Shown here: positions 1 to 55,517 of the stretch, one piece after another
How the letters are laid out: each line of letters begins with the position of its first letter
Position numbering within the stretch: the first letter of the stretch is position 1
NCBI RefSeq assembly: GCF_001050155.1
Contig: NZ_LFVY01000025.1
Span: 1-55,517 of the forward strand
DNA: 55,517 bases
Direction: 5' to 3'
Source: Nitratireductor soli
GTDB lineage: Bacteria; Pseudomonadota; Alphaproteobacteria; Rhizobiales; Rhizobiaceae
Position numbers and translations under genes: made by a program
Notes under the pieces: model-generated
Told to the model about the DNA's origin: nothing
What the model saw: the letters and a program-made list of their open reading frames with translations, nothing else
The model's database searches: none

Positions 1-3000
1 ATCGTCGTCGATATCAACGATGACGGGCCAAGCGCTGTTGCGGACAGCGGGGGGCCGATCATCGAGGGCTCGACGCTGAATGTGGATGCGGCTTCGGGTG
101 TTCTTGCGAACGACACGGAAGGGGCCGACGGAGCGACGATCCAGGGTGTTCGCGCGGCGGGCGGGGACCTGGTCACCGAGGCGACCGGCAATGTCGGCGT
201 CCAGATCGAGACGGTGCTGGGCTACCTGACGCTCAATGCGGACGGGTCCTACGATTATGTGTCGAAGCCGAACGCGACCGCCACGGCGACGACGGATGTG
301 TTCGTCTACACGCTTGTCGACGGCGACGGCGACGTGTCGACGACGACGTTGACGATCAACATCAACGACAGCGGCCTTGCGACCCCCGACTATACGGTGA
401 CGGTCGACGAGGCGGCGCTCGACACTTCGCTCGAGGGCAGCGACCTGGTCGCCGGCACGGTGACCGGCACACTGGGAACCACGTCGGGGGCGGAGACCGA
501 TGGGGGCACGGCCGCGGCGAGCGGCGGGACCTCGCCCTACACCTATGCGCTGCAGACGGGCGGCAATGCGGTGACGGCGGGCCTCTATGGCTCGATCCAG
601 GTGAACAGCGACGGCAGCTACACCTACACGCTGTCGAAGAACTACCTTGACGGCCTGGCCGATGACGCGACGACCACGATCAACGGGGTCGAGAGCTTCA
701 CCTATGTGGCGACGGATGATCACGGCAACACCGTCACCGGCACCATCACCATCGACGTCGTCGACGATGTGCCGACGGCTGTTGCGGACAGCGGGGGGCC
801 GATCATCGAGGGCTCGACGCTGAATGTGGATGCGGCTTCGGGTGTTCTTGCGAACGACACGGAAGGGGCCGACGGAGCGACGATCCAGGGTGTTCGCGCG
901 GCGGGCGGGGACCTGGTCACCGAGGCGACCGGCAATGTCGGCGTCCAGATCGAGACGGTGCTGGGCTACCTGACGCTCAATGCGGACGGGTCCTACGATT
1001 ATGTGTCGAAGCCGAACGCGACCGCCACGGCGACGACGGATGTGTTCGTCTACACGCTTGTCGACGGCGACGGCGACGTGTCGACGACGACGTTGACGAT
1101 CAACATCAACGACAGCGGCCTTGCGACCCCCGACTATACGGTGACGGTCGACGAGGCGGCGCTCGACACTTCGCTCGAGGGCAGCGACCTGGTCGCCGGC
1201 ACGGTGACCGGCACACTGGGAACCACGTCGGGGGCGGAGACCGATGGGGGCACGGCCGCGGCGAGCGGCGGGACCTCGCCCTACACCTATGCGCTGCAGA
1301 CGGGCGGCAATGCGGTGACGGCGGGCCTCTATGGCTCGATCCAGGTGAACAGCGACGGCAGCTACACCTACACGCTGTCGAAGAACTACCTTGACGGCCT
1401 GGCCGATGACGCGACGACCACGATCAACGGGGTCGAGAGCTTCACCTATGTGGCGACGGATGATCACGGCAACACCGTCACCGGCACCATCACCATCGAC
1501 GTCGTCGACGATGTGCCGATGCCCTTCACGCCGGAGACAGGCTACGTCCTCAACGATGACAACAACAGCTCGACGATGCAGTTGGGCTTCGCCATGAAGG
1601 CGGGCGCGGATGGGGTGGGCGATGTCGTCTTCGACAGCGCGATCAACGGGCAATTGGCCGTTGATGCAAACGGCACGGCGCTTACGTTCAGCGATGGTGT
1701 CTCCGGCCCCCAGGATCTCTATGTCTTCGTCAGTGCCGACGGACATACCCTGGTGGCTTCGACCAATGCCGCGTTCGACATCAGCGGCTACGACCGGGTG
1801 AGTGATCCGGACGGCTCTGACAACAGCGTGGTGTATAATGTCGTGCTAAATCCTGGCACCGATACTTATGATGTAACGGTGGTTCAGGAAACGATTCTGA
1901 ACGGGCCGGCTGAAATTTTCGACGCGGCCAACGCCATCGGCGGTGGCAATTCGGAATTCTTTGGTGTCTTCGGAACGTCCGGTATTTTCGATGCCCTGAT
2001 TTCAGGCAAGGGTAATATCGGCGCAAACGCCAATGACAGCAAGGTCAATACCAATAACTCCGACATCGGTATCGGCGACGGGAATGCTGTCAATGCCAAC
2101 GAAGTCATGCGCATTGATTTCTACGATAACATCACGACACCGGGAACGGATGTCGGTGGTGAGTATGACGTTGGGACGCATGTCACCACGACCACCTTCA
2201 AGCAGGATATGAACTTTACGAACAGCATTGCCACCTTCACTATCAGGGCAGTACTTGCCGACGACGACTTCGTCTACATCGGCGATCCGGCAGGCGAAAC
2301 GACTGTGAACATCTCCGGGGTGACGATCTACAACAGCCTCGGCAATCTGGTTTCGCTTTTCGATTTCCAGACCAACCAGGGTGGTGATGTGATCGATAAT
2401 GGTGACGGCACCTATACGATCACTGGTTTGCCGGCGGGCTGGAGCTATCAGATTGATACGGCTACCGGCTTCAGTGCAGTGGAAATTACCGGTGGTTTCG
2501 ACACCGACCAGAGCACGGCAGATGCGTCTACCAACTTCAAACTCGGCGTATTCGAGATCGGAGCGACGGTTACCCAGGAGCCGATCGACCTGCAGTATGA
2601 CCTGATCGGCTCCGATGGCGATGGTGATGAAACGACCGGCACCTTGAATACCACGATCCTTCCCAACAGCGGAATGAACGTGGTGGGCACCGACGGCGTG
2701 GATGGCACCGCGATTGCGCCGCTTCAGGCGACCAAGCTGGCCGACGACAACATCGTTGCGGGTCTTGCGGGTGACGACTTCCTGTTCGGAGGAGATGGCG
2801 ACGACATTCTGGCCGGCGGCCTCGGTTCCGACAACATGGAAGGTGGCAGTGGCGCGGACACTTTCATCATCGATGCCGACAGCTTGAGCGGATCCATCGA
2901 GGATGTCATCGCCGACTATGATTTCAATGAGAATGACGTGATCGATCTCACGCAGCTTCTCGAAGTTGGTGCTGATCCTGTCGGGAACTATTTCCAGGCC

Positions 3001-3156
3001 ACTGGCAATGAACTCATCGTTGACACGACTGGTGCCGGAAACTTCGATACCAATGCGAATGCGGACGCCTATGTCGTCGCGACCCTCGATACGAGCCTTG
3101 GCGTCAAGATACTCTATGACGACGGTGATGCCACGCCGGGCTCCGACACGGTCTGA
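1..3156 (+). CDS. C-terminal part of a large VCBS/RTX-type secreted adhesin (5' end outside window)
   Basis: The frame is open from base 1 to the TGA at 3154-3156, giving 1051 residues of a longer protein. Residues 13-508 are two tandem 248-residue units. Each unit combines a VCBS-type block (ANDTEGADG, LNADGSYDY, DVFVYTLVDGDGD) with a cadherin-like block (SDGSYTYTLS, TYVATDDHGNT). A lower-repeat region follows at about 510-910, typical of T1SS-143/DUF5801-like adhesin stalks. Around 921-955 there are glycine/aspartate nonapeptides such as FLFGGDGDD and MEGGSGADTF, which are calcium-binding RTX repeats. The final 100 residues look like a type I secretion C-terminal target domain. Secretion by an HlyBD/TolC-like exporter and a role in surface attachment are inferred from the family. 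The exporter genes are not in this window. Confidence 0.85.
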   Translation: MVVDINDDGPSAVADSGGPIIEGSTLNVDAASGVLANDTEGADGATIQGVRAAGGDLVTEATGNVGVQIETVLGYLTLNADGSYDYVSKPNATATATTDVFVYTLVDGDGDVSTTTLTININDSGLATPDYTVTVDEAALDTSLEGSDLVAGTVTGTLGTTSGAETDGGTAAASGGTSPYTYALQTGGNAVTAGLYGSIQVNSDGSYTYTLSKNYLDGLADDATTTINGVESFTYVATDDHGNTVTGTITIDVVDDVPTAVADSGGPIIEGSTLNVDAASGVLANDTEGADGATIQGVRAAGGDLVTEATGNVGVQIETVLGYLTLNADGSYDYVSKPNATATATTDVFVYTLVDGDGDVSTTTLTININDSGLATPDYTVTVDEAALDTSLEGSDLVAGTVTGTLGTTSGAETDGGTAAASGGTSPYTYALQTGGNAVTAGLYGSIQVNSDGSYTYTLSKNYLDGLADDATTTINGVESFTYVATDDHGNTVTGTITIDVVDDVPMPFTPETGYVLNDDNNSSTMQLGFAMKAGADGVGDVVFDSAINGQLAVDANGTALTFSDGVSGPQDLYVFVSADGHTLVASTNAAFDISGYDRVSDPDGSDNSVVYNVVLNPGTDTYDVTVVQETILNGPAEIFDAANAIGGGNSEFFGVFGTSGIFDALISGKGNIGANANDSKVNTNNSDIGIGDGNAVNANEVMRIDFYDNITTPGTDVGGEYDVGTHVTTTTFKQDMNFTNSIATFTIRAVLADDDFVYIGDPAGETTVNISGVTIYNSLGNLVSLFDFQTNQGGDVIDNGDGTYTITGLPAGWSYQIDTATGFSAVEITGGFDTDQSTADASTNFKLGVFEIGATVTQEPIDLQYDLIGSDGDGDETTGTLNTTILPNSGMNVVGTDGVDGTAIAPLQATKLADDNIVAGLAGDDFLFGGDGDDILAGGLGSDNMEGGSGADTFIIDADSLSGSIEDVIADYDFNENDVIDLTQLLEVGADPVGNYFQATGNELIVDTTGAGNFDTNANADAYVVATLDTSLGVKILYDDGDATPGSDTV
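37..1519 (+). repeat. Tandem duplication of a 744-bp adhesin module
   Basis: Bases 37-775 and 781-1519 are identical as far as I can read, with a period of 744 bp (248 codons). Identity stops at base 1520, where CCGAC of the first copy becomes CCGAT. The sequence before base 37 is a different, diverged module end. Identity at synonymous positions indicates a very recent duplication or gene conversion. Further copies may lie upstream of the window. Confidence 0.9.
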
Positions 3157-3275
3157 TCGGAATCCGCCCAGAATGGCGGCTGGAATACTCCGGTCGCCAT
3201 TTGAAAACCGGCTAAGAAAAGTGTATTCCTGACGCAAGGGAAATTCCAAAGACGCTTTCCGTCACGGGGGACTTC

Positions 3276-3632
3276 ATGAAAAAACTGACACTCGGTTTCG
3301 CACTCATCGCCGCAACGGCGCTCACGGGCGGCGTCCAGTCCGCCGATCTGTCGGTGGGCGGTTATTGCCCGGTCGCCGGCAACGCCAAGCTGCTTTCCAT
3401 AGACAACAACGCGGCGCTCTCCACCGAGGTGGTGCGGCTGATGGATGAGGCGGTCGCCGTCGCCGACAGTTCGCAGTGGATCAATTCGGGGCGTCCCGCC
3501 TTCGTCTGGGCGTCCGAGGCGAAGGTTGCCTGCGGCAAGGCCTATGGCTATCTCAGGTCCGAATATCGCGACGAGGACTATCTCAACAAATGCGAGTGTT
3601 TCCACGCGCGCATGGTCCAGTACATGTATTGA
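3276..3632 (+). CDS. Small exported protein with four cysteines, unknown function
   Basis: This 118-residue protein starts with a clear Sec signal peptide (lysines at 2-3, hydrophobic LGFALIAATALTGG, likely cleavage after QSA near residue 23), so the mature part is about 95 residues and periplasmic or secreted. The mature part has four cysteines (in YCPV, VACGK and KCECFH), which could form two disulfides. An aromatic-rich tail ends in VQYMY. The ATG follows GGGGGAC, a usable ribosome site. It lies 119 bp after the adhesin and just before a lipoprotein gene, all on the same strand. I do not recognise the family. A role linked to the adhesin or to the envelope is only suggested by position. 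Confidence 0.7.
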   Translation: MKKLTLGFALIAATALTGGVQSADLSVGGYCPVAGNAKLLSIDNNAALSTEVVRLMDEAVAVADSSQWINSGRPAFVWASEAKVACGKAYGYLRSEYRDEDYLNKCECFHARMVQYMY

Positions 3633-3652
3633 TCGGCCGGGCAGGTTCCGCC

Positions 3653-4885
3653 ATGCGCGAACCGGTAGGCGGTGGCATGCAGCGACATGGGACGGGGAAC
3701 GCAGGGGCGATGCCGGAGCGAATTTCCGATGGGGCACGCTCCGCGCTGCGTGCCCTCCTGCGGTCGCGCGCTGGTGCCCGTCGTCTCCGCTTCATAATGC
3801 TCGCCGCCTCCCTGGCGTTTGCCGGGTGCCAGTCATCGACGGTCGATGACGCTCTCGATGTCGAAGGCGGAAGGGAGAGCAGCGTCGCTGCCGGGATCGA
3901 GACGGTGGGATCCGGACCGGTGGTCATCGGCATGCTCGCCGCGCTCGGAAGCGCCGGCGAGCGGGATCGGCGCGACGGTGCGAAGCTAGCAGCGATGCAA
4001 CTGGGCGGTGATCAGGTCACTCTCGCGGTCTACAATGCCAGGCCGGGCGCTGCGGGCGCCGGCATCGAGGCGTTGATCGGGAGAGGAGCGAAGATCCTCA
4101 TCGGCCCGTCGCGTACCGATCAGCTGGGCGCGTTTTCCGCGGGCGCAGCCGAGGCCCGCCCGCCCGTCGTGGCGTTCCTTCCCAACGGCGTCGCGCGGCC
4201 CCCCGGCATCTTCGCCTTCCTCTCCGACGAAACGGACAGTGCCGTCGAAGTCGCATCCTACGCGGTTCAGGCCGGCCGCAAGAGAATCGTGCTGCTGCAT
4301 CCGCCGGAAATGGAGCAGGCAGGACTTGCGCGCCTGCGCAAGGGCATCGAAGCAAAGGGTGGACAGGTCTCGGCGGCGTTGCCGTTTTCAGCCCGCGCAA
4401 GCGACGGGGTCGCCAGCCAGGGCGCGGTCCTGAAGGCGGCGGATGCCGTGCTTTTGGGGCCAGGGCTGGAATCGCCGGCAGCAGCCGTTGCGGCCCTGCG
4501 CGCAACGGGCGCGTTGTCGTCCGGCGCGCTGATCCTGGGAACATCCGAGCTGCCGGCGCAACGCGGCCTGATGGGCACGCTTGTTTGCCGGGTCGATCAG
4601 GCGGCTGTGGCCGACGTGACCCAGCGGTACAGGGCCGAGTTCGGCCGGGCGATGACGAAGGACGCAGCTTACGGTTTCGATGCCGCCGCCCTGGCGATTG
4701 GCATCATACGGTCGCGTGGTGCGGATGCACTGACGGCAGCGACGCTCAGCGCGCGGGGCGGTTTCAGGGGGCTTCTCGGCGCGTTCCGGTTCACTGCACC
4801 GGGCGACATCGAACGCAATTGCTCCATCTACCGCGTCGAGGGTGACAGCTACCAAATGCAGGATCCGGCGCCCAACGGTTTCTGA
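3653..4885 (+). CDS. Periplasmic-binding-fold lipoprotein (LivJ/LpoA-like)
   Basis: The 410-residue product begins with an Arg-rich stretch followed by a hydrophobic segment and a lipobox-like LAFAGC near residue 59, so it is probably a lipid-anchored periplasmic protein. After a linker the sequence [25 protein letters not shown] opens a type I periplasmic binding fold, as in branched-chain amino acid receptors and the C-terminal domain of the penicillin-binding-protein activator LpoA. Later [12 protein letters not shown] and the tail [11 protein letters not shown] fit the same fold. No transporter genes adjoin it, which favours an envelope-assembly or sensing role over transport. The start is uncertain: ATG at 3653, 3710 and 3797 are in frame. 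I chose 3653 because CAGG lies about 7 bases upstream. Confidence 0.65.
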
Positions 4886-5372
4886 CGCACCGGGCGGGGC
4901 GGCTGCGGCGCTCAACCAAAGTGGGCCTTGGCTTTCCCCCGAAAGGCCGCTTAAATGGATTCCGGGAATGACCAGGATCCACGCGATCGCGCGAGGCCAT
5001 GGATATATCCACGGCTTTGTGATCGGCATCTTGGCAATCCGCACGGCGGGAAACGCGGGAGGCATCGAGTGGGCGGATGTACCTGGCAGGAATCGCATGG
5101 CCACGTGATCGTGTGGCGCGCGTCCCGCTCCTCGCCGTCCACGGATCACCGGATTTCGTCGCATCGATCCCACGCGAAGACCAACCTTCCGTGGCGGGCG
5201 TCCATATCTTGCTGCCTGGTGCGCCGGCAGCCGGATGTCGGGTACGCGCCGACGATATGTCCTTTGAGCATGAGAAATTTTCAGGAGGAAGCGGACAGCC
5301 GGCGGCGTAAGCTGGCTTGGTTGCGCGAAAACTGAGCGTATCCGGGCACAGGCCCGTGCAAGGGAGGAAACG
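4886..5372. other. 487-bp intergenic region with no convincing gene
   Basis: No open frame here has a ribosome site plus a recognisable product. At 4921-4955 a GGCCTT...AAGGCC inverted repeat could act as a weak terminator for the upstream lipoprotein gene, but it lacks a T-run. A 12-bp palindrome TGGATATATCCA lies at 5000-5011. The last 30 bases carry GGGAGGAAACG, the ribosome site of the following gene. The promoter for the molybdenum hydroxylase operon should lie here, but I cannot place it. Confidence 0.5.
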
Positions 5373-5852
<480 letters not shown>

Positions 5853-5866
5853 GGGAGGGCACGAAG

Positions 5867-8230
5867 ATGACGGAACATGGCATTGGCGCCCGCGTCCTGC
5901 GCAAGGAAGACAAGCGCTTCATCACCGGCAAGGGCCGCTACACGGACGACATCAGGAATGAGCGGCAGACCTATGCCGCATTCGTCCGCAGCCCCCACGC
6001 GCACGCGACGGTCAACAGCATCGACAAATCGGCGGCCAGCGCGATGGACGGCGTGATTGCCGTGCTGGACGGCAAGCAGCTCACGGGCGACGGCATCGGC
6101 AATCTCATCTGCGGCTGGGCTGTCTCCTCGAAGGATGGCAGCGGCATGAACATGGGCGCTTGGTCGGCGCTGGCGACCGACCGGGTGCGCTATGTCGGCG
6201 ATGCGGTGGCGATGGTCGTTGCCGAAACGCAGGCGGCCGCCCGTGCCGCCGCCGAGGCTGTCGAGGTCGATTACGGTGAGCTGCCGTCGGTCGTCCAGGC
6301 GGTCGATGCCCTGAAGAAGGGCGCGCCGCAGCTGCATGACAACGCGCCCGGCAACCTGATCTTCGATTGGGGCCTGGGCGACGAGGCGGCCACCGACAAG
6401 GCGCTTGCCGGTGCCGCGCACGTCACCGAGATGCGCATCCTCAACAATCGCCTGGCACCCAACCCGATGGAGCCGCGCTCGGCGATCGCCGCCTATGACG
6501 AGGCGGAGGATCATTACACGCTGCACACCACCAGCCAGAACCCGCATCTGGCGCGACTGGTGTTGTCGGCCTTCTATCAGGTGGCGCCGGAGCACAAGCT
6601 TCGGGTCATCGCGCCGGATGTCGGTGGCGGCTTCGGTTCGAAGATCTACATCTATCCCGAGGAAATCGCCTGCCTGTGGGCGGCGATGAAGACGAAGCGC
6701 TCGGTGAAATGGACGGCGAGCCGTTCGGAGGCCTTCATGACCGACGCGCATGGCCGCGACCATGTCTCGACGGCCAGGATCGGCTTCGACGCCGACAACC
6801 GCATCGTCGGGCTGAAGGTCGACACCATCGCCAATCTCGGCGCCTACATGTCGCTGTTCTCCTCGGCGGTGCCGACCTATCTCTATGCGACGCTTCTGTC
6901 GGGCCAGTACGACATCGCCAACATCTATTGCAACGTGCGCACGGTCTACACCAACACCGTGCCGGTCGACGCCTATCGCGGCGCCGGGCGTCCCGAGGCC
7001 TGTTTCCTCGTCGAGCGCATCATGGAGACGGCGGCGCGCGAGATGGGCGTCGATCCGGCCGAGCTTCGCCGGGTCAATTTCGTCAAGTCGTTTCCGCACC
7101 AGACGCCGGTCATCATGGCCTATGACGTCGGCGATTTCGCCGGCAATCTCGACCAGGCGCTCGAAGCTGCCGACTACAAGGGCTTCCCCGCCCGCAAGGC
7201 GGAAGCGGCCAAGCGCGGCAAGCTGCGCGGCATCGGGCTGGCGTCCTACATCGAGGCCTGCGGCATTGCGCCGTCGGCGGCCGTCGGTTCGCTCGGCGCC
7301 GGCGTCGGTCTCTGGGAAAGCGCCGAGGTGCGGGTCAATCCGGTCGGCACGATCGAGGTGCTGACGGGCAGCCACAGCCATGGGCAGGGGCACGAGACGA
7401 CCTTCGCCCAGGTGGTGGCCGATCGCCTCGATTTGCCGATCGAGAATATCCAGATCGTCCATGGCGATACCGACAAGGTGCAGTTCGGCATGGGCACTTA
7501 TGGTTCGCGCTCGGGACCGGTGGGCCTGTCGGCCATCGTCAAGGCGCTCGACAAGATCGAAGCCAAGGTCAAGAAGATCGCCGCCCATGTGCTGGAGGTT
7601 TCCGAGGACGATCTCGTCATCGAGAATGGCCAGGTCAAGGTCGCCGGCACGGATCGCGCCATGGCCTGGCACGAGGTCGGCCTTGCCGCCTACACGGCGC
7701 ACAATCTGCCGGCCGGCATGGAGCCGGGCCTCAAGGAGGGCGCCTTCTACGACCCGACGAACTTCACCTTCCCGGCCGGCACCTATGTCTGCGAAGTGGA
7801 GGTGGACCCCGAGACGGGCACGACGGAGATCGTCCAGTTCGTCGCTTCCGACGATTTCGGCACCATCATCAACCCGATGATCGTCGAGGGGCAGGTGCAT
7901 GGCGGCATCGCCCAGGGCGTCGGCCAGGCGATGCTGGAGAACGTCGTCTATGACGAGGACGGTCAGCTTCTCTCGGCCAGCTACATGGACTACGCCATGC
8001 CGCGCGCCGACGATCTGCCGAGTTTCACCATTCATCATCACTCGACCAAGAGCCCGTCGAATCCGCTGGGCCTGAAGGGATGCGGCGAGGCGGGAGCCAT
8101 CGGTTCGCCGCCGGCAATCATCAATGCGATCACCGATGCCATCGGCACCAACGCGCTCGACATGCCGGCGACGCCGCCGCGCGTCTGGGCGGCCTTGCAG
8201 ACCGCATCCGCCAAGATCGCCGCTGAATAG
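5867..8230 (+). CDS. Molybdenum hydroxylase large subunit, form II CoxL-like
   Basis: The 787-residue catalytic subunit would bind molybdopterin cytosine dinucleotide. VGGGFGSK (about 252-259) is the dinucleotide-binding loop. AYRGAGRPEA (about 369) is the active-site loop. GCGEAGAIGSPP (about 739) carries the catalytic Glu. True CO dehydrogenases have AYxCSFR with the Cys that binds Cu. Here the loop is AYRGAGR, so this is a form II enzyme of unknown substrate, and CO oxidation should not be assumed. The ATG at 5867 follows GGGAGGGCACGA and gives the family N-terminus IGARVLRKEDKRFITG. Longer in-frame starts would overlap the small-subunit gene and are rejected. Confidence 0.92.
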   Translation: MTEHGIGARVLRKEDKRFITGKGRYTDDIRNERQTYAAFVRSPHAHATVNSIDKSAASAMDGVIAVLDGKQLTGDGIGNLICGWAVSSKDGSGMNMGAWSALATDRVRYVGDAVAMVVAETQAAARAAAEAVEVDYGELPSVVQAVDALKKGAPQLHDNAPGNLIFDWGLGDEAATDKALAGAAHVTEMRILNNRLAPNPMEPRSAIAAYDEAEDHYTLHTTSQNPHLARLVLSAFYQVAPEHKLRVIAPDVGGGFGSKIYIYPEEIACLWAAMKTKRSVKWTASRSEAFMTDAHGRDHVSTARIGFDADNRIVGLKVDTIANLGAYMSLFSSAVPTYLYATLLSGQYDIANIYCNVRTVYTNTVPVDAYRGAGRPEACFLVERIMETAAREMGVDPAELRRVNFVKSFPHQTPVIMAYDVGDFAGNLDQALEAADYKGFPARKAEAAKRGKLRGIGLASYIEACGIAPSAAVGSLGAGVGLWESAEVRVNPVGTIEVLTGSHSHGQGHETTFAQVVADRLDLPIENIQIVHGDTDKVQFGMGTYGSRSGPVGLSAIVKALDKIEAKVKKIAAHVLEVSEDDLVIENGQVKVAGTDRAMAWHEVGLAAYTAHNLPAGMEPGLKEGAFYDPTNFTFPAGTYVCEVEVDPETGTTEIVQFVASDDFGTIINPMIVEGQVHGGIAQGVGQAMLENVVYDEDGQLLSASYMDYAMPRADDLPSFTIHHHSTKSPSNPLGLKGCGEAGAIGSPPAIINAITDAIGTNALDMPATPPRVWAALQTASAKIAAE

Positions 8231-8241
8231 GGAGGCAGGCC

Positions 8242-9039
8242 ATGTACGATCTGAACTATCACCGGGCCACCAGCATCGACGATGCCGTGGCCAAGCGCGC
8301 CGCTGCGTCGGACGGGCAGTTCCTGGCCGGCGGCCAGACGCTGCTGCCGACCATGAAACATCATCTGGCTGCGCCGTCGGACCTGATCGACCTGCGTGGG
8401 ATCGCCGATCTCTCCGGCGTCAAGGTGTCGGACAAGCGTGTCACGATCGGTGCGATGACGACGCACGCGGCCGTTGCCGGAAACGCCGAGCTTGCCAAGG
8501 CCTGCCCGGCGTTGACGGTGCTCGCCGGCGGCATCGGCGACCCGGCGGTGCGCCACCAGGGCACGATCGGCGGCTCCATCGCCACCAACGATCCGGCCGC
8601 TGATTATCCAGCCGGGCTTCTGGCGCTGGGGGCGACCATCCACACCGACAAGCGGGCCATCGCGGCGGATGAGTTCTTCACCGGCCTGTTCTCCACGGCC
8701 CTGGAGGACGGCGAGATCATCACCTCGATCAGTTTCGAGGCGCCTGCGCAATGCGGCTACGCGAAGTTTCCCAACCCCGCCTCGCGCTATGCGATGACCG
8801 GCGTCTTCGCCGCCCGGGGAGCCGATGGCAAGGTGCGTGTTGCCGTAACGGGCGCGGGCGCCGACGGCGTTTTCCGCCACCAGGGTCTGGAGGATGCTCT
8901 TTCGGCCGACTGGTCTGCTTCGGCGGTTGATGGCGTCGCGGTGTCGGCGGACGGGTTGATGTCCGACATCCATTGCGACGCGGCTTATCGCGCCAACCTG
9001 ATCAAGACGATGGCCAGGCGGGCGGTGGCCGCTGCCTGA
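8242..9039 (+). CDS. Molybdenum hydroxylase FAD subunit (CoxM-like)
   Basis: The 265-residue protein has the two FAD-contact motifs of the xanthine oxidase/CoxM medium subunit: AGGQTLLP at about 29-36 and TIGGSIATNDPAADYPA starting near 108. It accepts electrons from the iron-sulfur subunit. The length is slightly short compared with CoxM (about 280-290) but all domains appear present. The start follows GGGAGGCAGGCC, 11 bp after the large-subunit stop. No CoxD, CoxE, CoxF, CoxG or XdhC-like maturation gene follows. The next feature is a hairpin repeat between convergent genes. Confidence 0.92.
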   Translation: MYDLNYHRATSIDDAVAKRAAASDGQFLAGGQTLLPTMKHHLAAPSDLIDLRGIADLSGVKVSDKRVTIGAMTTHAAVAGNAELAKACPALTVLAGGIGDPAVRHQGTIGGSIATNDPAADYPAGLLALGATIHTDKRAIAADEFFTGLFSTALEDGEIITSISFEAPAQCGYAKFPNPASRYAMTGVFAARGADGKVRVAVTGAGADGVFRHQGLEDALSADWSASAVDGVAVSADGLMSDIHCDAAYRANLIKTMARRAVAAA

Positions 9040-9052
9040 GGGCAGGCGCATC

Positions 9053-9145
9053 TTGCAGTCGGGTGGAACACCTGACGTCCGCACAGATGCGGAAAAACAC
9101 AGAAACAGACCGGTCCAGCGGTTCCGTGAAACGCTGGACCGGTCT
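9053..9145 (+). repeat. Triple-hairpin intergenic repeat, copy 1
   Basis: Three stem-loops in series: GTCGGGTG/CACCTGAC at 9058-9076, CCGCA-type at about 9079-9092, and a perfect 14-bp stem AGACCGGTCCAGCG (9107-9120) with CGCTGGACCGGTCT (9132-9145). It lies between the convergent FAD-subunit and gntR genes and may act as a bidirectional transcript end. Related copies are at 11687, 14429, 26848 and 45545. Confidence 0.85.
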
Positions 9146-9184
9146 ATGGCGAAGGCGGGCCGGCGGCGTTTCGCCGCCGCGTCA

Positions 9185-9931
9185 TCAGATTTTCGCGTCG
9201 CGTTCGGAGCGCCGGGTCTTCACCAGCCCCTCGTAATCGAGCGCTCGCGAGTAATCGAGGATATGCACCTTCATCAGCGCGATCAGGCCATTGGCGTCGC
9301 CTGCTTTCAGCTTGTCGAGCAGCTCGTCATGTTCCTCGACGATCAGCCGCAGGTCCTTCTGCAGCGTCGACAGGCCGAAGATGATGGTCAGCTGTCGCGA
9401 CAGCGGCTCCCACATATGCAGCAGGACATCATTGCCGGACAGGCGGCATAGGGTGCGGTGGAAATCGGTGTCGAGCCGGGCGACACCGTAGGAATCGCCC
9501 CGTTCGGCGGCGGCATGCAGTTCCCGCACCACCGCCTCCAGCGGCTCGAGGATGCTCGGGTCCGCCTCCCGCGCCGCGAGCACCTCCTGCGCCGCCAGGG
9601 TTTCCAGCGCCGTGCGGACCTTGAGGATCTTCTCCAGCCGGTCGATGCTGACATCCATCAGGCGCATGCCGCGATAGCGCGCATTCACCACGATGCCCTG
9701 GCTTTCCAGGATGCGCAGGGCTTCGCGCACCGGCACGCGGCTGACATTCAGCGAGCGGGCGACCTCCGCTTCCACCACGCGGTCGCCGGGCAGAAACACG
9801 CCTGTCGCCGTGGCTTCCACGATCGCATCGACGACCTGATCGACCAGCGTCCTGGTTTCGAGCGGCAGAAGCTTCGGCAATGTGCCCTTTCTCGGGCTGG
9901 CTTGGTCTGCGGACATGTTCCTTGATCTCAT
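9185..9931 (-). CDS. GntR-family transcriptional regulator, FCD (FadR) subfamily
   Basis: The 248-residue protein has an N-terminal winged helix (about 20-90, with VARSLNVSRVPVREALRILE as the recognition region) and a C-terminal FCD ligand domain (about 95-230). The FCD metal-site pattern DxxFH is visible in RLDTDFHRTLCRLSGN. Such regulators sense carboxylates or sugar acids and usually repress catabolic operons. The gene is divergent from an oligopeptide-type binding protein. The shared intergenic region holds a 20-bp perfect palindrome (9954-9973), which also occurs at two other promoters of this cluster, so autoregulation and control of the entire block are likely. ATG at 9916 is an alternative start. 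Confidence 0.92.
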   Translation of the reverse strand: MRSRNMSADQASPRKGTLPKLLPLETRTLVDQVVDAIVEATATGVFLPGDRVVEAEVARSLNVSRVPVREALRILESQGIVVNARYRGMRLMDVSIDRLEKILKVRTALETLAAQEVLAAREADPSILEPLEAVVRELHAAAERGDSYGVARLDTDFHRTLCRLSGNDVLLHMWEPLSRQLTIIFGLSTLQKDLRLIVEEHDELLDKLKAGDANGLIALMKVHILDYSRALDYEGLVKTRRSERDAKI

Positions 9932-9953
9932 GCGTCTTGATTGCCTCGTTAAG

Positions 9954-9973
9954 ATCGTATACTATTATACGAT
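9954..9973. promoter_or_regulatory. GntR/FCD operator, site 1
   Basis: ATCGTATACTATTATACGAT has 8-bp perfect arms around CTAT. It sits between the gntR start (9931, minus strand) and the binding-protein gene (10066, plus strand). The same element recurs at 17473-17492 and 23350-23369 and nowhere else that I could find. Palindromic TNGTATAC-like sites are typical of FCD regulators. Confidence 0.8.
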
Positions 9974-10021
9974 AAGTGCAATGCCTCGCCTGTTCGTTTG
10001 GCGCGCGAAACGCCGGTAGCC

Positions 10022-10035
10022 TGCACTTAAGTGCA
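10022..10035. promoter_or_regulatory. 14-bp perfect palindrome in the binding-protein leader
   Basis: TGCACTTAAGTGCA is a perfect palindrome 30 bp before the ATG of the binding-protein gene. A half-site AAGTGCA also occurs at 9974-9980, immediately after the GntR operator. It may be a second operator or a small leader hairpin. The protein that would bind is unknown. Confidence 0.45.
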
Positions 10036-10065
10036 AGAAACTTCAAATACAGAGGGAGACGAAAA

Positions 10066-11634
10066 ATGGCAAAGACCAGCAGGCTGGGGAACGCCTGGCA
10101 TGTCTGCTTGGCCGCCGCCGTGGCAGCCTTTATCGGCCTGTCGCCGATGGCGGGCCAGGCGCAGACCGCCGGTGGCGATCTCGTCGTCGTGCAGAGCTCG
10201 AACCCGCCGAGCCTCGACGCGATGGTGACCTCGTCGCAGGCATCGCGCAACATCACCATGAACATCTACGAGCCGCTGTTCGGCTTCAGCGAGAACATCC
10301 GGCCGATTCCCATACTGGCCGAGAGCGTCGAGATTTCCGAAGACGGCAAATCCTACCGCATCCCGCTGCGCAAGGGCGTGAAGTTCCATAACGGCAAGGA
10401 GATGACCGCCGAGGACGTCAAGGCGTCGCTCGAACGCTACCAGAAGCATGGTGCGACCCAGACCATGCTGAAGCCGGTGGAAAGCATCGAGATCACCGGT
10501 CCCCACGAGGTGACGCTGAAGCTCACGGAGTCGACGCCCACCTTCCTCGAAGCCTTCGCCTCGCCGCGCGCGCCGGCGGTCATCATTCCGGCCGAAGAGG
10601 CGGGCAAGGGCCCGAGCGAGATCGAGTTCATCGGCACCGGCCCCTATAAGTTCGTCGAATATGTGCCCGACAGCCATGTGAAGCTGGCGCGCTTCGAGGA
10701 CTACAGCGCCGACGAAAGCCACGAAGGCATCGATGGCTTCGGCGGCAAGAAGACGGCCTATCTCGACACCGTCACCTTCCGGGTCATCCCTGAGCCAGGT
10801 GCGGCGGTTGCGGCGCTCGAAACGGGTGAAGTGCAGCTTCTCGAACAGCTTCCCGTCCCGACGGCAAGGCGTCTTGCCTCCAACGCCGACATCGCGGTGT
10901 ATGAGAACATGCCCTGGGCGTTCCTCACCTTCATCTTCAACATGAAGGAAGCGCCCGGCGACAATCCGAAGTTCCGCGAGGCCGTGCAGGTCGCGCTGAA
11001 CGACGAGGAGGTCATGGCGATCGCCACGGAAGGACTGTTCCACCTCTACCACGGCTGGATGTATGAGGGGTCGACCTACGACGCCGGCGACATCGGCAAG
11101 GATCACTACAACCTGGCCGACGCCGACCGCGCGAAGGCGCTGCTGAAGGAGGCTGGCTACAACAACGAGCCCTTCTCGATCCTCACCGATTCGACCATTC
11201 CCGAGCACGGCAAGGCAGCCGTCGTCATCGCCGAGCAGTTGAAGGCGGTCGGCATCAATGCCGTCATCAACCAGGTCGACTGGCCGACGGCGCTGAACAT
11301 CCGCCTGCAGGACCAGGGCTGGAACGGCTGGACGCTGATGATGGGCATCGAGCCCTATCTCGGCCCGGCGGCCCTGATCTCCACGCTGACCGGCGCGGCT
11401 CCGCATTTCCGCGCCAATGACGAGCAGCTCGACGCGCTCTATCAGGAGCTGATCTCGACCGACAGCGAGGAAGGCCGCAAGGAGGTCTTCGCCAGGATAC
11501 AGAAGCGGCTCTACGAGTTCTTCGGCATCATCAAGCTCGGCGAAACCGGGCTGATGCAGGCGGCGCGCGCCAATGTGAAGGGGTTCAAGCCCTTCCGTTT
11601 CCCGCGCGTCTACGATGTTTGGCTCGAAAAATAG
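10066..11634 (+). CDS. ABC transporter substrate-binding protein, oligopeptide (family 5, DppA-like)
   Basis: The 522-residue protein has a signal peptide cleaved near GQA|QT (residue 32) and the family-5 binding-protein architecture: SNPPSLDAM at the start of the mature part, NIYEPLFGFSENI, LRKGVKFHNGKEMTAEDVKAS, and TGPYKFVEYVPDSHVKLARFEDY. Family-5 proteins bind peptides, opines, nickel chelates or sugars. The ATG follows GAGGGAGACGAAAA. Its permeases follow at 11797 and 12734, and the ATPases are probably 22281-23342 and 21308-22294 at the far end of the cluster, under the same operator. The catabolic neighbours suggest a ligand with an amide bond and a sugar-acid-like part, which is an inference. 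Confidence 0.92.
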   Translation: MAKTSRLGNAWHVCLAAAVAAFIGLSPMAGQAQTAGGDLVVVQSSNPPSLDAMVTSSQASRNITMNIYEPLFGFSENIRPIPILAESVEISEDGKSYRIPLRKGVKFHNGKEMTAEDVKASLERYQKHGATQTMLKPVESIEITGPHEVTLKLTESTPTFLEAFASPRAPAVIIPAEEAGKGPSEIEFIGTGPYKFVEYVPDSHVKLARFEDYSADESHEGIDGFGGKKTAYLDTVTFRVIPEPGAAVAALETGEVQLLEQLPVPTARRLASNADIAVYENMPWAFLTFIFNMKEAPGDNPKFREAVQVALNDEEVMAIATEGLFHLYHGWMYEGSTYDAGDIGKDHYNLADADRAKALLKEAGYNNEPFSILTDSTIPEHGKAAVVIAEQLKAVGINAVINQVDWPTALNIRLQDQGWNGWTLMMGIEPYLGPAALISTLTGAAPHFRANDEQLDALYQELISTDSEEGRKEVFARIQKRLYEFFGIIKLGETGLMQAARANVKGFKPFRFPRVYDVWLEK

Positions 11635-11654
11635 CAGCGTTGTGAGTAGCTTGT

Positions 11655-11680
11655 CCGGGGGCGGGGTCCGCCGCTCCCGG
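11655..11680 (+). terminator. GC-rich hairpin between binding-protein and permease genes
   Basis: CCGGG-GGCGG pairs with CCGCC-CCCGG through a 3-base bulge (10 paired bases, loop GGT). No T-run follows, so it is more likely a partial terminator or 3' stabiliser that lets the binding protein be made in excess over the permeases. Confidence 0.45.
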
Positions 11681-11686
11681 GCAATT

Positions 11687-11760
11687 AGAGCATTTTGCAG
11701 TCAGGTGGAATCACCTGACGTCCGCATAAATGCGGAAAACAAAGAGATAGACCGGTTCGG
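11687..11760 (+). repeat. Triple-hairpin intergenic repeat, copy 2 (third hairpin degraded)
   Basis: AGAGCATTTTGCAG leads into the perfect stem GTCAGGTG/CACCTGAC (loop GAAT), then CCGCAT/ATGCGG (loop AA). The third stem keeps only its left arm GACCGGTTC. It lies inside a probable operon between the binding-protein gene and the first permease, unlike copies 1 and 3 at convergent gene ends. Confidence 0.85.
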
Positions 11761-11796
11761 TTGTCGGGCCGTTTCTCAAATCCTGGAGCGCGGATA

Positions 11797-12744
11797 TTGA
11801 TTGGGTTCCTGGCACGACGATTGCTGAGCGCCTTGCCGGTGCTGTTCGTCGTCTCGCTCGTCAGTTTCATCATCATCGCCATCGTGCCGGGCGATGTCAC
11901 GGCGGAGATTGCCGGCAGCGATTCGACCGAGGCGCAACGCATGGAAATCCGCGAGCGTCTGGGGCTCGACCGTCCGATGGTCGAGCAGGCCGTGCGCTGG
12001 TATGGCCGCCTGCTGCAGGGAGACCTCGGCGATTCCTATCTGCTCAACATGTCGGTCACCGATGCCGTTCTGGAGCGGCTTCCGGTCACGCTTTCTCTGG
12101 CGGCGATCGCTCTGGTTCTTGCTGTGGTGCTGGGCGTTCTGCTCGGCATCGTCGCGGCGATCCGCCACGACAGCTGGCTCGACCAGGGGTCGATGTCGCT
12201 CGCCCTGTTCGGGCTTTCCGTGCCCGATTTCTGGTTCGCGCTGATCTTGATCTCGGTGTTTTCCGTCGGGCTCGGCTGGCTGCCGACCGGCGGCTACGTG
12301 CCGGCAAGCGAAAGCTTCCTTGGCTGGGCGCGCTCGATGACGCTGCCGGCGCTGGCGCTGGCCATCACGCAGATGGGTGTGGTCGCGCGCATGACGCGCT
12401 CGGCCATGCTCGACGTGATGAGCCAGGACTATATCCGCACCGCGCGGGCCAAGGGCTTGCGCCGCCACTCGATCATCTTCAAGCATGCGCTGCGCAATGC
12501 GCTGGTTCCCATCGTCACCGTCATCGGCGTGATGACGGGCGTGCTCCTCGGCGGGGCGGTGGTGATCGAATCCGTCTTCTCGCTTCCCGGCGTCGGGCGG
12601 CTGATCATCGGCGCCATCCAGCGGCGCGATTATCCCATCATCCAGGGTGGCCTGCTGATCACCGCGGCCACCTTCGTCTTCGTCAACATCCTGGTCGACC
12701 TCGCCTATGGTTGGCTGGACCCGAGAGTGCGCGATGGCCGTTGA
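11797..12744 (+). CDS. Oligopeptide-type ABC transporter permease (DppB-like)
   Basis: This 315-residue inner-membrane permease begins with the typical FLARRLLSALPVLFVVS signal-anchor helix and has six predicted helices. The cytoplasmic EAA loop is YIRTARAKGLRRHSIIFKHALRNAL (positions about 220-245). I chose the TTG at 11797 because GGAG lies about 9 bases upstream and the product then starts like DppB. An in-frame TTG at 11761 would start inside repeat copy 2. It partners with the next gene, which it overlaps by 11 bp. Confidence 0.9.
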   Translation: MIGFLARRLLSALPVLFVVSLVSFIIIAIVPGDVTAEIAGSDSTEAQRMEIRERLGLDRPMVEQAVRWYGRLLQGDLGDSYLLNMSVTDAVLERLPVTLSLAAIALVLAVVLGVLLGIVAAIRHDSWLDQGSMSLALFGLSVPDFWFALILISVFSVGLGWLPTGGYVPASESFLGWARSMTLPALALAITQMGVVARMTRSAMLDVMSQDYIRTARAKGLRRHSIIFKHALRNALVPIVTVIGVMTGVLLGGAVVIESVFSLPGVGRLIIGAIQRRDYPIIQGGLLITAATFVFVNILVDLAYGWLDPRVRDGR

Positions 12745-13645
12745 AATCGATAGCGAAACCCTCTCCCTGCGTCGGGAGATCGCCCGCGCGCGCCGACGCG
12801 GCTGGATGCTGTTCCTGCGCCGGCTCGGCGCGCACCGATCCTTCCGTGTCGGCTTCGCGCTGTTTTCCCTGATCGTCCTCTTGGCGGTCTTCGCCGATCT
12901 GATCGCCCCTTACGACCCCAACAAGAATGACTACCGCAGCCTGCTTGCCGCACCCTCCATGCAACACTGGTTCGGCACGGACGGTTTCGGCCGCGACATA
13001 TTGAGCCGGGTCATCCACGGCACGCGCGTCTCGCTCGGCATCGGCATTTCCGTTGTCGTCATGACCGGCGTTTTCGGCGTCTTCCTCGGCATGCTTGCCG
13101 GCTATGTGCGCTGGCTGGACAATGCGCTGATGCGGATCATGGACGGGTTGATGGCCTTTCCGGGCGTGCTGCTTGCCATCGCGCTCGCCGCCGCGCTGGG
13201 CCCTTCGGCCCTCAACGCGGTGATCGCGCTCACCATCACCTTCACCCCACGCACGGCGCGCGTGGTGCGCTCCAGCGTGCTGGTCATCCGTGAACTGCCC
13301 TATGTGGAAGCGGCCATGGCGGTCGGTGCGGGGCATGCGCGCATCATCTTCCGCTACATCCTCGCCAACGCCCTGTCGCCGCTGATCGTCCAGCTCACCT
13401 TCGTCTTCGCCGTGTCGATCCTGGCCGAGGCGATCCTCAGCTTTCTCGGCGTCGGCCCGCCGCCGCCGGCGCCCTCGCTCGGCAACATCATCGCCGAAGG
13501 CCGCAACTATCTGCAGGACGCAAGCTGGATCGCCTTTTTCCCGGGCATGGCGATCGCTGCCGCCGTGCTCGGCCTGAACCTGATGGGCGACGGCCTGCGC
13601 GACATAACGGACCCGCGCCTGAGCGCCAAGCGCGACGCGGGTTGA
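12734..13645 (+). CDS. Oligopeptide-type ABC transporter permease (DppC-like)
   Basis: The 303-residue second permease has the DppC N-terminal helix (FRVGFALFSLIVLLAVFADLIAPY), then HWFGTDGFGRDILSRVIHG, a hallmark of this family, and an EAA loop around PYVEAAMAVGAGHARIIF. ILSFLGVGPPPPAPSLGN near the C-terminus is also characteristic. The ATG at 12734 overlaps the previous gene by 11 bp, indicating translational coupling. An SDR gene follows after 10 bp, so import and metabolism are probably co-transcribed. Confidence 0.92.
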   Translation: MAVEIDSETLSLRREIARARRRGWMLFLRRLGAHRSFRVGFALFSLIVLLAVFADLIAPYDPNKNDYRSLLAAPSMQHWFGTDGFGRDILSRVIHGTRVSLGIGISVVVMTGVFGVFLGMLAGYVRWLDNALMRIMDGLMAFPGVLLAIALAAALGPSALNAVIALTITFTPRTARVVRSSVLVIRELPYVEAAMAVGAGHARIIFRYILANALSPLIVQLTFVFAVSILAEAILSFLGVGPPPPAPSLGNIIAEGRNYLQDASWIAFFPGMAIAAAVLGLNLMGDGLRDITDPRLSAKRDAG

Positions 13646-13655
13646 AGGAGGAAGA

Positions 13656-14390
13656 ATGGACAGGTTTCTGAACGGCAGGACGGTGCTTGTCACCGCGGCG
13701 GGGCAAGGCATCGGCAGGGCAAGCGCCATGGCCTTCGCCCGGGCCGGCGCCAAGGTGGTCGCCACCGATATCGATCAGGCGCTGCTTGCAGGCCTCAGCG
13801 GACAGCGCAACATTTCCACACGCCCGCTCGACGTGCTCGACGATGCCGCCGTGCGTGAGACCGCTCAGGCGGTCGGCCGCGTCGATGTCCTGTTCAATTG
13901 CGCCGGCGTCGTGCATTCCGGCTCCATCCTCGACATGGCGGACAAGGATCTGGATTTCGCCTTCGATCTCAACGTCAAGGGCATGGTGCGCATGATCCGG
14001 GCCTTCCTTCCGGCGATGCTGGAGCACGGCGAGGGGTGCATCATCAACATGGCGTCGGTCGTCTCCAGTCTGAAAGGCGCGCCGAACCGCTGCGCATACG
14101 CCACCACCAAGGCCGCGGTGATCGGCCTGACCAAGGCCGTGGCGGCTGATTTCGTCGCACAGGGCATCCGCTGCAACGCCATCTGTCCGGGCACGGTTGA
14201 AAGCCCTTCCCTCCAGGAGCGCATGCGGGCGCAGGGCGATTACGACGCGGCCCGCAAGGCCTTCGTCGCCCGCCAGCCAATGGGGCGCCTCGGCACGCCG
14301 GACGAGATCGCCGCGCTCGCCGTTCACCTGGCTGGCGCCACCTACACGACGGGTCAGGCCTATGCGATCGATGGCGGCTGGTCGATCTGA
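13656..14390 (+). CDS. Short-chain dehydrogenase/reductase
   Basis: The 244-residue classical SDR has the nucleotide motif TAAGQGIG (13-20), NCAGVV in the NNAG position, the catalytic Ser region MASVVSS (about 132-136) and YATTK near 148. GGAGGAAGA precedes the ATG. The tail AYAIDGGWSI is the usual substrate-loop/C-terminal motif. It is the last gene of the binding-protein/permease operon and probably oxidises a hydroxyl group of the imported compound or its product. This overall type is common among sugar-acid and hydroxy-acid dehydrogenases such as 2-keto-3-deoxy-L-fuconate or 3-hydroxybutyrate dehydrogenase. The substrate is unknown. Confidence 0.88.
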   Translation: MDRFLNGRTVLVTAAGQGIGRASAMAFARAGAKVVATDIDQALLAGLSGQRNISTRPLDVLDDAAVRETAQAVGRVDVLFNCAGVVHSGSILDMADKDLDFAFDLNVKGMVRMIRAFLPAMLEHGEGCIINMASVVSSLKGAPNRCAYATTKAAVIGLTKAVAADFVAQGIRCNAICPGTVESPSLQERMRAQGDYDAARKAFVARQPMGRLGTPDEIAALAVHLAGATYTTGQAYAIDGGWSI

Positions 14391-14399
14391 AACGAAGCG

Positions 14400-14425
14400 G
14401 CCGAAGCCGGCGAACCCGCTTCGGC
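14400..14425 (+). terminator. 8-bp hairpin after the SDR gene
   Basis: GCCGAAGC pairs perfectly with GCTTCGGC over a 10-base loop, starting 10 bp after the SDR stop and directly before repeat copy 3. There is no T-run. Together with the repeat it probably ends transcription between the convergent genes. Confidence 0.4.
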
Positions 14426-14428
14426 GCT

Positions 14429-14530
14429 AGAGCATTTTGCAGTCAGGTGGAATCACCTGACGTCCGCATAAATTCGGAAAAACAACGAGATAGACCGGTT
14501 CAGTGTTTCAACGAAACGATGAACCGGTCT
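14429..14530 (+). repeat. Triple-hairpin intergenic repeat, copy 3 (complete)
   Basis: Stem 1 GTCAGGTG/CACCTGAC, stem 2 CCGCATAAATTCGG (one mismatch), stem 3 AGACCGGTTCA (14492-14502) with TGAACCGGTCT (14520-14530), plus an inner TTTC/GAAA. Compared with copy 1, stem 3 carries a C-G to T-A paired change. It separates the convergent SDR and FAH genes. Confidence 0.88.
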
Positions 14531-14538
14531 GGGTGTTG

Positions 14539-15384
14539 TCAGTTGTCGGCGGCGACGGGCTGGCTCTGCTCGCCCAGCCCTTCGATCCCCAGGCGCATGG
14601 TCTGGCCGGGGCGCAGATAGACGGGCGGTTTCATGCCCATGCCGACGCCGGGCGGCGTGCCGGTTGAAATGATATCGCCGGCCTGCAGGCTCATGAAGCG
14701 GCTGACATAGCTGACCAGTGCATCGACGCCGAACACCATCGTCCTGGTCGAGCCGTCCTGATAGCGCTTGCCGTCGACCTCCAGCCACATGCCGAGATTC
14801 TGCGGATCGGCGATCTCGTCGGCGGTGACCAGCCAGGGGCCGATCGGCCCGAACGTGTCGCAGCCCTTGCCCTTGTCCCAGGTGCCGCCACGCTCGATCT
14901 GGAATTCGCGTTCGGAAACGTCGTTGATCACGCAATAGCCGGCGACATGCGCGCGGGCGTCCTTCTCGGCGATGTATTTGCCCGGCTTGCCGATCACCAC
15001 GCCGAGTTCCACTTCCCAGTCCGTCTTCTGCGAATCGCGCGGGATGAGCACCGTGTCGTTCGGCCCGCAGATGGCGCTTGTCGCCTTCATGAAGATGATC
15101 GGCTCCTTCGGCACGGGCTGGCCGGCCTCGGCGGCATGGTCGGCATAATTGAGGCCGATGCAGATGAACTTGCCCACCTGGCCGACGCAGGGACCGTAGC
15201 GCGCCGCCTCGCCGATCACCGGCAGGCTCGCCGGATCGACCTTGCGCAGGGCGTCGAGCCCTTGCGGCGTCAGCGTTTCGCCGGCGATGTCGGAGACGAT
15301 TCCCGACAGGTCGCGAAGGGTGCCGTCCGTGTGGACGAGGCCGGGTTTTTCCTGGCCGGGCTGGCCGATGCGTACGAGTTTCAT
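14539..15384 (-). CDS. FAH-family hydrolase (2,4-diketo-3-deoxy sugar acid hydrolase type)
   Basis: This 281-residue member of the fumarylacetoacetate hydrolase family has the core FICIGLNYADHA, the metal-binding ExE of DWEVELGVVIG, GYCVINDVSEREFQ, the substrate loop DTFGPIGPW and GDIISTGTPPGVG. The family cleaves or hydrates diketo acids. In the known L-fucose pathway of Xanthomonas an enolase-type dehydratase, an SDR and a FAH protein act in turn and yield pyruvate plus lactate. The same three gene types lie together here on one strand. The ATG at 15384 is preceded by AAGAAGGA at proper distance. The ATG two codons upstream is too close to that site. The exact substrate is inferred only as a class. 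Confidence 0.88.
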   Translation of the reverse strand: MKLVRIGQPGQEKPGLVHTDGTLRDLSGIVSDIAGETLTPQGLDALRKVDPASLPVIGEAARYGPCVGQVGKFICIGLNYADHAAEAGQPVPKEPIIFMKATSAICGPNDTVLIPRDSQKTDWEVELGVVIGKPGKYIAEKDARAHVAGYCVINDVSEREFQIERGGTWDKGKGCDTFGPIGPWLVTADEIADPQNLGMWLEVDGKRYQDGSTRTMVFGVDALVSYVSRFMSLQAGDIISTGTPPGVGMGMKPPVYLRPGQTMRLGIEGLGEQSQPVAADN

Positions 15385-15426
15385 GAACATTCCTTCTTCT
15401 TGTGGCGGCTGGGCCGTGAAACCGCG

Positions 15427-16173
15427 TTAATAGGTGGCTCGACCGCCGGAGAGATCGAAAACCGCACCGGTGGTGAAGGCGTTTTCGGCGCTGACCAGCC
15501 AGGCGATCATCGCCGCGGCTTCGCCGACCTCCAGGAATCGCCCGCGCGGAATGCGCGACAGCATATAGTCGATATGCTGTTGTGACATCTGGTCGAAGAT
15601 GCGCGTGCGTGCGGCCGCCGGCGTCACGCAATTGACGGCGATGTTCTGGTCCGCCAGTTCCTTGCCGAGCGATTTGGTGAGCGCGATGACGCCCGCCTTC
15701 GAGGCGGAATAGGCGGCGGCGTTCGGATTGCCTTCCTTGCCGGCGATCGATGCGACGTTGACGATGCGGCCATAGCCGCGCTCAGCCATGCCCGGCACCA
15801 CCGCCTTGCAGCAATGGAACACGCCGGTGAGGTTGATGTCGATGATGCGCCGCCATTCCTCGACCGGATAGTCGGCGACCGTCGCGTTGGCGCCGGCGAT
15901 GCCGGCATTGGCGACCAGGATGTCGATCCCGCCAAGGGCCTCCTCCGTTTGCCGGGCAGCGTCCCGCACGGCATCGAAATCGGTCTGCTCGACGGCGATC
16001 GACATCGCCTGCACGCCCATCTCGGCGGCGGATGTTCGCGCCAGCGTGTCGTCGCGGTCCCAGATCGCCACGCGGGCGCCCGACGCGATCAGCCGTTCGG
16101 CCACGGCGCGCCCGATGCCCTGCGCGCCGCCGGTCACGACCGCATTGCGGCCCTTGAGATCGATCTCGTTCAT
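15427..16173 (-). CDS. Short-chain dehydrogenase, 2-keto-3-deoxy sugar acid type
   Basis: The 248-residue classical SDR has TGGAQGIG (14-21), NAGIAG, catalytic Ser142 (VASIAGKEG), Tyr155 and Lys159 (YSASK). GKEGNPNAAAYSASKAGVI strongly resembles dehydrogenases of 2-keto-3-deoxy-L-fuconate and L-rhamnose/fucose acid pathways. The ATG is preceded by AAGGAAATGCA. It lies between the FAH hydrolase and an enolase-superfamily gene on the same strand. The order dehydratase, dehydrogenase, hydrolase matches the direction of the proposed pathway. Confidence 0.9.
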   Translation of the reverse strand: MNEIDLKGRNAVVTGGAQGIGRAVAERLIASGARVAIWDRDDTLARTSAAEMGVQAMSIAVEQTDFDAVRDAARQTEEALGGIDILVANAGIAGANATVADYPVEEWRRIIDINLTGVFHCCKAVVPGMAERGYGRIVNVASIAGKEGNPNAAAYSASKAGVIALTKSLGKELADQNIAVNCVTPAAARTRIFDQMSQQHIDYMLSRIPRGRFLEVGEAAAMIAWLVSAENAFTTGAVFDLSGGRATY

Positions 16174-16210
16174 TGCATTTCCTTCTGTGGAAAAGAGTGA
16201 GCCATGGCGT

Positions 16211-17410
16211 TCAGCCGGCGAAAAAGCGTTTCGCGTCGGGCGTGTAGCGGGCGACGTGATCCGGGTCGAGTTCGATGCCGAGGCCTGGCAGGTCGGGAAT
16301 GGCGAGACAGCCGTCGGCGTCGAGGCTGAAGGGCGCCCGCGTCAGCCGGTCGACATAGGCGCTGCCGCCGATGTACTCGACCAGGTCGCAGTCGGAAATC
16401 GCCGCCGCCAGTTGCAGGTCGGCGGCAAGGCCGAGCGCCGTGTTCCAGCCGTGGCCGACATAGCGCACGCCGAATTCCTGCGCCATCCAGGCGATGCGGC
16501 GCTGCTCGCTGAGGCCGCCGACCTTGGTCACGTCGGGCTGCACGATGTCGAATGCGCCGCGCACCAGCCATGGCGTGTAGGATTGCCGGCGCGTCAGCAC
16601 CTCGCCGCCGGCGATGGCGACCGGGCTTGCCCTGCGCAGCGCGATGAAATCGTCGATGGCGTCCGGCTTGAGCGGTTCCTCGAACCAGCCGACCCCGTAA
16701 TCCTTCAGCATCTGCGCCGTGTTGAGCGCCCATTTGAGGCCGTTCGGCCAGAAGGCGTCGCTGGCGCCGGCATCGACAAACAGGTGCGCATCGTCGCCGA
16801 TTGCATCGCGGGCCGCCCGCACGATGGCCTCGTCGAGTTTCGCGCTGTCGCGCCGCCCAAACGGACCCCAGCCGATCTTGAAGGCGCGAAACCCCTGTTC
16901 GTAGTGGGGCGCGATCACCTCGGCCATGCGCTCCGGCCGGTCCATCAGCAGCGAGCAATAGGGTTTTGCCCGGTCGCGATAGCGCCCGCCGAGCAGGCGG
17001 CCGACCGACAGGCCTGTCGCCTTGCCCAGTATGTCCCAAAGCGCGATGTCGATGCCGCTGATCGCATGCGTCAGGCTGCCGCCGCGTCCCATCCAGAACG
17101 TGTTCTGGTGCAGCTTCTCGCTGACCCTGTCCGGTTCCAGCGCATTCTCGCCAATGAGCAGGGGTTCGAGCACGCCGGCGGCGGCTTCGACCAGCCGGCC
17201 ATTGGTGAACGCGCTGCCGTAGCCGGAAATCCCCGCATCGGTGTGGATGGCGATCAGCGCGTGGACGGAATCCTTCTCGTCGATCTCATGGCTCCACCCT
17301 CCTTGCGGGCTTTCGCCCTGCAGGGGCGCGACACGAATCGCCGTGATGCGGATCGGCATGAGAGCTTTCGCCTGCTTTGTCGGTTCGGCCCCGTCGATGC
17401 GACCGTGCAT
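16211..17410 (-). CDS. Enolase-superfamily (mandelate racemase-like) dehydratase or cycloisomerase A
   Basis: The 399-residue protein has a capping N-domain and a TIM barrel. Visible catalytic positions are Lys178 (FKIGWGPFG), Asp213 (FVDAG), Glu245 (WFEEP), Glu270 (AGGEV), Asp293 (QPDVTKVGG) and His320 (GHGWN). The Asp-His dyad is that of the mandelate racemase group, but the usual KxK is KxG and the second metal-site region reads DAG instead of DxN. This makes L-fuconate or gluconate dehydratase chemistry uncertain. ATG 17410 follows GGAGAAAGACC. The start at 17437 lacks a site. It is divergent from the deacylase gene across GntR operator 2. Confidence 0.88.
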   Translation of the reverse strand: MHGRIDGAEPTKQAKALMPIRITAIRVAPLQGESPQGGWSHEIDEKDSVHALIAIHTDAGISGYGSAFTNGRLVEAAAGVLEPLLIGENALEPDRVSEKLHQNTFWMGRGGSLTHAISGIDIALWDILGKATGLSVGRLLGGRYRDRAKPYCSLLMDRPERMAEVIAPHYEQGFRAFKIGWGPFGRRDSAKLDEAIVRAARDAIGDDAHLFVDAGASDAFWPNGLKWALNTAQMLKDYGVGWFEEPLKPDAIDDFIALRRASPVAIAGGEVLTRRQSYTPWLVRGAFDIVQPDVTKVGGLSEQRRIAWMAQEFGVRYVGHGWNTALGLAADLQLAAAISDCDLVEYIGGSAYVDRLTRAPFSLDADGCLAIPDLPGLGIELDPDHVARYTPDAKRFFAG

Positions 17411-17472
17411 GGTCTTTCTCCATGAAGAATTACACAATGTTTGGAGCCGGCTGCCCCTTGACAGAAATCAAT

Positions 17473-17492
17473 ATAGTATACAATCATACGAA
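17473..17492. promoter_or_regulatory. GntR/FCD operator, site 2
   Basis: ATAGTATACAATCATACGAA matches the operator pattern ATCGTATA-N4-YATACGAT with one mismatch in each arm. It lies in the 111-bp divergent promoter region between enolase A (minus) and the M14-type deacylase (plus), where one repressor could control both directions. Confidence 0.72.
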
Positions 17493-17521
17493 ACAAGCTC
17501 TCTTCTGGATAGGAACGCGGC

Positions 17522-18562
17522 ATGAGCGTCACAGCGGCCAAAAGCCGGATCGTCTGCACCATCGATTTCGACAGGAATGGCCGCCAGGCAGGCTATGCGC
17601 GCGCGCCTTTGTCGCGCAACAATTCCGGCTGGGGCACGGTCGAGATTCCCATTGTCGTCGTCAAGAACGGCAGTGGGCCGACGGTTCTCCTGACCGGTGG
17701 CGTGCACGGCGACGAGTATGAGGGACCGATCGCCATCTCCCGGCTGGCGCGGAGCCTGAAGCCGGAGGAGGTGCAGGGCCGCGTCATCATGATGCCGGCG
17801 GTCAATATTCCGGCGATCATGGCCGACACGCGGCTCTCGCCCATCGATGGCTGGGACATCAACCGCTGCTTTCCGGGCAATCCGAAAGGCACGTTCAGCC
17901 AGATGCTTGCCCACTTTCTCGACAGCGTGATCCTGCCCATGGCCGACATCTCGGTCGACATGCACACGGCCGGCCACTCCTTCGATTCGGCACTGTCGAC
18001 CAACATGCATCATGTCGCCGACCCGGCGATCCGCGAAAGGACCATCGCCGCCGCTGCGGCATTCGGCGCGCCGTACAATGTCGTTTTCGGCGGCGTGGAT
18101 GAGGATTCCACATTCACCTCCTGCGTCGAACGGCGTGGCATCGTCTCGCTCGGCACGGAGCTCGGCGGCTGGGGCCGGGTCAACATCGAGGGCGTGCGCA
18201 TCGGCCGCCGCGGCGTCGACAACATCCTGAAGCATATGGGTGTCATCGAGGGCGAGCCCGAGACCGGCCAGCGCGACGGCTCGCCGAAGACGCGGCACAT
18301 GATGGTGCGCGATCCGCAATCCTATGTCTTTTCGCCGAGGGGCGGGCTGTTCGAGCCGACGCATTATGTCGGCGAGGAGGTGCGCGCAGGCGCCGTCGCC
18401 GGCTACCTGCATTTCATCGAGGATGTCGATTCCGAGCCGCTGATGCTGACCTACCAGAAGGACGGCATCGTCTGGTTCGGCGCCGGCCCTGGCCGGGTGG
18501 CGCGCGGCGACGCGGTGGCCATCATCATGGAAGACTATGCCGACGATTGGTCCGGCCACTGA
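17522..18562 (+). CDS. M14-family N-acyl amino acid deacylase (AstE/aspartoacylase/DoeB-like)
   Basis: The 346-residue zinc hydrolase has the M14 ligands His62 and Glu65 in GGVHGDEYEG and a third ligand near His148 in VDMHTAGHS, plus the Arg region DINRCFPGN that binds the substrate carboxylate. Relatives remove acyl groups from amino acids (succinylglutamate desuccinylase, aspartoacylase, N-acetyl-diaminobutyrate deacetylase DoeB). The length and GWDINRCFPG are close to DoeB, but no ectoine genes are present. The ATG is preceded by AGGAACGCGGC. It begins a three-gene operon with an MlrC peptidase and a second enolase, directly downstream of GntR operator 2. Hydrolysis of an amide in the imported compound is the likely role. 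Confidence 0.85.
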   Translation: MSVTAAKSRIVCTIDFDRNGRQAGYARAPLSRNNSGWGTVEIPIVVVKNGSGPTVLLTGGVHGDEYEGPIAISRLARSLKPEEVQGRVIMMPAVNIPAIMADTRLSPIDGWDINRCFPGNPKGTFSQMLAHFLDSVILPMADISVDMHTAGHSFDSALSTNMHHVADPAIRERTIAAAAAFGAPYNVVFGGVDEDSTFTSCVERRGIVSLGTELGGWGRVNIEGVRIGRRGVDNILKHMGVIEGEPETGQRDGSPKTRHMMVRDPQSYVFSPRGGLFEPTHYVGEEVRAGAVAGYLHFIEDVDSEPLMLTYQKDGIVWFGAGPGRVARGDAVAIIMEDYADDWSGH

Positions 18563-18595
18563 GCCGGACGCTTGATCCCCCAGTAAGGACCAACC

Positions 18596-20086
18596 ATGCC
18601 GACTGTTCTGATTGTGGAATGCATGCAGGAGATCTCCTCCTTCAATCCCGTTCCCTCCGAATATGAGAACTTCGAAGTCGAGCGCGGCGAGGCATTGCTC
18701 GGCCACCGCGGCAAGAACACTGCCATAGGCGGCGCGCTGTCCGTCTTCGAAGCCGACGCCGGCATCCGCCTTGTGCCGACCATCGCCGCCCGCGCCGGCA
18801 GTGCCGGTCTGCTCTCCAGCCAGGGCTGGCAGCAATTGTCGGCGGAACTGCTCGACGCGGTAGCGGCGCGCCTGGATGGCGTCGACGGCATCTATGTCTC
18901 GTTGCATGGGGCAATGGGCGCCGATGGCGAGCTTGACCCGGAGGGCCATCTGCTGAGCGAGATCCGCCACATGGCCGGCCCGTCCGTGCCGATCGTCATA
19001 TCGCTCGACCTGCACGGCATCCTGACCGACCGCATGATCCGCCAGGTGGACGGCATGGCCATCTACCACACCTATCCGCATGTGGATTTTGCCGACACCG
19101 GCGCGCGGGCAGCGCGGCTTCTGCTTGGCCTCCTGTCGGGCGGCGTCGCGCCGACCGTGGCGCGGGTGGTCATCCCGGCGCTCGTGCGTGGCGACGAACT
19201 GATCACCCGCACCGGCTGCTATGGCGACCTGATCGGCGAGTGTCGGCGGCTCGAGCGCGAGGGAACCGCGCTTTCGGCCGGCATCATGATCGGCAATCCA
19301 TTCACCGACGTGCCCGAACTCTGCAGCCAGGTGATCGTCGTCACCGATGGCGACGCGGCGGCGGCGCAGCGCGAGGCCGAGCGGCTGGCGGCGGAATTCT
19401 GGCCGATGCGTCACCGCATGCAGGGCAAGCTGATGCCGCTCGACCGCGCCATCGCCCAGGCGCGCACCATCGATGGCCCGGTCTGCTTCACCGATGCGGC
19501 CGATGCCACCTCGTCCGGCGCCACCGGCGATTCCAACGCGATCCTCCATGCGCTGCGCGACAAGGGGTATCCGAAGCGCGTCCTGGCGCAGATCGTCGAT
19601 CCGGAGGCGGCCGCCGCCGCCCACCGGGCCGGCGTCGGGGCGCGTGTGGAGGTCACGCTGGGCGGGGCGATGGACCCGGCGCGCTTCACGCCGATGCCGG
19701 TCAAGGCGCACATCAAGCTCCTGTCCGACGGCTCGGGGCGGCTGGAAACGATGAAGCTGGTGCTCGATGCGGGGCCGACGGCGGTGCTCGAATACGACAA
19801 TGTCACGGTGGTCGTGATGAGCCGTTCGGTCAGTCTGTTCGACCGGGCCATGTATTTCGCCAATGGGCTGAACCCGGCCGATTTCGACCTGATCGTCGTC
19901 AAGTCGCCGCATACGGAATACGCCATGTACGACCAATGGGTGGAGAAGAATTTCAACATCGACGCGCCCGGCGCCACTTCCGCCGACATCCGCCAGCTCG
20001 GGCACACGATCTGTGCCCGGCCGATGTTCCCGCTCGACGACATCGCCGATTTCGCGCCGAAGGCAAGCCTCTATCGCCGCACCTGA
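18596..20086 (+). CDS. M81-family metallopeptidase, MlrC-like
   Basis: The 496-residue protein matches the MlrC (microcystin degradation protein) family over its whole length. Probable zinc ligands are Asp138 and His140 (SLDLHG) and His158/His162 (YHTYPHVD). The GDNAPGG-like region of the second domain is represented by SSGATGDSNAILHAL near 304-318. MlrC cleaves linear peptide intermediates of microcystin, but many bacterial members sit beside Dpp-type transporters and have unknown amide substrates. The ATG follows AAGGACCAACC. It lies 33 bp after the deacylase and 21 bp before enolase B. I take it as the second hydrolytic step or an alternative amidase. Confidence 0.9.
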   Translation: MPTVLIVECMQEISSFNPVPSEYENFEVERGEALLGHRGKNTAIGGALSVFEADAGIRLVPTIAARAGSAGLLSSQGWQQLSAELLDAVAARLDGVDGIYVSLHGAMGADGELDPEGHLLSEIRHMAGPSVPIVISLDLHGILTDRMIRQVDGMAIYHTYPHVDFADTGARAARLLLGLLSGGVAPTVARVVIPALVRGDELITRTGCYGDLIGECRRLEREGTALSAGIMIGNPFTDVPELCSQVIVVTDGDAAAAQREAERLAAEFWPMRHRMQGKLMPLDRAIAQARTIDGPVCFTDAADATSSGATGDSNAILHALRDKGYPKRVLAQIVDPEAAAAAHRAGVGARVEVTLGGAMDPARFTPMPVKAHIKLLSDGSGRLETMKLVLDAGPTAVLEYDNVTVVVMSRSVSLFDRAMYFANGLNPADFDLIVVKSPHTEYAMYDQWVEKNFNIDAPGATSADIRQLGHTICARPMFPLDDIADFAPKASLYRRT

Positions 20087-20107
20087 ACACGGAGCCTGGA
20101 ACACAGA

Positions 20108-21283
20108 ATGAAGATCGAGGCCGTCGACCTCTTTTACCTTGCAATGCCTGAAATCACCGACGAGGCGGACGGCAGCCAGGACGCGCTCCTGGTCCGTGTC
20201 AGCGCGGGCGGCCTTGTCGGCTGGGGCGAATGCGAGGCGGCGCCGCTGCCGTCCATAGCCGCCTTTGTGTGCCCCAAATCCCATGGCGTGTGCCGGCCAG
20301 TCGGCGCCTCGGTGCTCGGCCAGGTGTTGGAAGGGCCTGAGGACATCGCACGTATAGCCGCCCTGGTCGGCTACAATTCCATGGATCTCCTGCAGGCGCC
20401 GCACACCTTCTCCGGCATCGAAATGGCGTTGTGGGACCTTTTGGGCAAGAAGCGGCAGGAACCGGCCTGGCGCCTGCTTGGCTACAAGACCGCGCACCGC
20501 AAGACGCCCTATGCCTCGCTGCTGTTCGGCGACACGCCGCAGATTACCCTCCACCGTGCCCGCAAGGCGCGGCAGGACGGCTTCTCGGCGGCCAAGTTCG
20601 GCTGGGGGCCGGTGGGCCGCGGCGATGTGAAGGCTGATGCCGATCACTTCGTCGCGGCCCGTGAGGGCCTGGGCCGCGATGCCGAACTGATGGTCGATGT
20701 CGGGCAGATCTTCGTTGAGGATGTCGAGGCCGCGGCAGCCCGGCTGAAACCGCTCGACGAGGCTGGCGTCCTGTGGATCGAGGAGCCGTTCCACGGCGGT
20801 GCGCTGGAAGCTTATGCGGCGCTGTCGGCGCGTGGTGCGCGCGTCCGCGTCGCCGGCGGAGAATCGGCGCACAACGTGCACATGGCGCAGCACCTCATCG
20901 TCTATGGCGGGATCGGCTTCGTGCAGATCGACTGCGGCCGCATCGGCGGCATCGGCCCGGCCAGGAAGGTTGCCGATCTGGCGGTGGCGCGCGGCGTTAC
21001 CTATGTCAACCACACCTTCACCTCGCATCTGGCGTTGTCGGCGTCCCTGCAGCCCTTCGCCGGATTGTCGGAAAGCCGCATCTGCGAGTATCCGGCCGAT
21101 CCGAAGGCATTGGCGGCGGCGATCACCGAAAATCACATCGTGCCCGGCGCCGATGGCCTGATCGCCGCACCCGATGCGCCAGGCCTCGGCATGGACGTCG
21201 ATCTTGAAAGCCTGAAACCCTATCTGCTCGATACGGAGATCCGCGTCGGCGGCCAGGTGCTCTACCGCACGCCCGCCATCTGA
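20108..21283 (+). CDS. Enolase-superfamily (mandelate racemase-like) dehydratase or cycloisomerase B
   Basis: The 391-residue protein is a second, diverged member. Lys163 (KFGWGPVG), Asp197 (MVDVG), Glu226 (WIEEP), Glu252 (AGGES), Asp275 (QIDCGRIGG) and His302 (VNHTFTSH) are in the same places as in enolase A. It shares with A the unusual KxGWGPxG loop and the DxG metal segment, so the two form one subfamily with different pocket residues. Its N-domain contains a Cys-bearing insertion around FVCPKSHGVC. It is the last gene of the deacylase operon and ends 24 bp from the convergent ATPase gene. Two related enzymes may act on epimers or successive intermediates. Confidence 0.88.
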   Translation: MKIEAVDLFYLAMPEITDEADGSQDALLVRVSAGGLVGWGECEAAPLPSIAAFVCPKSHGVCRPVGASVLGQVLEGPEDIARIAALVGYNSMDLLQAPHTFSGIEMALWDLLGKKRQEPAWRLLGYKTAHRKTPYASLLFGDTPQITLHRARKARQDGFSAAKFGWGPVGRGDVKADADHFVAAREGLGRDAELMVDVGQIFVEDVEAAAARLKPLDEAGVLWIEEPFHGGALEAYAALSARGARVRVAGGESAHNVHMAQHLIVYGGIGFVQIDCGRIGGIGPARKVADLAVARGVTYVNHTFTSHLALSASLQPFAGLSESRICEYPADPKALAAAITENHIVPGADGLIAAPDAPGLGMDVDLESLKPYLLDTEIRVGGQVLYRTPAI

Positions 21284-21307
21284 CCCAGCGTTGCCGTCAG
21301 GCTGCGC

Positions 21308-22294
21308 TCAAGCGCCCATCGTGCCGGCGAAATGGCAGGCCGCCAGATGCGTGCCGTCGTTCATGGCGGCAAGCGGCGGCTGCTCCTTCCGGCAAATCTC
21401 CTGCGCCATCGGGCAGCGCGTGTGGAACCGGCAGCCCGAGGGCGGATTGGAGGGGCTCGGCAGGTCACCCTTGATCGCCGAATAGCGCGTCTTGCCGCGG
21501 TTGCGCGATGGCGCCGAGCGCAGCAGCGCCACCGTGTAGGGGTGGGCGGGGGCGTCGAAGATCGCCTTCTTGCTGCCCGTCTCCACGACCTTGCCCAGAT
21601 ACATCACCATCACCCGGTCGGAGATATGGCGGATGACGCCGAGATCGTGGCTGATGAACAGATAGGTGAGGCCCAGTTCCTTCTTCAGGTCCTGCAGCAG
21701 GTTGAGGATCTGTGCCTGGATCGACACGTCGAGCGCCGAGGCGGCCTCATCGCAGACGATGAAGCGCGGATTGAGCGCCAGGGCGCGGGCGATGCAGATG
21801 CGCTGCCGCTGCCCGCCGGAGAATTCATGCGGGAAGCGTCCGGCATGATAGCTGGCCAGCCCGACCAGGCTGAGCAGTTCGGCAAGCCGCCTTTGCTGCT
21901 CGACCGCATCGCCGACGCCGTGAATGACCAGCGGCTCCATGATCAGTTCGCCGACGCTCATGCGCGGATTGAGGGCGCCGAGCGGGTCCTGGAAGATGAT
22001 CTGCAGGTCGCGGCGCATGGCGCGCATTTGCGCCGCATCGAGGGCGCGCAGATCGACCCCGTCGAATTCGACCTTGCCGGCGCTGGGCTCGATGAGCCGC
22101 AGCACGAGGCGCCCGACCGTGGTCTTGCCGCACCCGCTTTCGCCAACCAGCCCCAGCGTCTCGCCGGCGTTGACGGTGAAGGAAACGTCGTCCACCGCGC
22201 GGACGGACCGTGCCTCAGAGAAAAGTCCGCCGCGCGTCTCGAAACGCTTTTCCAGGGCCTCGACGCGCAACAGGGGCGTGCTAGCTGCGTTCAT
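21308..22294 (-). CDS. Oligopeptide-type ABC transporter ATP-binding protein (DppF-like)
   Basis: This 328-residue ATPase has Walker A GESGCGKT, signature FSGGQRQR and Walker B FIVCDEAASALD, followed by FISHDLGVIRHISDRVMVMYLGKVVE. The C-terminal Cys-rich oligopeptide-transporter extension is CRFHTRCPMAQEIC, known in the family to bind an iron-sulfur cluster in some members. ATG 22294 has GGAGGGCACCA upstream and overlaps the preceding gene by 14 bp. Longer forms read through that gene in another frame and are rejected. It serves the permeases at 11797-13645. Confidence 0.92.
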   Translation of the reverse strand: MNAASTPLLRVEALEKRFETRGGLFSEARSVRAVDDVSFTVNAGETLGLVGESGCGKTTVGRLVLRLIEPSAGKVEFDGVDLRALDAAQMRAMRRDLQIIFQDPLGALNPRMSVGELIMEPLVIHGVGDAVEQQRRLAELLSLVGLASYHAGRFPHEFSGGQRQRICIARALALNPRFIVCDEAASALDVSIQAQILNLLQDLKKELGLTYLFISHDLGVIRHISDRVMVMYLGKVVETGSKKAIFDAPAHPYTVALLRSAPSRNRGKTRYSAIKGDLPSPSNPPSGCRFHTRCPMAQEICRKEQPPLAAMNDGTHLAACHFAGTMGA

Positions 22295-23342
22295 TGGTGC
22301 CCTCCGGGAAAACATAGCCGGTGTTGCGGATGCAGGCGGCCAGGTGGTCATCGCCACAGGGCATGAGGACGGGGCGGCCCTGGCGGCATGGCTCCTTCGC
22401 CTGCGCGCAGCGCGGCTCGAAACGGCAGCCCGGAGGCAGGTTGAACGGCGGCGGCACGGTGCCGGGAATGGCATACAGCCGCTCGGTGTCCGTCTCGCTC
22501 GAGGGAATGCTGGCCAGAAGCCCTTCGGTGTAGGGATGGCCGGGCCGCGTGAATGCCTGTTCGGCGCTGGCATCCTCCACCACCTGCCCGGCATACATGA
22601 TCATCACCCGGTCGGTGAAGGACGACACGACGCCGAGATCGTGGGTGATCATGATCGTCCCCATGCGGTATTCCTCCTGAAGATCCTGCAGCAATTCGAG
22701 GATCTGCGCCTGGATGGTCACGTCGAGGGCGGTGGTCGGTTCGTCGGCGATCAAGACGCGCGGATTGCAGGCGAGCGCCATGGCGATCATCGCCCGCTGG
22801 CGCATGCCGCCGGACATCTGGTGGGGGTACTCGTCGATGCGCTGGGCGGCAGCCGGAATGCCGACCCGCTTCAACGCGTCGAGGGCGCGCTGCCTCGCCA
22901 GCCTGCGGCTTACCCCGTCATGCCGGCGGATCGTCTCGACGATCTGCTCGCCGACGGTGAGCACCGGGTTCAAGGCCGTCATGGGCTCCTGGAAGATCAT
23001 GGCGATGGCCGCGCCGCGCAAAGCCTCGTAGCGCCGCTCGCTGGCGGTCAGCAGATCCTCCCCCATGAAGCGCAGCCGCGCGGCACTGATCCGCGCATGC
23101 GATGGCAGAAGGCGCATCAGGGCAAGCGCCGAAACACTCTTGCCGCTGCCCGATTCTCCGACAATGCCGACCACCTCGCCCTCGCGCAGGGTGAAGGAGA
23201 CGCCATCGACCACCGGCAGGGAGCCGAACGAGATGCGCAGGTCGCGCACCTCGAGCAGCGGTGGCTCCGTGTCTGGCGCAGCCTTCGCGCCCTCGCGATG
23301 GGTCATCATCCCTGTATCGTGCAGCTTCTGATCATCAACCAT
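22281..23342 (-). CDS. Oligopeptide-type ABC transporter ATP-binding protein (DppD-like)
   Basis: The 353-residue ATPase has Walker A GESGSGKS, signature MSGGMRQR, Walker [13 protein letters not shown] and the His switch ITHDLGVV. The C-terminal Cys motif [14 protein letters not shown] matches DppD/OppD. It starts 8 bp from GntR operator 3. ATG 23342 has no clear ribosome site. ATG codons at 23309 and 23306 are alternatives preceded by AGGG, though rather close. The two ATPase genes form their own operon, separated from the permeases by the catabolic genes but tied to them by the operator. Confidence 0.9.
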
Positions 23343-23349
23343 GTGATAA

Positions 23350-23369
23350 ATCGTATACTATCATACGAT
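23350..23369. promoter_or_regulatory. GntR/FCD operator, site 3
   Basis: ATCGTATACTATCATACGAT differs from operator 1 by a single base (C for T). It lies immediately upstream of the first ATPase gene (minus strand) and 203 bp before the TauE-like gene, which may or may not be co-regulated. Confidence 0.8.
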
Positions 23370-23572
23370 TTAGGCAAGAGCCTTGTCGCATGCACCGCAG
23401 CATGCCCGCCCCCTGCGCAAAGGTCGAGAGGGAGGGTGTCGACCGAACGTCCGCGCGATGGGCAGGCTTTGAGAACGCTATGGCCGCCGATGGCCGCATC
23501 GGTTAAACAGCCATTGTCTTCCTGGCGCGCCCGCTGCGATCGCTTCCTTCAACCTTCCGGAATCAATTCGAC

Positions 23573-24316
23573 ATGGCAGATTATCTGATCCTTGCCGTTG
23601 CCGCATTTTGCGCGGGAACATTGAACACGGTTGCCGGCGGCGGGACGTTTCTGACCTTCCCGGCGCTGGTTTATACCGGCGTGCCGGTCGTGGCGGCCAA
23701 CGCCACGAGCGCCGTGGCGGTGTTTCCCGGCTATCTCGGCGGTGCCGCGGGCTTTCGCGAGGAAATTGCCGCGTTCGACCGTGCAAGGCTCCTGCGGATC
23801 GGCATCCTGACCGCCGCGGGCGGCCTGGTCGGCTCGTTGCTGCTGCTTGTCTCCTCGAATGAAGCGTTCTCGCTGGTGATTCCGTTCCTGCTGGCCGCGG
23901 CGACCCTGATTTTCGCCTTCGGTGGAAAGATCCAGGCATGGGCGCGCCGTCAACAGGTCGAGGGACGGGAAGGATGGTTCGGCACCCTTCTGGTGTCGGT
24001 CTATGGTGGGTATTTCAACGGCGGCCTCGGCATTGTCCTGCTCGCTCTGTTCTCCTGGTGGGGGATGCGCGACCTCAACACGATGAATGGCCTGAAGAAC
24101 GGACTTTCCTTCATCCTGTCGGCCATCTCGGTGGCCACCTTCGCGCTCGCCGGATTGGTCGCCTGGCCGCAAGCCCTGGTGATGATGGTCGCCGCCACCG
24201 CTGGGGGCTATGCCGGTGCGCCATTGGCCCGTGCGCTTCCGCCGCGCGTGGTTCGTGCCGTCGTCATCCTGGTCGGCGTGGTGATGAGCATCATCTTCTT
24301 CGCCCGCCTCTTCTGA
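23573..24316 (+). CDS. TauE/SafE-family membrane permease
   Basis: The 247-residue protein is almost entirely hydrophobic, with about eight membrane segments. It has the family motifs GTLNTVAGGGTFLTFPAL near the N-terminus and GGYFNGGLGI in the second half, the two inverted halves typical of TauE/SafE (UPF0721). Members export sulfite, sulfonates or organic anions. It is divergent from the ATPase operon and upstream of dadA but separated from it by 350 bp. The ribosome site is weak. Its link to the GntR cluster is only positional. Confidence 0.88.
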   Translation: MADYLILAVAAFCAGTLNTVAGGGTFLTFPALVYTGVPVVAANATSAVAVFPGYLGGAAGFREEIAAFDRARLLRIGILTAAGGLVGSLLLLVSSNEAFSLVIPFLLAAATLIFAFGGKIQAWARRQQVEGREGWFGTLLVSVYGGYFNGGLGIVLLALFSWWGMRDLNTMNGLKNGLSFILSAISVATFALAGLVAWPQALVMMVAATAGGYAGAPLARALPPRVVRAVVILVGVVMSIIFFARLF

Positions 24317-24667
24317 CTTCAGGGCCGCCTCGAGACCGGCTCTGGTCACGGCGCGGCACTTGCTGTATCAGGGCGTTGGTCCAGATCATGCGCGTGACTA
24401 TCGATATGCCAAAATTCTTTGCGCCCGATGCCCGTCGCCGCCGCTTTCTCAATCATGCGGGTGGCCTCATCGCATCCCTACGGCCCCTGGCGTGAAGCCG
24501 CACGGCTTCGCCACCAGGGGGCATCACTCCGATCCGTAGCCGGCATCCGCCTGAACAGGGCGCGATCGCCGGAAGACCACCGTATCTGATGTTTCAGAAA
24601 CGCCGTCCTTGCGCCGCTGCTTGATTGGCGCGGCGCCGGACGGCGCATGATCACAAGGACCATCGCG
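24317..24667. other. 351-bp intergenic region with a strong hairpin
   Basis: No supported gene. At 24484-24520 CCCCTGG/CCAGGGG and an inner TGAAGCC/GGCTTCG form a 14-15 bp stem interrupted by one small internal loop, with loop GCAC. There is no T-run. It may be the end of the permease transcript or part of the dadA leader. AAGGA at 24655-24659 is the ribosome site of dadA. Confidence 0.5.
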
Positions 24668-25924
24668 TTGAAAACGCTCATTCTCGGCGGCGGCGTCATT
24701 GGAGTGACGACCGCCTACTATCTGGCGAAGGCAGGACATGAGGTCGAGGTGATCGACCGTCAGCCCGGTCCCGCTCTGGAAACCAGCTTTGCCAATGCCG
24801 GCCAGGTGTCGCCCGGCTATTCCTCGCCCTGGGCCGGCCCCGGCATCCCGGTGAAGGCGCTCAAATGGCTGACCATGCGACACGGGCCGCTGGTGGTCCG
24901 CCCGCGGCTGGACCCGGCCATGTGGATGTGGATGCTGCAGATGCTGCGCAACTGCACCTCCGCCCGCTATGCGCGCAACAAGGCGCGCATGGTGCCGATC
25001 GCCGAGTACAGCCGCGATTGCCTGCAGGCTCTGCGCGCTGCGGAAGGGTTGGTCTATGACGAGCGGAGCCAGGGAACGCTGCAATTGTTCCGCACCCAGG
25101 AGCAACTCGACGGCATCGGCAAGGATGTCGAGGTGCTGCGCGCGTTCGGTGTAGCCCATGAGGTGCTCGACCGGGCCGGCTGCATCGCCCGCGAGCCGGG
25201 GCTTGCCTCCGCCCGGGCTGATTTCACCGGCGGCTTGCGTCTCCCGGGCGACGAGACCGGTGATTGCCGGCTGTTCACCGAAGAACTGGCAAAAATCGCG
25301 GCGGATATGGGGGTGCGTTTCACCTTCGGAACGGAAATCCACGGGATCGTTGGCGACGGACGTCGCGTCGGGGCGGTCCTCACCTCCGACGGAGCGCGCA
25401 CGGCCGATGCCGTGATCGTCGCGCTGGGCAGCCATTCGCCGCTTCTCCTGCGCAGCCTCGGCATCGCCATCCCGGTCTATCCGGTGAAAGGCTATTCGAT
25501 CACGCTGCCCTTGACGGACGTGGACGCCGCGCCCGTCTCGACCATCATGGACGAGACCTACAAGACGGCGATCACCCGGCTGGGCGGCCGAATCCGCGTC
25601 GGCGGCACGGCGGAACTGGCCGGCTACGACCTGACCCTGCGTCCGGCCCGCCAGCGGGCGCTCGAGCAATCCTTCACCGATTTGTTCCCGCGCGGTGGCG
25701 ACGTCGCTCAGGCGTCGTTCTGGTGCGGGCTGCGGCCGATGACGCCCGATGGGCCGCCGCTGGTCGGTTCCGCGCCGCTCGAAGGGCTCTATCTCAACAC
25801 CGGGCACGGCACGCTGGGCTGGACCATGGCCTGCGGCTCGGCGCGGCTGCTGGCGGACATCATCGACGGGCGCGAGCCGGAGATCGATGCCGCCGCGCTG
25901 GGGCTCGCGCGTTACGCCGGATAG
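24668..25924 (+). CDS. dadA: D-amino acid dehydrogenase (FAD)
   Basis: The 418-residue flavoprotein oxidises D-amino acids to 2-keto acids and passes electrons to the respiratory chain. The N-terminal FAD motif is [20 protein letters not shown], then [22 protein letters not shown], the DadA hallmark. The C-terminal half has [12 protein letters not shown] and [22 protein letters not shown], also specific to DadA. I chose the TTG at 24668, which has AAGGA 8 bases upstream and yields the canonical DadA N-terminus. An ATG at 24647 has no ribosome site. The usual alanine racemase partner is absent. The convergent kduD gene ends 30 bp away. Confidence 0.92.
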
Positions 25925-25954
25925 CCTGCGCGCGTGACAAGCCGGACCGGCCTG

Positions 25955-26734
25955 CTACCTGCCCATCCAGCCGCCGTCGACCGGCAGGATCGCGCCGTGA
26001 ATGTAGGCGGCGGCGGGTGAGGCGAGAAACACGGCCACGCCGGCGATGTCGCCGGGCTCGCCCCAGCGGCCTGCCGGGATGCGCTCGAGGATTTGCCGCG
26101 AGCGCTCCGGGTCCTGGCGCAGGGCGCGCGTGTTTTCCGTGGCGATGTAACCGGGCGCGATGGCGTTGACATTGACGCCGAGCGGCGCCCATTCGTTGGC
26201 CAGCGCCTTGGTCAGCCCGGCAACGCCATGCTTGGCGGCGGCGTATCCGGGCACGCGGATGCCGCCCTGGAAGCTCAACAGCGAGGCGATGTTGACGATG
26301 CGCCCATGGCCGCGCCGGCACATACCGCGTCCCGCCGCCTGGCTGAGGAACCACAGGGCGTCGAGATTGGTCGCCATCACCGCCCGCCAGTCCTCGGACG
26401 GATGGTCGACCGCGTCGGCGCGGCGGATGATGCCGGCATTGTTGACCAGGATGTCGAGCGGCCCGAGCGCATCCTCGACATCGGCGACCAGAGCTTCGGC
26501 ATCGGCGATCCGCATCGCGCCAAGGTCGGCGGCGACCGCATGGCCCTGCCGGCCGGCGCGGCGGACCGCCGAAAGCGTCTCGTCGCCCGGCCGCGCGTGG
26601 GTGGTGATGGCGACATCGGCTCCTGCCGCAGCCAGCGCGATCGCGATCGCCTGGCCGATACCGGCCGCCCCGCCCGTCACGAGCGCGCGTCGGCCTTTTA
26701 GCGAAATGGCAACTCCGTTAGTTTCTTCGGCCAT
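25955..26734 (-). CDS. kduD: 2-deoxy-D-gluconate/2-keto-3-deoxy-gluconate 5-dehydrogenase-like SDR (KduD type)
   Basis: The 259-residue SDR has TGGAAGIG near 20-27, NNAGIIRRA, catalytic Ser in NIASLLSFQGGIRVPGY with Tyr and Lys in YAAAKHG, and the end PVDGGWMGR. The segments NNAGIIRR and SFQGGIRVP.YAAAKHG are those of KduD, which reduces 2,5-diketo-3-deoxygluconate to 2-keto-3-deoxygluconate (KDG), acting after KduI. The ATG is preceded by GGAGAACCCTC. It lies at the 3' end of the uronide island, separated from the transporter genes by repeat copy 4. Confidence 0.88.
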   Translation of the reverse strand: MAEETNGVAISLKGRRALVTGGAAGIGQAIAIALAAAGADVAITTHARPGDETLSAVRRAGRQGHAVAADLGAMRIADAEALVADVEDALGPLDILVNNAGIIRRADAVDHPSEDWRAVMATNLDALWFLSQAAGRGMCRRGHGRIVNIASLLSFQGGIRVPGYAAAKHGVAGLTKALANEWAPLGVNVNAIAPGYIATENTRALRQDPERSRQILERIPAGRWGEPGDIAGVAVFLASPAAAYIHGAILPVDGGWMGR

Positions 26735-26847
26735 GAGGGTTCTCCGGGATGCTGGAATGGATGCGATGGAACCGAGGGCGCGGCTCGTCGGGGCTTTCGA
26801 GCTGGCGTTCTTTGCGCGACATTTGCTGCAAGACGCCTCCGCCGGCT

Positions 26848-26948
26848 AGCATTTTGCAGCCAAGCGGGTTCACTTGGCGTCGCATAAATGCTGTGAAAAC
26901 AAACAGATAGGGTGTCTTGAGTGAACTTGTACTCACGAAAAACGCCCT
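26848..26948 (+). repeat. Triple-hairpin intergenic repeat, copy 4 (diverged)
   Basis: AGCATTTTGCAG leads to GCCAAGCG/CACTTGGC, which keeps the copy 2-3 stem through two paired substitutions (T-A to C-G and G-C to A-T), then GCAT/ATGC. The third stem is rebuilt from different bases: AGGGTGT (26909-26915) with ACGCCCT (26942-26948), inner TGAGT/ACTCA. The right arm runs into the stop codon of the ATPase gene. Confidence 0.75.
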
Positions 26949-28035
26949 AGTTTCCCGCCAGCCGCATGCCGTCGCCGTCGAAGGCATGCAGCAGGTCGCG
27001 CCTGTAGGAGAGGGCGATCCGGTCGCCCTTTGCGATGGCCGGCTGACCGGGCAGGACGGCAAGCACGCGCTCGCCGCCGCTGGCCGTTGCATGCACCACC
27101 GTTTCCGCGCCGAGCGCTTCGACCAGCCTCACCTGGACGGGAATTTGCGGTTCGCCGTCCTGCGCCAGATGCAGATGCTGCGGACGCACGCCAAGCGTTA
27201 CCGCGCCCATTGCCGCGCCGCTGTTCGTTGCCGCCTTCACCGGTGTCTTCTGTCCGTCGAGGAAGGAAACGGACAGCCCGTCCGGCAGTGTTTCCTCCAC
27301 CTGGCCTGGAAAGAAGTTCATGTTCGGCGCACCGATGAAGCCGGCGACAAACAGATTTTCCGGCTTGTTGAACAGGTTGAGCGGCGTGTCCACCTGCTCT
27401 ATGCGGCCGCCGCGTAGCACGACGATGCGATCGGCCAGGGTCATCGCCTCCACCTGGTCGTGGGTGACGTAGATCATCGTCGTCTTCAGCCGCGCGTGCA
27501 GGCTGGCAAGCTCGGCGCGCATCGTCACGCGCAGCTCGGCGTCGAGATTGGACAGAGGCTCGTCGAGCAGGAAGGCGGTCGGGTTGCGGACGATGGCGCG
27601 GCCGATGGCGACGCGCTGGCGCTGGCCGCCGGAAAGCTGGCCCGGCCGCCGGTCGAGATAGGCTTCGATCTCCAGCATGCGCGCCGCCTCGGTGATGCGC
27701 GCCTCGATCTCCTTGCGCGGCATGTGCGAATTTTCCAGCCCGAAGGCCATGTTGCGCCGCACCGTCATGTGCGGATAGAGCGCATAGGACTGGAACACCA
27801 TGGCCAGGCCCCGGTCGGCCGCTGGCACCCGGTTGACGATTGCCCCATCGATGCGGATGTCGCCGGCCGTCGGCTGGTCGAGCCCGGCGATCAGCCGCAG
27901 CAGGGTCGACTTCCCGCAGCCCGACGGGCCGACGAACACCACCAGCTCGCCATCGTCGATCTTCAGGTTGATGTCGTTGAGAACCTCGACGGAGCCATAG
28001 GCCTTGGCGATATGGTCGAGCGTGATGCGGCCCAC
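26947..28035 (-). CDS. Sugar ABC transporter ATP-binding protein (UgpC/MalK family)
   Basis: The 362-residue ATPase has Walker A GPSGCGKS, signature LSGGQRQR, Walker B FLLDEPLSNLDA, the His switch VTHDQVEAMTLADRI and a C-terminal TOBE/OB regulatory domain (LGVRPQHLHL). Start is GTG with AGGAGGACGCCC upstream. It is the last transport gene of the uronide operon, 10 bp after the second permease. It energises uptake of oligosaccharides, presumably unsaturated uronides. Confidence 0.93.
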   Translation of the reverse strand: MGRITLDHIAKAYGSVEVLNDINLKIDDGELVVFVGPSGCGKSTLLRLIAGLDQPTAGDIRIDGAIVNRVPAADRGLAMVFQSYALYPHMTVRRNMAFGLENSHMPRKEIEARITEAARMLEIEAYLDRRPGQLSGGQRQRVAIGRAIVRNPTAFLLDEPLSNLDAELRVTMRAELASLHARLKTTMIYVTHDQVEAMTLADRIVVLRGGRIEQVDTPLNLFNKPENLFVAGFIGAPNMNFFPGQVEETLPDGLSVSFLDGQKTPVKAATNSGAAMGAVTLGVRPQHLHLAQDGEPQIPVQVRLVEALGAETVVHATASGGERVLAVLPGQPAIAKGDRIALSYRRDLLHAFDGDGMRLAGN

Positions 28036-28045
28036 GGGCGTCCTC

Positions 28046-29098
28046 CTATTTCAGTCCGGTGCCGGCGATGCCGGTGGTGATAAAGCGCTGCAGGAAGACG
28101 AACACCAGGACCACCGGCAGCATGGTCACCACCGTCATCGCCAGGATGTAGTGCCATTGCACGTTCAGCTCGCCGGCATAGGTGTTGAGGCCGACCTGCA
28201 GCGTGTAGAGCTCCTTGCGCGACAGGACGATCAGCGGCCAGAGGAAATCGTTCCAGCGCCAGACCACGGAGAAGATGGCAAGCACGGCCAGCGCCGGCGC
28301 CGTCAGCGGCAGGACGATGCGCCAGTAGATCTGCCATTCCGAGGCCCGGTCCATGCGTGCCGCGTCGATCAGCTCATCCGGGATGGTCAGCATGTATTGC
28401 CTGAGCAGGAACACGCCCGTGGGGGTGGCGACCGTCGGCAGGATCACGCCCCACAACGAGTTGAACAGCCCCATGGCGCTGATGATCGAATAAAGCGGCA
28501 CCAGGATCACCGACAGCGGCACCATCAGCGTTGCAAGGATCAAAAGCATAACGAAGGAGCGCCCGCGAAACTGGTATTTCGACAGGGCGAAAGCCGCCAT
28601 GGAATTGGTCACCAGCGTGATCAGCGTCGCCATCAGCGTGACGAAGACCGAGTTGCGCAGATACAGCAGGAAGTCGAAATGCAGGAAAGGCTCGGTGTAG
28701 TTCTCGGTCGCAAAGCTGATTTCGCGCACCGGCGTGCGCTCGGCGATGTTGACCTTGACGATCTCGCCCGGCGCCTGCGGGTCGATCATCTGGGCGACGA
28801 TGCCGACGCGGCGCAGCTGTGCCAGGACACGTGTCTCGCCGTCCTCGCCGGTCACACGATAGAGCGGCAGCGGTTTGTCGTGCCCCTCCACCATCGCTTC
28901 CGCCGTCACATAGGGCAGGATGGTCGGCGGGAATTCGGCGAGTGCTGCCGGCGATTTGAAGGACGAACCGACGAGCCAGATGGCCGGGCCGAACATCATG
29001 ATGACGCCGCCGATCAGCCAGGCCCAGGTGAAGATGTCGGTCCAGTGCCAGGACGCGCCGCCGCGTCGGCGCAGAAGGAATTCGGCGACCCGGCTCAT
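28046..29098 (-). CDS. Sugar ABC transporter permease, MalG/CUT1-like with enlarged periplasmic loop
   Basis: The 350-residue permease is about 70 residues longer than usual CUT1 permeases. The extra length lies between helix 1 (IGGVIMMFGPAIWLVGSSF) and helix 2 (SVFVTLMATLITLVT), a roughly 100-residue hydrophilic, presumably periplasmic, segment (ENYTEPFLHF at its end). The EAA loop is ELIDAARMDRASEWQIYWRIVLPLTAPAL. MalF has a large periplasmic domain that touches the binding protein, and the loop here may serve that purpose. ATG 29098 overlaps the upstream permease stop by 4 bp (ATGA). Confidence 0.9.
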   Translation of the reverse strand: MSRVAEFLLRRRGGASWHWTDIFTWAWLIGGVIMMFGPAIWLVGSSFKSPAALAEFPPTILPYVTAEAMVEGHDKPLPLYRVTGEDGETRVLAQLRRVGIVAQMIDPQAPGEIVKVNIAERTPVREISFATENYTEPFLHFDFLLYLRNSVFVTLMATLITLVTNSMAAFALSKYQFRGRSFVMLLILATLMVPLSVILVPLYSIISAMGLFNSLWGVILPTVATPTGVFLLRQYMLTIPDELIDAARMDRASEWQIYWRIVLPLTAPALAVLAIFSVVWRWNDFLWPLIVLSRKELYTLQVGLNTYAGELNVQWHYILAMTVVTMLPVVLVFVFLQRFITTGIAGTGLK

Positions 29099-30114
29099 TT
29101 CGCGGCTCCGGCATTCTGATTGCGCCGGCTGGCGGCAAGCTGCAGCAGGGTCAGCACGACGAGCACAGCGCCCATCAGGATCGAGGCGGCGGCTGCAAGC
29201 CCCGGATTGCGGATGAGCTGGGCGAAACCGATCTCGTAGATATACTGGGTGAGGAACATGGTGCTGGTGCCCGGCCCGCCGCCCGTCAGGACATAGACTT
29301 CGTCGAAAATCTGCACGGCGCGGATCAACGCCAGGACGATCACGACGATCAGATTGGGCATCAGAAGCGGCAGCGTGATGCGCCAGAAGACGCGCGCCGG
29401 GCGCGTGCCGTCCATCTCGGCGGCCTCGTACAGGTCTTTCGGGATCGCCTGCAGGCCGGCCAGCAGGATCAGCGCGTAAAACCCCATATGCGCCCAGACG
29501 GACACCATGATGGCGGCGGCGAAGGCCCAGAACCGGTCGGTCAGCCACAGCACCTGGTCGATGCCGAACTGGTGCAGAAGATAGTTGAGCAGGCCCTGCC
29601 GTTGCAGGATCCAGCGCCAGATCAGGCCGACCACGACGGGCGACAGGAGCACGGGAAAGAAGAACACGGCGCGCCAGAAGCCGCGCGCGCGCAATTCGCG
29701 GTTCAGGATCAGCGCCGTGATCATCGCGACGACGGTCATCAGCGCCACCTGGAACAGGACGAAAAGCGCCGTGTTGCCGGCGGCGTTCCAGAACAGATCC
29801 TCGACGCAGCTTCGCTTGTCGAGATAGTTTTCGCAGGTCAGCAAGCGCTCATATTGCTCGGCGCCCACATAGGTGCGTCCGCTGAGGAACAGCGCGCTGC
29901 CGCCGGTCATCGAGTAGGCGAAGTTGATGACCAGCGGGAACAGGACGAAAATGCCGAAGATCGCCATGTTCGGCGCCAGGAAGAAGGCCGCCATGCCGTT
30001 CAGGCCCGTCGCTTTCTGCAAGGCGCGCAGCGGCGGGTCGATCAGGGCGGCGAGCCAGCCGACCGGCGCGACGAGCGCGGCGCCGGTCTTCTTCATGATG
30101 GTCGATGCGGCCAT
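29095..30114 (-). CDS. Sugar ABC transporter permease, MalF/CUT1-like
   Basis: The 339-residue permease has an N-terminal segment before helix 1 (AAFFLAPNMAIFGIFVLFPLVINFAYS), a loop with two cysteines (CENYLDKRSC) that could form a disulfide in the periplasm, and the EAA loop DLYEAAEMDGTRPARVFWRITLPLLMPN. It ends with VYVLTGGGPGTSTMFLTQYIYE, typical of MalF-like subunits. It pairs with the following permease, overlapping it by 4 bp, and starts 15 bp after the binding protein. Confidence 0.92.
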   Translation of the reverse strand: MAASTIMKKTGAALVAPVGWLAALIDPPLRALQKATGLNGMAAFFLAPNMAIFGIFVLFPLVINFAYSMTGGSALFLSGRTYVGAEQYERLLTCENYLDKRSCVEDLFWNAAGNTALFVLFQVALMTVVAMITALILNRELRARGFWRAVFFFPVLLSPVVVGLIWRWILQRQGLLNYLLHQFGIDQVLWLTDRFWAFAAAIMVSVWAHMGFYALILLAGLQAIPKDLYEAAEMDGTRPARVFWRITLPLLMPNLIVVIVLALIRAVQIFDEVYVLTGGGPGTSTMFLTQYIYEIGFAQLIRNPGLAAAASILMGAVLVVLTLLQLAASRRNQNAGAAK

Positions 30115-30129
30115 GGCGACGGGCTGGCC

Positions 30130-31398
30130 TCAGCGCGAGGCTTCGGCCACCGCGTCGGCGATGTCGCTGTCGATGCTGGTATAGGCTTCCTCCAGCGTCA
30201 TCTCGCCGGCGATCACCTGACTGACACGCGTGACCAGCGCGTTGTAATAGGCCGAGGCCCATTTCCAGGCGGGCAGGGCGGCGGCGTTTGGCGCGACGGC
30301 CGAACTTGCCTTGACGAACACGTTCAGCGCCGCCTTGACGTTCGGGTCATCGCTCTGGAAATCGAGGCCCTTCTCCACGACGCCCTTGTGCGCCGGCAGG
30401 AACAGCGTGCGTTCGGAGAATTCCTTGACGATGTCTTCCTGCGCCAGGAAGTCCATCACCTTGCCGACATCTTCGGCATTCTTGGTGTATTTGATGCCGA
30501 CCAGCGCCGCGCCGCCGGGTAGTCCGGTGCACGCATCAGGGCCGCAGGGGCTTCCGGTCGCCACCCAGTCGAAGGCGTCGCCGATCTTGGTCGACAGATT
30601 GGCCACCTGCCAGCTTCCCGAATAGTAGAACGGCATCTGCGCATTGATGAAATCGTCGGCCGCTGCGCGATAGGTGGAGCCGGCGGCGCTCACCCACACT
30701 TCCTTCGAATGGCTGTCATCGGCATTCCATTGGACGAAGCGCTCGATGAACGCCTTGGCGCCGTCATCGAGCTTGGCCGGCATGCCGTCCGCGGCGATGA
30801 AATTGGCGCCGTATGAAATCGCCGGGCCGGAGATGCGGTGGCCCGAGCGGTCGATGGCGAAGGCCATCGGAAGCTGCTGGCTTGCCGCCACCTTGGCGGA
30901 AGCCGCGGCCCAATCGTCCCAGGTGGCTTTCTCACCGGGGATTTCCACGCCTGCCTGCTCGAACAGCGTCTTGTTGGCGAAGCCGCCGGTGAGCGTCAAC
31001 TGCGTCATGAAGCCGGTGATGGCATCGGAACCGTCCGGCCGCATCCAGTCGGCCTGCGGGCCGAAACTCGTGCGCCAATAGTCGGGATCGGCGATATGCG
31101 GCGTCAGGTCGAGCCAGTGATCGGCCAGCGCCTTGATGTTCGTCACGCGGGCGATGTCCGGTCCCTGGCCGGCCTCGAGCTGGATGGGAAGCTGCTCCTG
31201 GATCACGCTGTAGGCGACATTGTCCAGGATGACGTTGATGCCTGGATTGTCCTTCATGAAGCGATTCAGGAGGTCCTGGATCACCTCGCCCTCGACGCCG
31301 TCCGAATACCACATGACGCGGACATCGCCGGCGAAAGCCTGTGCCGTGGCGGTCAATCCGACCGTCAGGGCCAGAACCGCGGATTGCATGGTCTTCAT
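30130..31398 (-). CDS. Sugar ABC transporter substrate-binding protein (family 1)
   Basis: The 422-residue protein has a signal peptide (MKTMQSAVLALTVGLTATAQAFA, cleavage near 23) and the family-1 fold: DVRVMWYSDGVEGEVIQDLLNRF, GQGPDIARVTNI and WDDWAAASAKVAA. Two cysteines in SPCGPDACTG suggest a disulfide loop. ATG 31398 follows GGAGGAGAAGGCA. An upstream in-frame GTG lies within that ribosome site. It lies just after the 845-residue unknown protein in the same operon, so the ligand is probably an oligosaccharide released or modified by the neighbouring enzymes. Confidence 0.92.
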   Translation of the reverse strand: MKTMQSAVLALTVGLTATAQAFAGDVRVMWYSDGVEGEVIQDLLNRFMKDNPGINVILDNVAYSVIQEQLPIQLEAGQGPDIARVTNIKALADHWLDLTPHIADPDYWRTSFGPQADWMRPDGSDAITGFMTQLTLTGGFANKTLFEQAGVEIPGEKATWDDWAAASAKVAASQQLPMAFAIDRSGHRISGPAISYGANFIAADGMPAKLDDGAKAFIERFVQWNADDSHSKEVWVSAAGSTYRAAADDFINAQMPFYYSGSWQVANLSTKIGDAFDWVATGSPCGPDACTGLPGGAALVGIKYTKNAEDVGKVMDFLAQEDIVKEFSERTLFLPAHKGVVEKGLDFQSDDPNVKAALNVFVKASSAVAPNAAALPAWKWASAYYNALVTRVSQVIAGEMTLEEAYTSIDSDIADAVAEASR

Positions 31399-31454
31399 TG
31401 CCTTCTCCTCCACAATCGTTGCAAACGCGCCGGTTTCTGGTGGAATTCATTCCA

Positions 31455-33992
31455 CTAGCCGGCCTTGATCCGCACGGCCTCCTGCAATGGCCCGATGGCC
31501 ATTTCCGTGCGATTTCCCAAAACTGTCCAATCCTCCGGCTTGAGCAGGCGCCCCTCCGCGGCCACATGGCCCGAGGCCATGAAGCGCACGGTGCCATAGT
31601 CCGGGTCGTCGATGACAAGCGTTTCGTCGTCCGCCACATGCAATGCCAGATCGGCGAAACGCCGCTCAAAGGCATCGAGGTCGCCATGCTGGCGCCCATC
31701 GCCGAGGCGGACGATCCAGTGGCCGGAGCGGGCGTTGAGGCGCAATTCGCTGCCGGCGGTCGGCCCGCTTGCGACGCGTTCGAGCGGCGCGCTGGCCTTG
31801 ACCAGGACGCGCCCGCCATCGCAGGCGGCCGTCGCCATATGGGACGAGACATGCGCCGCATCGAACACGGCGAGCGGCAGCCAGGCATGCGAGAAGTCAG
31901 GCTGCTCCTCCTTGCCCTCGAAGACGAGAACGGCCAGGTCGCGATATTGCTGCACACGCGGAATGGTGGCGCTGCCACCCCAGTAGGAGGGGCGGCCAAA
32001 GCCCGAATGGATGACCTCTCCCGGCTGGTTGATCCACAGCTGCGCGTCGGGATCGCCGCCGATGCGCGCATGCAGCAGCGTCTCCTGATAGCCCCATTCG
32101 TTCCAGCGATAGGCAGCCGCCGTCCCCATGGCGTGGTCGGCGGTCTTGTAGTGATAGAGGCGCGCAAAGCGGTTTTCGCCCTGCGCGAAGGTCCATTCCT
32201 GGGCGCTGTCGCCGGTCAGGGTGGCGCGCTCCGCGAGCGTCGGCGGCACCAGGCCATGGTCGCGCAGGCACAGGGCCAGTTGCGGCAAGGCATGGAACCG
32301 TGCGCCGTAGTGGCCCCGGCCCCACAGGAGCCGGGCGATGGCCGACAGTTCCAGCGAGCGGCTGGCGCGCAGCGTGTGCTCGTAGCTGCGGCCCTGCGCG
32401 GCGGTCACCACGCCGCGATGCGCCGAATTGGCGATCACCTCCATCAGCCGCGTGATGGCGCGCCCGGCGCGGGCGGAAATGCCGGCATCCGGCGCCAGCG
32501 CGTAGAGCGTGGTCAATCCTTTGAAATCGATGGGAAAATAGGGAGCCGAATTGAACTCCGCCATCTCCCATTGTTCGAAGTGGTCGAGCCAGGCGCGCAC
32601 GCGTTCGGCGCCGATCGCCGATTGCGCGCGGCCCAGCCGGCCCGAGCGGCGGAAACGGGTTTCGGGCAGCAGATGGCCGGCGAGATAGGCGGCGGTGTGG
32701 AACAGCAGCGCGTGGTTCTCGGAAAAATACCACTGCACGTCATTGCCCGGTTCATCGAACCAATAGCGATAAGTGGCCATCGCATCGTCGATGCGGGCAA
32801 TGAGTGCTGCCGGCAGGAGGTCCGCGTAGCGCGCCCGGCACCAGATCATCGGCACCAGGTGGAAATCGGCACAATCGTGGCAATCCTCGATCGCCGGCAG
32901 GGATTTTTCCAGCATCGCCTGCGTTTCGTCGCCGCCATCGCCGAGTGCCAGCCTGGCCAGCGCGCGCACCGCGTCGGGCTCGGCGAAATCGGCGACTTCG
33001 CGGAGCGCCTCGCCGATGCGCGCGCCGGCCGCCGCGGGCGGCGAGCCCTGCCGCTCCGCGTGACAGATTTCGACGCCGAACGTGCGCGAGGCGGCAAAGC
33101 CATTCGCGGCGAGCGTCACGGTGAAATGGCGAAAATCGCCCGGCAGGTCTTGCGCTCTGGCGATGACCAGCCGGTCCGCTCCGGCCGTCAATGTCGACGT
33201 CAGGGCCAGTTCCTCGCGCGACATGAAATCGCCCTCGACGCTGGTCAACGTCTCGACGGTAAAGGGCAACGGGTCCGGCAGACGCAATGCCACCTCACCA
33301 CCCGTATAGGCGACGGCCTCGAAATGCATCCCCGACAGCGCAGCCTCGATGGACGCGGCAGCCTTCGCGTCACCAGCGACCGGCAAGGCCATCTCGGCGG
33401 ACGGGCCGTCGAGATAATCGAGCTGGATATAATAGCGCGCGTCACGTTCGGCCAGATCGTCGAAATAGACGAGAACCTCGTTTTCGCCCGCTTCGAGGGC
33501 AGTTTCGAACACTGCATCTTGTTCGAGATTGCGCGAATACGGGGCGAGATAGCCCACCTCGCGGCCATTGACGTACAGAACCGCCCCACCACAGGTCGCA
33601 AGCTTCAACCGGCACGCCCCTGCCTGTTGCGCGATGATGACCGTCCGCGCCCAGGTGGCCAGCCGGGTCGGCCGGAACCAGAAGCCCGACAGGTCGAGCC
33701 TCGGCGAGCCGAAGGGCAGCCAGTTGCACTTGGCCATAAAGCTGCCTTCCACAGAAGGGCGCTTGCCGCGATGCTCGGCGGCGAATTGCGTCCGGCACGG
33801 ATATTCGTGCGGAATGAAGTTCTTCTCCCTGGTCAGGAAGAAGAAGGGATCCATGGCGCCCACCATCGTCTGGTCGGGGAGGTCATAGCGGCGTTCGGTC
33901 GTTTCCCCCACCTGCCAATAGGTGACGGATGCGCCGGTCGTGAGCCGGCGGCACAGATGATGTTTCGAGGAGGAACGTGCCGCTTCGCTCAT
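31455..33992 (-). CDS. Unassigned 845-residue multidomain protein, candidate carbohydrate-active enzyme
   Basis: No signal peptide is visible, so it is probably cytoplasmic. Residues about 100-190 look like a carbohydrate-binding jelly roll (AVLYVNGREVGYLAPYSRN and AGENEVLVYFDDL). Residues about 330-620 are helix-rich with aromatic motifs (WFDEPGNDVQWYFSENHALL near 412-431, EFNSAPYFPIDFKGL, WGRGHYGARFHAL), suggesting an alpha/alpha toroid as in heparinase-type lyases and GH88/105 hydrolases. The last 220 residues (NEWGYQETLLHARIGGDPD, HSGFGRPSYWGG) resemble the C-terminal beta domain of such lyases. The start at 33992 shares one base with the kduI stop (TGATG). Position between KduI and the importer points to oligo-uronide cleavage or debranching. 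I know no characterised homologue. Confidence 0.75.
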   Translation of the reverse strand: MSEAARSSSKHHLCRRLTTGASVTYWQVGETTERRYDLPDQTMVGAMDPFFFLTREKNFIPHEYPCRTQFAAEHRGKRPSVEGSFMAKCNWLPFGSPRLDLSGFWFRPTRLATWARTVIIAQQAGACRLKLATCGGAVLYVNGREVGYLAPYSRNLEQDAVFETALEAGENEVLVYFDDLAERDARYYIQLDYLDGPSAEMALPVAGDAKAAASIEAALSGMHFEAVAYTGGEVALRLPDPLPFTVETLTSVEGDFMSREELALTSTLTAGADRLVIARAQDLPGDFRHFTVTLAANGFAASRTFGVEICHAERQGSPPAAAGARIGEALREVADFAEPDAVRALARLALGDGGDETQAMLEKSLPAIEDCHDCADFHLVPMIWCRARYADLLPAALIARIDDAMATYRYWFDEPGNDVQWYFSENHALLFHTAAYLAGHLLPETRFRRSGRLGRAQSAIGAERVRAWLDHFEQWEMAEFNSAPYFPIDFKGLTTLYALAPDAGISARAGRAITRLMEVIANSAHRGVVTAAQGRSYEHTLRASRSLELSAIARLLWGRGHYGARFHALPQLALCLRDHGLVPPTLAERATLTGDSAQEWTFAQGENRFARLYHYKTADHAMGTAAAYRWNEWGYQETLLHARIGGDPDAQLWINQPGEVIHSGFGRPSYWGGSATIPRVQQYRDLAVLVFEGKEEQPDFSHAWLPLAVFDAAHVSSHMATAACDGGRVLVKASAPLERVASGPTAGSELRLNARSGHWIVRLGDGRQHGDLDAFERRFADLALHVADDETLVIDDPDYGTVRFMASGHVAAEGRLLKPEDWTVLGNRTEMAIGPLQEAVRIKAG

Positions 33993-34828
33993 CACAGTAT
34001 GTCCGCGATCGCCACCGGATCGACGTCCGTATAGGCCTGGTTTTCGCCGGTCATGCCCCAGACGAAGGCATAGGGACCGGTGCCGGCGCCCATATGGATC
34101 GACCAGGCGGGCGACAGCACCGCGTCGCCATCGGCGACCGTCAGGTGCCTTGTGTTGTCGGGCCGGCCCATGAAATGAAACACCCGGTCCTCGGCGGCCA
34201 TGTCGAAATAGCAATAGGCCTCCATGCGCCGCTCGTGCAGATGCGGCGGCATGGTGTTCCAGATGCTGCCGGGGGCAAGATCGGTGATGCCCATCAGGAG
34301 CAGGCAGGAGGGGGCGACCTCCGGATGAATGTACATGGCGAGCCGGCGCTGGTTGGCGCGGCGCTCCTCACCCATTTCAACCGCTTTCGCCTCGGCGCGC
34401 TTGATCAGCCGGTGTGGATGGTCGGCGCCGGCCGGCACCGAGTTCATGTAGAAACGCGCCGGCTTCGTTGCCTCCACGCTTGCCATTGCAACGCTTTTCG
34501 CCCCGCGCCCCACATAGAGGATATCGCGGTTGTCCAAATGATGGGTGACCCCGTCCACGGTGATGGCGCCGGCGCCGCCGAGATTGGCGATGCCCATTTC
34601 GCGCGCCGTGAAGAAGGTTTCCGTGCCGACGTCCCTGCCATCGCCGAATTCAAGCGCCTTGTCCGTCGGACAGGCGCCGCCGACGATCATGCGGTCGACA
34701 TGCGTGTAGGTGAAGGCGATGCGGCCGGGAACGAACAGCGACGGGATCAGGAATTCGGCGCGCAGCCGCGTCGTATCCATCGCCGAGACGTCGTTCGGGG
34801 AAGCGCCGTATCTCACATTCATCGTCAT
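33992..34828 (-). CDS. kduI: 5-keto-4-deoxyuronate isomerase (4-deoxy-L-threo-5-hexosulose-uronate ketol-isomerase)
   Basis: The 278-residue protein equals the E. coli KduI length. It isomerises 5-keto-4-deoxyuronate to 2,5-diketo-3-deoxygluconate. Characteristic segments are FTYTHVDRMIVGGACPT, LEVG-like region EMGIANLGGAGAITVDG, and the cupin zinc motif NTMPPHLHERRMEAYCYFD with HFMGRPDNTRHL. The zinc ligands would be the His pair and Glu in PHLHERRME plus a downstream His. ATG 34828 is preceded by GGGGTGCAAG. It acts directly on the product of the upstream GH105 enzyme. Confidence 0.95.
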   Translation of the reverse strand: MTMNVRYGASPNDVSAMDTTRLRAEFLIPSLFVPGRIAFTYTHVDRMIVGGACPTDKALEFGDGRDVGTETFFTAREMGIANLGGAGAITVDGVTHHLDNRDILYVGRGAKSVAMASVEATKPARFYMNSVPAGADHPHRLIKRAEAKAVEMGEERRANQRRLAMYIHPEVAPSCLLLMGITDLAPGSIWNTMPPHLHERRMEAYCYFDMAAEDRVFHFMGRPDNTRHLTVADGDAVLSPAWSIHMGAGTGPYAFVWGMTGENQAYTDVDPVAIADIL

Positions 34829-34858
34829 CTTGCACCCCAAGTCATCTTGTACCCATTG

Positions 34859-35959
34859 TCATGCGGCCTGTTCCTGTGCGTCGAATGCGTGAAGCCCCTC
34901 GACCAGGCAGAGAATGGCCAGCGCCTGGCCATAGCCGGTCGGTTGCAGGGGAATGTCACGGTAGAATTGCAGGTCGTGTCCCATGCGCGTGCCGTAGGAG
35001 ACGTTCTGCACCGTGCCGTCCGCATCGATATTGGCGATGACGGCGGCAAGCGCCGCCTGTCCCGCCCGGCGCCATGTCTCGTCGCCGAAGCCGAGCCGCG
35101 CTCCCTTCAGCAACGCATAGCCGAAGCCGGCGGTGGCGGAGATTTCCTCATAGGATTGCGGATCGTCGAGAAGCGTGCGCCAGGCGCCCGATGGCGCCTG
35201 CAGGGACAGGAGTGCCGAGACCTGCGATCGCAGAACCCCGCTCAGGAAGGTTTTCACCGGAGCGCCGATATCGGCGAGTTCGAACAGGTCGAGAATGCCG
35301 GCCGTGATCCACGCATTGCCGCGCGCCCAGCGGGCCCTGGCGAAATTGTGCCGCCCGTCGAAGGTCCAGCCGTGAAACCACAAGCCGGTCTGCGTGTCGG
35401 AGAGATAGCGGGCGTGGACGAGAAACTGAAGTGCGGCTTCGTCGACCAGTTCGCGGCGGCCGGACGCCTGTCCGTAGCTCGCCATGAACAGACCCGCCAT
35501 GAACAGCGTGTCGTCCCACAGTTCATTGTCGTTGACCTTGTCCGAGACGTCGTGCTGCAGGCCGCCCTCAGGCGTGCGCGGCCCCTCGGCCATCAGTCGG
35601 TCCGCCCAGCGGTCGAGCGCTTCGCGCCAGCGCTCGTCGCGTGTGTCGGCCCACAGGAGCGACAGTGCCAGCATCGGCGCGGTGGTGTTGATGTTGAGCG
35701 TCGGCAAGCCCTCGGCCAATTGCTTCGCATACCAGCCCTCGATCAGCGCGCGCAGGCGATTGTCGCGGGTTTGCCGCCACAATTGCACCAGCCCGTAAAG
35801 GCCGACCCCTTGCGGCCATTCCCAGGCCTCGAAGCTGATGTAATCGCCCGCCGTGCCGTCCAGATTGGGTTCGTGGAAGCGGCCGTCATGGCGCAGGCTG
35901 GTCATGCCGTTGACCAGCAGGTCCAATCGGTCGCGCAGCACGGCGCTGCTGACGGCCAT
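34859..35959 (-). CDS. Unsaturated uronidase, GH105 (YteR/YesR-like) family
   Basis: The 366-residue alpha/alpha-barrel protein removes the 4,5-unsaturated uronic acid from lyase-generated oligosaccharides. The family pattern is seen in DNELWDDTLFMAGLF (Asp149/Asp150, catalytic region) and ARARWARGNAWITAGILDL (about 213-231, the WARGNGW motif of GH88/105), together with EWPQGVGLYGLVQL (about 47-60). It lacks a signal peptide. ATG 35959 follows GGGAGGAGCGG. A longer frame starting at 36181 would translate repeat element A and is rejected. It is the first gene of the minus-strand uronide operon. Confidence 0.88.
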   Translation of the reverse strand: MAVSSAVLRDRLDLLVNGMTSLRHDGRFHEPNLDGTAGDYISFEAWEWPQGVGLYGLVQLWRQTRDNRLRALIEGWYAKQLAEGLPTLNINTTAPMLALSLLWADTRDERWREALDRWADRLMAEGPRTPEGGLQHDVSDKVNDNELWDDTLFMAGLFMASYGQASGRRELVDEAALQFLVHARYLSDTQTGLWFHGWTFDGRHNFARARWARGNAWITAGILDLFELADIGAPVKTFLSGVLRSQVSALLSLQAPSGAWRTLLDDPQSYEEISATAGFGYALLKGARLGFGDETWRRAGQAALAAVIANIDADGTVQNVSYGTRMGHDLQFYRDIPLQPTGYGQALAILCLVEGLHAFDAQEQAA

Positions 35960-35975
35960 CCGCTCCTCCCAAAGC

Positions 35976-36093
35976 CTAGTGGTCTGACCGAAACGGATGG
36001 TCCCCATCCGTTTCGACAAGTCAGCCCACAACCTATTGATCTGGTGGTACGATCCTGACAGATGGATATCATCTGTCAGGATCGTACCACTAG
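35976..36093. repeat. Two-hairpin palindromic element, copy A
   Basis: Bounded by the inverted 8-mers CTAGTGGT (35976-35983) and ACCACTAG (36086-36093). Hairpin 1: CGAAACGGATGG (35989-36000) with CCATCCGTTTCG (36004-36015), extended by CTGAC/GTCAG. Hairpin 2: a perfect 21-bp stem, 36044-36064 with 36070-36090, loop GATAT. It lies in the leader of the GH105 gene. A second copy is at 51967-52088. Confidence 0.88.
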
Positions 36094-36167
36094 TGTCCTG
36101 CCCCAGCCAAACCGGTAGGTTGGCTGGGAAAAGCAGGCCACCAAATGACTGAATCCAGGGCAACTTT

Positions 36168-36210
36168 GCTTCAATTGACATGAATGCAAAGCTTTCATGT
36201 CAATTGAAGC
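36168..36210. promoter_or_regulatory. Perfect 17-bp inverted repeat in the uronide/LacI divergent region
   Basis: GCTTCAATTGACATGAA (36168-36184) is the exact reverse complement of TTCATGTCAATTGAAGC (36194-36210), spacer TGCAAAGCT. TTGACA, a -35 consensus, occurs in both arms, one per strand. The 340-bp region 35960-36299 also holds element A and an A/T-rich stretch before lacI, but no gene. It is a probable operator/promoter site controlling both directions. The binder is presumably the LacI regulator, though the site is unlike classical LacI operators. Confidence 0.6.
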
Positions 36211-36299
36211 GTTGCACTGGTTCGATGCGGAAACTGTGCCTAAAGAAAATCATTTGCACAATTTGAAAATTTTTTTCATACCGCCTGAGGCGAGGCGGA

Positions 36300-37355
36300 A
36301 TGAGGGATGATGAAATGGATGTGACCGGCAAGCGAGGCAAGATCAGCCGAAGGGTGCGGCTCGAGGATTTGGCCGAGCGCTGCGGCGTCTCCGTCAGCAC
36401 CGTCTCGCGCGCGCTGTCGACCGGCCAGGGCGTGCGGCCGGAAATCCGCGCCGAGATCATCGAGGCCGCCCGCACCTACAATTATGCCATGCCGTCATCG
36501 GTTGCCGGCAAGAAGGCGATGATCGTCGCAAGCAGCGCGGCGATGATCGACTATGGCCGCAACCAGTTTACCCTGCATGTGCTCGAGGGATTGCAGGAGC
36601 GCGCCACCACGCTGCGCATGGAAATTCTCACCCGCTCCATCGCCAATCCCGCCGAGGAGCGGCAATTGCTTGACGAAGCGATGAACGACGAGACGATTGC
36701 CGGGCTGTTGTTTCTCACTCTCGACGATGAGGACATGCTGGCGCCGACGCGCGATTTCATGAAGCCGATCGTGCTGGTCAATGGCGATGACCCGTTCATG
36801 CGCCTGTCGAGCGTGACCCCGTGCAACCGCAGCGCCGCGGCGCTCGCCACCGACCATTTGCGCCAGCTTGGCCACGAGCGCATCCTGTTTCTGATGCGGC
36901 CCGGTCGCCGCACCATCGAGCGGCGCTATGAAGGGTGGCACGACCGCATGCGGCTCGGCGGCGCCGTCGACCCCGGCCTGGTGGTGATGGTCGACGATTG
37001 GCTGCCGGAACTCGCCAGGGCGGCGATCCTGAAGCGGCTCGATGAGAAGGGATGCGATTTCACTGCGGTCCTGGCCGCCGGAGATGTGCTGGCGGTCGGC
37101 GCCATGATGGCGCTCGCCGAGCGCGGCATCCAGGTGCCGGGCGACGTGTCGGTGATGGGGATGGACGGCCTGCCGCAGGGGGCTTTCCACAACCCGCCCC
37201 TGACCTCGGTCCACATCCCCATGCGCGAGCTGGGGGCGGCGGCGCTCGACCTCCTGCGCGAAACGGTGACCGGCTTCGAGATGCCCGCCAGACGTGTCGA
37301 ACTGGCCTGCAAGATGGTCGAGCGCGCCTCGACCGGGCCGGCCTCATCGATCTGA
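36300..37355 (+). CDS. LacI-family transcriptional regulator
   Basis: The 351-residue protein has the LacI helix-turn-helix VRLEDLAERCGVSVSTVSRALS (about 19-40), the hinge PEIRAEIIEAARTYNY, and a periplasmic-binding-like sugar domain with IAGLLFLTL, HLRQLGHERILFL and DVSVMGMDG near the end. It is divergent from the GH105-kduI-transport operon, so it most likely represses it and responds to a uronide or KDG. ATG 36315 (MDVTG) is an alternative start with AGGG upstream. Confidence 0.92.
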   Translation: MRDDEMDVTGKRGKISRRVRLEDLAERCGVSVSTVSRALSTGQGVRPEIRAEIIEAARTYNYAMPSSVAGKKAMIVASSAAMIDYGRNQFTLHVLEGLQERATTLRMEILTRSIANPAEERQLLDEAMNDETIAGLLFLTLDDEDMLAPTRDFMKPIVLVNGDDPFMRLSSVTPCNRSAAALATDHLRQLGHERILFLMRPGRRTIERRYEGWHDRMRLGGAVDPGLVVMVDDWLPELARAAILKRLDEKGCDFTAVLAAGDVLAVGAMMALAERGIQVPGDVSVMGMDGLPQGAFHNPPLTSVHIPMRELGAAALDLLRETVTGFEMPARRVELACKMVERASTGPASSI

Positions 37356-37383
37356 AAGGTCCGGCCTGAGGCGCGTATCAGCT

Positions 37384-38295
37384 TCAACCAAGCAAAGCCT
37401 GGCCGTGAAAGTCCGCCTTGGCCTTGATCGCTTCCGTCATGATGAAATCCGTCAGCATGCGAATGCGCGGCGTGGTCGCCAGGTCCTGGTGGCAGATGCA
37501 CCAATAGTATCGCTCGAGATGGATTTCCCGCGGGATCACCGGCACCAGGTCGGGATAATTCCGCGCCATGAAATGTGGCATGACGCAAAGCCCCAGCCCC
37601 TTGCGCGTTGCCGCAAGCTGCGCGTGGATGCTGGAACTCTGGTAGAAGGCGCGGGCGCCGGGCAGCAACTCGCGGTGATAGTCGAGCCCCGGCGTGAAGA
37701 TCATGTCCTCGATGTAGCCGATGATGCGGTGCCGGGCGAGGTCGGCCTTGCGCCGCACGGGCGGATGCCGGTCGAGATACTCCCGGGTGCCGTAGAGGAA
37801 CAATCGGTAAAGGGTGATCTTCTCCTGATGAAGCCCGCCGGTCTTTGTCGTCGACAAGGTGACGGACATGTCCGCTTCGCGCCGCGAGAGCGAAACGATC
37901 TGCTGGATGATCAACAGTTCGATAGACAGGCCGGGCAATGACTGGGCGAGTTCCGGCAGCCGGTCGGCGAGAAAATAGTTGCCGAACCCCTCGAGCGTGC
38001 TGATGCGGGCGACACCGCTCACCGATGTCGCGCCGCCCGCCACCTCGCTCTCCACATTGGTCGCTTCGCGCTCGATGGCTTCGGCCCGCTCGACCAGCTT
38101 TTCGCCGGCGGTCGTCAGCAAATAGCCGCGCGGGTTGCGCTCGAAAAGCTTGGCGGCCAGCGCCAGTTCCAGCCGGTCGATGCGCCGCGATACCGTGGCG
38201 TGGTTGGTCCTGAGCTTGCGCGCGGCGGCCGAAAGCTGCCCGGTGCGCGCCACGGCGAGAAAAAACTGTAGATCGTCCCACGAGAATGGTCGCAT
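37384..38295 (-). CDS. LysR-family transcriptional regulator
   Basis: The 303-residue protein has an N-terminal winged helix (FSWDDLQFFLAVARTGQLSAAARKL, then NHATVSRRIDRLELALAAKLFERNPRG) and a C-terminal effector domain. The HTH reads SAAARKLRTNHATVSRRI. ATG 38295 gives the canonical LysR start. Longer frames extend antisense into the neighbouring leader. It is divergent from the Liv-type ABC operon at 38550-44751, which it probably activates when the transported compound is present. Confidence 0.9.
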   Translation of the reverse strand: MRPFSWDDLQFFLAVARTGQLSAAARKLRTNHATVSRRIDRLELALAAKLFERNPRGYLLTTAGEKLVERAEAIEREATNVESEVAGGATSVSGVARISTLEGFGNYFLADRLPELAQSLPGLSIELLIIQQIVSLSRREADMSVTLSTTKTGGLHQEKITLYRLFLYGTREYLDRHPPVRRKADLARHRIIGYIEDMIFTPGLDYHRELLPGARAFYQSSSIHAQLAATRKGLGLCVMPHFMARNYPDLVPVIPREIHLERYYWCICHQDLATTPRIRMLTDFIMTEAIKAKADFHGQALLG

Positions 38296-38306
38296 TTGCC
38301 TGTACG

Positions 38307-38331
38307 TTTTTGCACGGAGTTTGTGCGAAAA
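38307..38331. promoter_or_regulatory. Candidate LysR-type binding site
   Basis: TTTTTGCAC and GTGCGAAAA form an imperfect inverted repeat 12 bp upstream of the lysR start. The position, next to the regulator gene in the divergent region, is where LysR recognition sites usually occur. Confidence 0.4.
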
Positions 38332-38549
38332 TAGGTGGTTGTGTGCGGAAAGGTCAATGCTATGACTCCCTGCATGATCGCGCTTGGGAAGGGAGACCCG
38401 GTTCGCGCCGGTCTCGCCGTGTCCTGGTGATGCGCCGATTTGCCCTGCAGGGGAGCGCGGAGGACGTTCGCTCATCCTGCAGGTTGGGAACGCCGACCGC
38501 TCGCGCCTTCGCGCCACATGCGGCTCACCAAACGGGAGGAGAACAGACG

Positions 38550-39755
38550 ATGAAATTACTTTCGCTTGCATCGATGGCACTGATGGCGGCCACGGCGCTG
38601 CCGGCCATGGCCCAGGTTTCCGATGAGAAGGTCAAGATCGGCATTCTCAACGACCAGTCCGGAGTCTACGCCGATTTCGGCGGCAAATGGTCCTATGAGG
38701 CGGCTAAGATGGCTGTCGAGGATTATGGCGGCAAGGTGCTCGACAAGCCGATCGAGGTGATTACCGCCGACCACCAGAACAAGCCCGACATCGCGTCCAA
38801 CATCGCTCGCCAGTGGTACGATACCGAAGAGGTCGATGCGATCATGGAATTGACCACCTCCTCGGTGGCGCTCGCCGTTCAGGGCATTTCCACGGAAAAG
38901 AAGAAGATCAATATCGTCACCGGCGCGGCGACGACCGAACTGACCGGCGCCCAATGCTCGCCCTACGGTTTCCATTGGGCCTACGACACGCATGCGCTGG
39001 CCGTCGGCACAGGCGGTGCGTTGGTGGAGCAAGGCGGTGACACTTGGTTCTTCCTGACCGCCGACTATGCCTTCGGCTATTCGCTCGAAGAGCAGACCGG
39101 CAACTTCGCAAAATCGAAGGGTGGTACCGTGGTCGGCGCGGTCCGCCATCCGCTGGCCACCCCCGACTTCTCGTCCTTCCTGCTGCAGGCGCAGGCATCC
39201 GGCGCCAAGGTGATAGGCCTTGCCAACGCCGGCCTCGATACGGCCAATGCGATCAAGCAGGCGGCTGAATTCGGCATCGTCGCCGGCGGGCAGCGCCTGG
39301 CGGCGCTCCTGTTCACGCTCGCCGAAGTGCATGGCCTGGGCCTCGACGCGGCACAGGGCCTGACGCTGACGGAAGGCTTCTATTGGGACCGTGACGACCA
39401 GTCCCGTGCGTTCGCACGCCGTTATTTCGAGCGCACCAATCGCATGCCCAACATGGTGCACGCAGGTACCTACTCGGCAGTGACGCAGTACCTGAAGGCG
39501 ATCGACAAGGCGGGCACCGACGAGACCGAGGCGGTCGCCAAGGAACTGCATGAAATGCCGGTCAACGACCTGTTCGCCGCGAACGGCAAGGTCGGCCAGA
39601 ACGGCCGCATGATCCATGACATGTACCTGATGCAGGTGAAGACGCCCGATGAAAGCAAGGAGCCCTGGGATTATTACGATGTCCTGGCGACGATCCCGGG
39701 CGACGAAGCCTACATCAAGCCTTCCGAAAGCGGCTGTCCTCTGGTTACGCAGTGA
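38550..39755 (+). CDS. Liv-type ABC transporter substrate-binding protein
   Basis: The 401-residue protein has a signal peptide (MKLLSLASMALMAATALPAMA, 21 residues) and a type I binding fold: VKIGILNDQSGVYADFGGKW, EAAKMAVEDYGG, FFLTADYAFGYSLEEQTGNF and KVIGLANAGLDTANAIKQAAEFG. It ends in CPLVTQ. The ligand specificity of this group extends beyond branched-chain amino acids to urea, amides and aromatic compounds. GGGAGGAGAACAGACG precedes the ATG. Two ATPases, two permeases and a GMC oxidoreductase follow on the same strand. Confidence 0.93.
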   Translation: MKLLSLASMALMAATALPAMAQVSDEKVKIGILNDQSGVYADFGGKWSYEAAKMAVEDYGGKVLDKPIEVITADHQNKPDIASNIARQWYDTEEVDAIMELTTSSVALAVQGISTEKKKINIVTGAATTELTGAQCSPYGFHWAYDTHALAVGTGGALVEQGGDTWFFLTADYAFGYSLEEQTGNFAKSKGGTVVGAVRHPLATPDFSSFLLQAQASGAKVIGLANAGLDTANAIKQAAEFGIVAGGQRLAALLFTLAEVHGLGLDAAQGLTLTEGFYWDRDDQSRAFARRYFERTNRMPNMVHAGTYSAVTQYLKAIDKAGTDETEAVAKELHEMPVNDLFAANGKVGQNGRMIHDMYLMQVKTPDESKEPWDYYDVLATIPGDEAYIKPSESGCPLVTQ

Positions 39756-40567
39756 CGGTGAGCCCAATGCTTGATGCGCATGCCGGTTCCGGTGGCGCAG
39801 CGCTGGATGCAGAGCCGCGGGTGGTCTTGTCCGCCCGTGGCCTGCGGCGCGATTTCGCCGGATTTGTCGCCGTCAAGAATGTCGATCTCGACGTTCGACA
39901 TGCCAGAATCCATGCCCTGATCGGCCCAAATGGAGCCGGCAAAACAACGGTCTTCAATCTGCTGACGAAATTCCTCGCGCCGAGCGCTGGCAGGATCGAA
40001 TTCATGGGCCGTGACATCACAAATGCTGCGCCGGCTAAAGTTGCGCGGCTGGGCCTGGTGCGCTCGTTCCAGATATCGGCGACCTTTCCGCATCTGAGCG
40101 TGCTCGACAATGTGCGGGTCGCCCTGCAGCGGCCGGGCGGGCTCGGCTATCAGTTCTGGCGTTCGCTCAGCACGCTCGATCTTCTGACGCCGCGCGCCGA
40201 GCAGCTTCTCGAGACGGTCGGCCTGCACGATGAGCGGCACAAGCTCGCCGCCGATCTTTCCTACGGCCGCAAGCGGGTTCTGGAGATCGCCACCACGCTG
40301 GCGCTCGACCCGAAAGTGCTCCTGCTCGACGAGCCGATGGCCGGCATGGGCCATGAGGATGTCGGCATCGTCGCCGAGATCATCCGCGGCGTCGCCAGGG
40401 ATCGCGCCGTGCTGATGGTCGAGCACAATCTGAAAGTGGTCGCCGATCTGTGCGACTGGATCACTGTTCTGCAGCGCGGCGAGATCATCGCCGCCGGCGA
40501 CTACGCCACGGTCAGCAGCGATGAGCAGGTGAAGATTGCCTATATGGGGACGGCTTATGACGACTGA
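39752..40567 (+). CDS. Liv-type ABC transporter ATP-binding protein (LivG-like)
   Basis: The 271-residue ATPase has Walker A GPNGAGKT, the LivG-type signature LSYGRKR, Walker B VLLLDEPMAGM and the His switch MVEHNLKVV. The GTG start overlaps the binding-protein stop by 4 bp (GTGA). An ATG at 39767 with GGTGAG upstream is an alternative and removes only five residues. It overlaps the LivF-like gene by 11 bp. Confidence 0.92.
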   Translation: MTVSPMLDAHAGSGGAALDAEPRVVLSARGLRRDFAGFVAVKNVDLDVRHARIHALIGPNGAGKTTVFNLLTKFLAPSAGRIEFMGRDITNAAPAKVARLGLVRSFQISATFPHLSVLDNVRVALQRPGGLGYQFWRSLSTLDLLTPRAEQLLETVGLHDERHKLAADLSYGRKRVLEIATTLALDPKVLLLDEPMAGMGHEDVGIVAEIIRGVARDRAVLMVEHNLKVVADLCDWITVLQRGEIIAAGDYATVSSDEQVKIAYMGTAYDD

Positions 40568-41276
40568 GCGCGCGCCCACGCCTTTCCTTTCGGTCCGCGA
40601 CTTGCATGCCTGGTATGGCGAGAGCCACGCGCTGCACGGTGTCAGCCTGGATGTCGCCCAGGGCCAGACGGTCACGCTGCTTGGCCGCAACGGCGTCGGC
40701 AAGACGACCACCTTGCGCGCCATCATGGGCATCATCCGCAAGCGCAAGGGGTTCATCGAGTTCGACGGCCGCGATCTGATGCAGACGCCGCTGCACCGCA
40801 CGGCGCATGCCGGCATCGGCTTTGTGCCCGAGGAGCGCGGCATCTTCGCCACGCTGACCGTCGACGAGAACCTGATCCTGCCGCCGGTCGTCGCGCCGGG
40901 AGGGATGAGCGTTGCCGAGATTTTCGAGCTGTTCCCCAATTTGAAGGAGCGGCGCAACAGTTCAGGCACCAAGCTTTCCGGCGGCGAGCAGCAGATGCTG
41001 GCCATTGCCCGCATGCTGCGCACCGGGGTGAAGCTGCTCTTGCTCGACGAGCCGACCGAGGGGCTCGCCCCGGTCATCGTCGAACGCATCGGCGAGGTGC
41101 TGGCGACGCTCAAGGCGCGTGGCATGACGATCCTTCTGGTCGAGCAGAACTTCCGTTTTGCCAGCCGCATCGCCGACCGCTTCTACCTGATGGAGCACGG
41201 CCGGATCACGGTCGATTTCCCGGCAGCGGAGCTGGAAGACCGCATGGCTGCGTTGCACGACGTGATTGGAGTTTGA
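40557..41276 (+). CDS. Liv-type ABC transporter ATP-binding protein (LivF-like)
   Basis: The 239-residue ATPase has Walker A GRNGVGKT, signature LSGGEQQM, Walker B LLLLDEPTEGLAP and the Q-switch LVEQNFRFA typical of LivF. All catalytic residues are normal, in contrast with the orphan LivF-like ATPase at 53577-54275. ATG 40557 overlaps the previous gene by 11 bp. Confidence 0.93.
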   Translation: MTTERAPTPFLSVRDLHAWYGESHALHGVSLDVAQGQTVTLLGRNGVGKTTTLRAIMGIIRKRKGFIEFDGRDLMQTPLHRTAHAGIGFVPEERGIFATLTVDENLILPPVVAPGGMSVAEIFELFPNLKERRNSSGTKLSGGEQQMLAIARMLRTGVKLLLLDEPTEGLAPVIVERIGEVLATLKARGMTILLVEQNFRFASRIADRFYLMEHGRITVDFPAAELEDRMAALHDVIGV

Positions 41277-41280
41277 CGCC

Positions 41281-42168
41281 ATGACGATGATTTTCGGCAT
41301 CCCGATCCAGGCGTTGCTCGGCCAGTTGCTGGTCGGCCTGATCAACGGATCCTTCTACGCCATGCTGAGCCTCGGGCTCGCCATCATTTTCGGCCTGCTG
41401 CGCGTCATCAACTTCGCGCACGGCGCGCAATACATGCTGGGCGCTTTCGTCGGCTATCTTCTGCTGGCGCATTTCGGCATCGGCTATTGGCCGGCGCTCA
41501 TCCTCGTGCCTCTGATCGTCGGCCTCGCCAGCATGATCGTCGAGCGCCTGGCGTTGTCGCGGCTGTACGATGTCGACCCGCTCTACGGCCTGTTGTTCAC
41601 CTTCGGCCTGGCTCTCGTCATCGAAGGAGCGTTCCGCTATTTCTATGGCGTTTCCGGACAGGTCTACACCCCGCCTTCGCAGCTTTCCGGCGGCACCAAT
41701 CTGGGCTTCATGTTCCTGCCCAATTATCGCGGCTGGGTGGTGGTCGCCTCGCTCATCGTCTGCCTCGGCACCTGGCTTTTGATCGAGAAGACCAGGCTCG
41801 GCGCCTATCTGCGTGCGGCGACGGAGAACCCTATTCTGGTGCAGGCATTCGGCGTCAACGTGCCGCTGCTTCTGACACTGACCTATGGCATCGGCTCGGC
41901 GTTGGCGGGGCTCGCCGGCATCATGGCGGCTCCCGTCTATCAGGTCAGCCCGCTGATGGGCTCGAACCTGATCATCGTCGTCTTCGCGGTCGTCGTGGTC
42001 GGCGGCATGGGGTCCATCCTGGGCGCCATCGTCACCGGTTACATGCTTGGGCTGGCCGAGGGGCTGACCAAGGTGTTTTACCCGGAAGCGTCGAACATCG
42101 TCATCTTCGTCATCATGGCGATCGTGCTGCTCGTCCGGCCGGCCGGATTGTTCGGAAGGGATGCGTAA
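41281..42168 (+). CDS. Liv-type ABC transporter permease (LivH-like)
   Basis: The 295-residue inner-membrane protein has about eight helices and the LivH motifs GLINGSFYAMLSLGLAII, RVINFAHGAQYMLGAF and the cytoplasmic loop RLGAYLRAATENPILVQAFGVNV. It ends VLLVRPAGLFGRDA, typical of the family. ATG 41281 lies 4 bp after the preceding stop. A start 15 bp upstream would overlap it. It forms the translocation pore with the LivM-like subunit. Confidence 0.92.
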   Translation: MTMIFGIPIQALLGQLLVGLINGSFYAMLSLGLAIIFGLLRVINFAHGAQYMLGAFVGYLLLAHFGIGYWPALILVPLIVGLASMIVERLALSRLYDVDPLYGLLFTFGLALVIEGAFRYFYGVSGQVYTPPSQLSGGTNLGFMFLPNYRGWVVVASLIVCLGTWLLIEKTRLGAYLRAATENPILVQAFGVNVPLLLTLTYGIGSALAGLAGIMAAPVYQVSPLMGSNLIIVVFAVVVVGGMGSILGAIVTGYMLGLAEGLTKVFYPEASNIVIFVIMAIVLLVRPAGLFGRDA

Positions 42169-42169
42169 C

Positions 42170-43147
42170 ATGGCCGATCTGACGACGAGCGAAATCCAGG
42201 GCCAGGCACGGGCACGCACCGAATGGCTCCTGGTCGGCGTGGCGCTTGCCGCGCTTCTGGCGGCGCCGTTCTTCTTCTATCCGATCTTCCTGATGAAGAT
42301 GCTGTGCTTTGCGCTGTTTGCCTGCGCCTTCAACCTGTTGCTCGGCTTCACCGGGCTCCTGTCTTTCGGTCACGCAGCCTTTTTCGGCGGGGCGGCCTAT
42401 TTCACCGCGCATGCGGTCAAGGAATGGGGCTGGACGCCGGAGGCGGGCGTGCTGCTTGGCGTGGCCGGTGCGGCGCTGCTCGGGCTGGTGATGGGTTTCT
42501 TCGCCATTCGCCGTCAGGGCATCTACTTCGCCATGATCACGCTGGCGCTGTCGCAGATGTTCTTCTTTTTCTGCCTGCAGGCCCCGTTCACCAAGGGCGA
42601 GGACGGCATCCAGGGCGTGCCGCGCGGCCATTTGTTCGGCTTCATCGACCTCAGCATGCCGCTCAACATGTATTATTTCGTCCTCGGCGGATTTCTGATC
42701 GGCGTCTTCGCCATCTGGCGCATCGTCAACTCACCCTTCGGCATGATCCTCAAATCGATCCGCGAGAACGAGAGCCGGGCCACCTCGCTCGGCTACAGTG
42801 TGGCGCGCTACAAGCTTGCCGCCTTCGTCATGTCGGCAGCGCTGGCCGGCCTGGCCGGCGCGATGAAGACGCTGGTCTTCCAGTTCGCCACGCTGACCGA
42901 CGTGACCTGGCAGATGTCGGGCGAGGTGATCCTGATGACCCTGCTCGGCGGCATCGGCACCATGCTTGGGCCCATCGTCGGGGCGGGCCTGGTGGTGGCG
43001 CTGCAGAATTATCTCGCCACGTCGGAATTCCCGGTAACGGTCATCACCGGGGCGATCTTCATGATCTGCGTCCTGCTCTTCCGGCGCGGCATCGTCGGTG
43101 AGGTCTATGCGCGCCTGGGGCGCACCGATTCCAGCGACGCCCGCTGA
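42170..43147 (+). CDS. Liv-type ABC transporter permease (LivM-like)
   Basis: The 325-residue permease has about nine to ten helices. Family landmarks are ACAFNLLLGFTGLLSFGHAAFFGGAAY, RRQGIYFAMITLALSQM, and the loop ILKSIRENESRATSLGYSVARYKL. ATG 42170 follows AAGGGATGCGTAAC directly after the LivH stop. The GMC oxidoreductase starts 5 bp downstream, so it is in the same transcript. Confidence 0.92.
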   Translation: MADLTTSEIQGQARARTEWLLVGVALAALLAAPFFFYPIFLMKMLCFALFACAFNLLLGFTGLLSFGHAAFFGGAAYFTAHAVKEWGWTPEAGVLLGVAGAALLGLVMGFFAIRRQGIYFAMITLALSQMFFFFCLQAPFTKGEDGIQGVPRGHLFGFIDLSMPLNMYYFVLGGFLIGVFAIWRIVNSPFGMILKSIRENESRATSLGYSVARYKLAAFVMSAALAGLAGAMKTLVFQFATLTDVTWQMSGEVILMTLLGGIGTMLGPIVGAGLVVALQNYLATSEFPVTVITGAIFMICVLLFRRGIVGEVYARLGRTDSSDAR

Positions 43148-43152
43148 CCGCC

Positions 43153-44751
43153 ATGCCGGAGACTTACGATTACATCGTCGTCGGCGCTGGAACGGCGGGT
43201 TGCCTCCTCGCCAATCGTCTTTCCGCCGACCCGAAGGTGACTGTCCTGCTGCTCGAAGCGGGCGGCAGGGACAATTATCCCTGGATCCACATTCCGGTCG
43301 GCTATCTCTATTGCATCTCCAACCCGCGCACCGATTGGTGTTTCACCACCGAGGCGGAAGAGAGGCTCGGCGGGCGGGCGCTGGCCTATCCGCGCGGCAA
43401 GGTGCTCGGCGGCTGCTCGTCCATCAACGGCATGATCTATATGCGCGGCCAGGCGCGCGATTACGATCAATGGCGGCAGATGGGTTGCGCCGGCTGGGGC
43501 TGGGACGATGTCCTGCCTATTTTCCGCAAGTCTGAGGATTATTATCGCGGCGCCGACGCGATGCACGGCGCCGGCGGCGAATGGCGGGTCGAGGAGGCCC
43601 GCGTGCGCTGGGACATCCTCGACGCCTTCCAGGAAGCGGCCGCGGCGATCGGCATTCCGCGCGTCGACGATTTCAACCGCGGCGACAATGAAGGCTCGTC
43701 CTATTTCAAGGTCAACCAGCGCGGCGGCGTGCGCTGGAATGCATCGAAGGCGTTTTTGAAGCCCGTCCGGCACCGCCGCAATCTGCGCATCGAGACCGGC
43801 GCGCAGGTGCGCAGGCTGATCGTCGAGGAGGGCCGCGCCGGCGGCGTTTCCTACGACCGGAATGGAACAACGCAGGAAGCGCTTTGCCGCGGCGAGATAA
43901 TCCTGGCCGCCGGCGCCATAGGCTCGCCACATCTCCTCGAACTGTCCGGGATCGGCCGTGGCGCGTCATTGCAGGACGCCGGCATCGACATGGTGCTGGA
44001 GCACCCCTCGGTCGGCGAAAACCTCCAGGATCATCTGCAATTGCGCTGCGCCTACAAGGTGTCGGGCATCCGCACCTTGAACGAGCAGGCCAGCCGCCTC
44101 ACCGGCAAGGCGGCGATCGCGCTGGAATATCTCGTCAGCCGTTCCGGCCCCATGTCGATGGCGCCGAGCCAGCTTGGCCTGTTCACCCGCTCCGACCCGT
44201 CGCGCGAGACGGCGAATTTGCAGTATCACGTGCAGCCCCTGTCGCTCGACAAGTTCGGCGACCCGGTCCATCCTTTTCCGGCCTTCACCGCCAGCGTCTG
44301 CAATCTCAGGCCCGACAGCCGCGGCTCGGTGCATGCCGTGTCCGGCGATTTTCGCCGCCAGCCGGCGATCAGGCCGAACTATCTGTCGACTGAGAGCGAC
44401 CGTCAGGTCGCTGCCGAAGCGATCCGGCTGACGCGGCGCATCGTCGCCCAGCCTGCCTTGCAGCGCTACAAGCCGGAAGAGTTCAAACCCGGCGAGACGT
44501 TCCAGAGCGAGGAGGAACTGATCGAGGCGGCGGGCCGCATCGGCACGACCATCTTCCATCCGGTCGGTACCTGTCGCATGGGGACCGATCCGCAGGCCGT
44601 CGTCGATCCGCGTTTACGGCTGCGCGGCGTCGGCGGGCTGCGCATCGCCGACGCCTCGGTCATGCCGACCATCGTCTCGGGCAACACCAATTCACCGACG
44701 CTGATGATCGCCGAGAAGGCGGCCCAGATGATCCTTTCGGACGCCCGCTGA
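43153..44751 (+). CDS. GMC-family FAD-dependent alcohol oxidoreductase
   Basis: The 532-residue flavoenzyme has the FAD motif VVGAGTAGCLLANRL at residue 9, GKVLGGCSSINGMIYMRG near 80-97, GEIILAAGAIGSPHLLELSGIG (second GMC signature), and the active-site His469 in HPVGTCRMG with Asn511 in SGNTNSP. GMC enzymes oxidise primary alcohols such as choline, polyethylene glycol or aromatic alcohols. No betaine aldehyde dehydrogenase adjoins, so choline is not assured. Being last in the Liv-type operon, it probably performs the first oxidation of the imported substrate. Confidence 0.9.
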   Translation: MPETYDYIVVGAGTAGCLLANRLSADPKVTVLLLEAGGRDNYPWIHIPVGYLYCISNPRTDWCFTTEAEERLGGRALAYPRGKVLGGCSSINGMIYMRGQARDYDQWRQMGCAGWGWDDVLPIFRKSEDYYRGADAMHGAGGEWRVEEARVRWDILDAFQEAAAAIGIPRVDDFNRGDNEGSSYFKVNQRGGVRWNASKAFLKPVRHRRNLRIETGAQVRRLIVEEGRAGGVSYDRNGTTQEALCRGEIILAAGAIGSPHLLELSGIGRGASLQDAGIDMVLEHPSVGENLQDHLQLRCAYKVSGIRTLNEQASRLTGKAAIALEYLVSRSGPMSMAPSQLGLFTRSDPSRETANLQYHVQPLSLDKFGDPVHPFPAFTASVCNLRPDSRGSVHAVSGDFRRQPAIRPNYLSTESDRQVAAEAIRLTRRIVAQPALQRYKPEEFKPGETFQSEEELIEAAGRIGTTIFHPVGTCRMGTDPQAVVDPRLRLRGVGGLRIADASVMPTIVSGNTNSPTLMIAEKAAQMILSDAR

Positions 44752-44760
44752 AACTTAAGT

Positions 44761-45531
44761 CTACGCCGCGCCCTCATCTCCGTAGAGGCTGTTTTCCGCC
44801 TGGGTGGCGGCTGCACGCAGCGCGATCAGCGCCTTTTCCATCGTTTCCTCGGTGAAGCGGGTCGAGGGACCAAAGGCTGAAAGGCCGGCGATCATCCGCC
44901 CTGTACGGGTGCGCACGGGAATGGCGATGGCGCGGATGCCGTCCTCGCGCTCGGAATTGTTGATCGCGTAGCCCTGTTTGCGCACCTGTTCGATTTCGGC
45001 GTCCAGCGCATCGCGATCGATGATCGTGTTGTCGGTGAAGCGCACGCGCTTGACGGTCTGCAGATAGCGCTCCCGTTCATGTTCGGGCATGAAGGCGAGC
45101 CAGGTCTTGCCATGCGCCGTGCAATAGCCGTCGAGCTGGCTGCCGACCCGGATATCGACCGACAGGGAGCGCATGGATGTGGCTCGCGCGATGCAATAGA
45201 CCATGTCCGAGCGGAACACGGTCGCCATGGTGGCCTCGTGCAGCTCTTCGCTGATGGCGTTCAGATGCGGCTGCAGAAGCCGGGCGAGCGCGTCGTTCTG
45301 CAGCACGCGGTCACCCAGGTCGGCAAAGACATAGCCGAGCCGGTAGACGCCTTTCGAGACGGCGACCACCGCGCCCACATGCTCCAGCGTGCGCAGGAAC
45401 CGATGCGCCGTGATGCCGTTCAACCCGGTCTCGCGCACCACCTGCGCTGCCGTCAGCTCGGGTCGCTGCTCGGAAAACAGCTTCAGGATGGCAAACGCCT
45501 TGACGACTGATCCGTTGATTTGTGGGGCCAC
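44761..45531 (-). CDS. IclR-family transcriptional regulator
   Basis: The 256-residue protein has an N-terminal winged helix (AFAILKLFSEQRPELTAAQVVRETGLNGITAHRFLRTLE) and a C-terminal IclR effector domain with YCIARATSMRSLSVDIRVG and the end region IAIPVRTRTGRMIAGLSAFGPS. Start is GTG at 45531. It lies just downstream of the TRAP operon in reading order and on the same strand. The 11-bp inverted repeat at 48764-48793 in the divergent TRAP/ThDP promoter is a likely target. Confidence 0.9.
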   Translation of the reverse strand: MAPQINGSVVKAFAILKLFSEQRPELTAAQVVRETGLNGITAHRFLRTLEHVGAVVAVSKGVYRLGYVFADLGDRVLQNDALARLLQPHLNAISEELHEATMATVFRSDMVYCIARATSMRSLSVDIRVGSQLDGYCTAHGKTWLAFMPEHERERYLQTVKRVRFTDNTIIDRDALDAEIEQVRKQGYAINNSEREDGIRAIAIPVRTRTGRMIAGLSAFGPSTRFTEETMEKALIALRAAATQAENSLYGDEGAA

Positions 45532-45544
45532 GATTTTGTCCGTT

Positions 45545-45600
45545 GGAGCATTTTGCAGTCAGGTGGAATCACATGACGTCCGCATAAATGCGGCAAAACA
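45545..45600 (+). repeat. Triple-hairpin intergenic repeat, copy 5 (third hairpin missing)
   Basis: AGCATTTTGCAG, then GTCAGGTG/CACATGAC (one mismatch) and CCGCAT/ATGCGG. The third hairpin is absent. The 11-mer GTTGGAGCATT occurs at both flanks (45542-45552 and 45605-45615). It lies between the IclR and TRAP large-permease genes. Confidence 0.8.
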
Positions 45601-45619
45601 AGAAGTTGGAGCATTGGCG

Positions 45620-46942
45620 CTACTTCACAATCGCCGGCAACACAAGCACGAGCCAGGGGAAAGCGATCAGCAGCGCCACGCGCACCAGTTCGATGCAGAA
45701 GAACGGCATGGCGCCCTTGAAGGTCTCGCTCATCGGCACGCCGCGGGCGATGGCGTTGATGACGAAGACGTTCATGCCGACCGGTGGGGTGATCAGGCCG
45801 AGTTCGACCACGACCAGCGCCAGGATGCCGAACCAGATTTTCGTCTCTTCGCCGGTCATGCCGAAATCGAGACCGGAAATGACCGGCCAGAAGAATGGAA
45901 TGGCCAGCAGGATCATCGACAGGCTGTCCATCAGGCAGCCGAGCAGGATCAGCGCGACGAGCAGCAGGATCAGGATCGTATAGGCCGAGAGACCGCTGGT
46001 GGCCATCATTTCGGCCGCTGCCTGGGGCACCCCGCCGCGCGACATGAAGATTTCCAGAAGCTTGGCTCCGAGCAGGATCAGATAGATCATGCCGGAGGTC
46101 TTGGCCGTGGCAAGCAGTGCCGCGCGGATCGCCGCAAAGCCGATCAGGCGCATGGCCAGACCATAGGCCAGCACAAGGAAGACGCCGATGGCGGCGGCCG
46201 GCGTCGGGTTGAAGAACCCCAGATAGATGCCGCCGATGACCAGGCCGAAGATGATCGCCACAGGCAGGACGCTGATGGTGGCGGCAATGAATTCCGGCCG
46301 TGTCACCGGGTCGGCCGGCGGCCCTGAATTCGGAAAGACGCGGACATAGATGGCGATGGTCAGGATGAAGAACAGGACGGCCATCAGGCCTGGAATGAAG
46401 GCGGCGGCGAACATCTGCACGATGTTGGCCTCGACGATGACCGAATAGACGACCAGCACCACCGAGGGCGGGATGAGGATGCCGAGCACGCCGCCGGCGG
46501 CCAGCGTGCCGGTGGCCAGTGCCGGCGAATAGCGGTAGCGCTCGAGCTCCGGCAGGGCGACATGCCCCATGGTCGAGGCTGTGGCGAGCGATGAACCGCA
46601 GACGGCGCCGAAGCCGGCGCAGGCGGCCACCGCCGACATGGCGACCCCGCCCTTGAAGCGGCCGAGCCATGCGTTGGCGGCGCGAAACAGGCTTTGCGAC
46701 AGGCCCGCATGGGTTGCCAGGTGCCCCATCAGGACGAACAGCGGAACGACCGAGAGGTCGTAATTCGAGAACACGCCATAGGCCAGCGTCTTCATCTGCG
46801 ACACCAGGATCGCCGGGCCCGACAGCGCCATCACGCCACCGGCGCCGACGAGGACCATCGCATAGGCAATCGGCATGCGCAGGATGATCAGCGCGACGAG
46901 GACGAACAGTCCGATCAGGCCGAGGAAAAGTTCGCTCTGCAC
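45620..46942 (-). CDS. TRAP transporter large permease (DctM-like)
   Basis: The 440-residue membrane protein has about twelve helices and the DctM motifs RMPIAYAMVLVGAGGV, GFGAVCGSSLATASTMGHVALPELERYRYSP, ILIPPSVVLVVYSVI and GLITPPVGMNVFVINA. It couples uptake of an organic acid to a sodium gradient. Start is GTG at 46942. The ribosome site is poor (AAAGG, spaced about 10). It is third in the DctP-DctQ-DctM order on the minus strand. Confidence 0.93.
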   Translation of the reverse strand: MQSELFLGLIGLFVLVALIILRMPIAYAMVLVGAGGVMALSGPAILVSQMKTLAYGVFSNYDLSVVPLFVLMGHLATHAGLSQSLFRAANAWLGRFKGGVAMSAVAACAGFGAVCGSSLATASTMGHVALPELERYRYSPALATGTLAAGGVLGILIPPSVVLVVYSVIVEANIVQMFAAAFIPGLMAVLFFILTIAIYVRVFPNSGPPADPVTRPEFIAATISVLPVAIIFGLVIGGIYLGFFNPTPAAAIGVFLVLAYGLAMRLIGFAAIRAALLATAKTSGMIYLILLGAKLLEIFMSRGGVPQAAAEMMATSGLSAYTILILLLVALILLGCLMDSLSMILLAIPFFWPVISGLDFGMTGEETKIWFGILALVVVELGLITPPVGMNVFVINAIARGVPMSETFKGAMPFFCIELVRVALLIAFPWLVLVLPAIVK

Positions 46943-47014
46943 GGGTTCAGGACCTTTCGCCGACGGGTAATTTCATGGGCAGTTTCAGGGTGTGTGCCGG
47001 TTGTGCGGGCGCCA

Positions 47015-47539
47015 TCACAGTTCAGCGCCGCCGTCTGTAACCCGGCCGGTGAGCGCTTCCATCAGCGTGATGATCGCCGCGGCGAGCAGGAGTGCGAGCG
47101 AGACGAGGATCGGCACATAGGCCATCCAGATGGGAAACTGGTAGATCGCCGTCGTTTCCTCATACAGGCGGAAATCGAGGAAACCCGCATACATGCGCCA
47201 GAGCAGGAATGCGGCGAAACCGGCGGCGATCAGCGAGGCGATGGCGGACAGGGCTGAGAGGAGTTTTGGCCCCGCCCCGGCGGTGAAGATGTCCGCCGTC
47301 ACATTGGCGCCCGTGAGCTGGCAATAGGGCAGGAATGAGAAGATGGCGACCGCCACCCCGACCTCGACGATCTCGAAATCGCCGGGGAAGGGTTTGGCCA
47401 CCAGGATCAGGCTTGTCAGGCTGAAGGCGTTGATCAGCACGACGCCGATCAGCACCGCTCCGCCGGCCAGCGCCCAGGCCTCGATGGCGCGGCGGGCAAA
47501 CCCGCCGATGCGCGCCATCGCACCTGCCCGATCGCGCAT
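47015..47539 (-). CDS. TRAP transporter small permease (DctQ-like)
   Basis: The 174-residue protein has four predicted helices (WALAGGAVLIGVVLINAF, FEIVEVGVAVAIFSFLPYCQ, LLSALSAIASLIAAGFAAFLLW, WMAYVPILVSLALLLAAAII), as in DctQ subunits. ATG 47539 lies one base after the binding-protein stop (TGAGATG), with AAGG upstream. A longer frame would run back through the binding-protein gene. Confidence 0.9.
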   Translation of the reverse strand: MRDRAGAMARIGGFARRAIEAWALAGGAVLIGVVLINAFSLTSLILVAKPFPGDFEIVEVGVAVAIFSFLPYCQLTGANVTADIFTAGAGPKLLSALSAIASLIAAGFAAFLLWRMYAGFLDFRLYEETTAIYQFPIWMAYVPILVSLALLLAAAIITLMEALTGRVTDGGAEL

Positions 47540-47540
47540 C

Positions 47541-48602
47541 TCACATGCCTTTGGCGTGCTTAGCGATCGCCGCGCGGGCGGCATCGACCAGGGCGCGTCC
47601 ATCGATGCCCTTGGCCTTGACCTCCTCGATCCAGCGATCGACCACCGGTTCCAGCGCGGCCTGGAAGGCCTGCGTCTCTTCTTGCGTCAGGGTGATGTGA
47701 TTGTTGCCGGCATCCACGGCGATCTTGATGCCGTTGTCATCGATGCTGCGCCAGATCTCACCGACCTCGCGCGACCAGTCCTCACCCGAATTGTCGAGAA
47801 AGATCTGCTGGATGTCCTCCGGCAGGCTGTCCCACTTGGCCTGGTTCATCGACACCTGGAAGGTGGTCGTGCCGAAGCGGGTCTTCTCGTGGCCTTCGAC
47901 CTGGTAATCGGTCAGGTCCTGCAGCTTCAGTGCCGGGATGATCTCCCAGGGGATGAAGGCGCCATCGACCACCTTGCGCGACAGGGCCTGCGGCAGGTCG
48001 GGCACCGGCATCGAGACCGGGCTGGCGCCGAGCGCCTCGACCACCCACGCGCCGGTGCGGGTCGGGATGCGGATCTGCTTGCCCTTCATGTCGTCGGGCT
48101 TGCGCACCTCCTCGTCGACCATGTGGATCGCCTGTCCGGCATGCACATGGCTGAACAGCACTTTGACGCCGCCATATTCCTCGGCGAGATACGCGTCGAA
48201 CATGTCGCGCATGGCAAGGTTGGTCGCCACCGGATCATTGGTGTGGATGAAGGGCAGTTCGAACACTTCCGAGCGCGGGAACAGGCCGGCGGTGTAGCCG
48301 TTGACGGTCCAGACGATGTCGACCACGCCATCGCGCGCCTGTCGGATCAGCTCGGGCGGACGCCCGCCGAGCGACATGGCCGGGAAGATCTCGATGTCGA
48401 CGCGGCCATTGGAGGCTTTCTCGATTCGCTCCGCCCAGGGTTCCAGCATCGCCGTCTGCGCCGGCGCCTTGGGGCCGAGAAAGTGGTGCAGCTTGAGATG
48501 GGTCGTCTCCTGTGCCGATGCGGCGCCCGCCAGGCCCAATAGGGCGAGGGTGGCGCCGGCCACCACGGATGCGATGCGCGATGTCTTCAACATGCCAGTC
48601 AT
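47541..48602 (-). CDS. TRAP transporter substrate-binding protein (DctP-like)
   Basis: The 353-residue protein has a signal peptide ending AASA|QET (about 28) and the DctP fold: LKLHHFLGPKAPAQTAMLEPWAERIEKAS, GRVDIEIFP, and IRIPTRTGAWVVEALGASPV with the conserved Arg that holds the ligand carboxylate. GGAGGAAATC precedes ATG 48602. It is first in its operon and divergent from the ThDP enzyme. The ligand is therefore probably a carboxylic acid used by that enzyme. Confidence 0.93.
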   Translation of the reverse strand: MTGMLKTSRIASVVAGATLALLGLAGAASAQETTHLKLHHFLGPKAPAQTAMLEPWAERIEKASNGRVDIEIFPAMSLGGRPPELIRQARDGVVDIVWTVNGYTAGLFPRSEVFELPFIHTNDPVATNLAMRDMFDAYLAEEYGGVKVLFSHVHAGQAIHMVDEEVRKPDDMKGKQIRIPTRTGAWVVEALGASPVSMPVPDLPQALSRKVVDGAFIPWEIIPALKLQDLTDYQVEGHEKTRFGTTTFQVSMNQAKWDSLPEDIQQIFLDNSGEDWSREVGEIWRSIDDNGIKIAVDAGNNHITLTQEETQAFQAALEPVVDRWIEEVKAKGIDGRALVDAARAAIAKHAKGM

Positions 48603-48763
48603 GATTTCCTCCCGGTTCTGCCGAACGTTGATGCAAACAACGGTGATCCAAACAGCGTGACGGCCACAGCCGCCGTTCTCCTCCAAGAAAACGGGTTGCT
48701 TCAGAGATAACCTCTCCCCGTGCTTGCGGAAAGAGATTGACGGCGACGCATTCCATTGTCAAT

Positions 48764-48793
48764 CTATATTTGAATTGTAAATTTCAAATATAG
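48764..48793. promoter_or_regulatory. Perfect 11-bp inverted repeat in the TRAP/ThDP divergent promoter region
   Basis: CTATATTTGAA and TTCAAATATAG are exact reverse complements separated by TTGTAAAT. The A/T-rich site stands out in a high-GC region, 23 bp before the ThDP-enzyme ATG and 161 bp before the TRAP binding-protein start. It is a likely operator, with the nearby IclR protein as first candidate. Confidence 0.7.
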
Positions 48794-48816
48794 AAATATC
48801 AATCTGGGCCACATCC

Positions 48817-50568
48817 ATGCAGAATGCTTCCTCCCGTGCCGTGCCGCTGGAAACCGCAAGCGCAACCGCAACCACCGTCACCATGACTGCCGGCGGCGCG
48901 CTTCTGGCCAGGATGAAGACACTCGGCATCGACTATATCTTTGCCAATTCGGGCACGGATTTCCCGCCGATCATCGAGGGGCTCGCCGAGGCCGAGGCCA
49001 AGAGTGTGCCCTTGCCCCAGGCGTTGATCATGCCGCATGAAGGTGCGGCGATGGGGATGGCGCATGGCTATTATCTGGCGACGGGCCGCCCCCAGGCGGT
49101 GATGGCGCACACCAATGTCGGCCTGGCGAACTGTGCCATAGGCGCCATCAACGCCGCCACCGAGCATGTACCCGTGCTCTTGTTTTCCGGCCGCACGCCG
49201 ACGACGGAAAAGGGGCGGCTCGGCGCCCGCACCGTGCCGATCGGCTGGGGCCAGGAAATGCGCGACCAGACGGCGCTGGTGCGCGAGGCCTGCAAATGGG
49301 ACTATGAGCTGCGTTTTCCCGAACAGGTGACCGAGATCGTCGACCGGGCGCTGGCCATCGCCACATCGACGCCGCGCGGCCCCGTCTATGTCAGCCTGCC
49401 GCGTGAAGTGCTGTGCGAGCCGTGCCCGGCCGATGCGCTCGACGCGCCGCCCCTCATGACGCCCTCGGTCGGCGGCATCCACGATGCGCGGCTGCGCGAG
49501 GCGGCGCGGATTCTGGCGGCGGCGGACAATCCGGTCATCTTCGCCCAGCGTGGCGCCGGCGGGGAAGAGGGCTTTGCCGCCCTGCAGGCCATCGCCGCCG
49601 AATGGGGCATTCCCGTCTGCCAATACTGGGCCGTGCGGCTGGCCCTGCCGCTCGACCACCCCATGGCTGCGCCGGCAGACCCGGGTCCGCTGATCGGAGA
49701 GGCCGACGCCATCCTGGTGATCGATTCGCTTGCCCCATGGTCGCCGGATATCCACCGGCCCAAGCCCGGCTGCAAGGTGATTCATCTCGGCCAGGACCCG
49801 CTTTACAGCCGTTTCCCGGTGCGCAATTTCCGTTGCGACATCGCGTTGGCCGGCGAGGTCGGGGAAGGGCTCGTCAAGCTGCAGTCTGCCCTGGCCGACG
49901 AAAGTCCCGACCGTCGGCAGATCGACCGCCGCCGCGAGCGGCACGCCCGCGCCAATGCTGCAGCGCGCGCCGGGGCGGTCGCCAACGCCGAGGCTGGCGA
50001 GGGCGGTCCGATGACCAAGGAATGGGTCAGCCTGTGCCTGTCGCGCGCTATTGCCGGACGCGATGCCTCGGTCTTTTCCGAGCTTGGTTGCCCGATGGCG
50101 CCGATGGTGCTCGACCATCCGAAAGCCTGGTACCAGGAGCCGCATTCCGGCGGCCTCGGCTGGGGGTTCCCGGCCGCGCTCGGCATGCAGCTGGCCGACC
50201 GCGACAGGCTGGTGGTCGCCACCATGGGCGACGGCTCCTACATGTTCGCCAACCCGGTTGCCTGCCACCAGATCGCCGAGGCGCTGGAACTGCCGGTTCT
50301 GGTGATCATCGTCAACAACGCCGAATGGGGCGCAGTGCGCCACTCCGTGCTCGGCATCTATCCCGACGGCTATGCGGCGCGCACCAACACCATGCCGCTG
50401 ACCGGCCTGTCGCCGGTGCCCGATTTCGCCAGGATCGCCGAGGCGAGCCGCGCCTTTGCCCGCACCGTGCGCGATGGCACGCAACTGCCGGCGATGCTCG
50501 ACGAAGCGATCCGCCATATCGACGAAAAGCGCACCCTGGCGCTGCTCGACGTCCAGGTGCGCCCCTGA
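48817..50568 (+). CDS. Thiamine diphosphate-dependent enzyme (acetolactate synthase/benzoylformate decarboxylase superfamily)
   Basis: The 583-residue protein has the three ThDP-enzyme domains. Glu75 in MPHEGAAMGMAHGYY is the cofactor-activating glutamate. The central domain is around 210-350. The metal motif begins MGDGS (Asp472) and ends IIVNN about 27 residues later, the GDG-N pattern. HPKAWYQEPHSGGLGWGFPAALGMQL precedes it. Substrates in this superfamily are 2-keto acids. Next to a carboxylate TRAP importer and a cupin dioxygenase of aryl ketone type, an aryl 2-keto acid or 2-hydroxy ketone is plausible. The ribosome site is weak. ATG 48883 is an alternative start. Confidence 0.9.
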   Translation: MQNASSRAVPLETASATATTVTMTAGGALLARMKTLGIDYIFANSGTDFPPIIEGLAEAEAKSVPLPQALIMPHEGAAMGMAHGYYLATGRPQAVMAHTNVGLANCAIGAINAATEHVPVLLFSGRTPTTEKGRLGARTVPIGWGQEMRDQTALVREACKWDYELRFPEQVTEIVDRALAIATSTPRGPVYVSLPREVLCEPCPADALDAPPLMTPSVGGIHDARLREAARILAAADNPVIFAQRGAGGEEGFAALQAIAAEWGIPVCQYWAVRLALPLDHPMAAPADPGPLIGEADAILVIDSLAPWSPDIHRPKPGCKVIHLGQDPLYSRFPVRNFRCDIALAGEVGEGLVKLQSALADESPDRRQIDRRRERHARANAAARAGAVANAEAGEGGPMTKEWVSLCLSRAIAGRDASVFSELGCPMAPMVLDHPKAWYQEPHSGGLGWGFPAALGMQLADRDRLVVATMGDGSYMFANPVACHQIAEALELPVLVIIVNNAEWGAVRHSVLGIYPDGYAARTNTMPLTGLSPVPDFARIAEASRAFARTVRDGTQLPAMLDEAIRHIDEKRTLALLDVQVRP

Positions 50569-50598
50569 ACGACACCCATTGAAACGAGGAGGACAACA

Positions 50599-51132
50599 AT
50601 GGCCGAAGCCGCCAAGACCGAATTCTGGAAAGACCTGAAACCGATCGAGAAAGTGTTTCAGCGCGATGCGCTGCCGGAGGTCTATCTGGCCGATGCGCCG
50701 ACCGAGGACGAACGCTACTACGTGCCCTTCACCGAAACCGTCTCGTCGCGCCCGCTTTGGATCTCGCCGACCCAGAACAAATGGTGCGATATCCTGATGG
50801 CCAAGCGCGCCGGGCTGGTGAACCGGCACTATCACCCGCACGAGGTGTTCGCCTACACGATCTCCGGCAAATGGGGCTACCTCGAGCACGAGTGGACGGC
50901 GACCGCCGGCGATTTCGTCTACGAGACGCCGGGCGAGGGGCACACGCTGGTCGCCTATGAGCACGAAGACCCGATGCGCGTCTTCTTCCAGGTCAAGGGA
51001 CCGCTGATCTGGCTCGACGACAAGGGCGAGCCGGACGGGTTCTTCGACGTGCACAACTACATCGAGATGTGCCGTAACCATTATGACAAGGTCGGCCTTG
51101 GCGCGGCGTATGTGGAGACGCTGTTCCGCTGA
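50599..51132 (+). CDS. Cupin protein, 2,4'-dihydroxyacetophenone dioxygenase-like
   Basis: The 177-residue single-cupin protein has HYHPHEVFAYTISGKWGYLE (77-96), with His77, His79 and Glu82 as probable Fe ligands, and a later His115 in PGEGHTLVAYE. This arrangement and length match 2,4'-dihydroxyacetophenone dioxygenase, which splits the C-C bond of an aryl hydroxyketone with O2 to give two acids. GAGGAGGACAACA precedes the ATG, 30 bp after the ThDP enzyme, so the two are co-transcribed. ChrR-like sensor cupins are the alternative but usually carry a zinc anti-sigma domain, absent here. Confidence 0.82.
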   Translation: MAEAAKTEFWKDLKPIEKVFQRDALPEVYLADAPTEDERYYVPFTETVSSRPLWISPTQNKWCDILMAKRAGLVNRHYHPHEVFAYTISGKWGYLEHEWTATAGDFVYETPGEGHTLVAYEHEDPMRVFFQVKGPLIWLDDKGEPDGFFDVHNYIEMCRNHYDKVGLGAAYVETLFR

Positions 51133-51144
51133 GCCGCCCATCGC

Positions 51145-51900
51145 CTACCCCGACAAGCCCCCGTCGACGGCCAAGGTCGTCCCGGTCGTGAAACTGCTGT
51201 CGTCGCAGGCGAGATAGAGAACGGAGCGCGCCACCTCCTCGGCGCGCCCATGTCGGCCGAGCGGGATGATCTGGTTGAAGAATTCCGTGCCGTCGATGCC
51301 CATCTGGCGGCCCAGCCCGTCTTCCACCGCCAGCTGGAAGCCGTTGTCGATCGGACCGGGGTGGATCGTGTTGACGCGGATCGCCCGGGGCGCCAGCTCC
51401 TTGGCCAGACAGCGCATCAGCCCGACCTGCGCGTGCTTGGCCGCCGCATAGGCGTAGACGCCGGCATCGCCGCGCAGGCCCGCGACGCTTGACGTTATGA
51501 CAATGCTGCCGCCGTCGCGCATATGCGGCGTGACGTACTTGGCGGCAAGCAAGGCACCCTTCACGTGCACCGCCTGCACCGCGTCGAAAACGTCTTCCGG
51601 ATAGTCGGCAATCGGCGCGACCACGCCGAAATTGCCGGCATTGGAAAACAGCACGTCGATCGGTCCGAAGCGTTCGGCCGCCACCTGCACATAGCGTTGC
51701 GTATCGTCCGCCGAGGAAACGTCAGCGGCGACGGCGATGACCGTCTCGGCGACGAGCGTTTCCGTTGCATGGGCAAGCTGGTCCTCGTCCTTGTCGACCA
51801 GAACCAGCCGGGCTCCTTCATTCAAGAACAGGCGCGCGGTGGCCAGACCCAGGCTGCCGGCGCCGCCGGTGATGATGCAAACCTTGTCCTTGAGCTTCAT
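51145..51900 (-). CDS. Short-chain dehydrogenase/reductase
   Basis: The 251-residue classical SDR has TGGAGSLG (11-18), SNAGNFG, catalytic Ser in VITSSVAGLRG, and Tyr/Lys in YAYAAAKHA. It ends TTLAVDGGLSG. The cofactor loop LVLVDKDEDQ carries an Asp after the second beta strand, favouring NAD over NADP. AGGACACTT precedes ATG 51900. It is read after the aldehyde dehydrogenase on the same strand, but repeat element B intervenes. Substrate unknown. A benzylic or hydroxyketone alcohol is possible from context. Confidence 0.88.
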   Translation of the reverse strand: MKLKDKVCIITGGAGSLGLATARLFLNEGARLVLVDKDEDQLAHATETLVAETVIAVAADVSSADDTQRYVQVAAERFGPIDVLFSNAGNFGVVAPIADYPEDVFDAVQAVHVKGALLAAKYVTPHMRDGGSIVITSSVAGLRGDAGVYAYAAAKHAQVGLMRCLAKELAPRAIRVNTIHPGPIDNGFQLAVEDGLGRQMGIDGTEFFNQIIPLGRHGRAEEVARSVLYLACDDSSFTTGTTLAVDGGLSG

Positions 51901-51966
51901 AAGTGTCCTGATTTCCTATGGTTTCTGGATAAACGTGCCGGCCGGCGCCCCCCGCACCGGCCGGCC

Positions 51967-52088
51967 TGGTGGCCTGACCGAAACAGATGGTCCCCATCTG
52001 TTTCGATAAGTCAGCCCACAAGCTGTTGATCTGGTGGGGCGATTTCTCCTAACAGATGGTCCCCATCTGCTCGGATCGCACCACCGGC
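51967..52088. repeat. Two-hairpin palindromic element, copy B
   Basis: Hairpin 1: CGAAACAGATGG (51981-51992) with CCATCTGTTTCG (51996-52007), the same stem as copy A with a G-C to A-T paired change. The middle AAGTCAGCCCACAA is almost unchanged. Hairpin 2: outer GGTGGGGCGAT with ATCGCACCACC (one mismatch), inner CAGATGG/CCATCTG. It lies between the SDR start and the aldehyde dehydrogenase stop. Confidence 0.85.
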
Positions 52089-52098
52089 CCCCGGCTGC

Positions 52099-53550
52099 CT
52101 AGAAAGGATAGTGCAAGGGGCCGTCCTGGATCGTGATCCAGCGCAGTTCGGTAAATTCGGCAATGCCGGCCTTGCCGCCGAAGCGTCCATAGCCCGAATC
52201 CTTGACGCCGCCGAAGGGCATCTGCGCCTCGTCGTGCACGGTCGGGCCGTTGATGTGGCAGATGCCGGATTCGATGCGCCGGGCGACGGCCATGGCGCGG
52301 TTGACGTCCTTGCCGAAGACCGCCGATGAAAGGCCATATTCGGTGTCGTTGGCCACCCGCACCGCCTCGTCTATACCGCTGACGCGGACGATCGTGGCGA
52401 CCGGGCCAAAGCTTTCCTCGCCATAGATGCGCATGGTCGGCGTGACCTTGTCGAGCAGCGTCGCTTCCATCACCGTGCCGTCGACGCCGCCGCCGGCCGC
52501 CAGAACCGCGCCCTTGGCGAGCGCGTCCTTGACGAGGTCCTGGATGCGCCTGGCAGCGCCCTGGTCGACAACCGAGCCAAGGGGTGTCTTGCCTTCGCGC
52601 GGGTCGCCGGCCTTCAGCGAACGCGCTTTCGCCGCCAGCGCCTTGACGAAGGTTTCGGCGATGGCTTCGTCGACGACGATGCGTTCCGTCGACATGCAGA
52701 TCTGCCCCTGGTTCATGTAGGAGCCGAAGGCCGCAGCCGCGACCGCGGCGTCGAGATCGGCGTCGTCCAGCACAACCATCGGTGCCTTGCCGCCCAGTTC
52801 CAGCAGCGCCGGCTTCAGGTGCCTGCCCGCCGTTTCGGCGACGATGCGTCCGACGCGGGTCGAGCCGGTGAAATTGATGCGCCGCACGGCCGGATGCGCG
52901 ATCAGCGTCTCGACGATCTGCGGTGCGTCTTCAGGCGCGTTGGAGATCGCGTTCAGGACCCCGTGCGGCACGCCGCCTTCATGCAGCGCTTCTATGATGA
53001 GGCGATGCGTGCGGGGGCAGATTTCCGAGGTCTTCATCACCACTGTATTTCCGCAGGCAAGCGGTGTGGCGAGCGAGCGCACGCCGAGGATGACCGGCGC
53101 ATTCCACGGGGCCATGGAAAGCACCACGCCGGCGGGCTGGCGCATCGCCATCGCCATGCTGCCCGGCCGGTTGGACGGAATGATCTCGCCGGTGATCTGC
53201 GTCGTCAGCGAGGCCGCCTCGCGCAGCATGTCGGCGGCAAGCCCGACATTGAACATGGCCCAGCCGGCGGTCGCGCCGATCTCGGACGCCATGGCGTCGA
53301 CAAAACCCTGCGTCCGCGCCTGCAGCGCATCGGCTGCTGCCAGGAGAATGTGCCGCCGCTCGCCGGGGGTCGTCGCCGCCCAGGCCGGAAAGGCGCGCGC
53401 TGCCGCATCGCAGGCCATTCGCGCGTCCTCCAAGGTCGCTGCCGCCGCCCGCGTCGCCACCTCGCCGGTCACCGGATTGAGACGCTCGAATGTGTCCCCA
53501 TCCGACGCGGCGCGGTCATCCTCGCCGATCAGCAAACCCAATTGTTCCAT
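52099..53550 (-). CDS. Aldehyde dehydrogenase, salicylaldehyde/vanillin dehydrogenase type
   Basis: The 483-residue NAD-dependent enzyme has Asn150 (MAPWNAP), Glu251 (LELGGKAP) and the nucleophile Cys285 (NQGQICMSTERI). INFTGSTRVG is the cofactor loop. SGICHINGPTVHDEAQMPFGG near the end is characteristic of salicylaldehyde and vanillin dehydrogenases, which oxidise aromatic aldehydes to acids. ATG 53550 gives the family N-terminus. Only a weak ribosome site is seen (GGGG at about 9 bases). A longer frame runs antisense into the ATPase gene and is rejected. It could oxidise an aldehyde made by the ThDP enzyme at 48817. Confidence 0.92.
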   Translation of the reverse strand: MEQLGLLIGEDDRAASDGDTFERLNPVTGEVATRAAAATLEDARMACDAAARAFPAWAATTPGERRHILLAAADALQARTQGFVDAMASEIGATAGWAMFNVGLAADMLREAASLTTQITGEIIPSNRPGSMAMAMRQPAGVVLSMAPWNAPVILGVRSLATPLACGNTVVMKTSEICPRTHRLIIEALHEGGVPHGVLNAISNAPEDAPQIVETLIAHPAVRRINFTGSTRVGRIVAETAGRHLKPALLELGGKAPMVVLDDADLDAAVAAAAFGSYMNQGQICMSTERIVVDEAIAETFVKALAAKARSLKAGDPREGKTPLGSVVDQGAARRIQDLVKDALAKGAVLAAGGGVDGTVMEATLLDKVTPTMRIYGEESFGPVATIVRVSGIDEAVRVANDTEYGLSSAVFGKDVNRAMAVARRIESGICHINGPTVHDEAQMPFGGVKDSGYGRFGGKAGIAEFTELRWITIQDGPLHYPF

Positions 53551-53576
53551 TATTCTACCCCGTTCCATTTCCGTGT

Positions 53577-54275
53577 TCAAAGAGATGGTTGCGCTGCGTC
53601 CTCGTGCATCAGTGCATCCGCCGTGTTCGCGCCGACGATGCGGCCCGATTCCATCAGGTAGCCGCGATCGGCGACCGCCAGGCTGACCCGGGTGTTCTGT
53701 TCGGCGATCAGGATCGCCATGCCCGATTTTCGCAGATGGTCGAGCGCCGAGAAGAGCGCCGTGACGGCGACCGGCTTCAGCCCCAGGCTCGGTTGATCGA
53801 GCATCAGAAAATCGGGGCCCGACATCAGCGCCCGGCCGACCGCCACCGTGCGCTGCGCCCCCGCCGACAGATCGTTGACCGCTTCCCGCCGGTGCTCGGC
53901 CAGTTTTGGAAACAAGGCATAGACAAGCGCTTTCTGCTTGGCCTGCCCGCCGCAAGCGCGCGCCGGATGCGTGCCGAGCAGCAGGTTCTCCTCAACGGTC
54001 AGCGCGCCGAAAACGCCGCCTCCCTCGGGAACCAGGGCAATGCCGGCGGCAATGATGCGGTGGGGCGGCCAGCCCGTGATGATGCGCCCGTCGAGAGCGA
54101 TCCGCGTGCGGGCGTTGACCGGAACGAGCCCGGCGATCGCCTCCAGAAGCGAGGATTTGCCGGCGCCGTCACCGCCGATCACGGCGACGGTTTCACCGCG
54201 CTCGATGGAAATGGAAATGTCGCACAAGGCCGGGTGCTGACCATAGCGCAGCGAGAGCGTGGAAACTTCAAGCAT
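53577..54275 (-). CDS. Orphan LivF-like ABC ATPase with altered catalytic motifs
   Basis: The 232-residue protein has a normal Walker A GGDGAGKS (34-41), but the signature is LSAGAQR (136-142) instead of LSGGEQQ, and Walker B ends LDQPSLGLKP with Gln161 (CAA at 53795-53793) in place of the catalytic Glu. The rest is standard LivF (LVPEGGGVFGALTVEENL, IAEQNTRV). No LivG, LivH, LivM or binding-protein gene adjoins. The nearest Liv system is at 38550-43147 and has its own LivF. Glu-to-Gln in this position normally blocks ATP hydrolysis, so it may be regulatory, decaying or slow. GGAGGAGATC precedes ATG 54275. Confidence 0.85.
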   Translation of the reverse strand: MLEVSTLSLRYGQHPALCDISISIERGETVAVIGGDGAGKSSLLEAIAGLVPVNARTRIALDGRIITGWPPHRIIAAGIALVPEGGGVFGALTVEENLLLGTHPARACGGQAKQKALVYALFPKLAEHRREAVNDLSAGAQRTVAVGRALMSGPDFLMLDQPSLGLKPVAVTALFSALDHLRKSGMAILIAEQNTRVSLAVADRGYLMESGRIVGANTADALMHEDAAQPSL

Positions 54276-54307
54276 GATCTCCTCCCAGGCAGGCGGCAGC
54301 GTTTCTT

Positions 54308-54327
54308 CACCGCACCGCACCGCACCG
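54308..54327. repeat. CACCG pentamer tandem, four copies
   Basis: Four exact copies of CACCG lie 33-52 bp upstream of the orphan ATPase start (minus strand). A pentamer run can change length by slippage and so alter leader spacing. With only four copies this is weak. Confidence 0.5.
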
Positions 54328-54545
54328 CAGCACGGCATTTGCGCCGATCCTTGGTGTCTCTGCCGATAGGTAGGCCTTGTCCTCCCAGACTTTGTACTCT
54401 GCGCATGGCGGCATATGACAGGGGGGAGCATAGGCTGCCCTGCGCCGTAGAAAATAGACTTTTTGTCGAAAGAGTTGTATTTCTGACGCATTCGAGCGGG
54501 CTGTTCCCATGGATGCGGTCTCTATAGGCGAGCGGAGGGTATTTG

Positions 54546-55454
54546 TTGCTTCAGGACAACCGCGCCTCTGACGCTTTGCCCGCCGGCGCCATGCCGCCCA
54601 TCGTCGTGCTGCCCGACACGGAAGCGTCCGGTGTCAAGAGCGCGTTGTCACCGGTTGCCTGGACGCTGCATGGCAACCGCAATCGTGCCTTCGTGCTGAT
54701 CTCCGGGGCCGGTCGATTGGCCATCGAAAGCACCGTCGTGCCGCTGGCCGCCCCATGTGTCCTCTGGCTTCCCGCCGGCAAGCCGGCGACGCTGACGCTC
54801 GACGCCGGCGCGCGCGGCGCGTCCCTGGCCGCCTCTGAACTGGCGCTCGGCAGGGCGATCCCCATGGGGCCGATCGGCGCCGAGGTGAAGGATGCGCTGT
54901 TTCATCCGGTTCTCGGCGTCAAGGTTGCACCGGCCACGGCGCAGGATCTGTGCCGCAGCATTGAAGTGATCGGCGAGGAACTGCGCGGCGACCGGCCGGG
55001 CGCGCAGGATGCGGCGCGCTATCATCTGGTTCTTGTTCTGATTGCCGTGTGGCGCATGTCCAGCCCGCGGCCCGCCGAGCAGCAGCCCGCGCCGCGCGCA
55101 ATGGTGCGCAACTTCCTGCACCTGGTGGAACTGCATGTTCGCGACCACTGGAGCGTTGGCGACTACGCACGGTTTCTGTCGATTTCCCGCGGCCGGCTCG
55201 GCAGCGCCGTCAAGCGCGTGACGGGGCGCACGCCACTGGAGCTGATTCATGCCCGGCTTGTCTCGGAAGCCGAAATCCTGCTTGGCGGCACCAATCTTCA
55301 AGCGGCCGAGGTCGCCGAGATGCTGGGCTTCAAGGATGCGGGTTATTTCAACCGCTTCTTCAAGCGCGAAATGGGTGTTTCACCGGGCCGCCTGCGCCGC
55401 GAGGCCATGCTGCGCAAGGCGCGCACGCAGGAAACCTTCGCCGCCTGGCCGTGA
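54546..55454 (+). CDS. AraC-family transcriptional regulator
   Basis: The 302-residue protein has an N-terminal sensing domain of cupin-like character (RNRAFVLISGAGRLAIESTVVPL, PCVLWLPAGKPATLTL) and a C-terminal double helix-turn-helix (about 195-290): WSVGDYARFLSISRGRLGSAVKRVTGRTPLELIHARLVSEAEILLGGTNLQAAEVAEMLGFKDAGYFNRFFKREMGVSPGRLR-type AraC pattern. Start is TTG 54546, 6 bases after GGAGGG. TTG 54543 is equally in frame but closer. It is divergent from the orphan ATPase-ALDH-SDR genes and is their likely regulator. Confidence 0.9.
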   Translation: MLQDNRASDALPAGAMPPIVVLPDTEASGVKSALSPVAWTLHGNRNRAFVLISGAGRLAIESTVVPLAAPCVLWLPAGKPATLTLDAGARGASLAASELALGRAIPMGPIGAEVKDALFHPVLGVKVAPATAQDLCRSIEVIGEELRGDRPGAQDAARYHLVLVLIAVWRMSSPRPAEQQPAPRAMVRNFLHLVELHVRDHWSVGDYARFLSISRGRLGSAVKRVTGRTPLELIHARLVSEAEILLGGTNLQAAEVAEMLGFKDAGYFNRFFKREMGVSPGRLRREAMLRKARTQETFAAWP

Positions 55455-55517
55455 ACATATGCGGTTCCTGTCGCCCGGCGACATCGTCTTGGCCTGCCCC
55501 CTGAAAAGTGGTCCTCG
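55455..55517. other. 63-bp window end, no gene
   Basis: The last bases read CTGCCCCCTGAAAAGTGGTC, which resembles terminal inverted repeats of some IS3-family elements. The rest would be outside the window, so this cannot be decided here. Confidence 0.25.

Follow-up and report, generated by a model that had tools for sequence, protein, structure and literature searches.

The 13 neighbouring genes at positions 9185 to 23342 of the window (the whole stretch of 55,517 nucleotides analysed here) raise the question of whether a Dpp-type importer, two putative amide hydrolases and a set of enzymes of the sugar-acid type serve one pathway and, if so, what that pathway degrades. Our tentative answer, to which we give slightly less than an even chance, is that they form a single catabolic regulon under repression by the FCD-type GntR regulator encoded in it, and that this regulon would take a sugar-acid amide to pyruvate and a 2-hydroxy acid.

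Gene content and a shared operator

The gene content claimed in the preliminary description was correct. All families named there were found, each in its place: GntR/FCD, SBP_bac_5, DppB and DppC permeases, two SDRs, FAH, two MR_MLE proteins, an AstE/AspA-type M14 deacylase, an M81/MlrC protein and two oligo_HPY ATPases (Table 1). The start codons of MR1 and DppF were refined, and likely lie at 17359 and 22294, respectively.

Table 1. Genes and predicted operators of the cluster, with positions in the window
Feature	Position	Strand	Basis
GntR/FCD regulator, predicted repressor of the regulon	9185..9931	-	PF07729 6.5e-26, PF00392 4e-12; operator adjoins own gene
Operator 1, TCGTATACTATTATACGA, between GntR and importer operon	9955..9972		overlaps promoter-like match
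Family 5 solute-binding protein	10066..11634	+	PF00496 6.5e-77
DppB-type permease	11761..12744	+	family match
DppC-type permease	12707..13645	+	family match
SDR1, L-2-keto-3-deoxyfuconate 4-dehydrogenase/BDH2-like	13656..14390	+	R-T-R-R residues
FAH-family hydrolase, nearest to 2,4-diketo-3-deoxy-L-rhamnonate hydrolase	14539..15390	-	NF053535, PDB 8gsr
SDR2, proposed second keto-acid 4-dehydrogenase	15427..16173	-	PF00106
MR1, enolase superfamily (mandelate racemase subgroup), dehydratase-like	16211..17359	-	PF13378 1.4e-56; K-x-G + His-Asp dyad
Operator 2, TAGTATACAATCATACGA, between MR1 and M14	17474..17491		overlaps TTGACA-type promoter-like match
AstE/AspA-family (M14-type) zinc deacylase, DoeB-like	17522..18562	+	PF24827 3.5e-36
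M81 (MlrC-like) metallo-hydrolase	18596..20086	+	PF07364 2.4e-86
MR2, second enolase-superfamily dehydratase-like enzyme	20108..21283	+	PF13378 1.3e-46; PDB 2hzg 5.2e-200
DppF-type ATPase	21308..22294	-	oligo_HPY family match
DppD-type ATPase	22281..23342	-	oligo_HPY family match
Operator 3, TCGTATACTATCATACGA, 8 nt upstream of DppD	23351..23368		overlaps promoter-like match

A palindrome, TCGTATACNATNATACGA, is present in all three gaps in which the predicted transcription units of the cluster begin. Its core, with at most one mismatch allowed, occurs in 3/3 of these intergenic start regions and at no other place in the 5.1 Mb genome, and it is found again at the same gene starts in relatives. 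Because the core is unique to the cluster and recurs at these starts, the 13 genes look, at the sequence level, like one GntR regulon, and the GntR protein of the cluster is predicted to control the sites. In an operator search of 13 other genomes for extra regulon members that could complete the pathway, 20 of the 21 matches listed fell within the cluster (assigned by hand from coordinates); the single additional site, in Chelatococcus, precedes another AstE/AspA hydrolase gene by about 30 bp. Against the regulon reading, operator sites were present in 27 loci, none of them beta-proteobacterial.

The limits of the regulon coincide with those first drawn for the cluster, except that operator 3 lies just beyond them. 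Membership of the flanking genes (a molybdenum hydroxylase upstream; TauE, DadA, an SDR and UgpC downstream) is disfavoured, because the window holds no further operator copy and because these genes are not regular in the M81-cluster neighbourhood tables, the maps for which were drawn for part of the loci.

The mixed gene set also recurs elsewhere, with order and strand shuffled, and has relatives in distant bacteria. Among the 79 nearest MR2 loci, many of which are incomplete at their ends, MR1 is present in 46, M81 in 46, M14 in 30, SDR2 (at least 50% identity) in 10, FAH in five (a sixth copy is cut by a contig end) and SDR1 (at least 60% identity) in two. Since FAH, SDR1 and SDR2 are rare around MR2, the route must in most relatives be completed at another place or in another way. 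Two loci carry MR1 and MR2 together with a Dpp importer but lack both M81 and M14, and one of them ends just after MR2. In a profile of 385 genomes, nine had MR2; all six genomes with MR1 were among these nine and all six had M81, and three MR2 genomes had neither MR1 nor M81 at the cut-offs used. M14 does not track MR2, being present in 4/385 genomes, two of them without MR2. The recurrence of M81, M14 and MR1 relatives around MR2, together with the unique operator core, places the arrangement beyond chance, and the common operator and the recurrence in distant bacteria point to a real, uncharacterised pathway. The earlier view of the cluster as one catabolic unit without a characterised pathway was thus upheld; a search of the open-licence PMC literature found neither an assignment for the cluster nor this combination of families.

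Predicted dehydration, oxidation and hydrolysis

A module of dehydratase, 2-keto-3-deoxy-acid 4-dehydrogenase and FAH hydrolase, of the L-fuconate/L-rhamnonate type, is a well-supported reading of the cluster, because of the SDR1 residues, the nearest family of FAH and the active sites of the MR proteins. In an alignment with E. coli DgoD and RhmD, both MR1 and MR2 have a one-base site, with K-x-G, a His-Asp dyad, Asp/Glu/Glu metal ligands and no second Lys, as in the acid-sugar dehydratase type; the aligned DgoD and RhmD positions presumably have the catalytic roles that we ascribe to them. An equivalent of the second His of DgoD (His185) is absent from both in this alignment. Neither protein has the two-base site of the mandelate racemase type (K-x-K with His-Asp), and the K-x-G disfavours a racemase or cycloisomerase. 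No curated cut-off of the NCBIfam dehydratase models was reached: the best model was galactonate dehydratase for MR1 (178.5 of 311 bits) and gluconate/galactonate dehydratase for MR2 (100.4 of 750 bits), and no fuconate dehydratase model matched either protein. The closest solved relative of MR2 is 2HZG.

The defining residues of L-KDFDH are given as Arg148/Thr183/Arg192/Arg214 in PMC11199699. Compared through these numbered residues, not through the sequence of the enzyme, SDR1 has R145, T180 and R189 at the positions of R148, T183 and R192 (a constant offset of -3), R206, matched by eye within FVARQ, at that of R214, and a triad of S134, Y148 and K152 at the L-KDFDH spacing, anchored on R145. 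The R-T-R pattern occurs in 5/40 SDRs compared, and all five are SDR1 orthologues. SDR1 therefore carries the residue set (R-T-R-R with Ser-Tyr-Lys) of a type 1 L-2-keto-3-deoxyfuconate 4-dehydrogenase, and is a candidate for this activity. As a counterpoint to a sugar-acid role, the subfamily of SDR1, to which BDH2 also belongs, oxidises cis-4-hydroxyproline as well (PMC11199699).

SDR2 is separated from its neighbours by 37 and 36 nt, is probably co-transcribed with MR1 and FAH, and adjoins FAH in 5/5 FAH-bearing MR2 loci. By far the nearest family of FAH is 2,4-diketo-3-deoxy-L-rhamnonate hydrolase (430.9 bits on NF053535, below its cut-off of 500; best PDB match 8gsr, 6.5e-93). Its presence in so few MR2 loci, together with a mere remnant in Cereibacter sphaeroides 2.4.1, rules out FAH as a core gene; by its distribution, it is an accessory, dispensable one. 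The dehydratase-SDR-FAH route proposed earlier is upheld as a reading, with this correction for FAH.

The proposed amide and the alternatives to it

The catalytic residues are retained in both metallo-hydrolases. The closest solved relative of M14 is PDB 3cdx (1.1e-193), and its nearest enzyme of known function is DoeB, the N-acetyl-L-2,4-diaminobutyrate deacetylase of ectoine catabolism (6twm, 1.6e-68), whose family and zinc motifs it shares. It scores 285 bits on the DoeB model TIGR02994, under the cut-off of 402.7, and no other ectoine-catabolism family matched among the 13 genes. M81 combines PF07364 and PF07171 with E12, H104, D138, H140 and H162, which align with MlrC E56, H150, D184, H186 and H208 (7ylq chain index plus 17 equals the published numbering at all five sites), the catalytic residues tested by mutation according to PMC9506587; by these features it is an M81 metallopeptidase. 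Microcystin degradation was rejected as its role, since it lies far under the MlrC cut-off (133.6 bits against 999), and no other Mlr family matched in the cluster. The open-licence papers found on M81/MlrC were mostly microcystin work, the few others being genome, transcriptome and plant papers.

The importer, together with the two amidases, had first been taken as a sign that the acid enters joined to an amine or amino acid, but uptake by a Dpp-type system need not mean that the ligand is a peptide. In DppA, Asp436 and Arg383 (precursor numbering) are important, as echoed in the title of 8z1z. The binding protein lacks the Asp436 of this pair: in an alignment that is gapped there, 0/27 homologues have Asp in the Asp436 column, and the residue in the Arg383 column varies (R 17, P 6, K 4). 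Its predicted structure (mean pLDDT 87.2) matches a mixture of peptide, opine, nickel and sialic-acid binders, and therefore says nothing about the ligand. Among the importers that accompany MR1 and MR2 in other loci are SBP_bac_3 proteins of the amino-acid type and PotD-like SBP_bac_8 proteins. An SMP-30 lactonase is present in 8/33 MR2 loci without M81 and in 0/46 with it, as if amidases were an alternative entry. An amide link of the substrate is plausible. Overall, we read the cluster as a variation on a familiar type of pathway, the entry step of which is uncharacterised.

What the sequences themselves show is that the sites are shared, that the gene set recurs, that catalytic residues are conserved and that SDR1 has the residues described; the regulation, every reaction, the amide, the two-branch logic and the identity of the acid are what we infer, as follows. 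GntR would repress the whole regulon, and the importer would bring in a small polar conjugate, a polyhydroxy acid (probably 6-deoxy or pentonic) held in an amide. In the cell, the AstE/AspA-type deacylase and the M81 hydrolase would cut amide bonds to free the acid, MR1 and MR2 would convert two acids of different configuration into 2-keto-3-deoxy acids by dehydration, and C4 would be oxidised by SDR1, of the fuconate type, and by SDR2, for which a rhamnonate type is proposed. As C4 oxidation erases the C4 difference, both branches would meet in one 2,4-diketo-3-deoxy acid, which FAH would split into pyruvate and a 2-hydroxy acid. The fullest form of this scheme, in which amidases replace the sugar dehydrogenase and lactonase, the two dehydratases serve acids that are epimeric at C4 and a pair of 4-dehydrogenases with opposite stereo-preference deliver one diketo acid to one hydrolase, seems to us rather unlikely.

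On the other hand, the acid might be an amino-deoxy sugar acid with an N-acyl group, which M14 would remove while M81 opened a lactam or a second amide, the rest of the route being unchanged. Both the kinship of M14 with DoeB and the SBP_bac_3 and SBP_bac_8 importers fit this possibility, which is nevertheless distinctly unlikely, given the score of M14 below the DoeB cut-off and the lack of any aminotransferase, ammonia-lyase or deaminase family match among the 13 genes. Hydroxyproline-peptide catabolism, in which the importer and peptidases supply cis-4-hydroxy-L-proline, SDR1 oxidises it as BDH2 does and the MR proteins epimerise or dehydrate proline derivatives, would account for the peptide type of the importer and for two hydrolases of peptidase families, and cis-4-hydroxy-L-proline is a substrate of both L-KDFDH and BDH2 (PMC11199699). 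However, MR1 and MR2 carry K-x-G rather than the two-base K-x-K, MR2 scores 50.2 bits on the hydroxyproline dehydratase model against 100.4 on its best dehydratase model, Asp436 of DppA is not conserved in the binding protein, and FAH and SDR2 are left without a role, all of which makes it very unlikely. A similarly low probability attaches to an opine- or Amadori-like compound, in which a C-N amine, and not an amide, would link the sugar to the amino acid. The agropinic-acid-binding protein AgaA ranks high against the binding protein by sequence (6hlx, 1e-32, rank 2) and by fold (rank 6), and the importer types seen with MR1 and MR2 presumably resemble those of mannityl opines; yet the fold ranks also hold peptide, nickel and sialic-acid binders, so that the match is not specific, and cleavage of a secondary amine would not be expected of hydrolases of the M14 and M81 families. 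That the cluster is just a chance juxtaposition of two independent operons, one for scavenging peptides and one for a sugar acid, is scarcely credible: although the families also occur apart in the source genome (7 M81 genes, 8 MR genes above the cut-off and 37 SBP5 genes), chance adjacency is ruled out by the operator that all three start regions share and that the genome has nowhere else, and the mixed set recurs in shuffled form.

Relation to known pathways

The proposed sugar-acid amide regulon resembles the non-phosphorylating L-fucose/L-rhamnose route in that MR1, SDR2 and FAH lie in one predicted operon and, as in FucC-FucF-FucG and LRA3-LRA5-LRA6, an MR-superfamily dehydratase-like enzyme and FAH are accompanied by an SDR with the R-T-R-R of FucF. 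Unlike that route, the cluster has no mutarotase, assigned sugar dehydrogenase or lactonase (no lactonase family matched among the 13 genes, which sets it apart from L-fucose clusters), no cut-off identifies its dehydratases as FucD or RhmD, and it has two amide hydrolases, a Dpp importer and two MR and two SDR genes.

The regulon ties 2HZG and 3CDX, for which no assigned function was found in the literature searched, to one testable catabolic unit that a laboratory organism, C. sphaeroides, also carries; the open-licence PMC search returned no literature on 2HZG or 3SJN and only unrelated papers on 3CDX. It also links M81, a peptidase family known, in the literature searched, mainly from microcystin work. 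With a regulator, an operator and a predicted final reaction to hand, ligand screening offers a way to look for the substrate. Should the acid indeed be taken up in amide form, a class of compounds common in the environment has been missed; the two-branch reading, if true, would mean that natural amides of deoxysugar acids are widespread as a class and have gone unrecognised.

Plasmid pA of Cereibacter sphaeroides 2.4.1, in whose record no function is assigned to the cluster, carries counterparts of 12 of the 13 genes (66-81% identity) and three operator copies. It differs in that its FAH gene is reduced to a remnant and its ATPase genes lie on the other strand.

Gene content and a shared predicted operator

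The list of genes given for the cluster in the preliminary description is correct and, judged by sequence evidence, the regulon is real. MR1-SDR2-FAH (a mandelate racemase-type enzyme, a dehydrogenase and a hydrolase) and M14-M81-MR2 (two amide hydrolases and the second mandelate racemase-type enzyme) each resemble an operon, because their genes are separated by short same-strand gaps (37 and 36 nt, and 33 and 21 nt, respectively). One palindrome, the predicted operator of the cluster's own GntR/FCD protein, is common to three gaps, in which five predicted transcription units begin.

Genes of the cluster (Pfam and NCBIfam assignments, refined start positions) and predicted operator sites
Feature	Position	Strand	Placement
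GntR/FCD	9185-9931	-	
Operator site	9955-9972		GntR/binding protein gap
Family 5 binding protein	10066-11634	+	
DppB permease			between binding protein and SDR1
DppC permease			between binding protein and SDR1
SDR1	13656-14390	+	
FAH	14539-15390	-	
SDR2	15427-16173	-	
MR1	16211-17359	-	
Operator site	17474-17491		MR1/M14 gap
M14 deacylase, AstE/AspA-type	17522-18562	+	
M81	18596-20086	+	
MR2	20108-21283	+	
DppF		-	last two genes
DppD		-	last two genes
Operator site	23351-23368		8 nt 5' of DppD

A scan of the window for the 16-base core, allowing two mismatches, returned these three sites only (one on both strands; 0.05 expected). With up to one mismatch, exactly the same sites were found in the whole genome of 5,116,425 bases, in which the reversed control pattern had no match. 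Each of the three overlaps a sigma-70-like match, which is what one would expect of a repressor site, in a promoter scan that was itself weak (5 found versus 2.3 expected). Three sites each are present in Nitratireductor, Martelella, Tianweitania, Oceanibium and Cereibacter sphaeroides and, using a fixed pattern with at most one substitution, 26 of the 46 MR2 loci with M81 carry the operator, versus one of the 33 without. Sites occurred in 12 of 13 genomes scanned (reversed control: none), and 20 of the 21 matches listed, some of which are one palindrome or overlapping copies counted on both strands, were assigned by hand from their coordinates to the cluster. The single other copy (locus L156, 1501-1518, Chelatococcus asaccharovorans) lies about 30 bp 5' of a second AstE/AspA hydrolase gene. 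As none of the 27 site-bearing loci is beta-proteobacterial, the operator is not universal.

Genes for the large and medium subunits of a molybdopterin hydroxylase (5504-9039) stop just 5' of the regulon and contain no operator copies, and a TauE/SafE-type exporter and a D-amino acid dehydrogenase are encoded immediately 3' of it (23573-25924). On C. sphaeroides plasmid pA, a TauE protein (52% identical) is encoded about 4 kb past the cluster.

Recurrence of the gene set

Scanning 84,980 species genomes with an MR2 alignment gave 394 relatives, the best 80 of which represent 79 distinct loci. This set was chosen for closeness to MR2 and does not sample the relatives at random; many of its loci are truncated by contig ends, so that counts of neighbours (within about 10 kb of MR2, by preset identity thresholds) are lower bounds. 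MR1 and M81 were each found in at least 46 loci, the binding protein in at least 35, GntR in at least 32, M14 in at least 30, SDR2 in at least 10, FAH in at least 5 and SDR1 in at least 2; MR1 and M81 occurred jointly in at least 36 of the 79, and together with M14 in at least 29. Restricting the count to M81 loci spanning 20 kb or more (25 loci) leaves 24 with MR1, six with SDR2 and four with FAH. Gene order and strand vary by lineage, which argues for selection on the gene set, and the M81 context changes 10 times on the MR2 tree (76 rows), versus 22.9 in shuffles.

A strict E-value profile of 385 genomes of the class, our own included, detected MR2 in nine, M81 in seven, MR1 in six and M14 in four. 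All six MR1 genomes also have MR2 and M81. Four of these six carry the three genes on separate contigs, a phylogenetic-profile link without close neighbourhood, but one qualified by the membership of all four in a single family and by an MR2 identity of only 58-61%. On the other hand, three MR2 genomes lacking MR1 and M81, one M81 genome lacking MR1 and MR2, and the presence of MR2 in only two of the four M14 genomes speak against a tight set.

Plasmid pA of C. sphaeroides 2.4.1 carries 12 of the 13 cluster genes at 66-81% identity, whereas FAH is a remnant, detected as tblastn pieces, at the matching place between SDR1 and SDR2 (12373-12837 of the surveyed locus). In Martelella, the SDR1-SDR2 gap is only 53 nt. 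By far the nearest solved structures are 2HZG for MR2 and 3CDX for M14, both of which are R. sphaeroides targets.

Active sites and predicted downstream chemistry

The cluster had been read as a possible undescribed catabolic pathway for a sugar acid imported as an amide or peptide conjugate. No function assignment for the regulon was found in open papers, and its predicted later steps follow a variant of an established route. M14 conserves the zinc motifs of DoeB: HGDEYEG, TELGG and the region of the third His. In alignments, MR1 and MR2 share the metal ligands and His-Asp dyad that serve catalysis in Escherichia coli DgoD, K-x-G replaces K-x-K, and the equivalent of DgoD His185 is absent from both. 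M81 conserves all five MlrC residues tested by mutation, and mutating any of these nearly abolishes MlrC activity, according to PMC9506587.

SDR1 was compared with the numbered residues, not the full sequence, of L-2-keto-3-deoxyfuconate 4-dehydrogenase given in PMC11199699. When R145 is set as R148, the spacing fits D41, I42, V89, S137, Y151 and K155, as well as T183, L189 and R192, with Val for I184. At this fixed offset, F211, Q215 and W252 are not matched and the Arg at 214 is another Arg; by eye, a C-terminal GGW is present and FVARQ past a short deletion corresponds to F211-x-x-R214-Q215. The R-T-R part occurs in five of 40 SDRs compared, all five being SDR1 orthologues. That source describes the loss of C4 chirality, by which the fuconate and rhamnonate branches converge on the same 2,4-diketo acid. 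The C-terminal GGRATY of SDR2 would be compatible with the Arg247-type rhamnonate enzyme described there. SDR2 adjoins FAH in all five FAH-bearing loci, and the nearest family of FAH is 2,4-didehydro-3-deoxy-L-rhamnonate hydrolase (430.9 bits, under the cut-off of 500).

Proposed import and release of the acid

A relative of SMP-30 lactonase is present in eight of the 33 MR2 loci without M81, versus none of the 46 with it (Fisher p = 0.0005, uncorrected for kinship; six of the eight are from Ancylobacter, and the one in L062 matches at 32% and lies about 5 kb from MR2). The Ancylobacter loci have an importer with an SBP_bac_8 binding protein (one locus checked) and an aldose-epimerase-like gene, read by eye and without a Pfam match; two further genomes (G432 and G450) share this lactonase context. 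Because the lactonase was found only at MR2 loci without M81, lactonase and amidases look like alternative ways of releasing the free acid. Other amide-hydrolase families (GGT, AAT, ceramidase-like, DUF2817 and a double M14) occur at single loci by MR2 or related MR genes. Against entry as an amide, two loci (L041 and L054) pair MR1 and MR2 with a Dpp importer but have neither M81 nor M14. As to the importer itself, the binding protein model (pLDDT 87.2) resembles many family 5 binders and none of 27 homologues has Asp in the DppA Asp436 column; the protein is therefore probably not an ordinary dipeptide binder.

The clusters at L136 and L137 are a parallel amidase-MR system: each encodes a Dpp importer together with two hydrolases of the AstE/AspA type, to which L136 adds GGT-family proteins, a beta-keto acid cleavage enzyme and an MR enzyme that is 32% identical to MR2. 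Four of the seven M81 genes of our own genome lie within 15 kb on contig C11 (43517-57785), interspersed with Dpp-type importer genes and with none of the genome's MR_MLE genes among them. At L122, L126 and L128, in genomes of one family, an M81 relative (60-61%) lies next to Dpp-type importer genes and a different MR enzyme (30-32% to MR1); by eye, L122 and L128 also have a gene resembling an FMN-dependent hydroxy-acid dehydrogenase.
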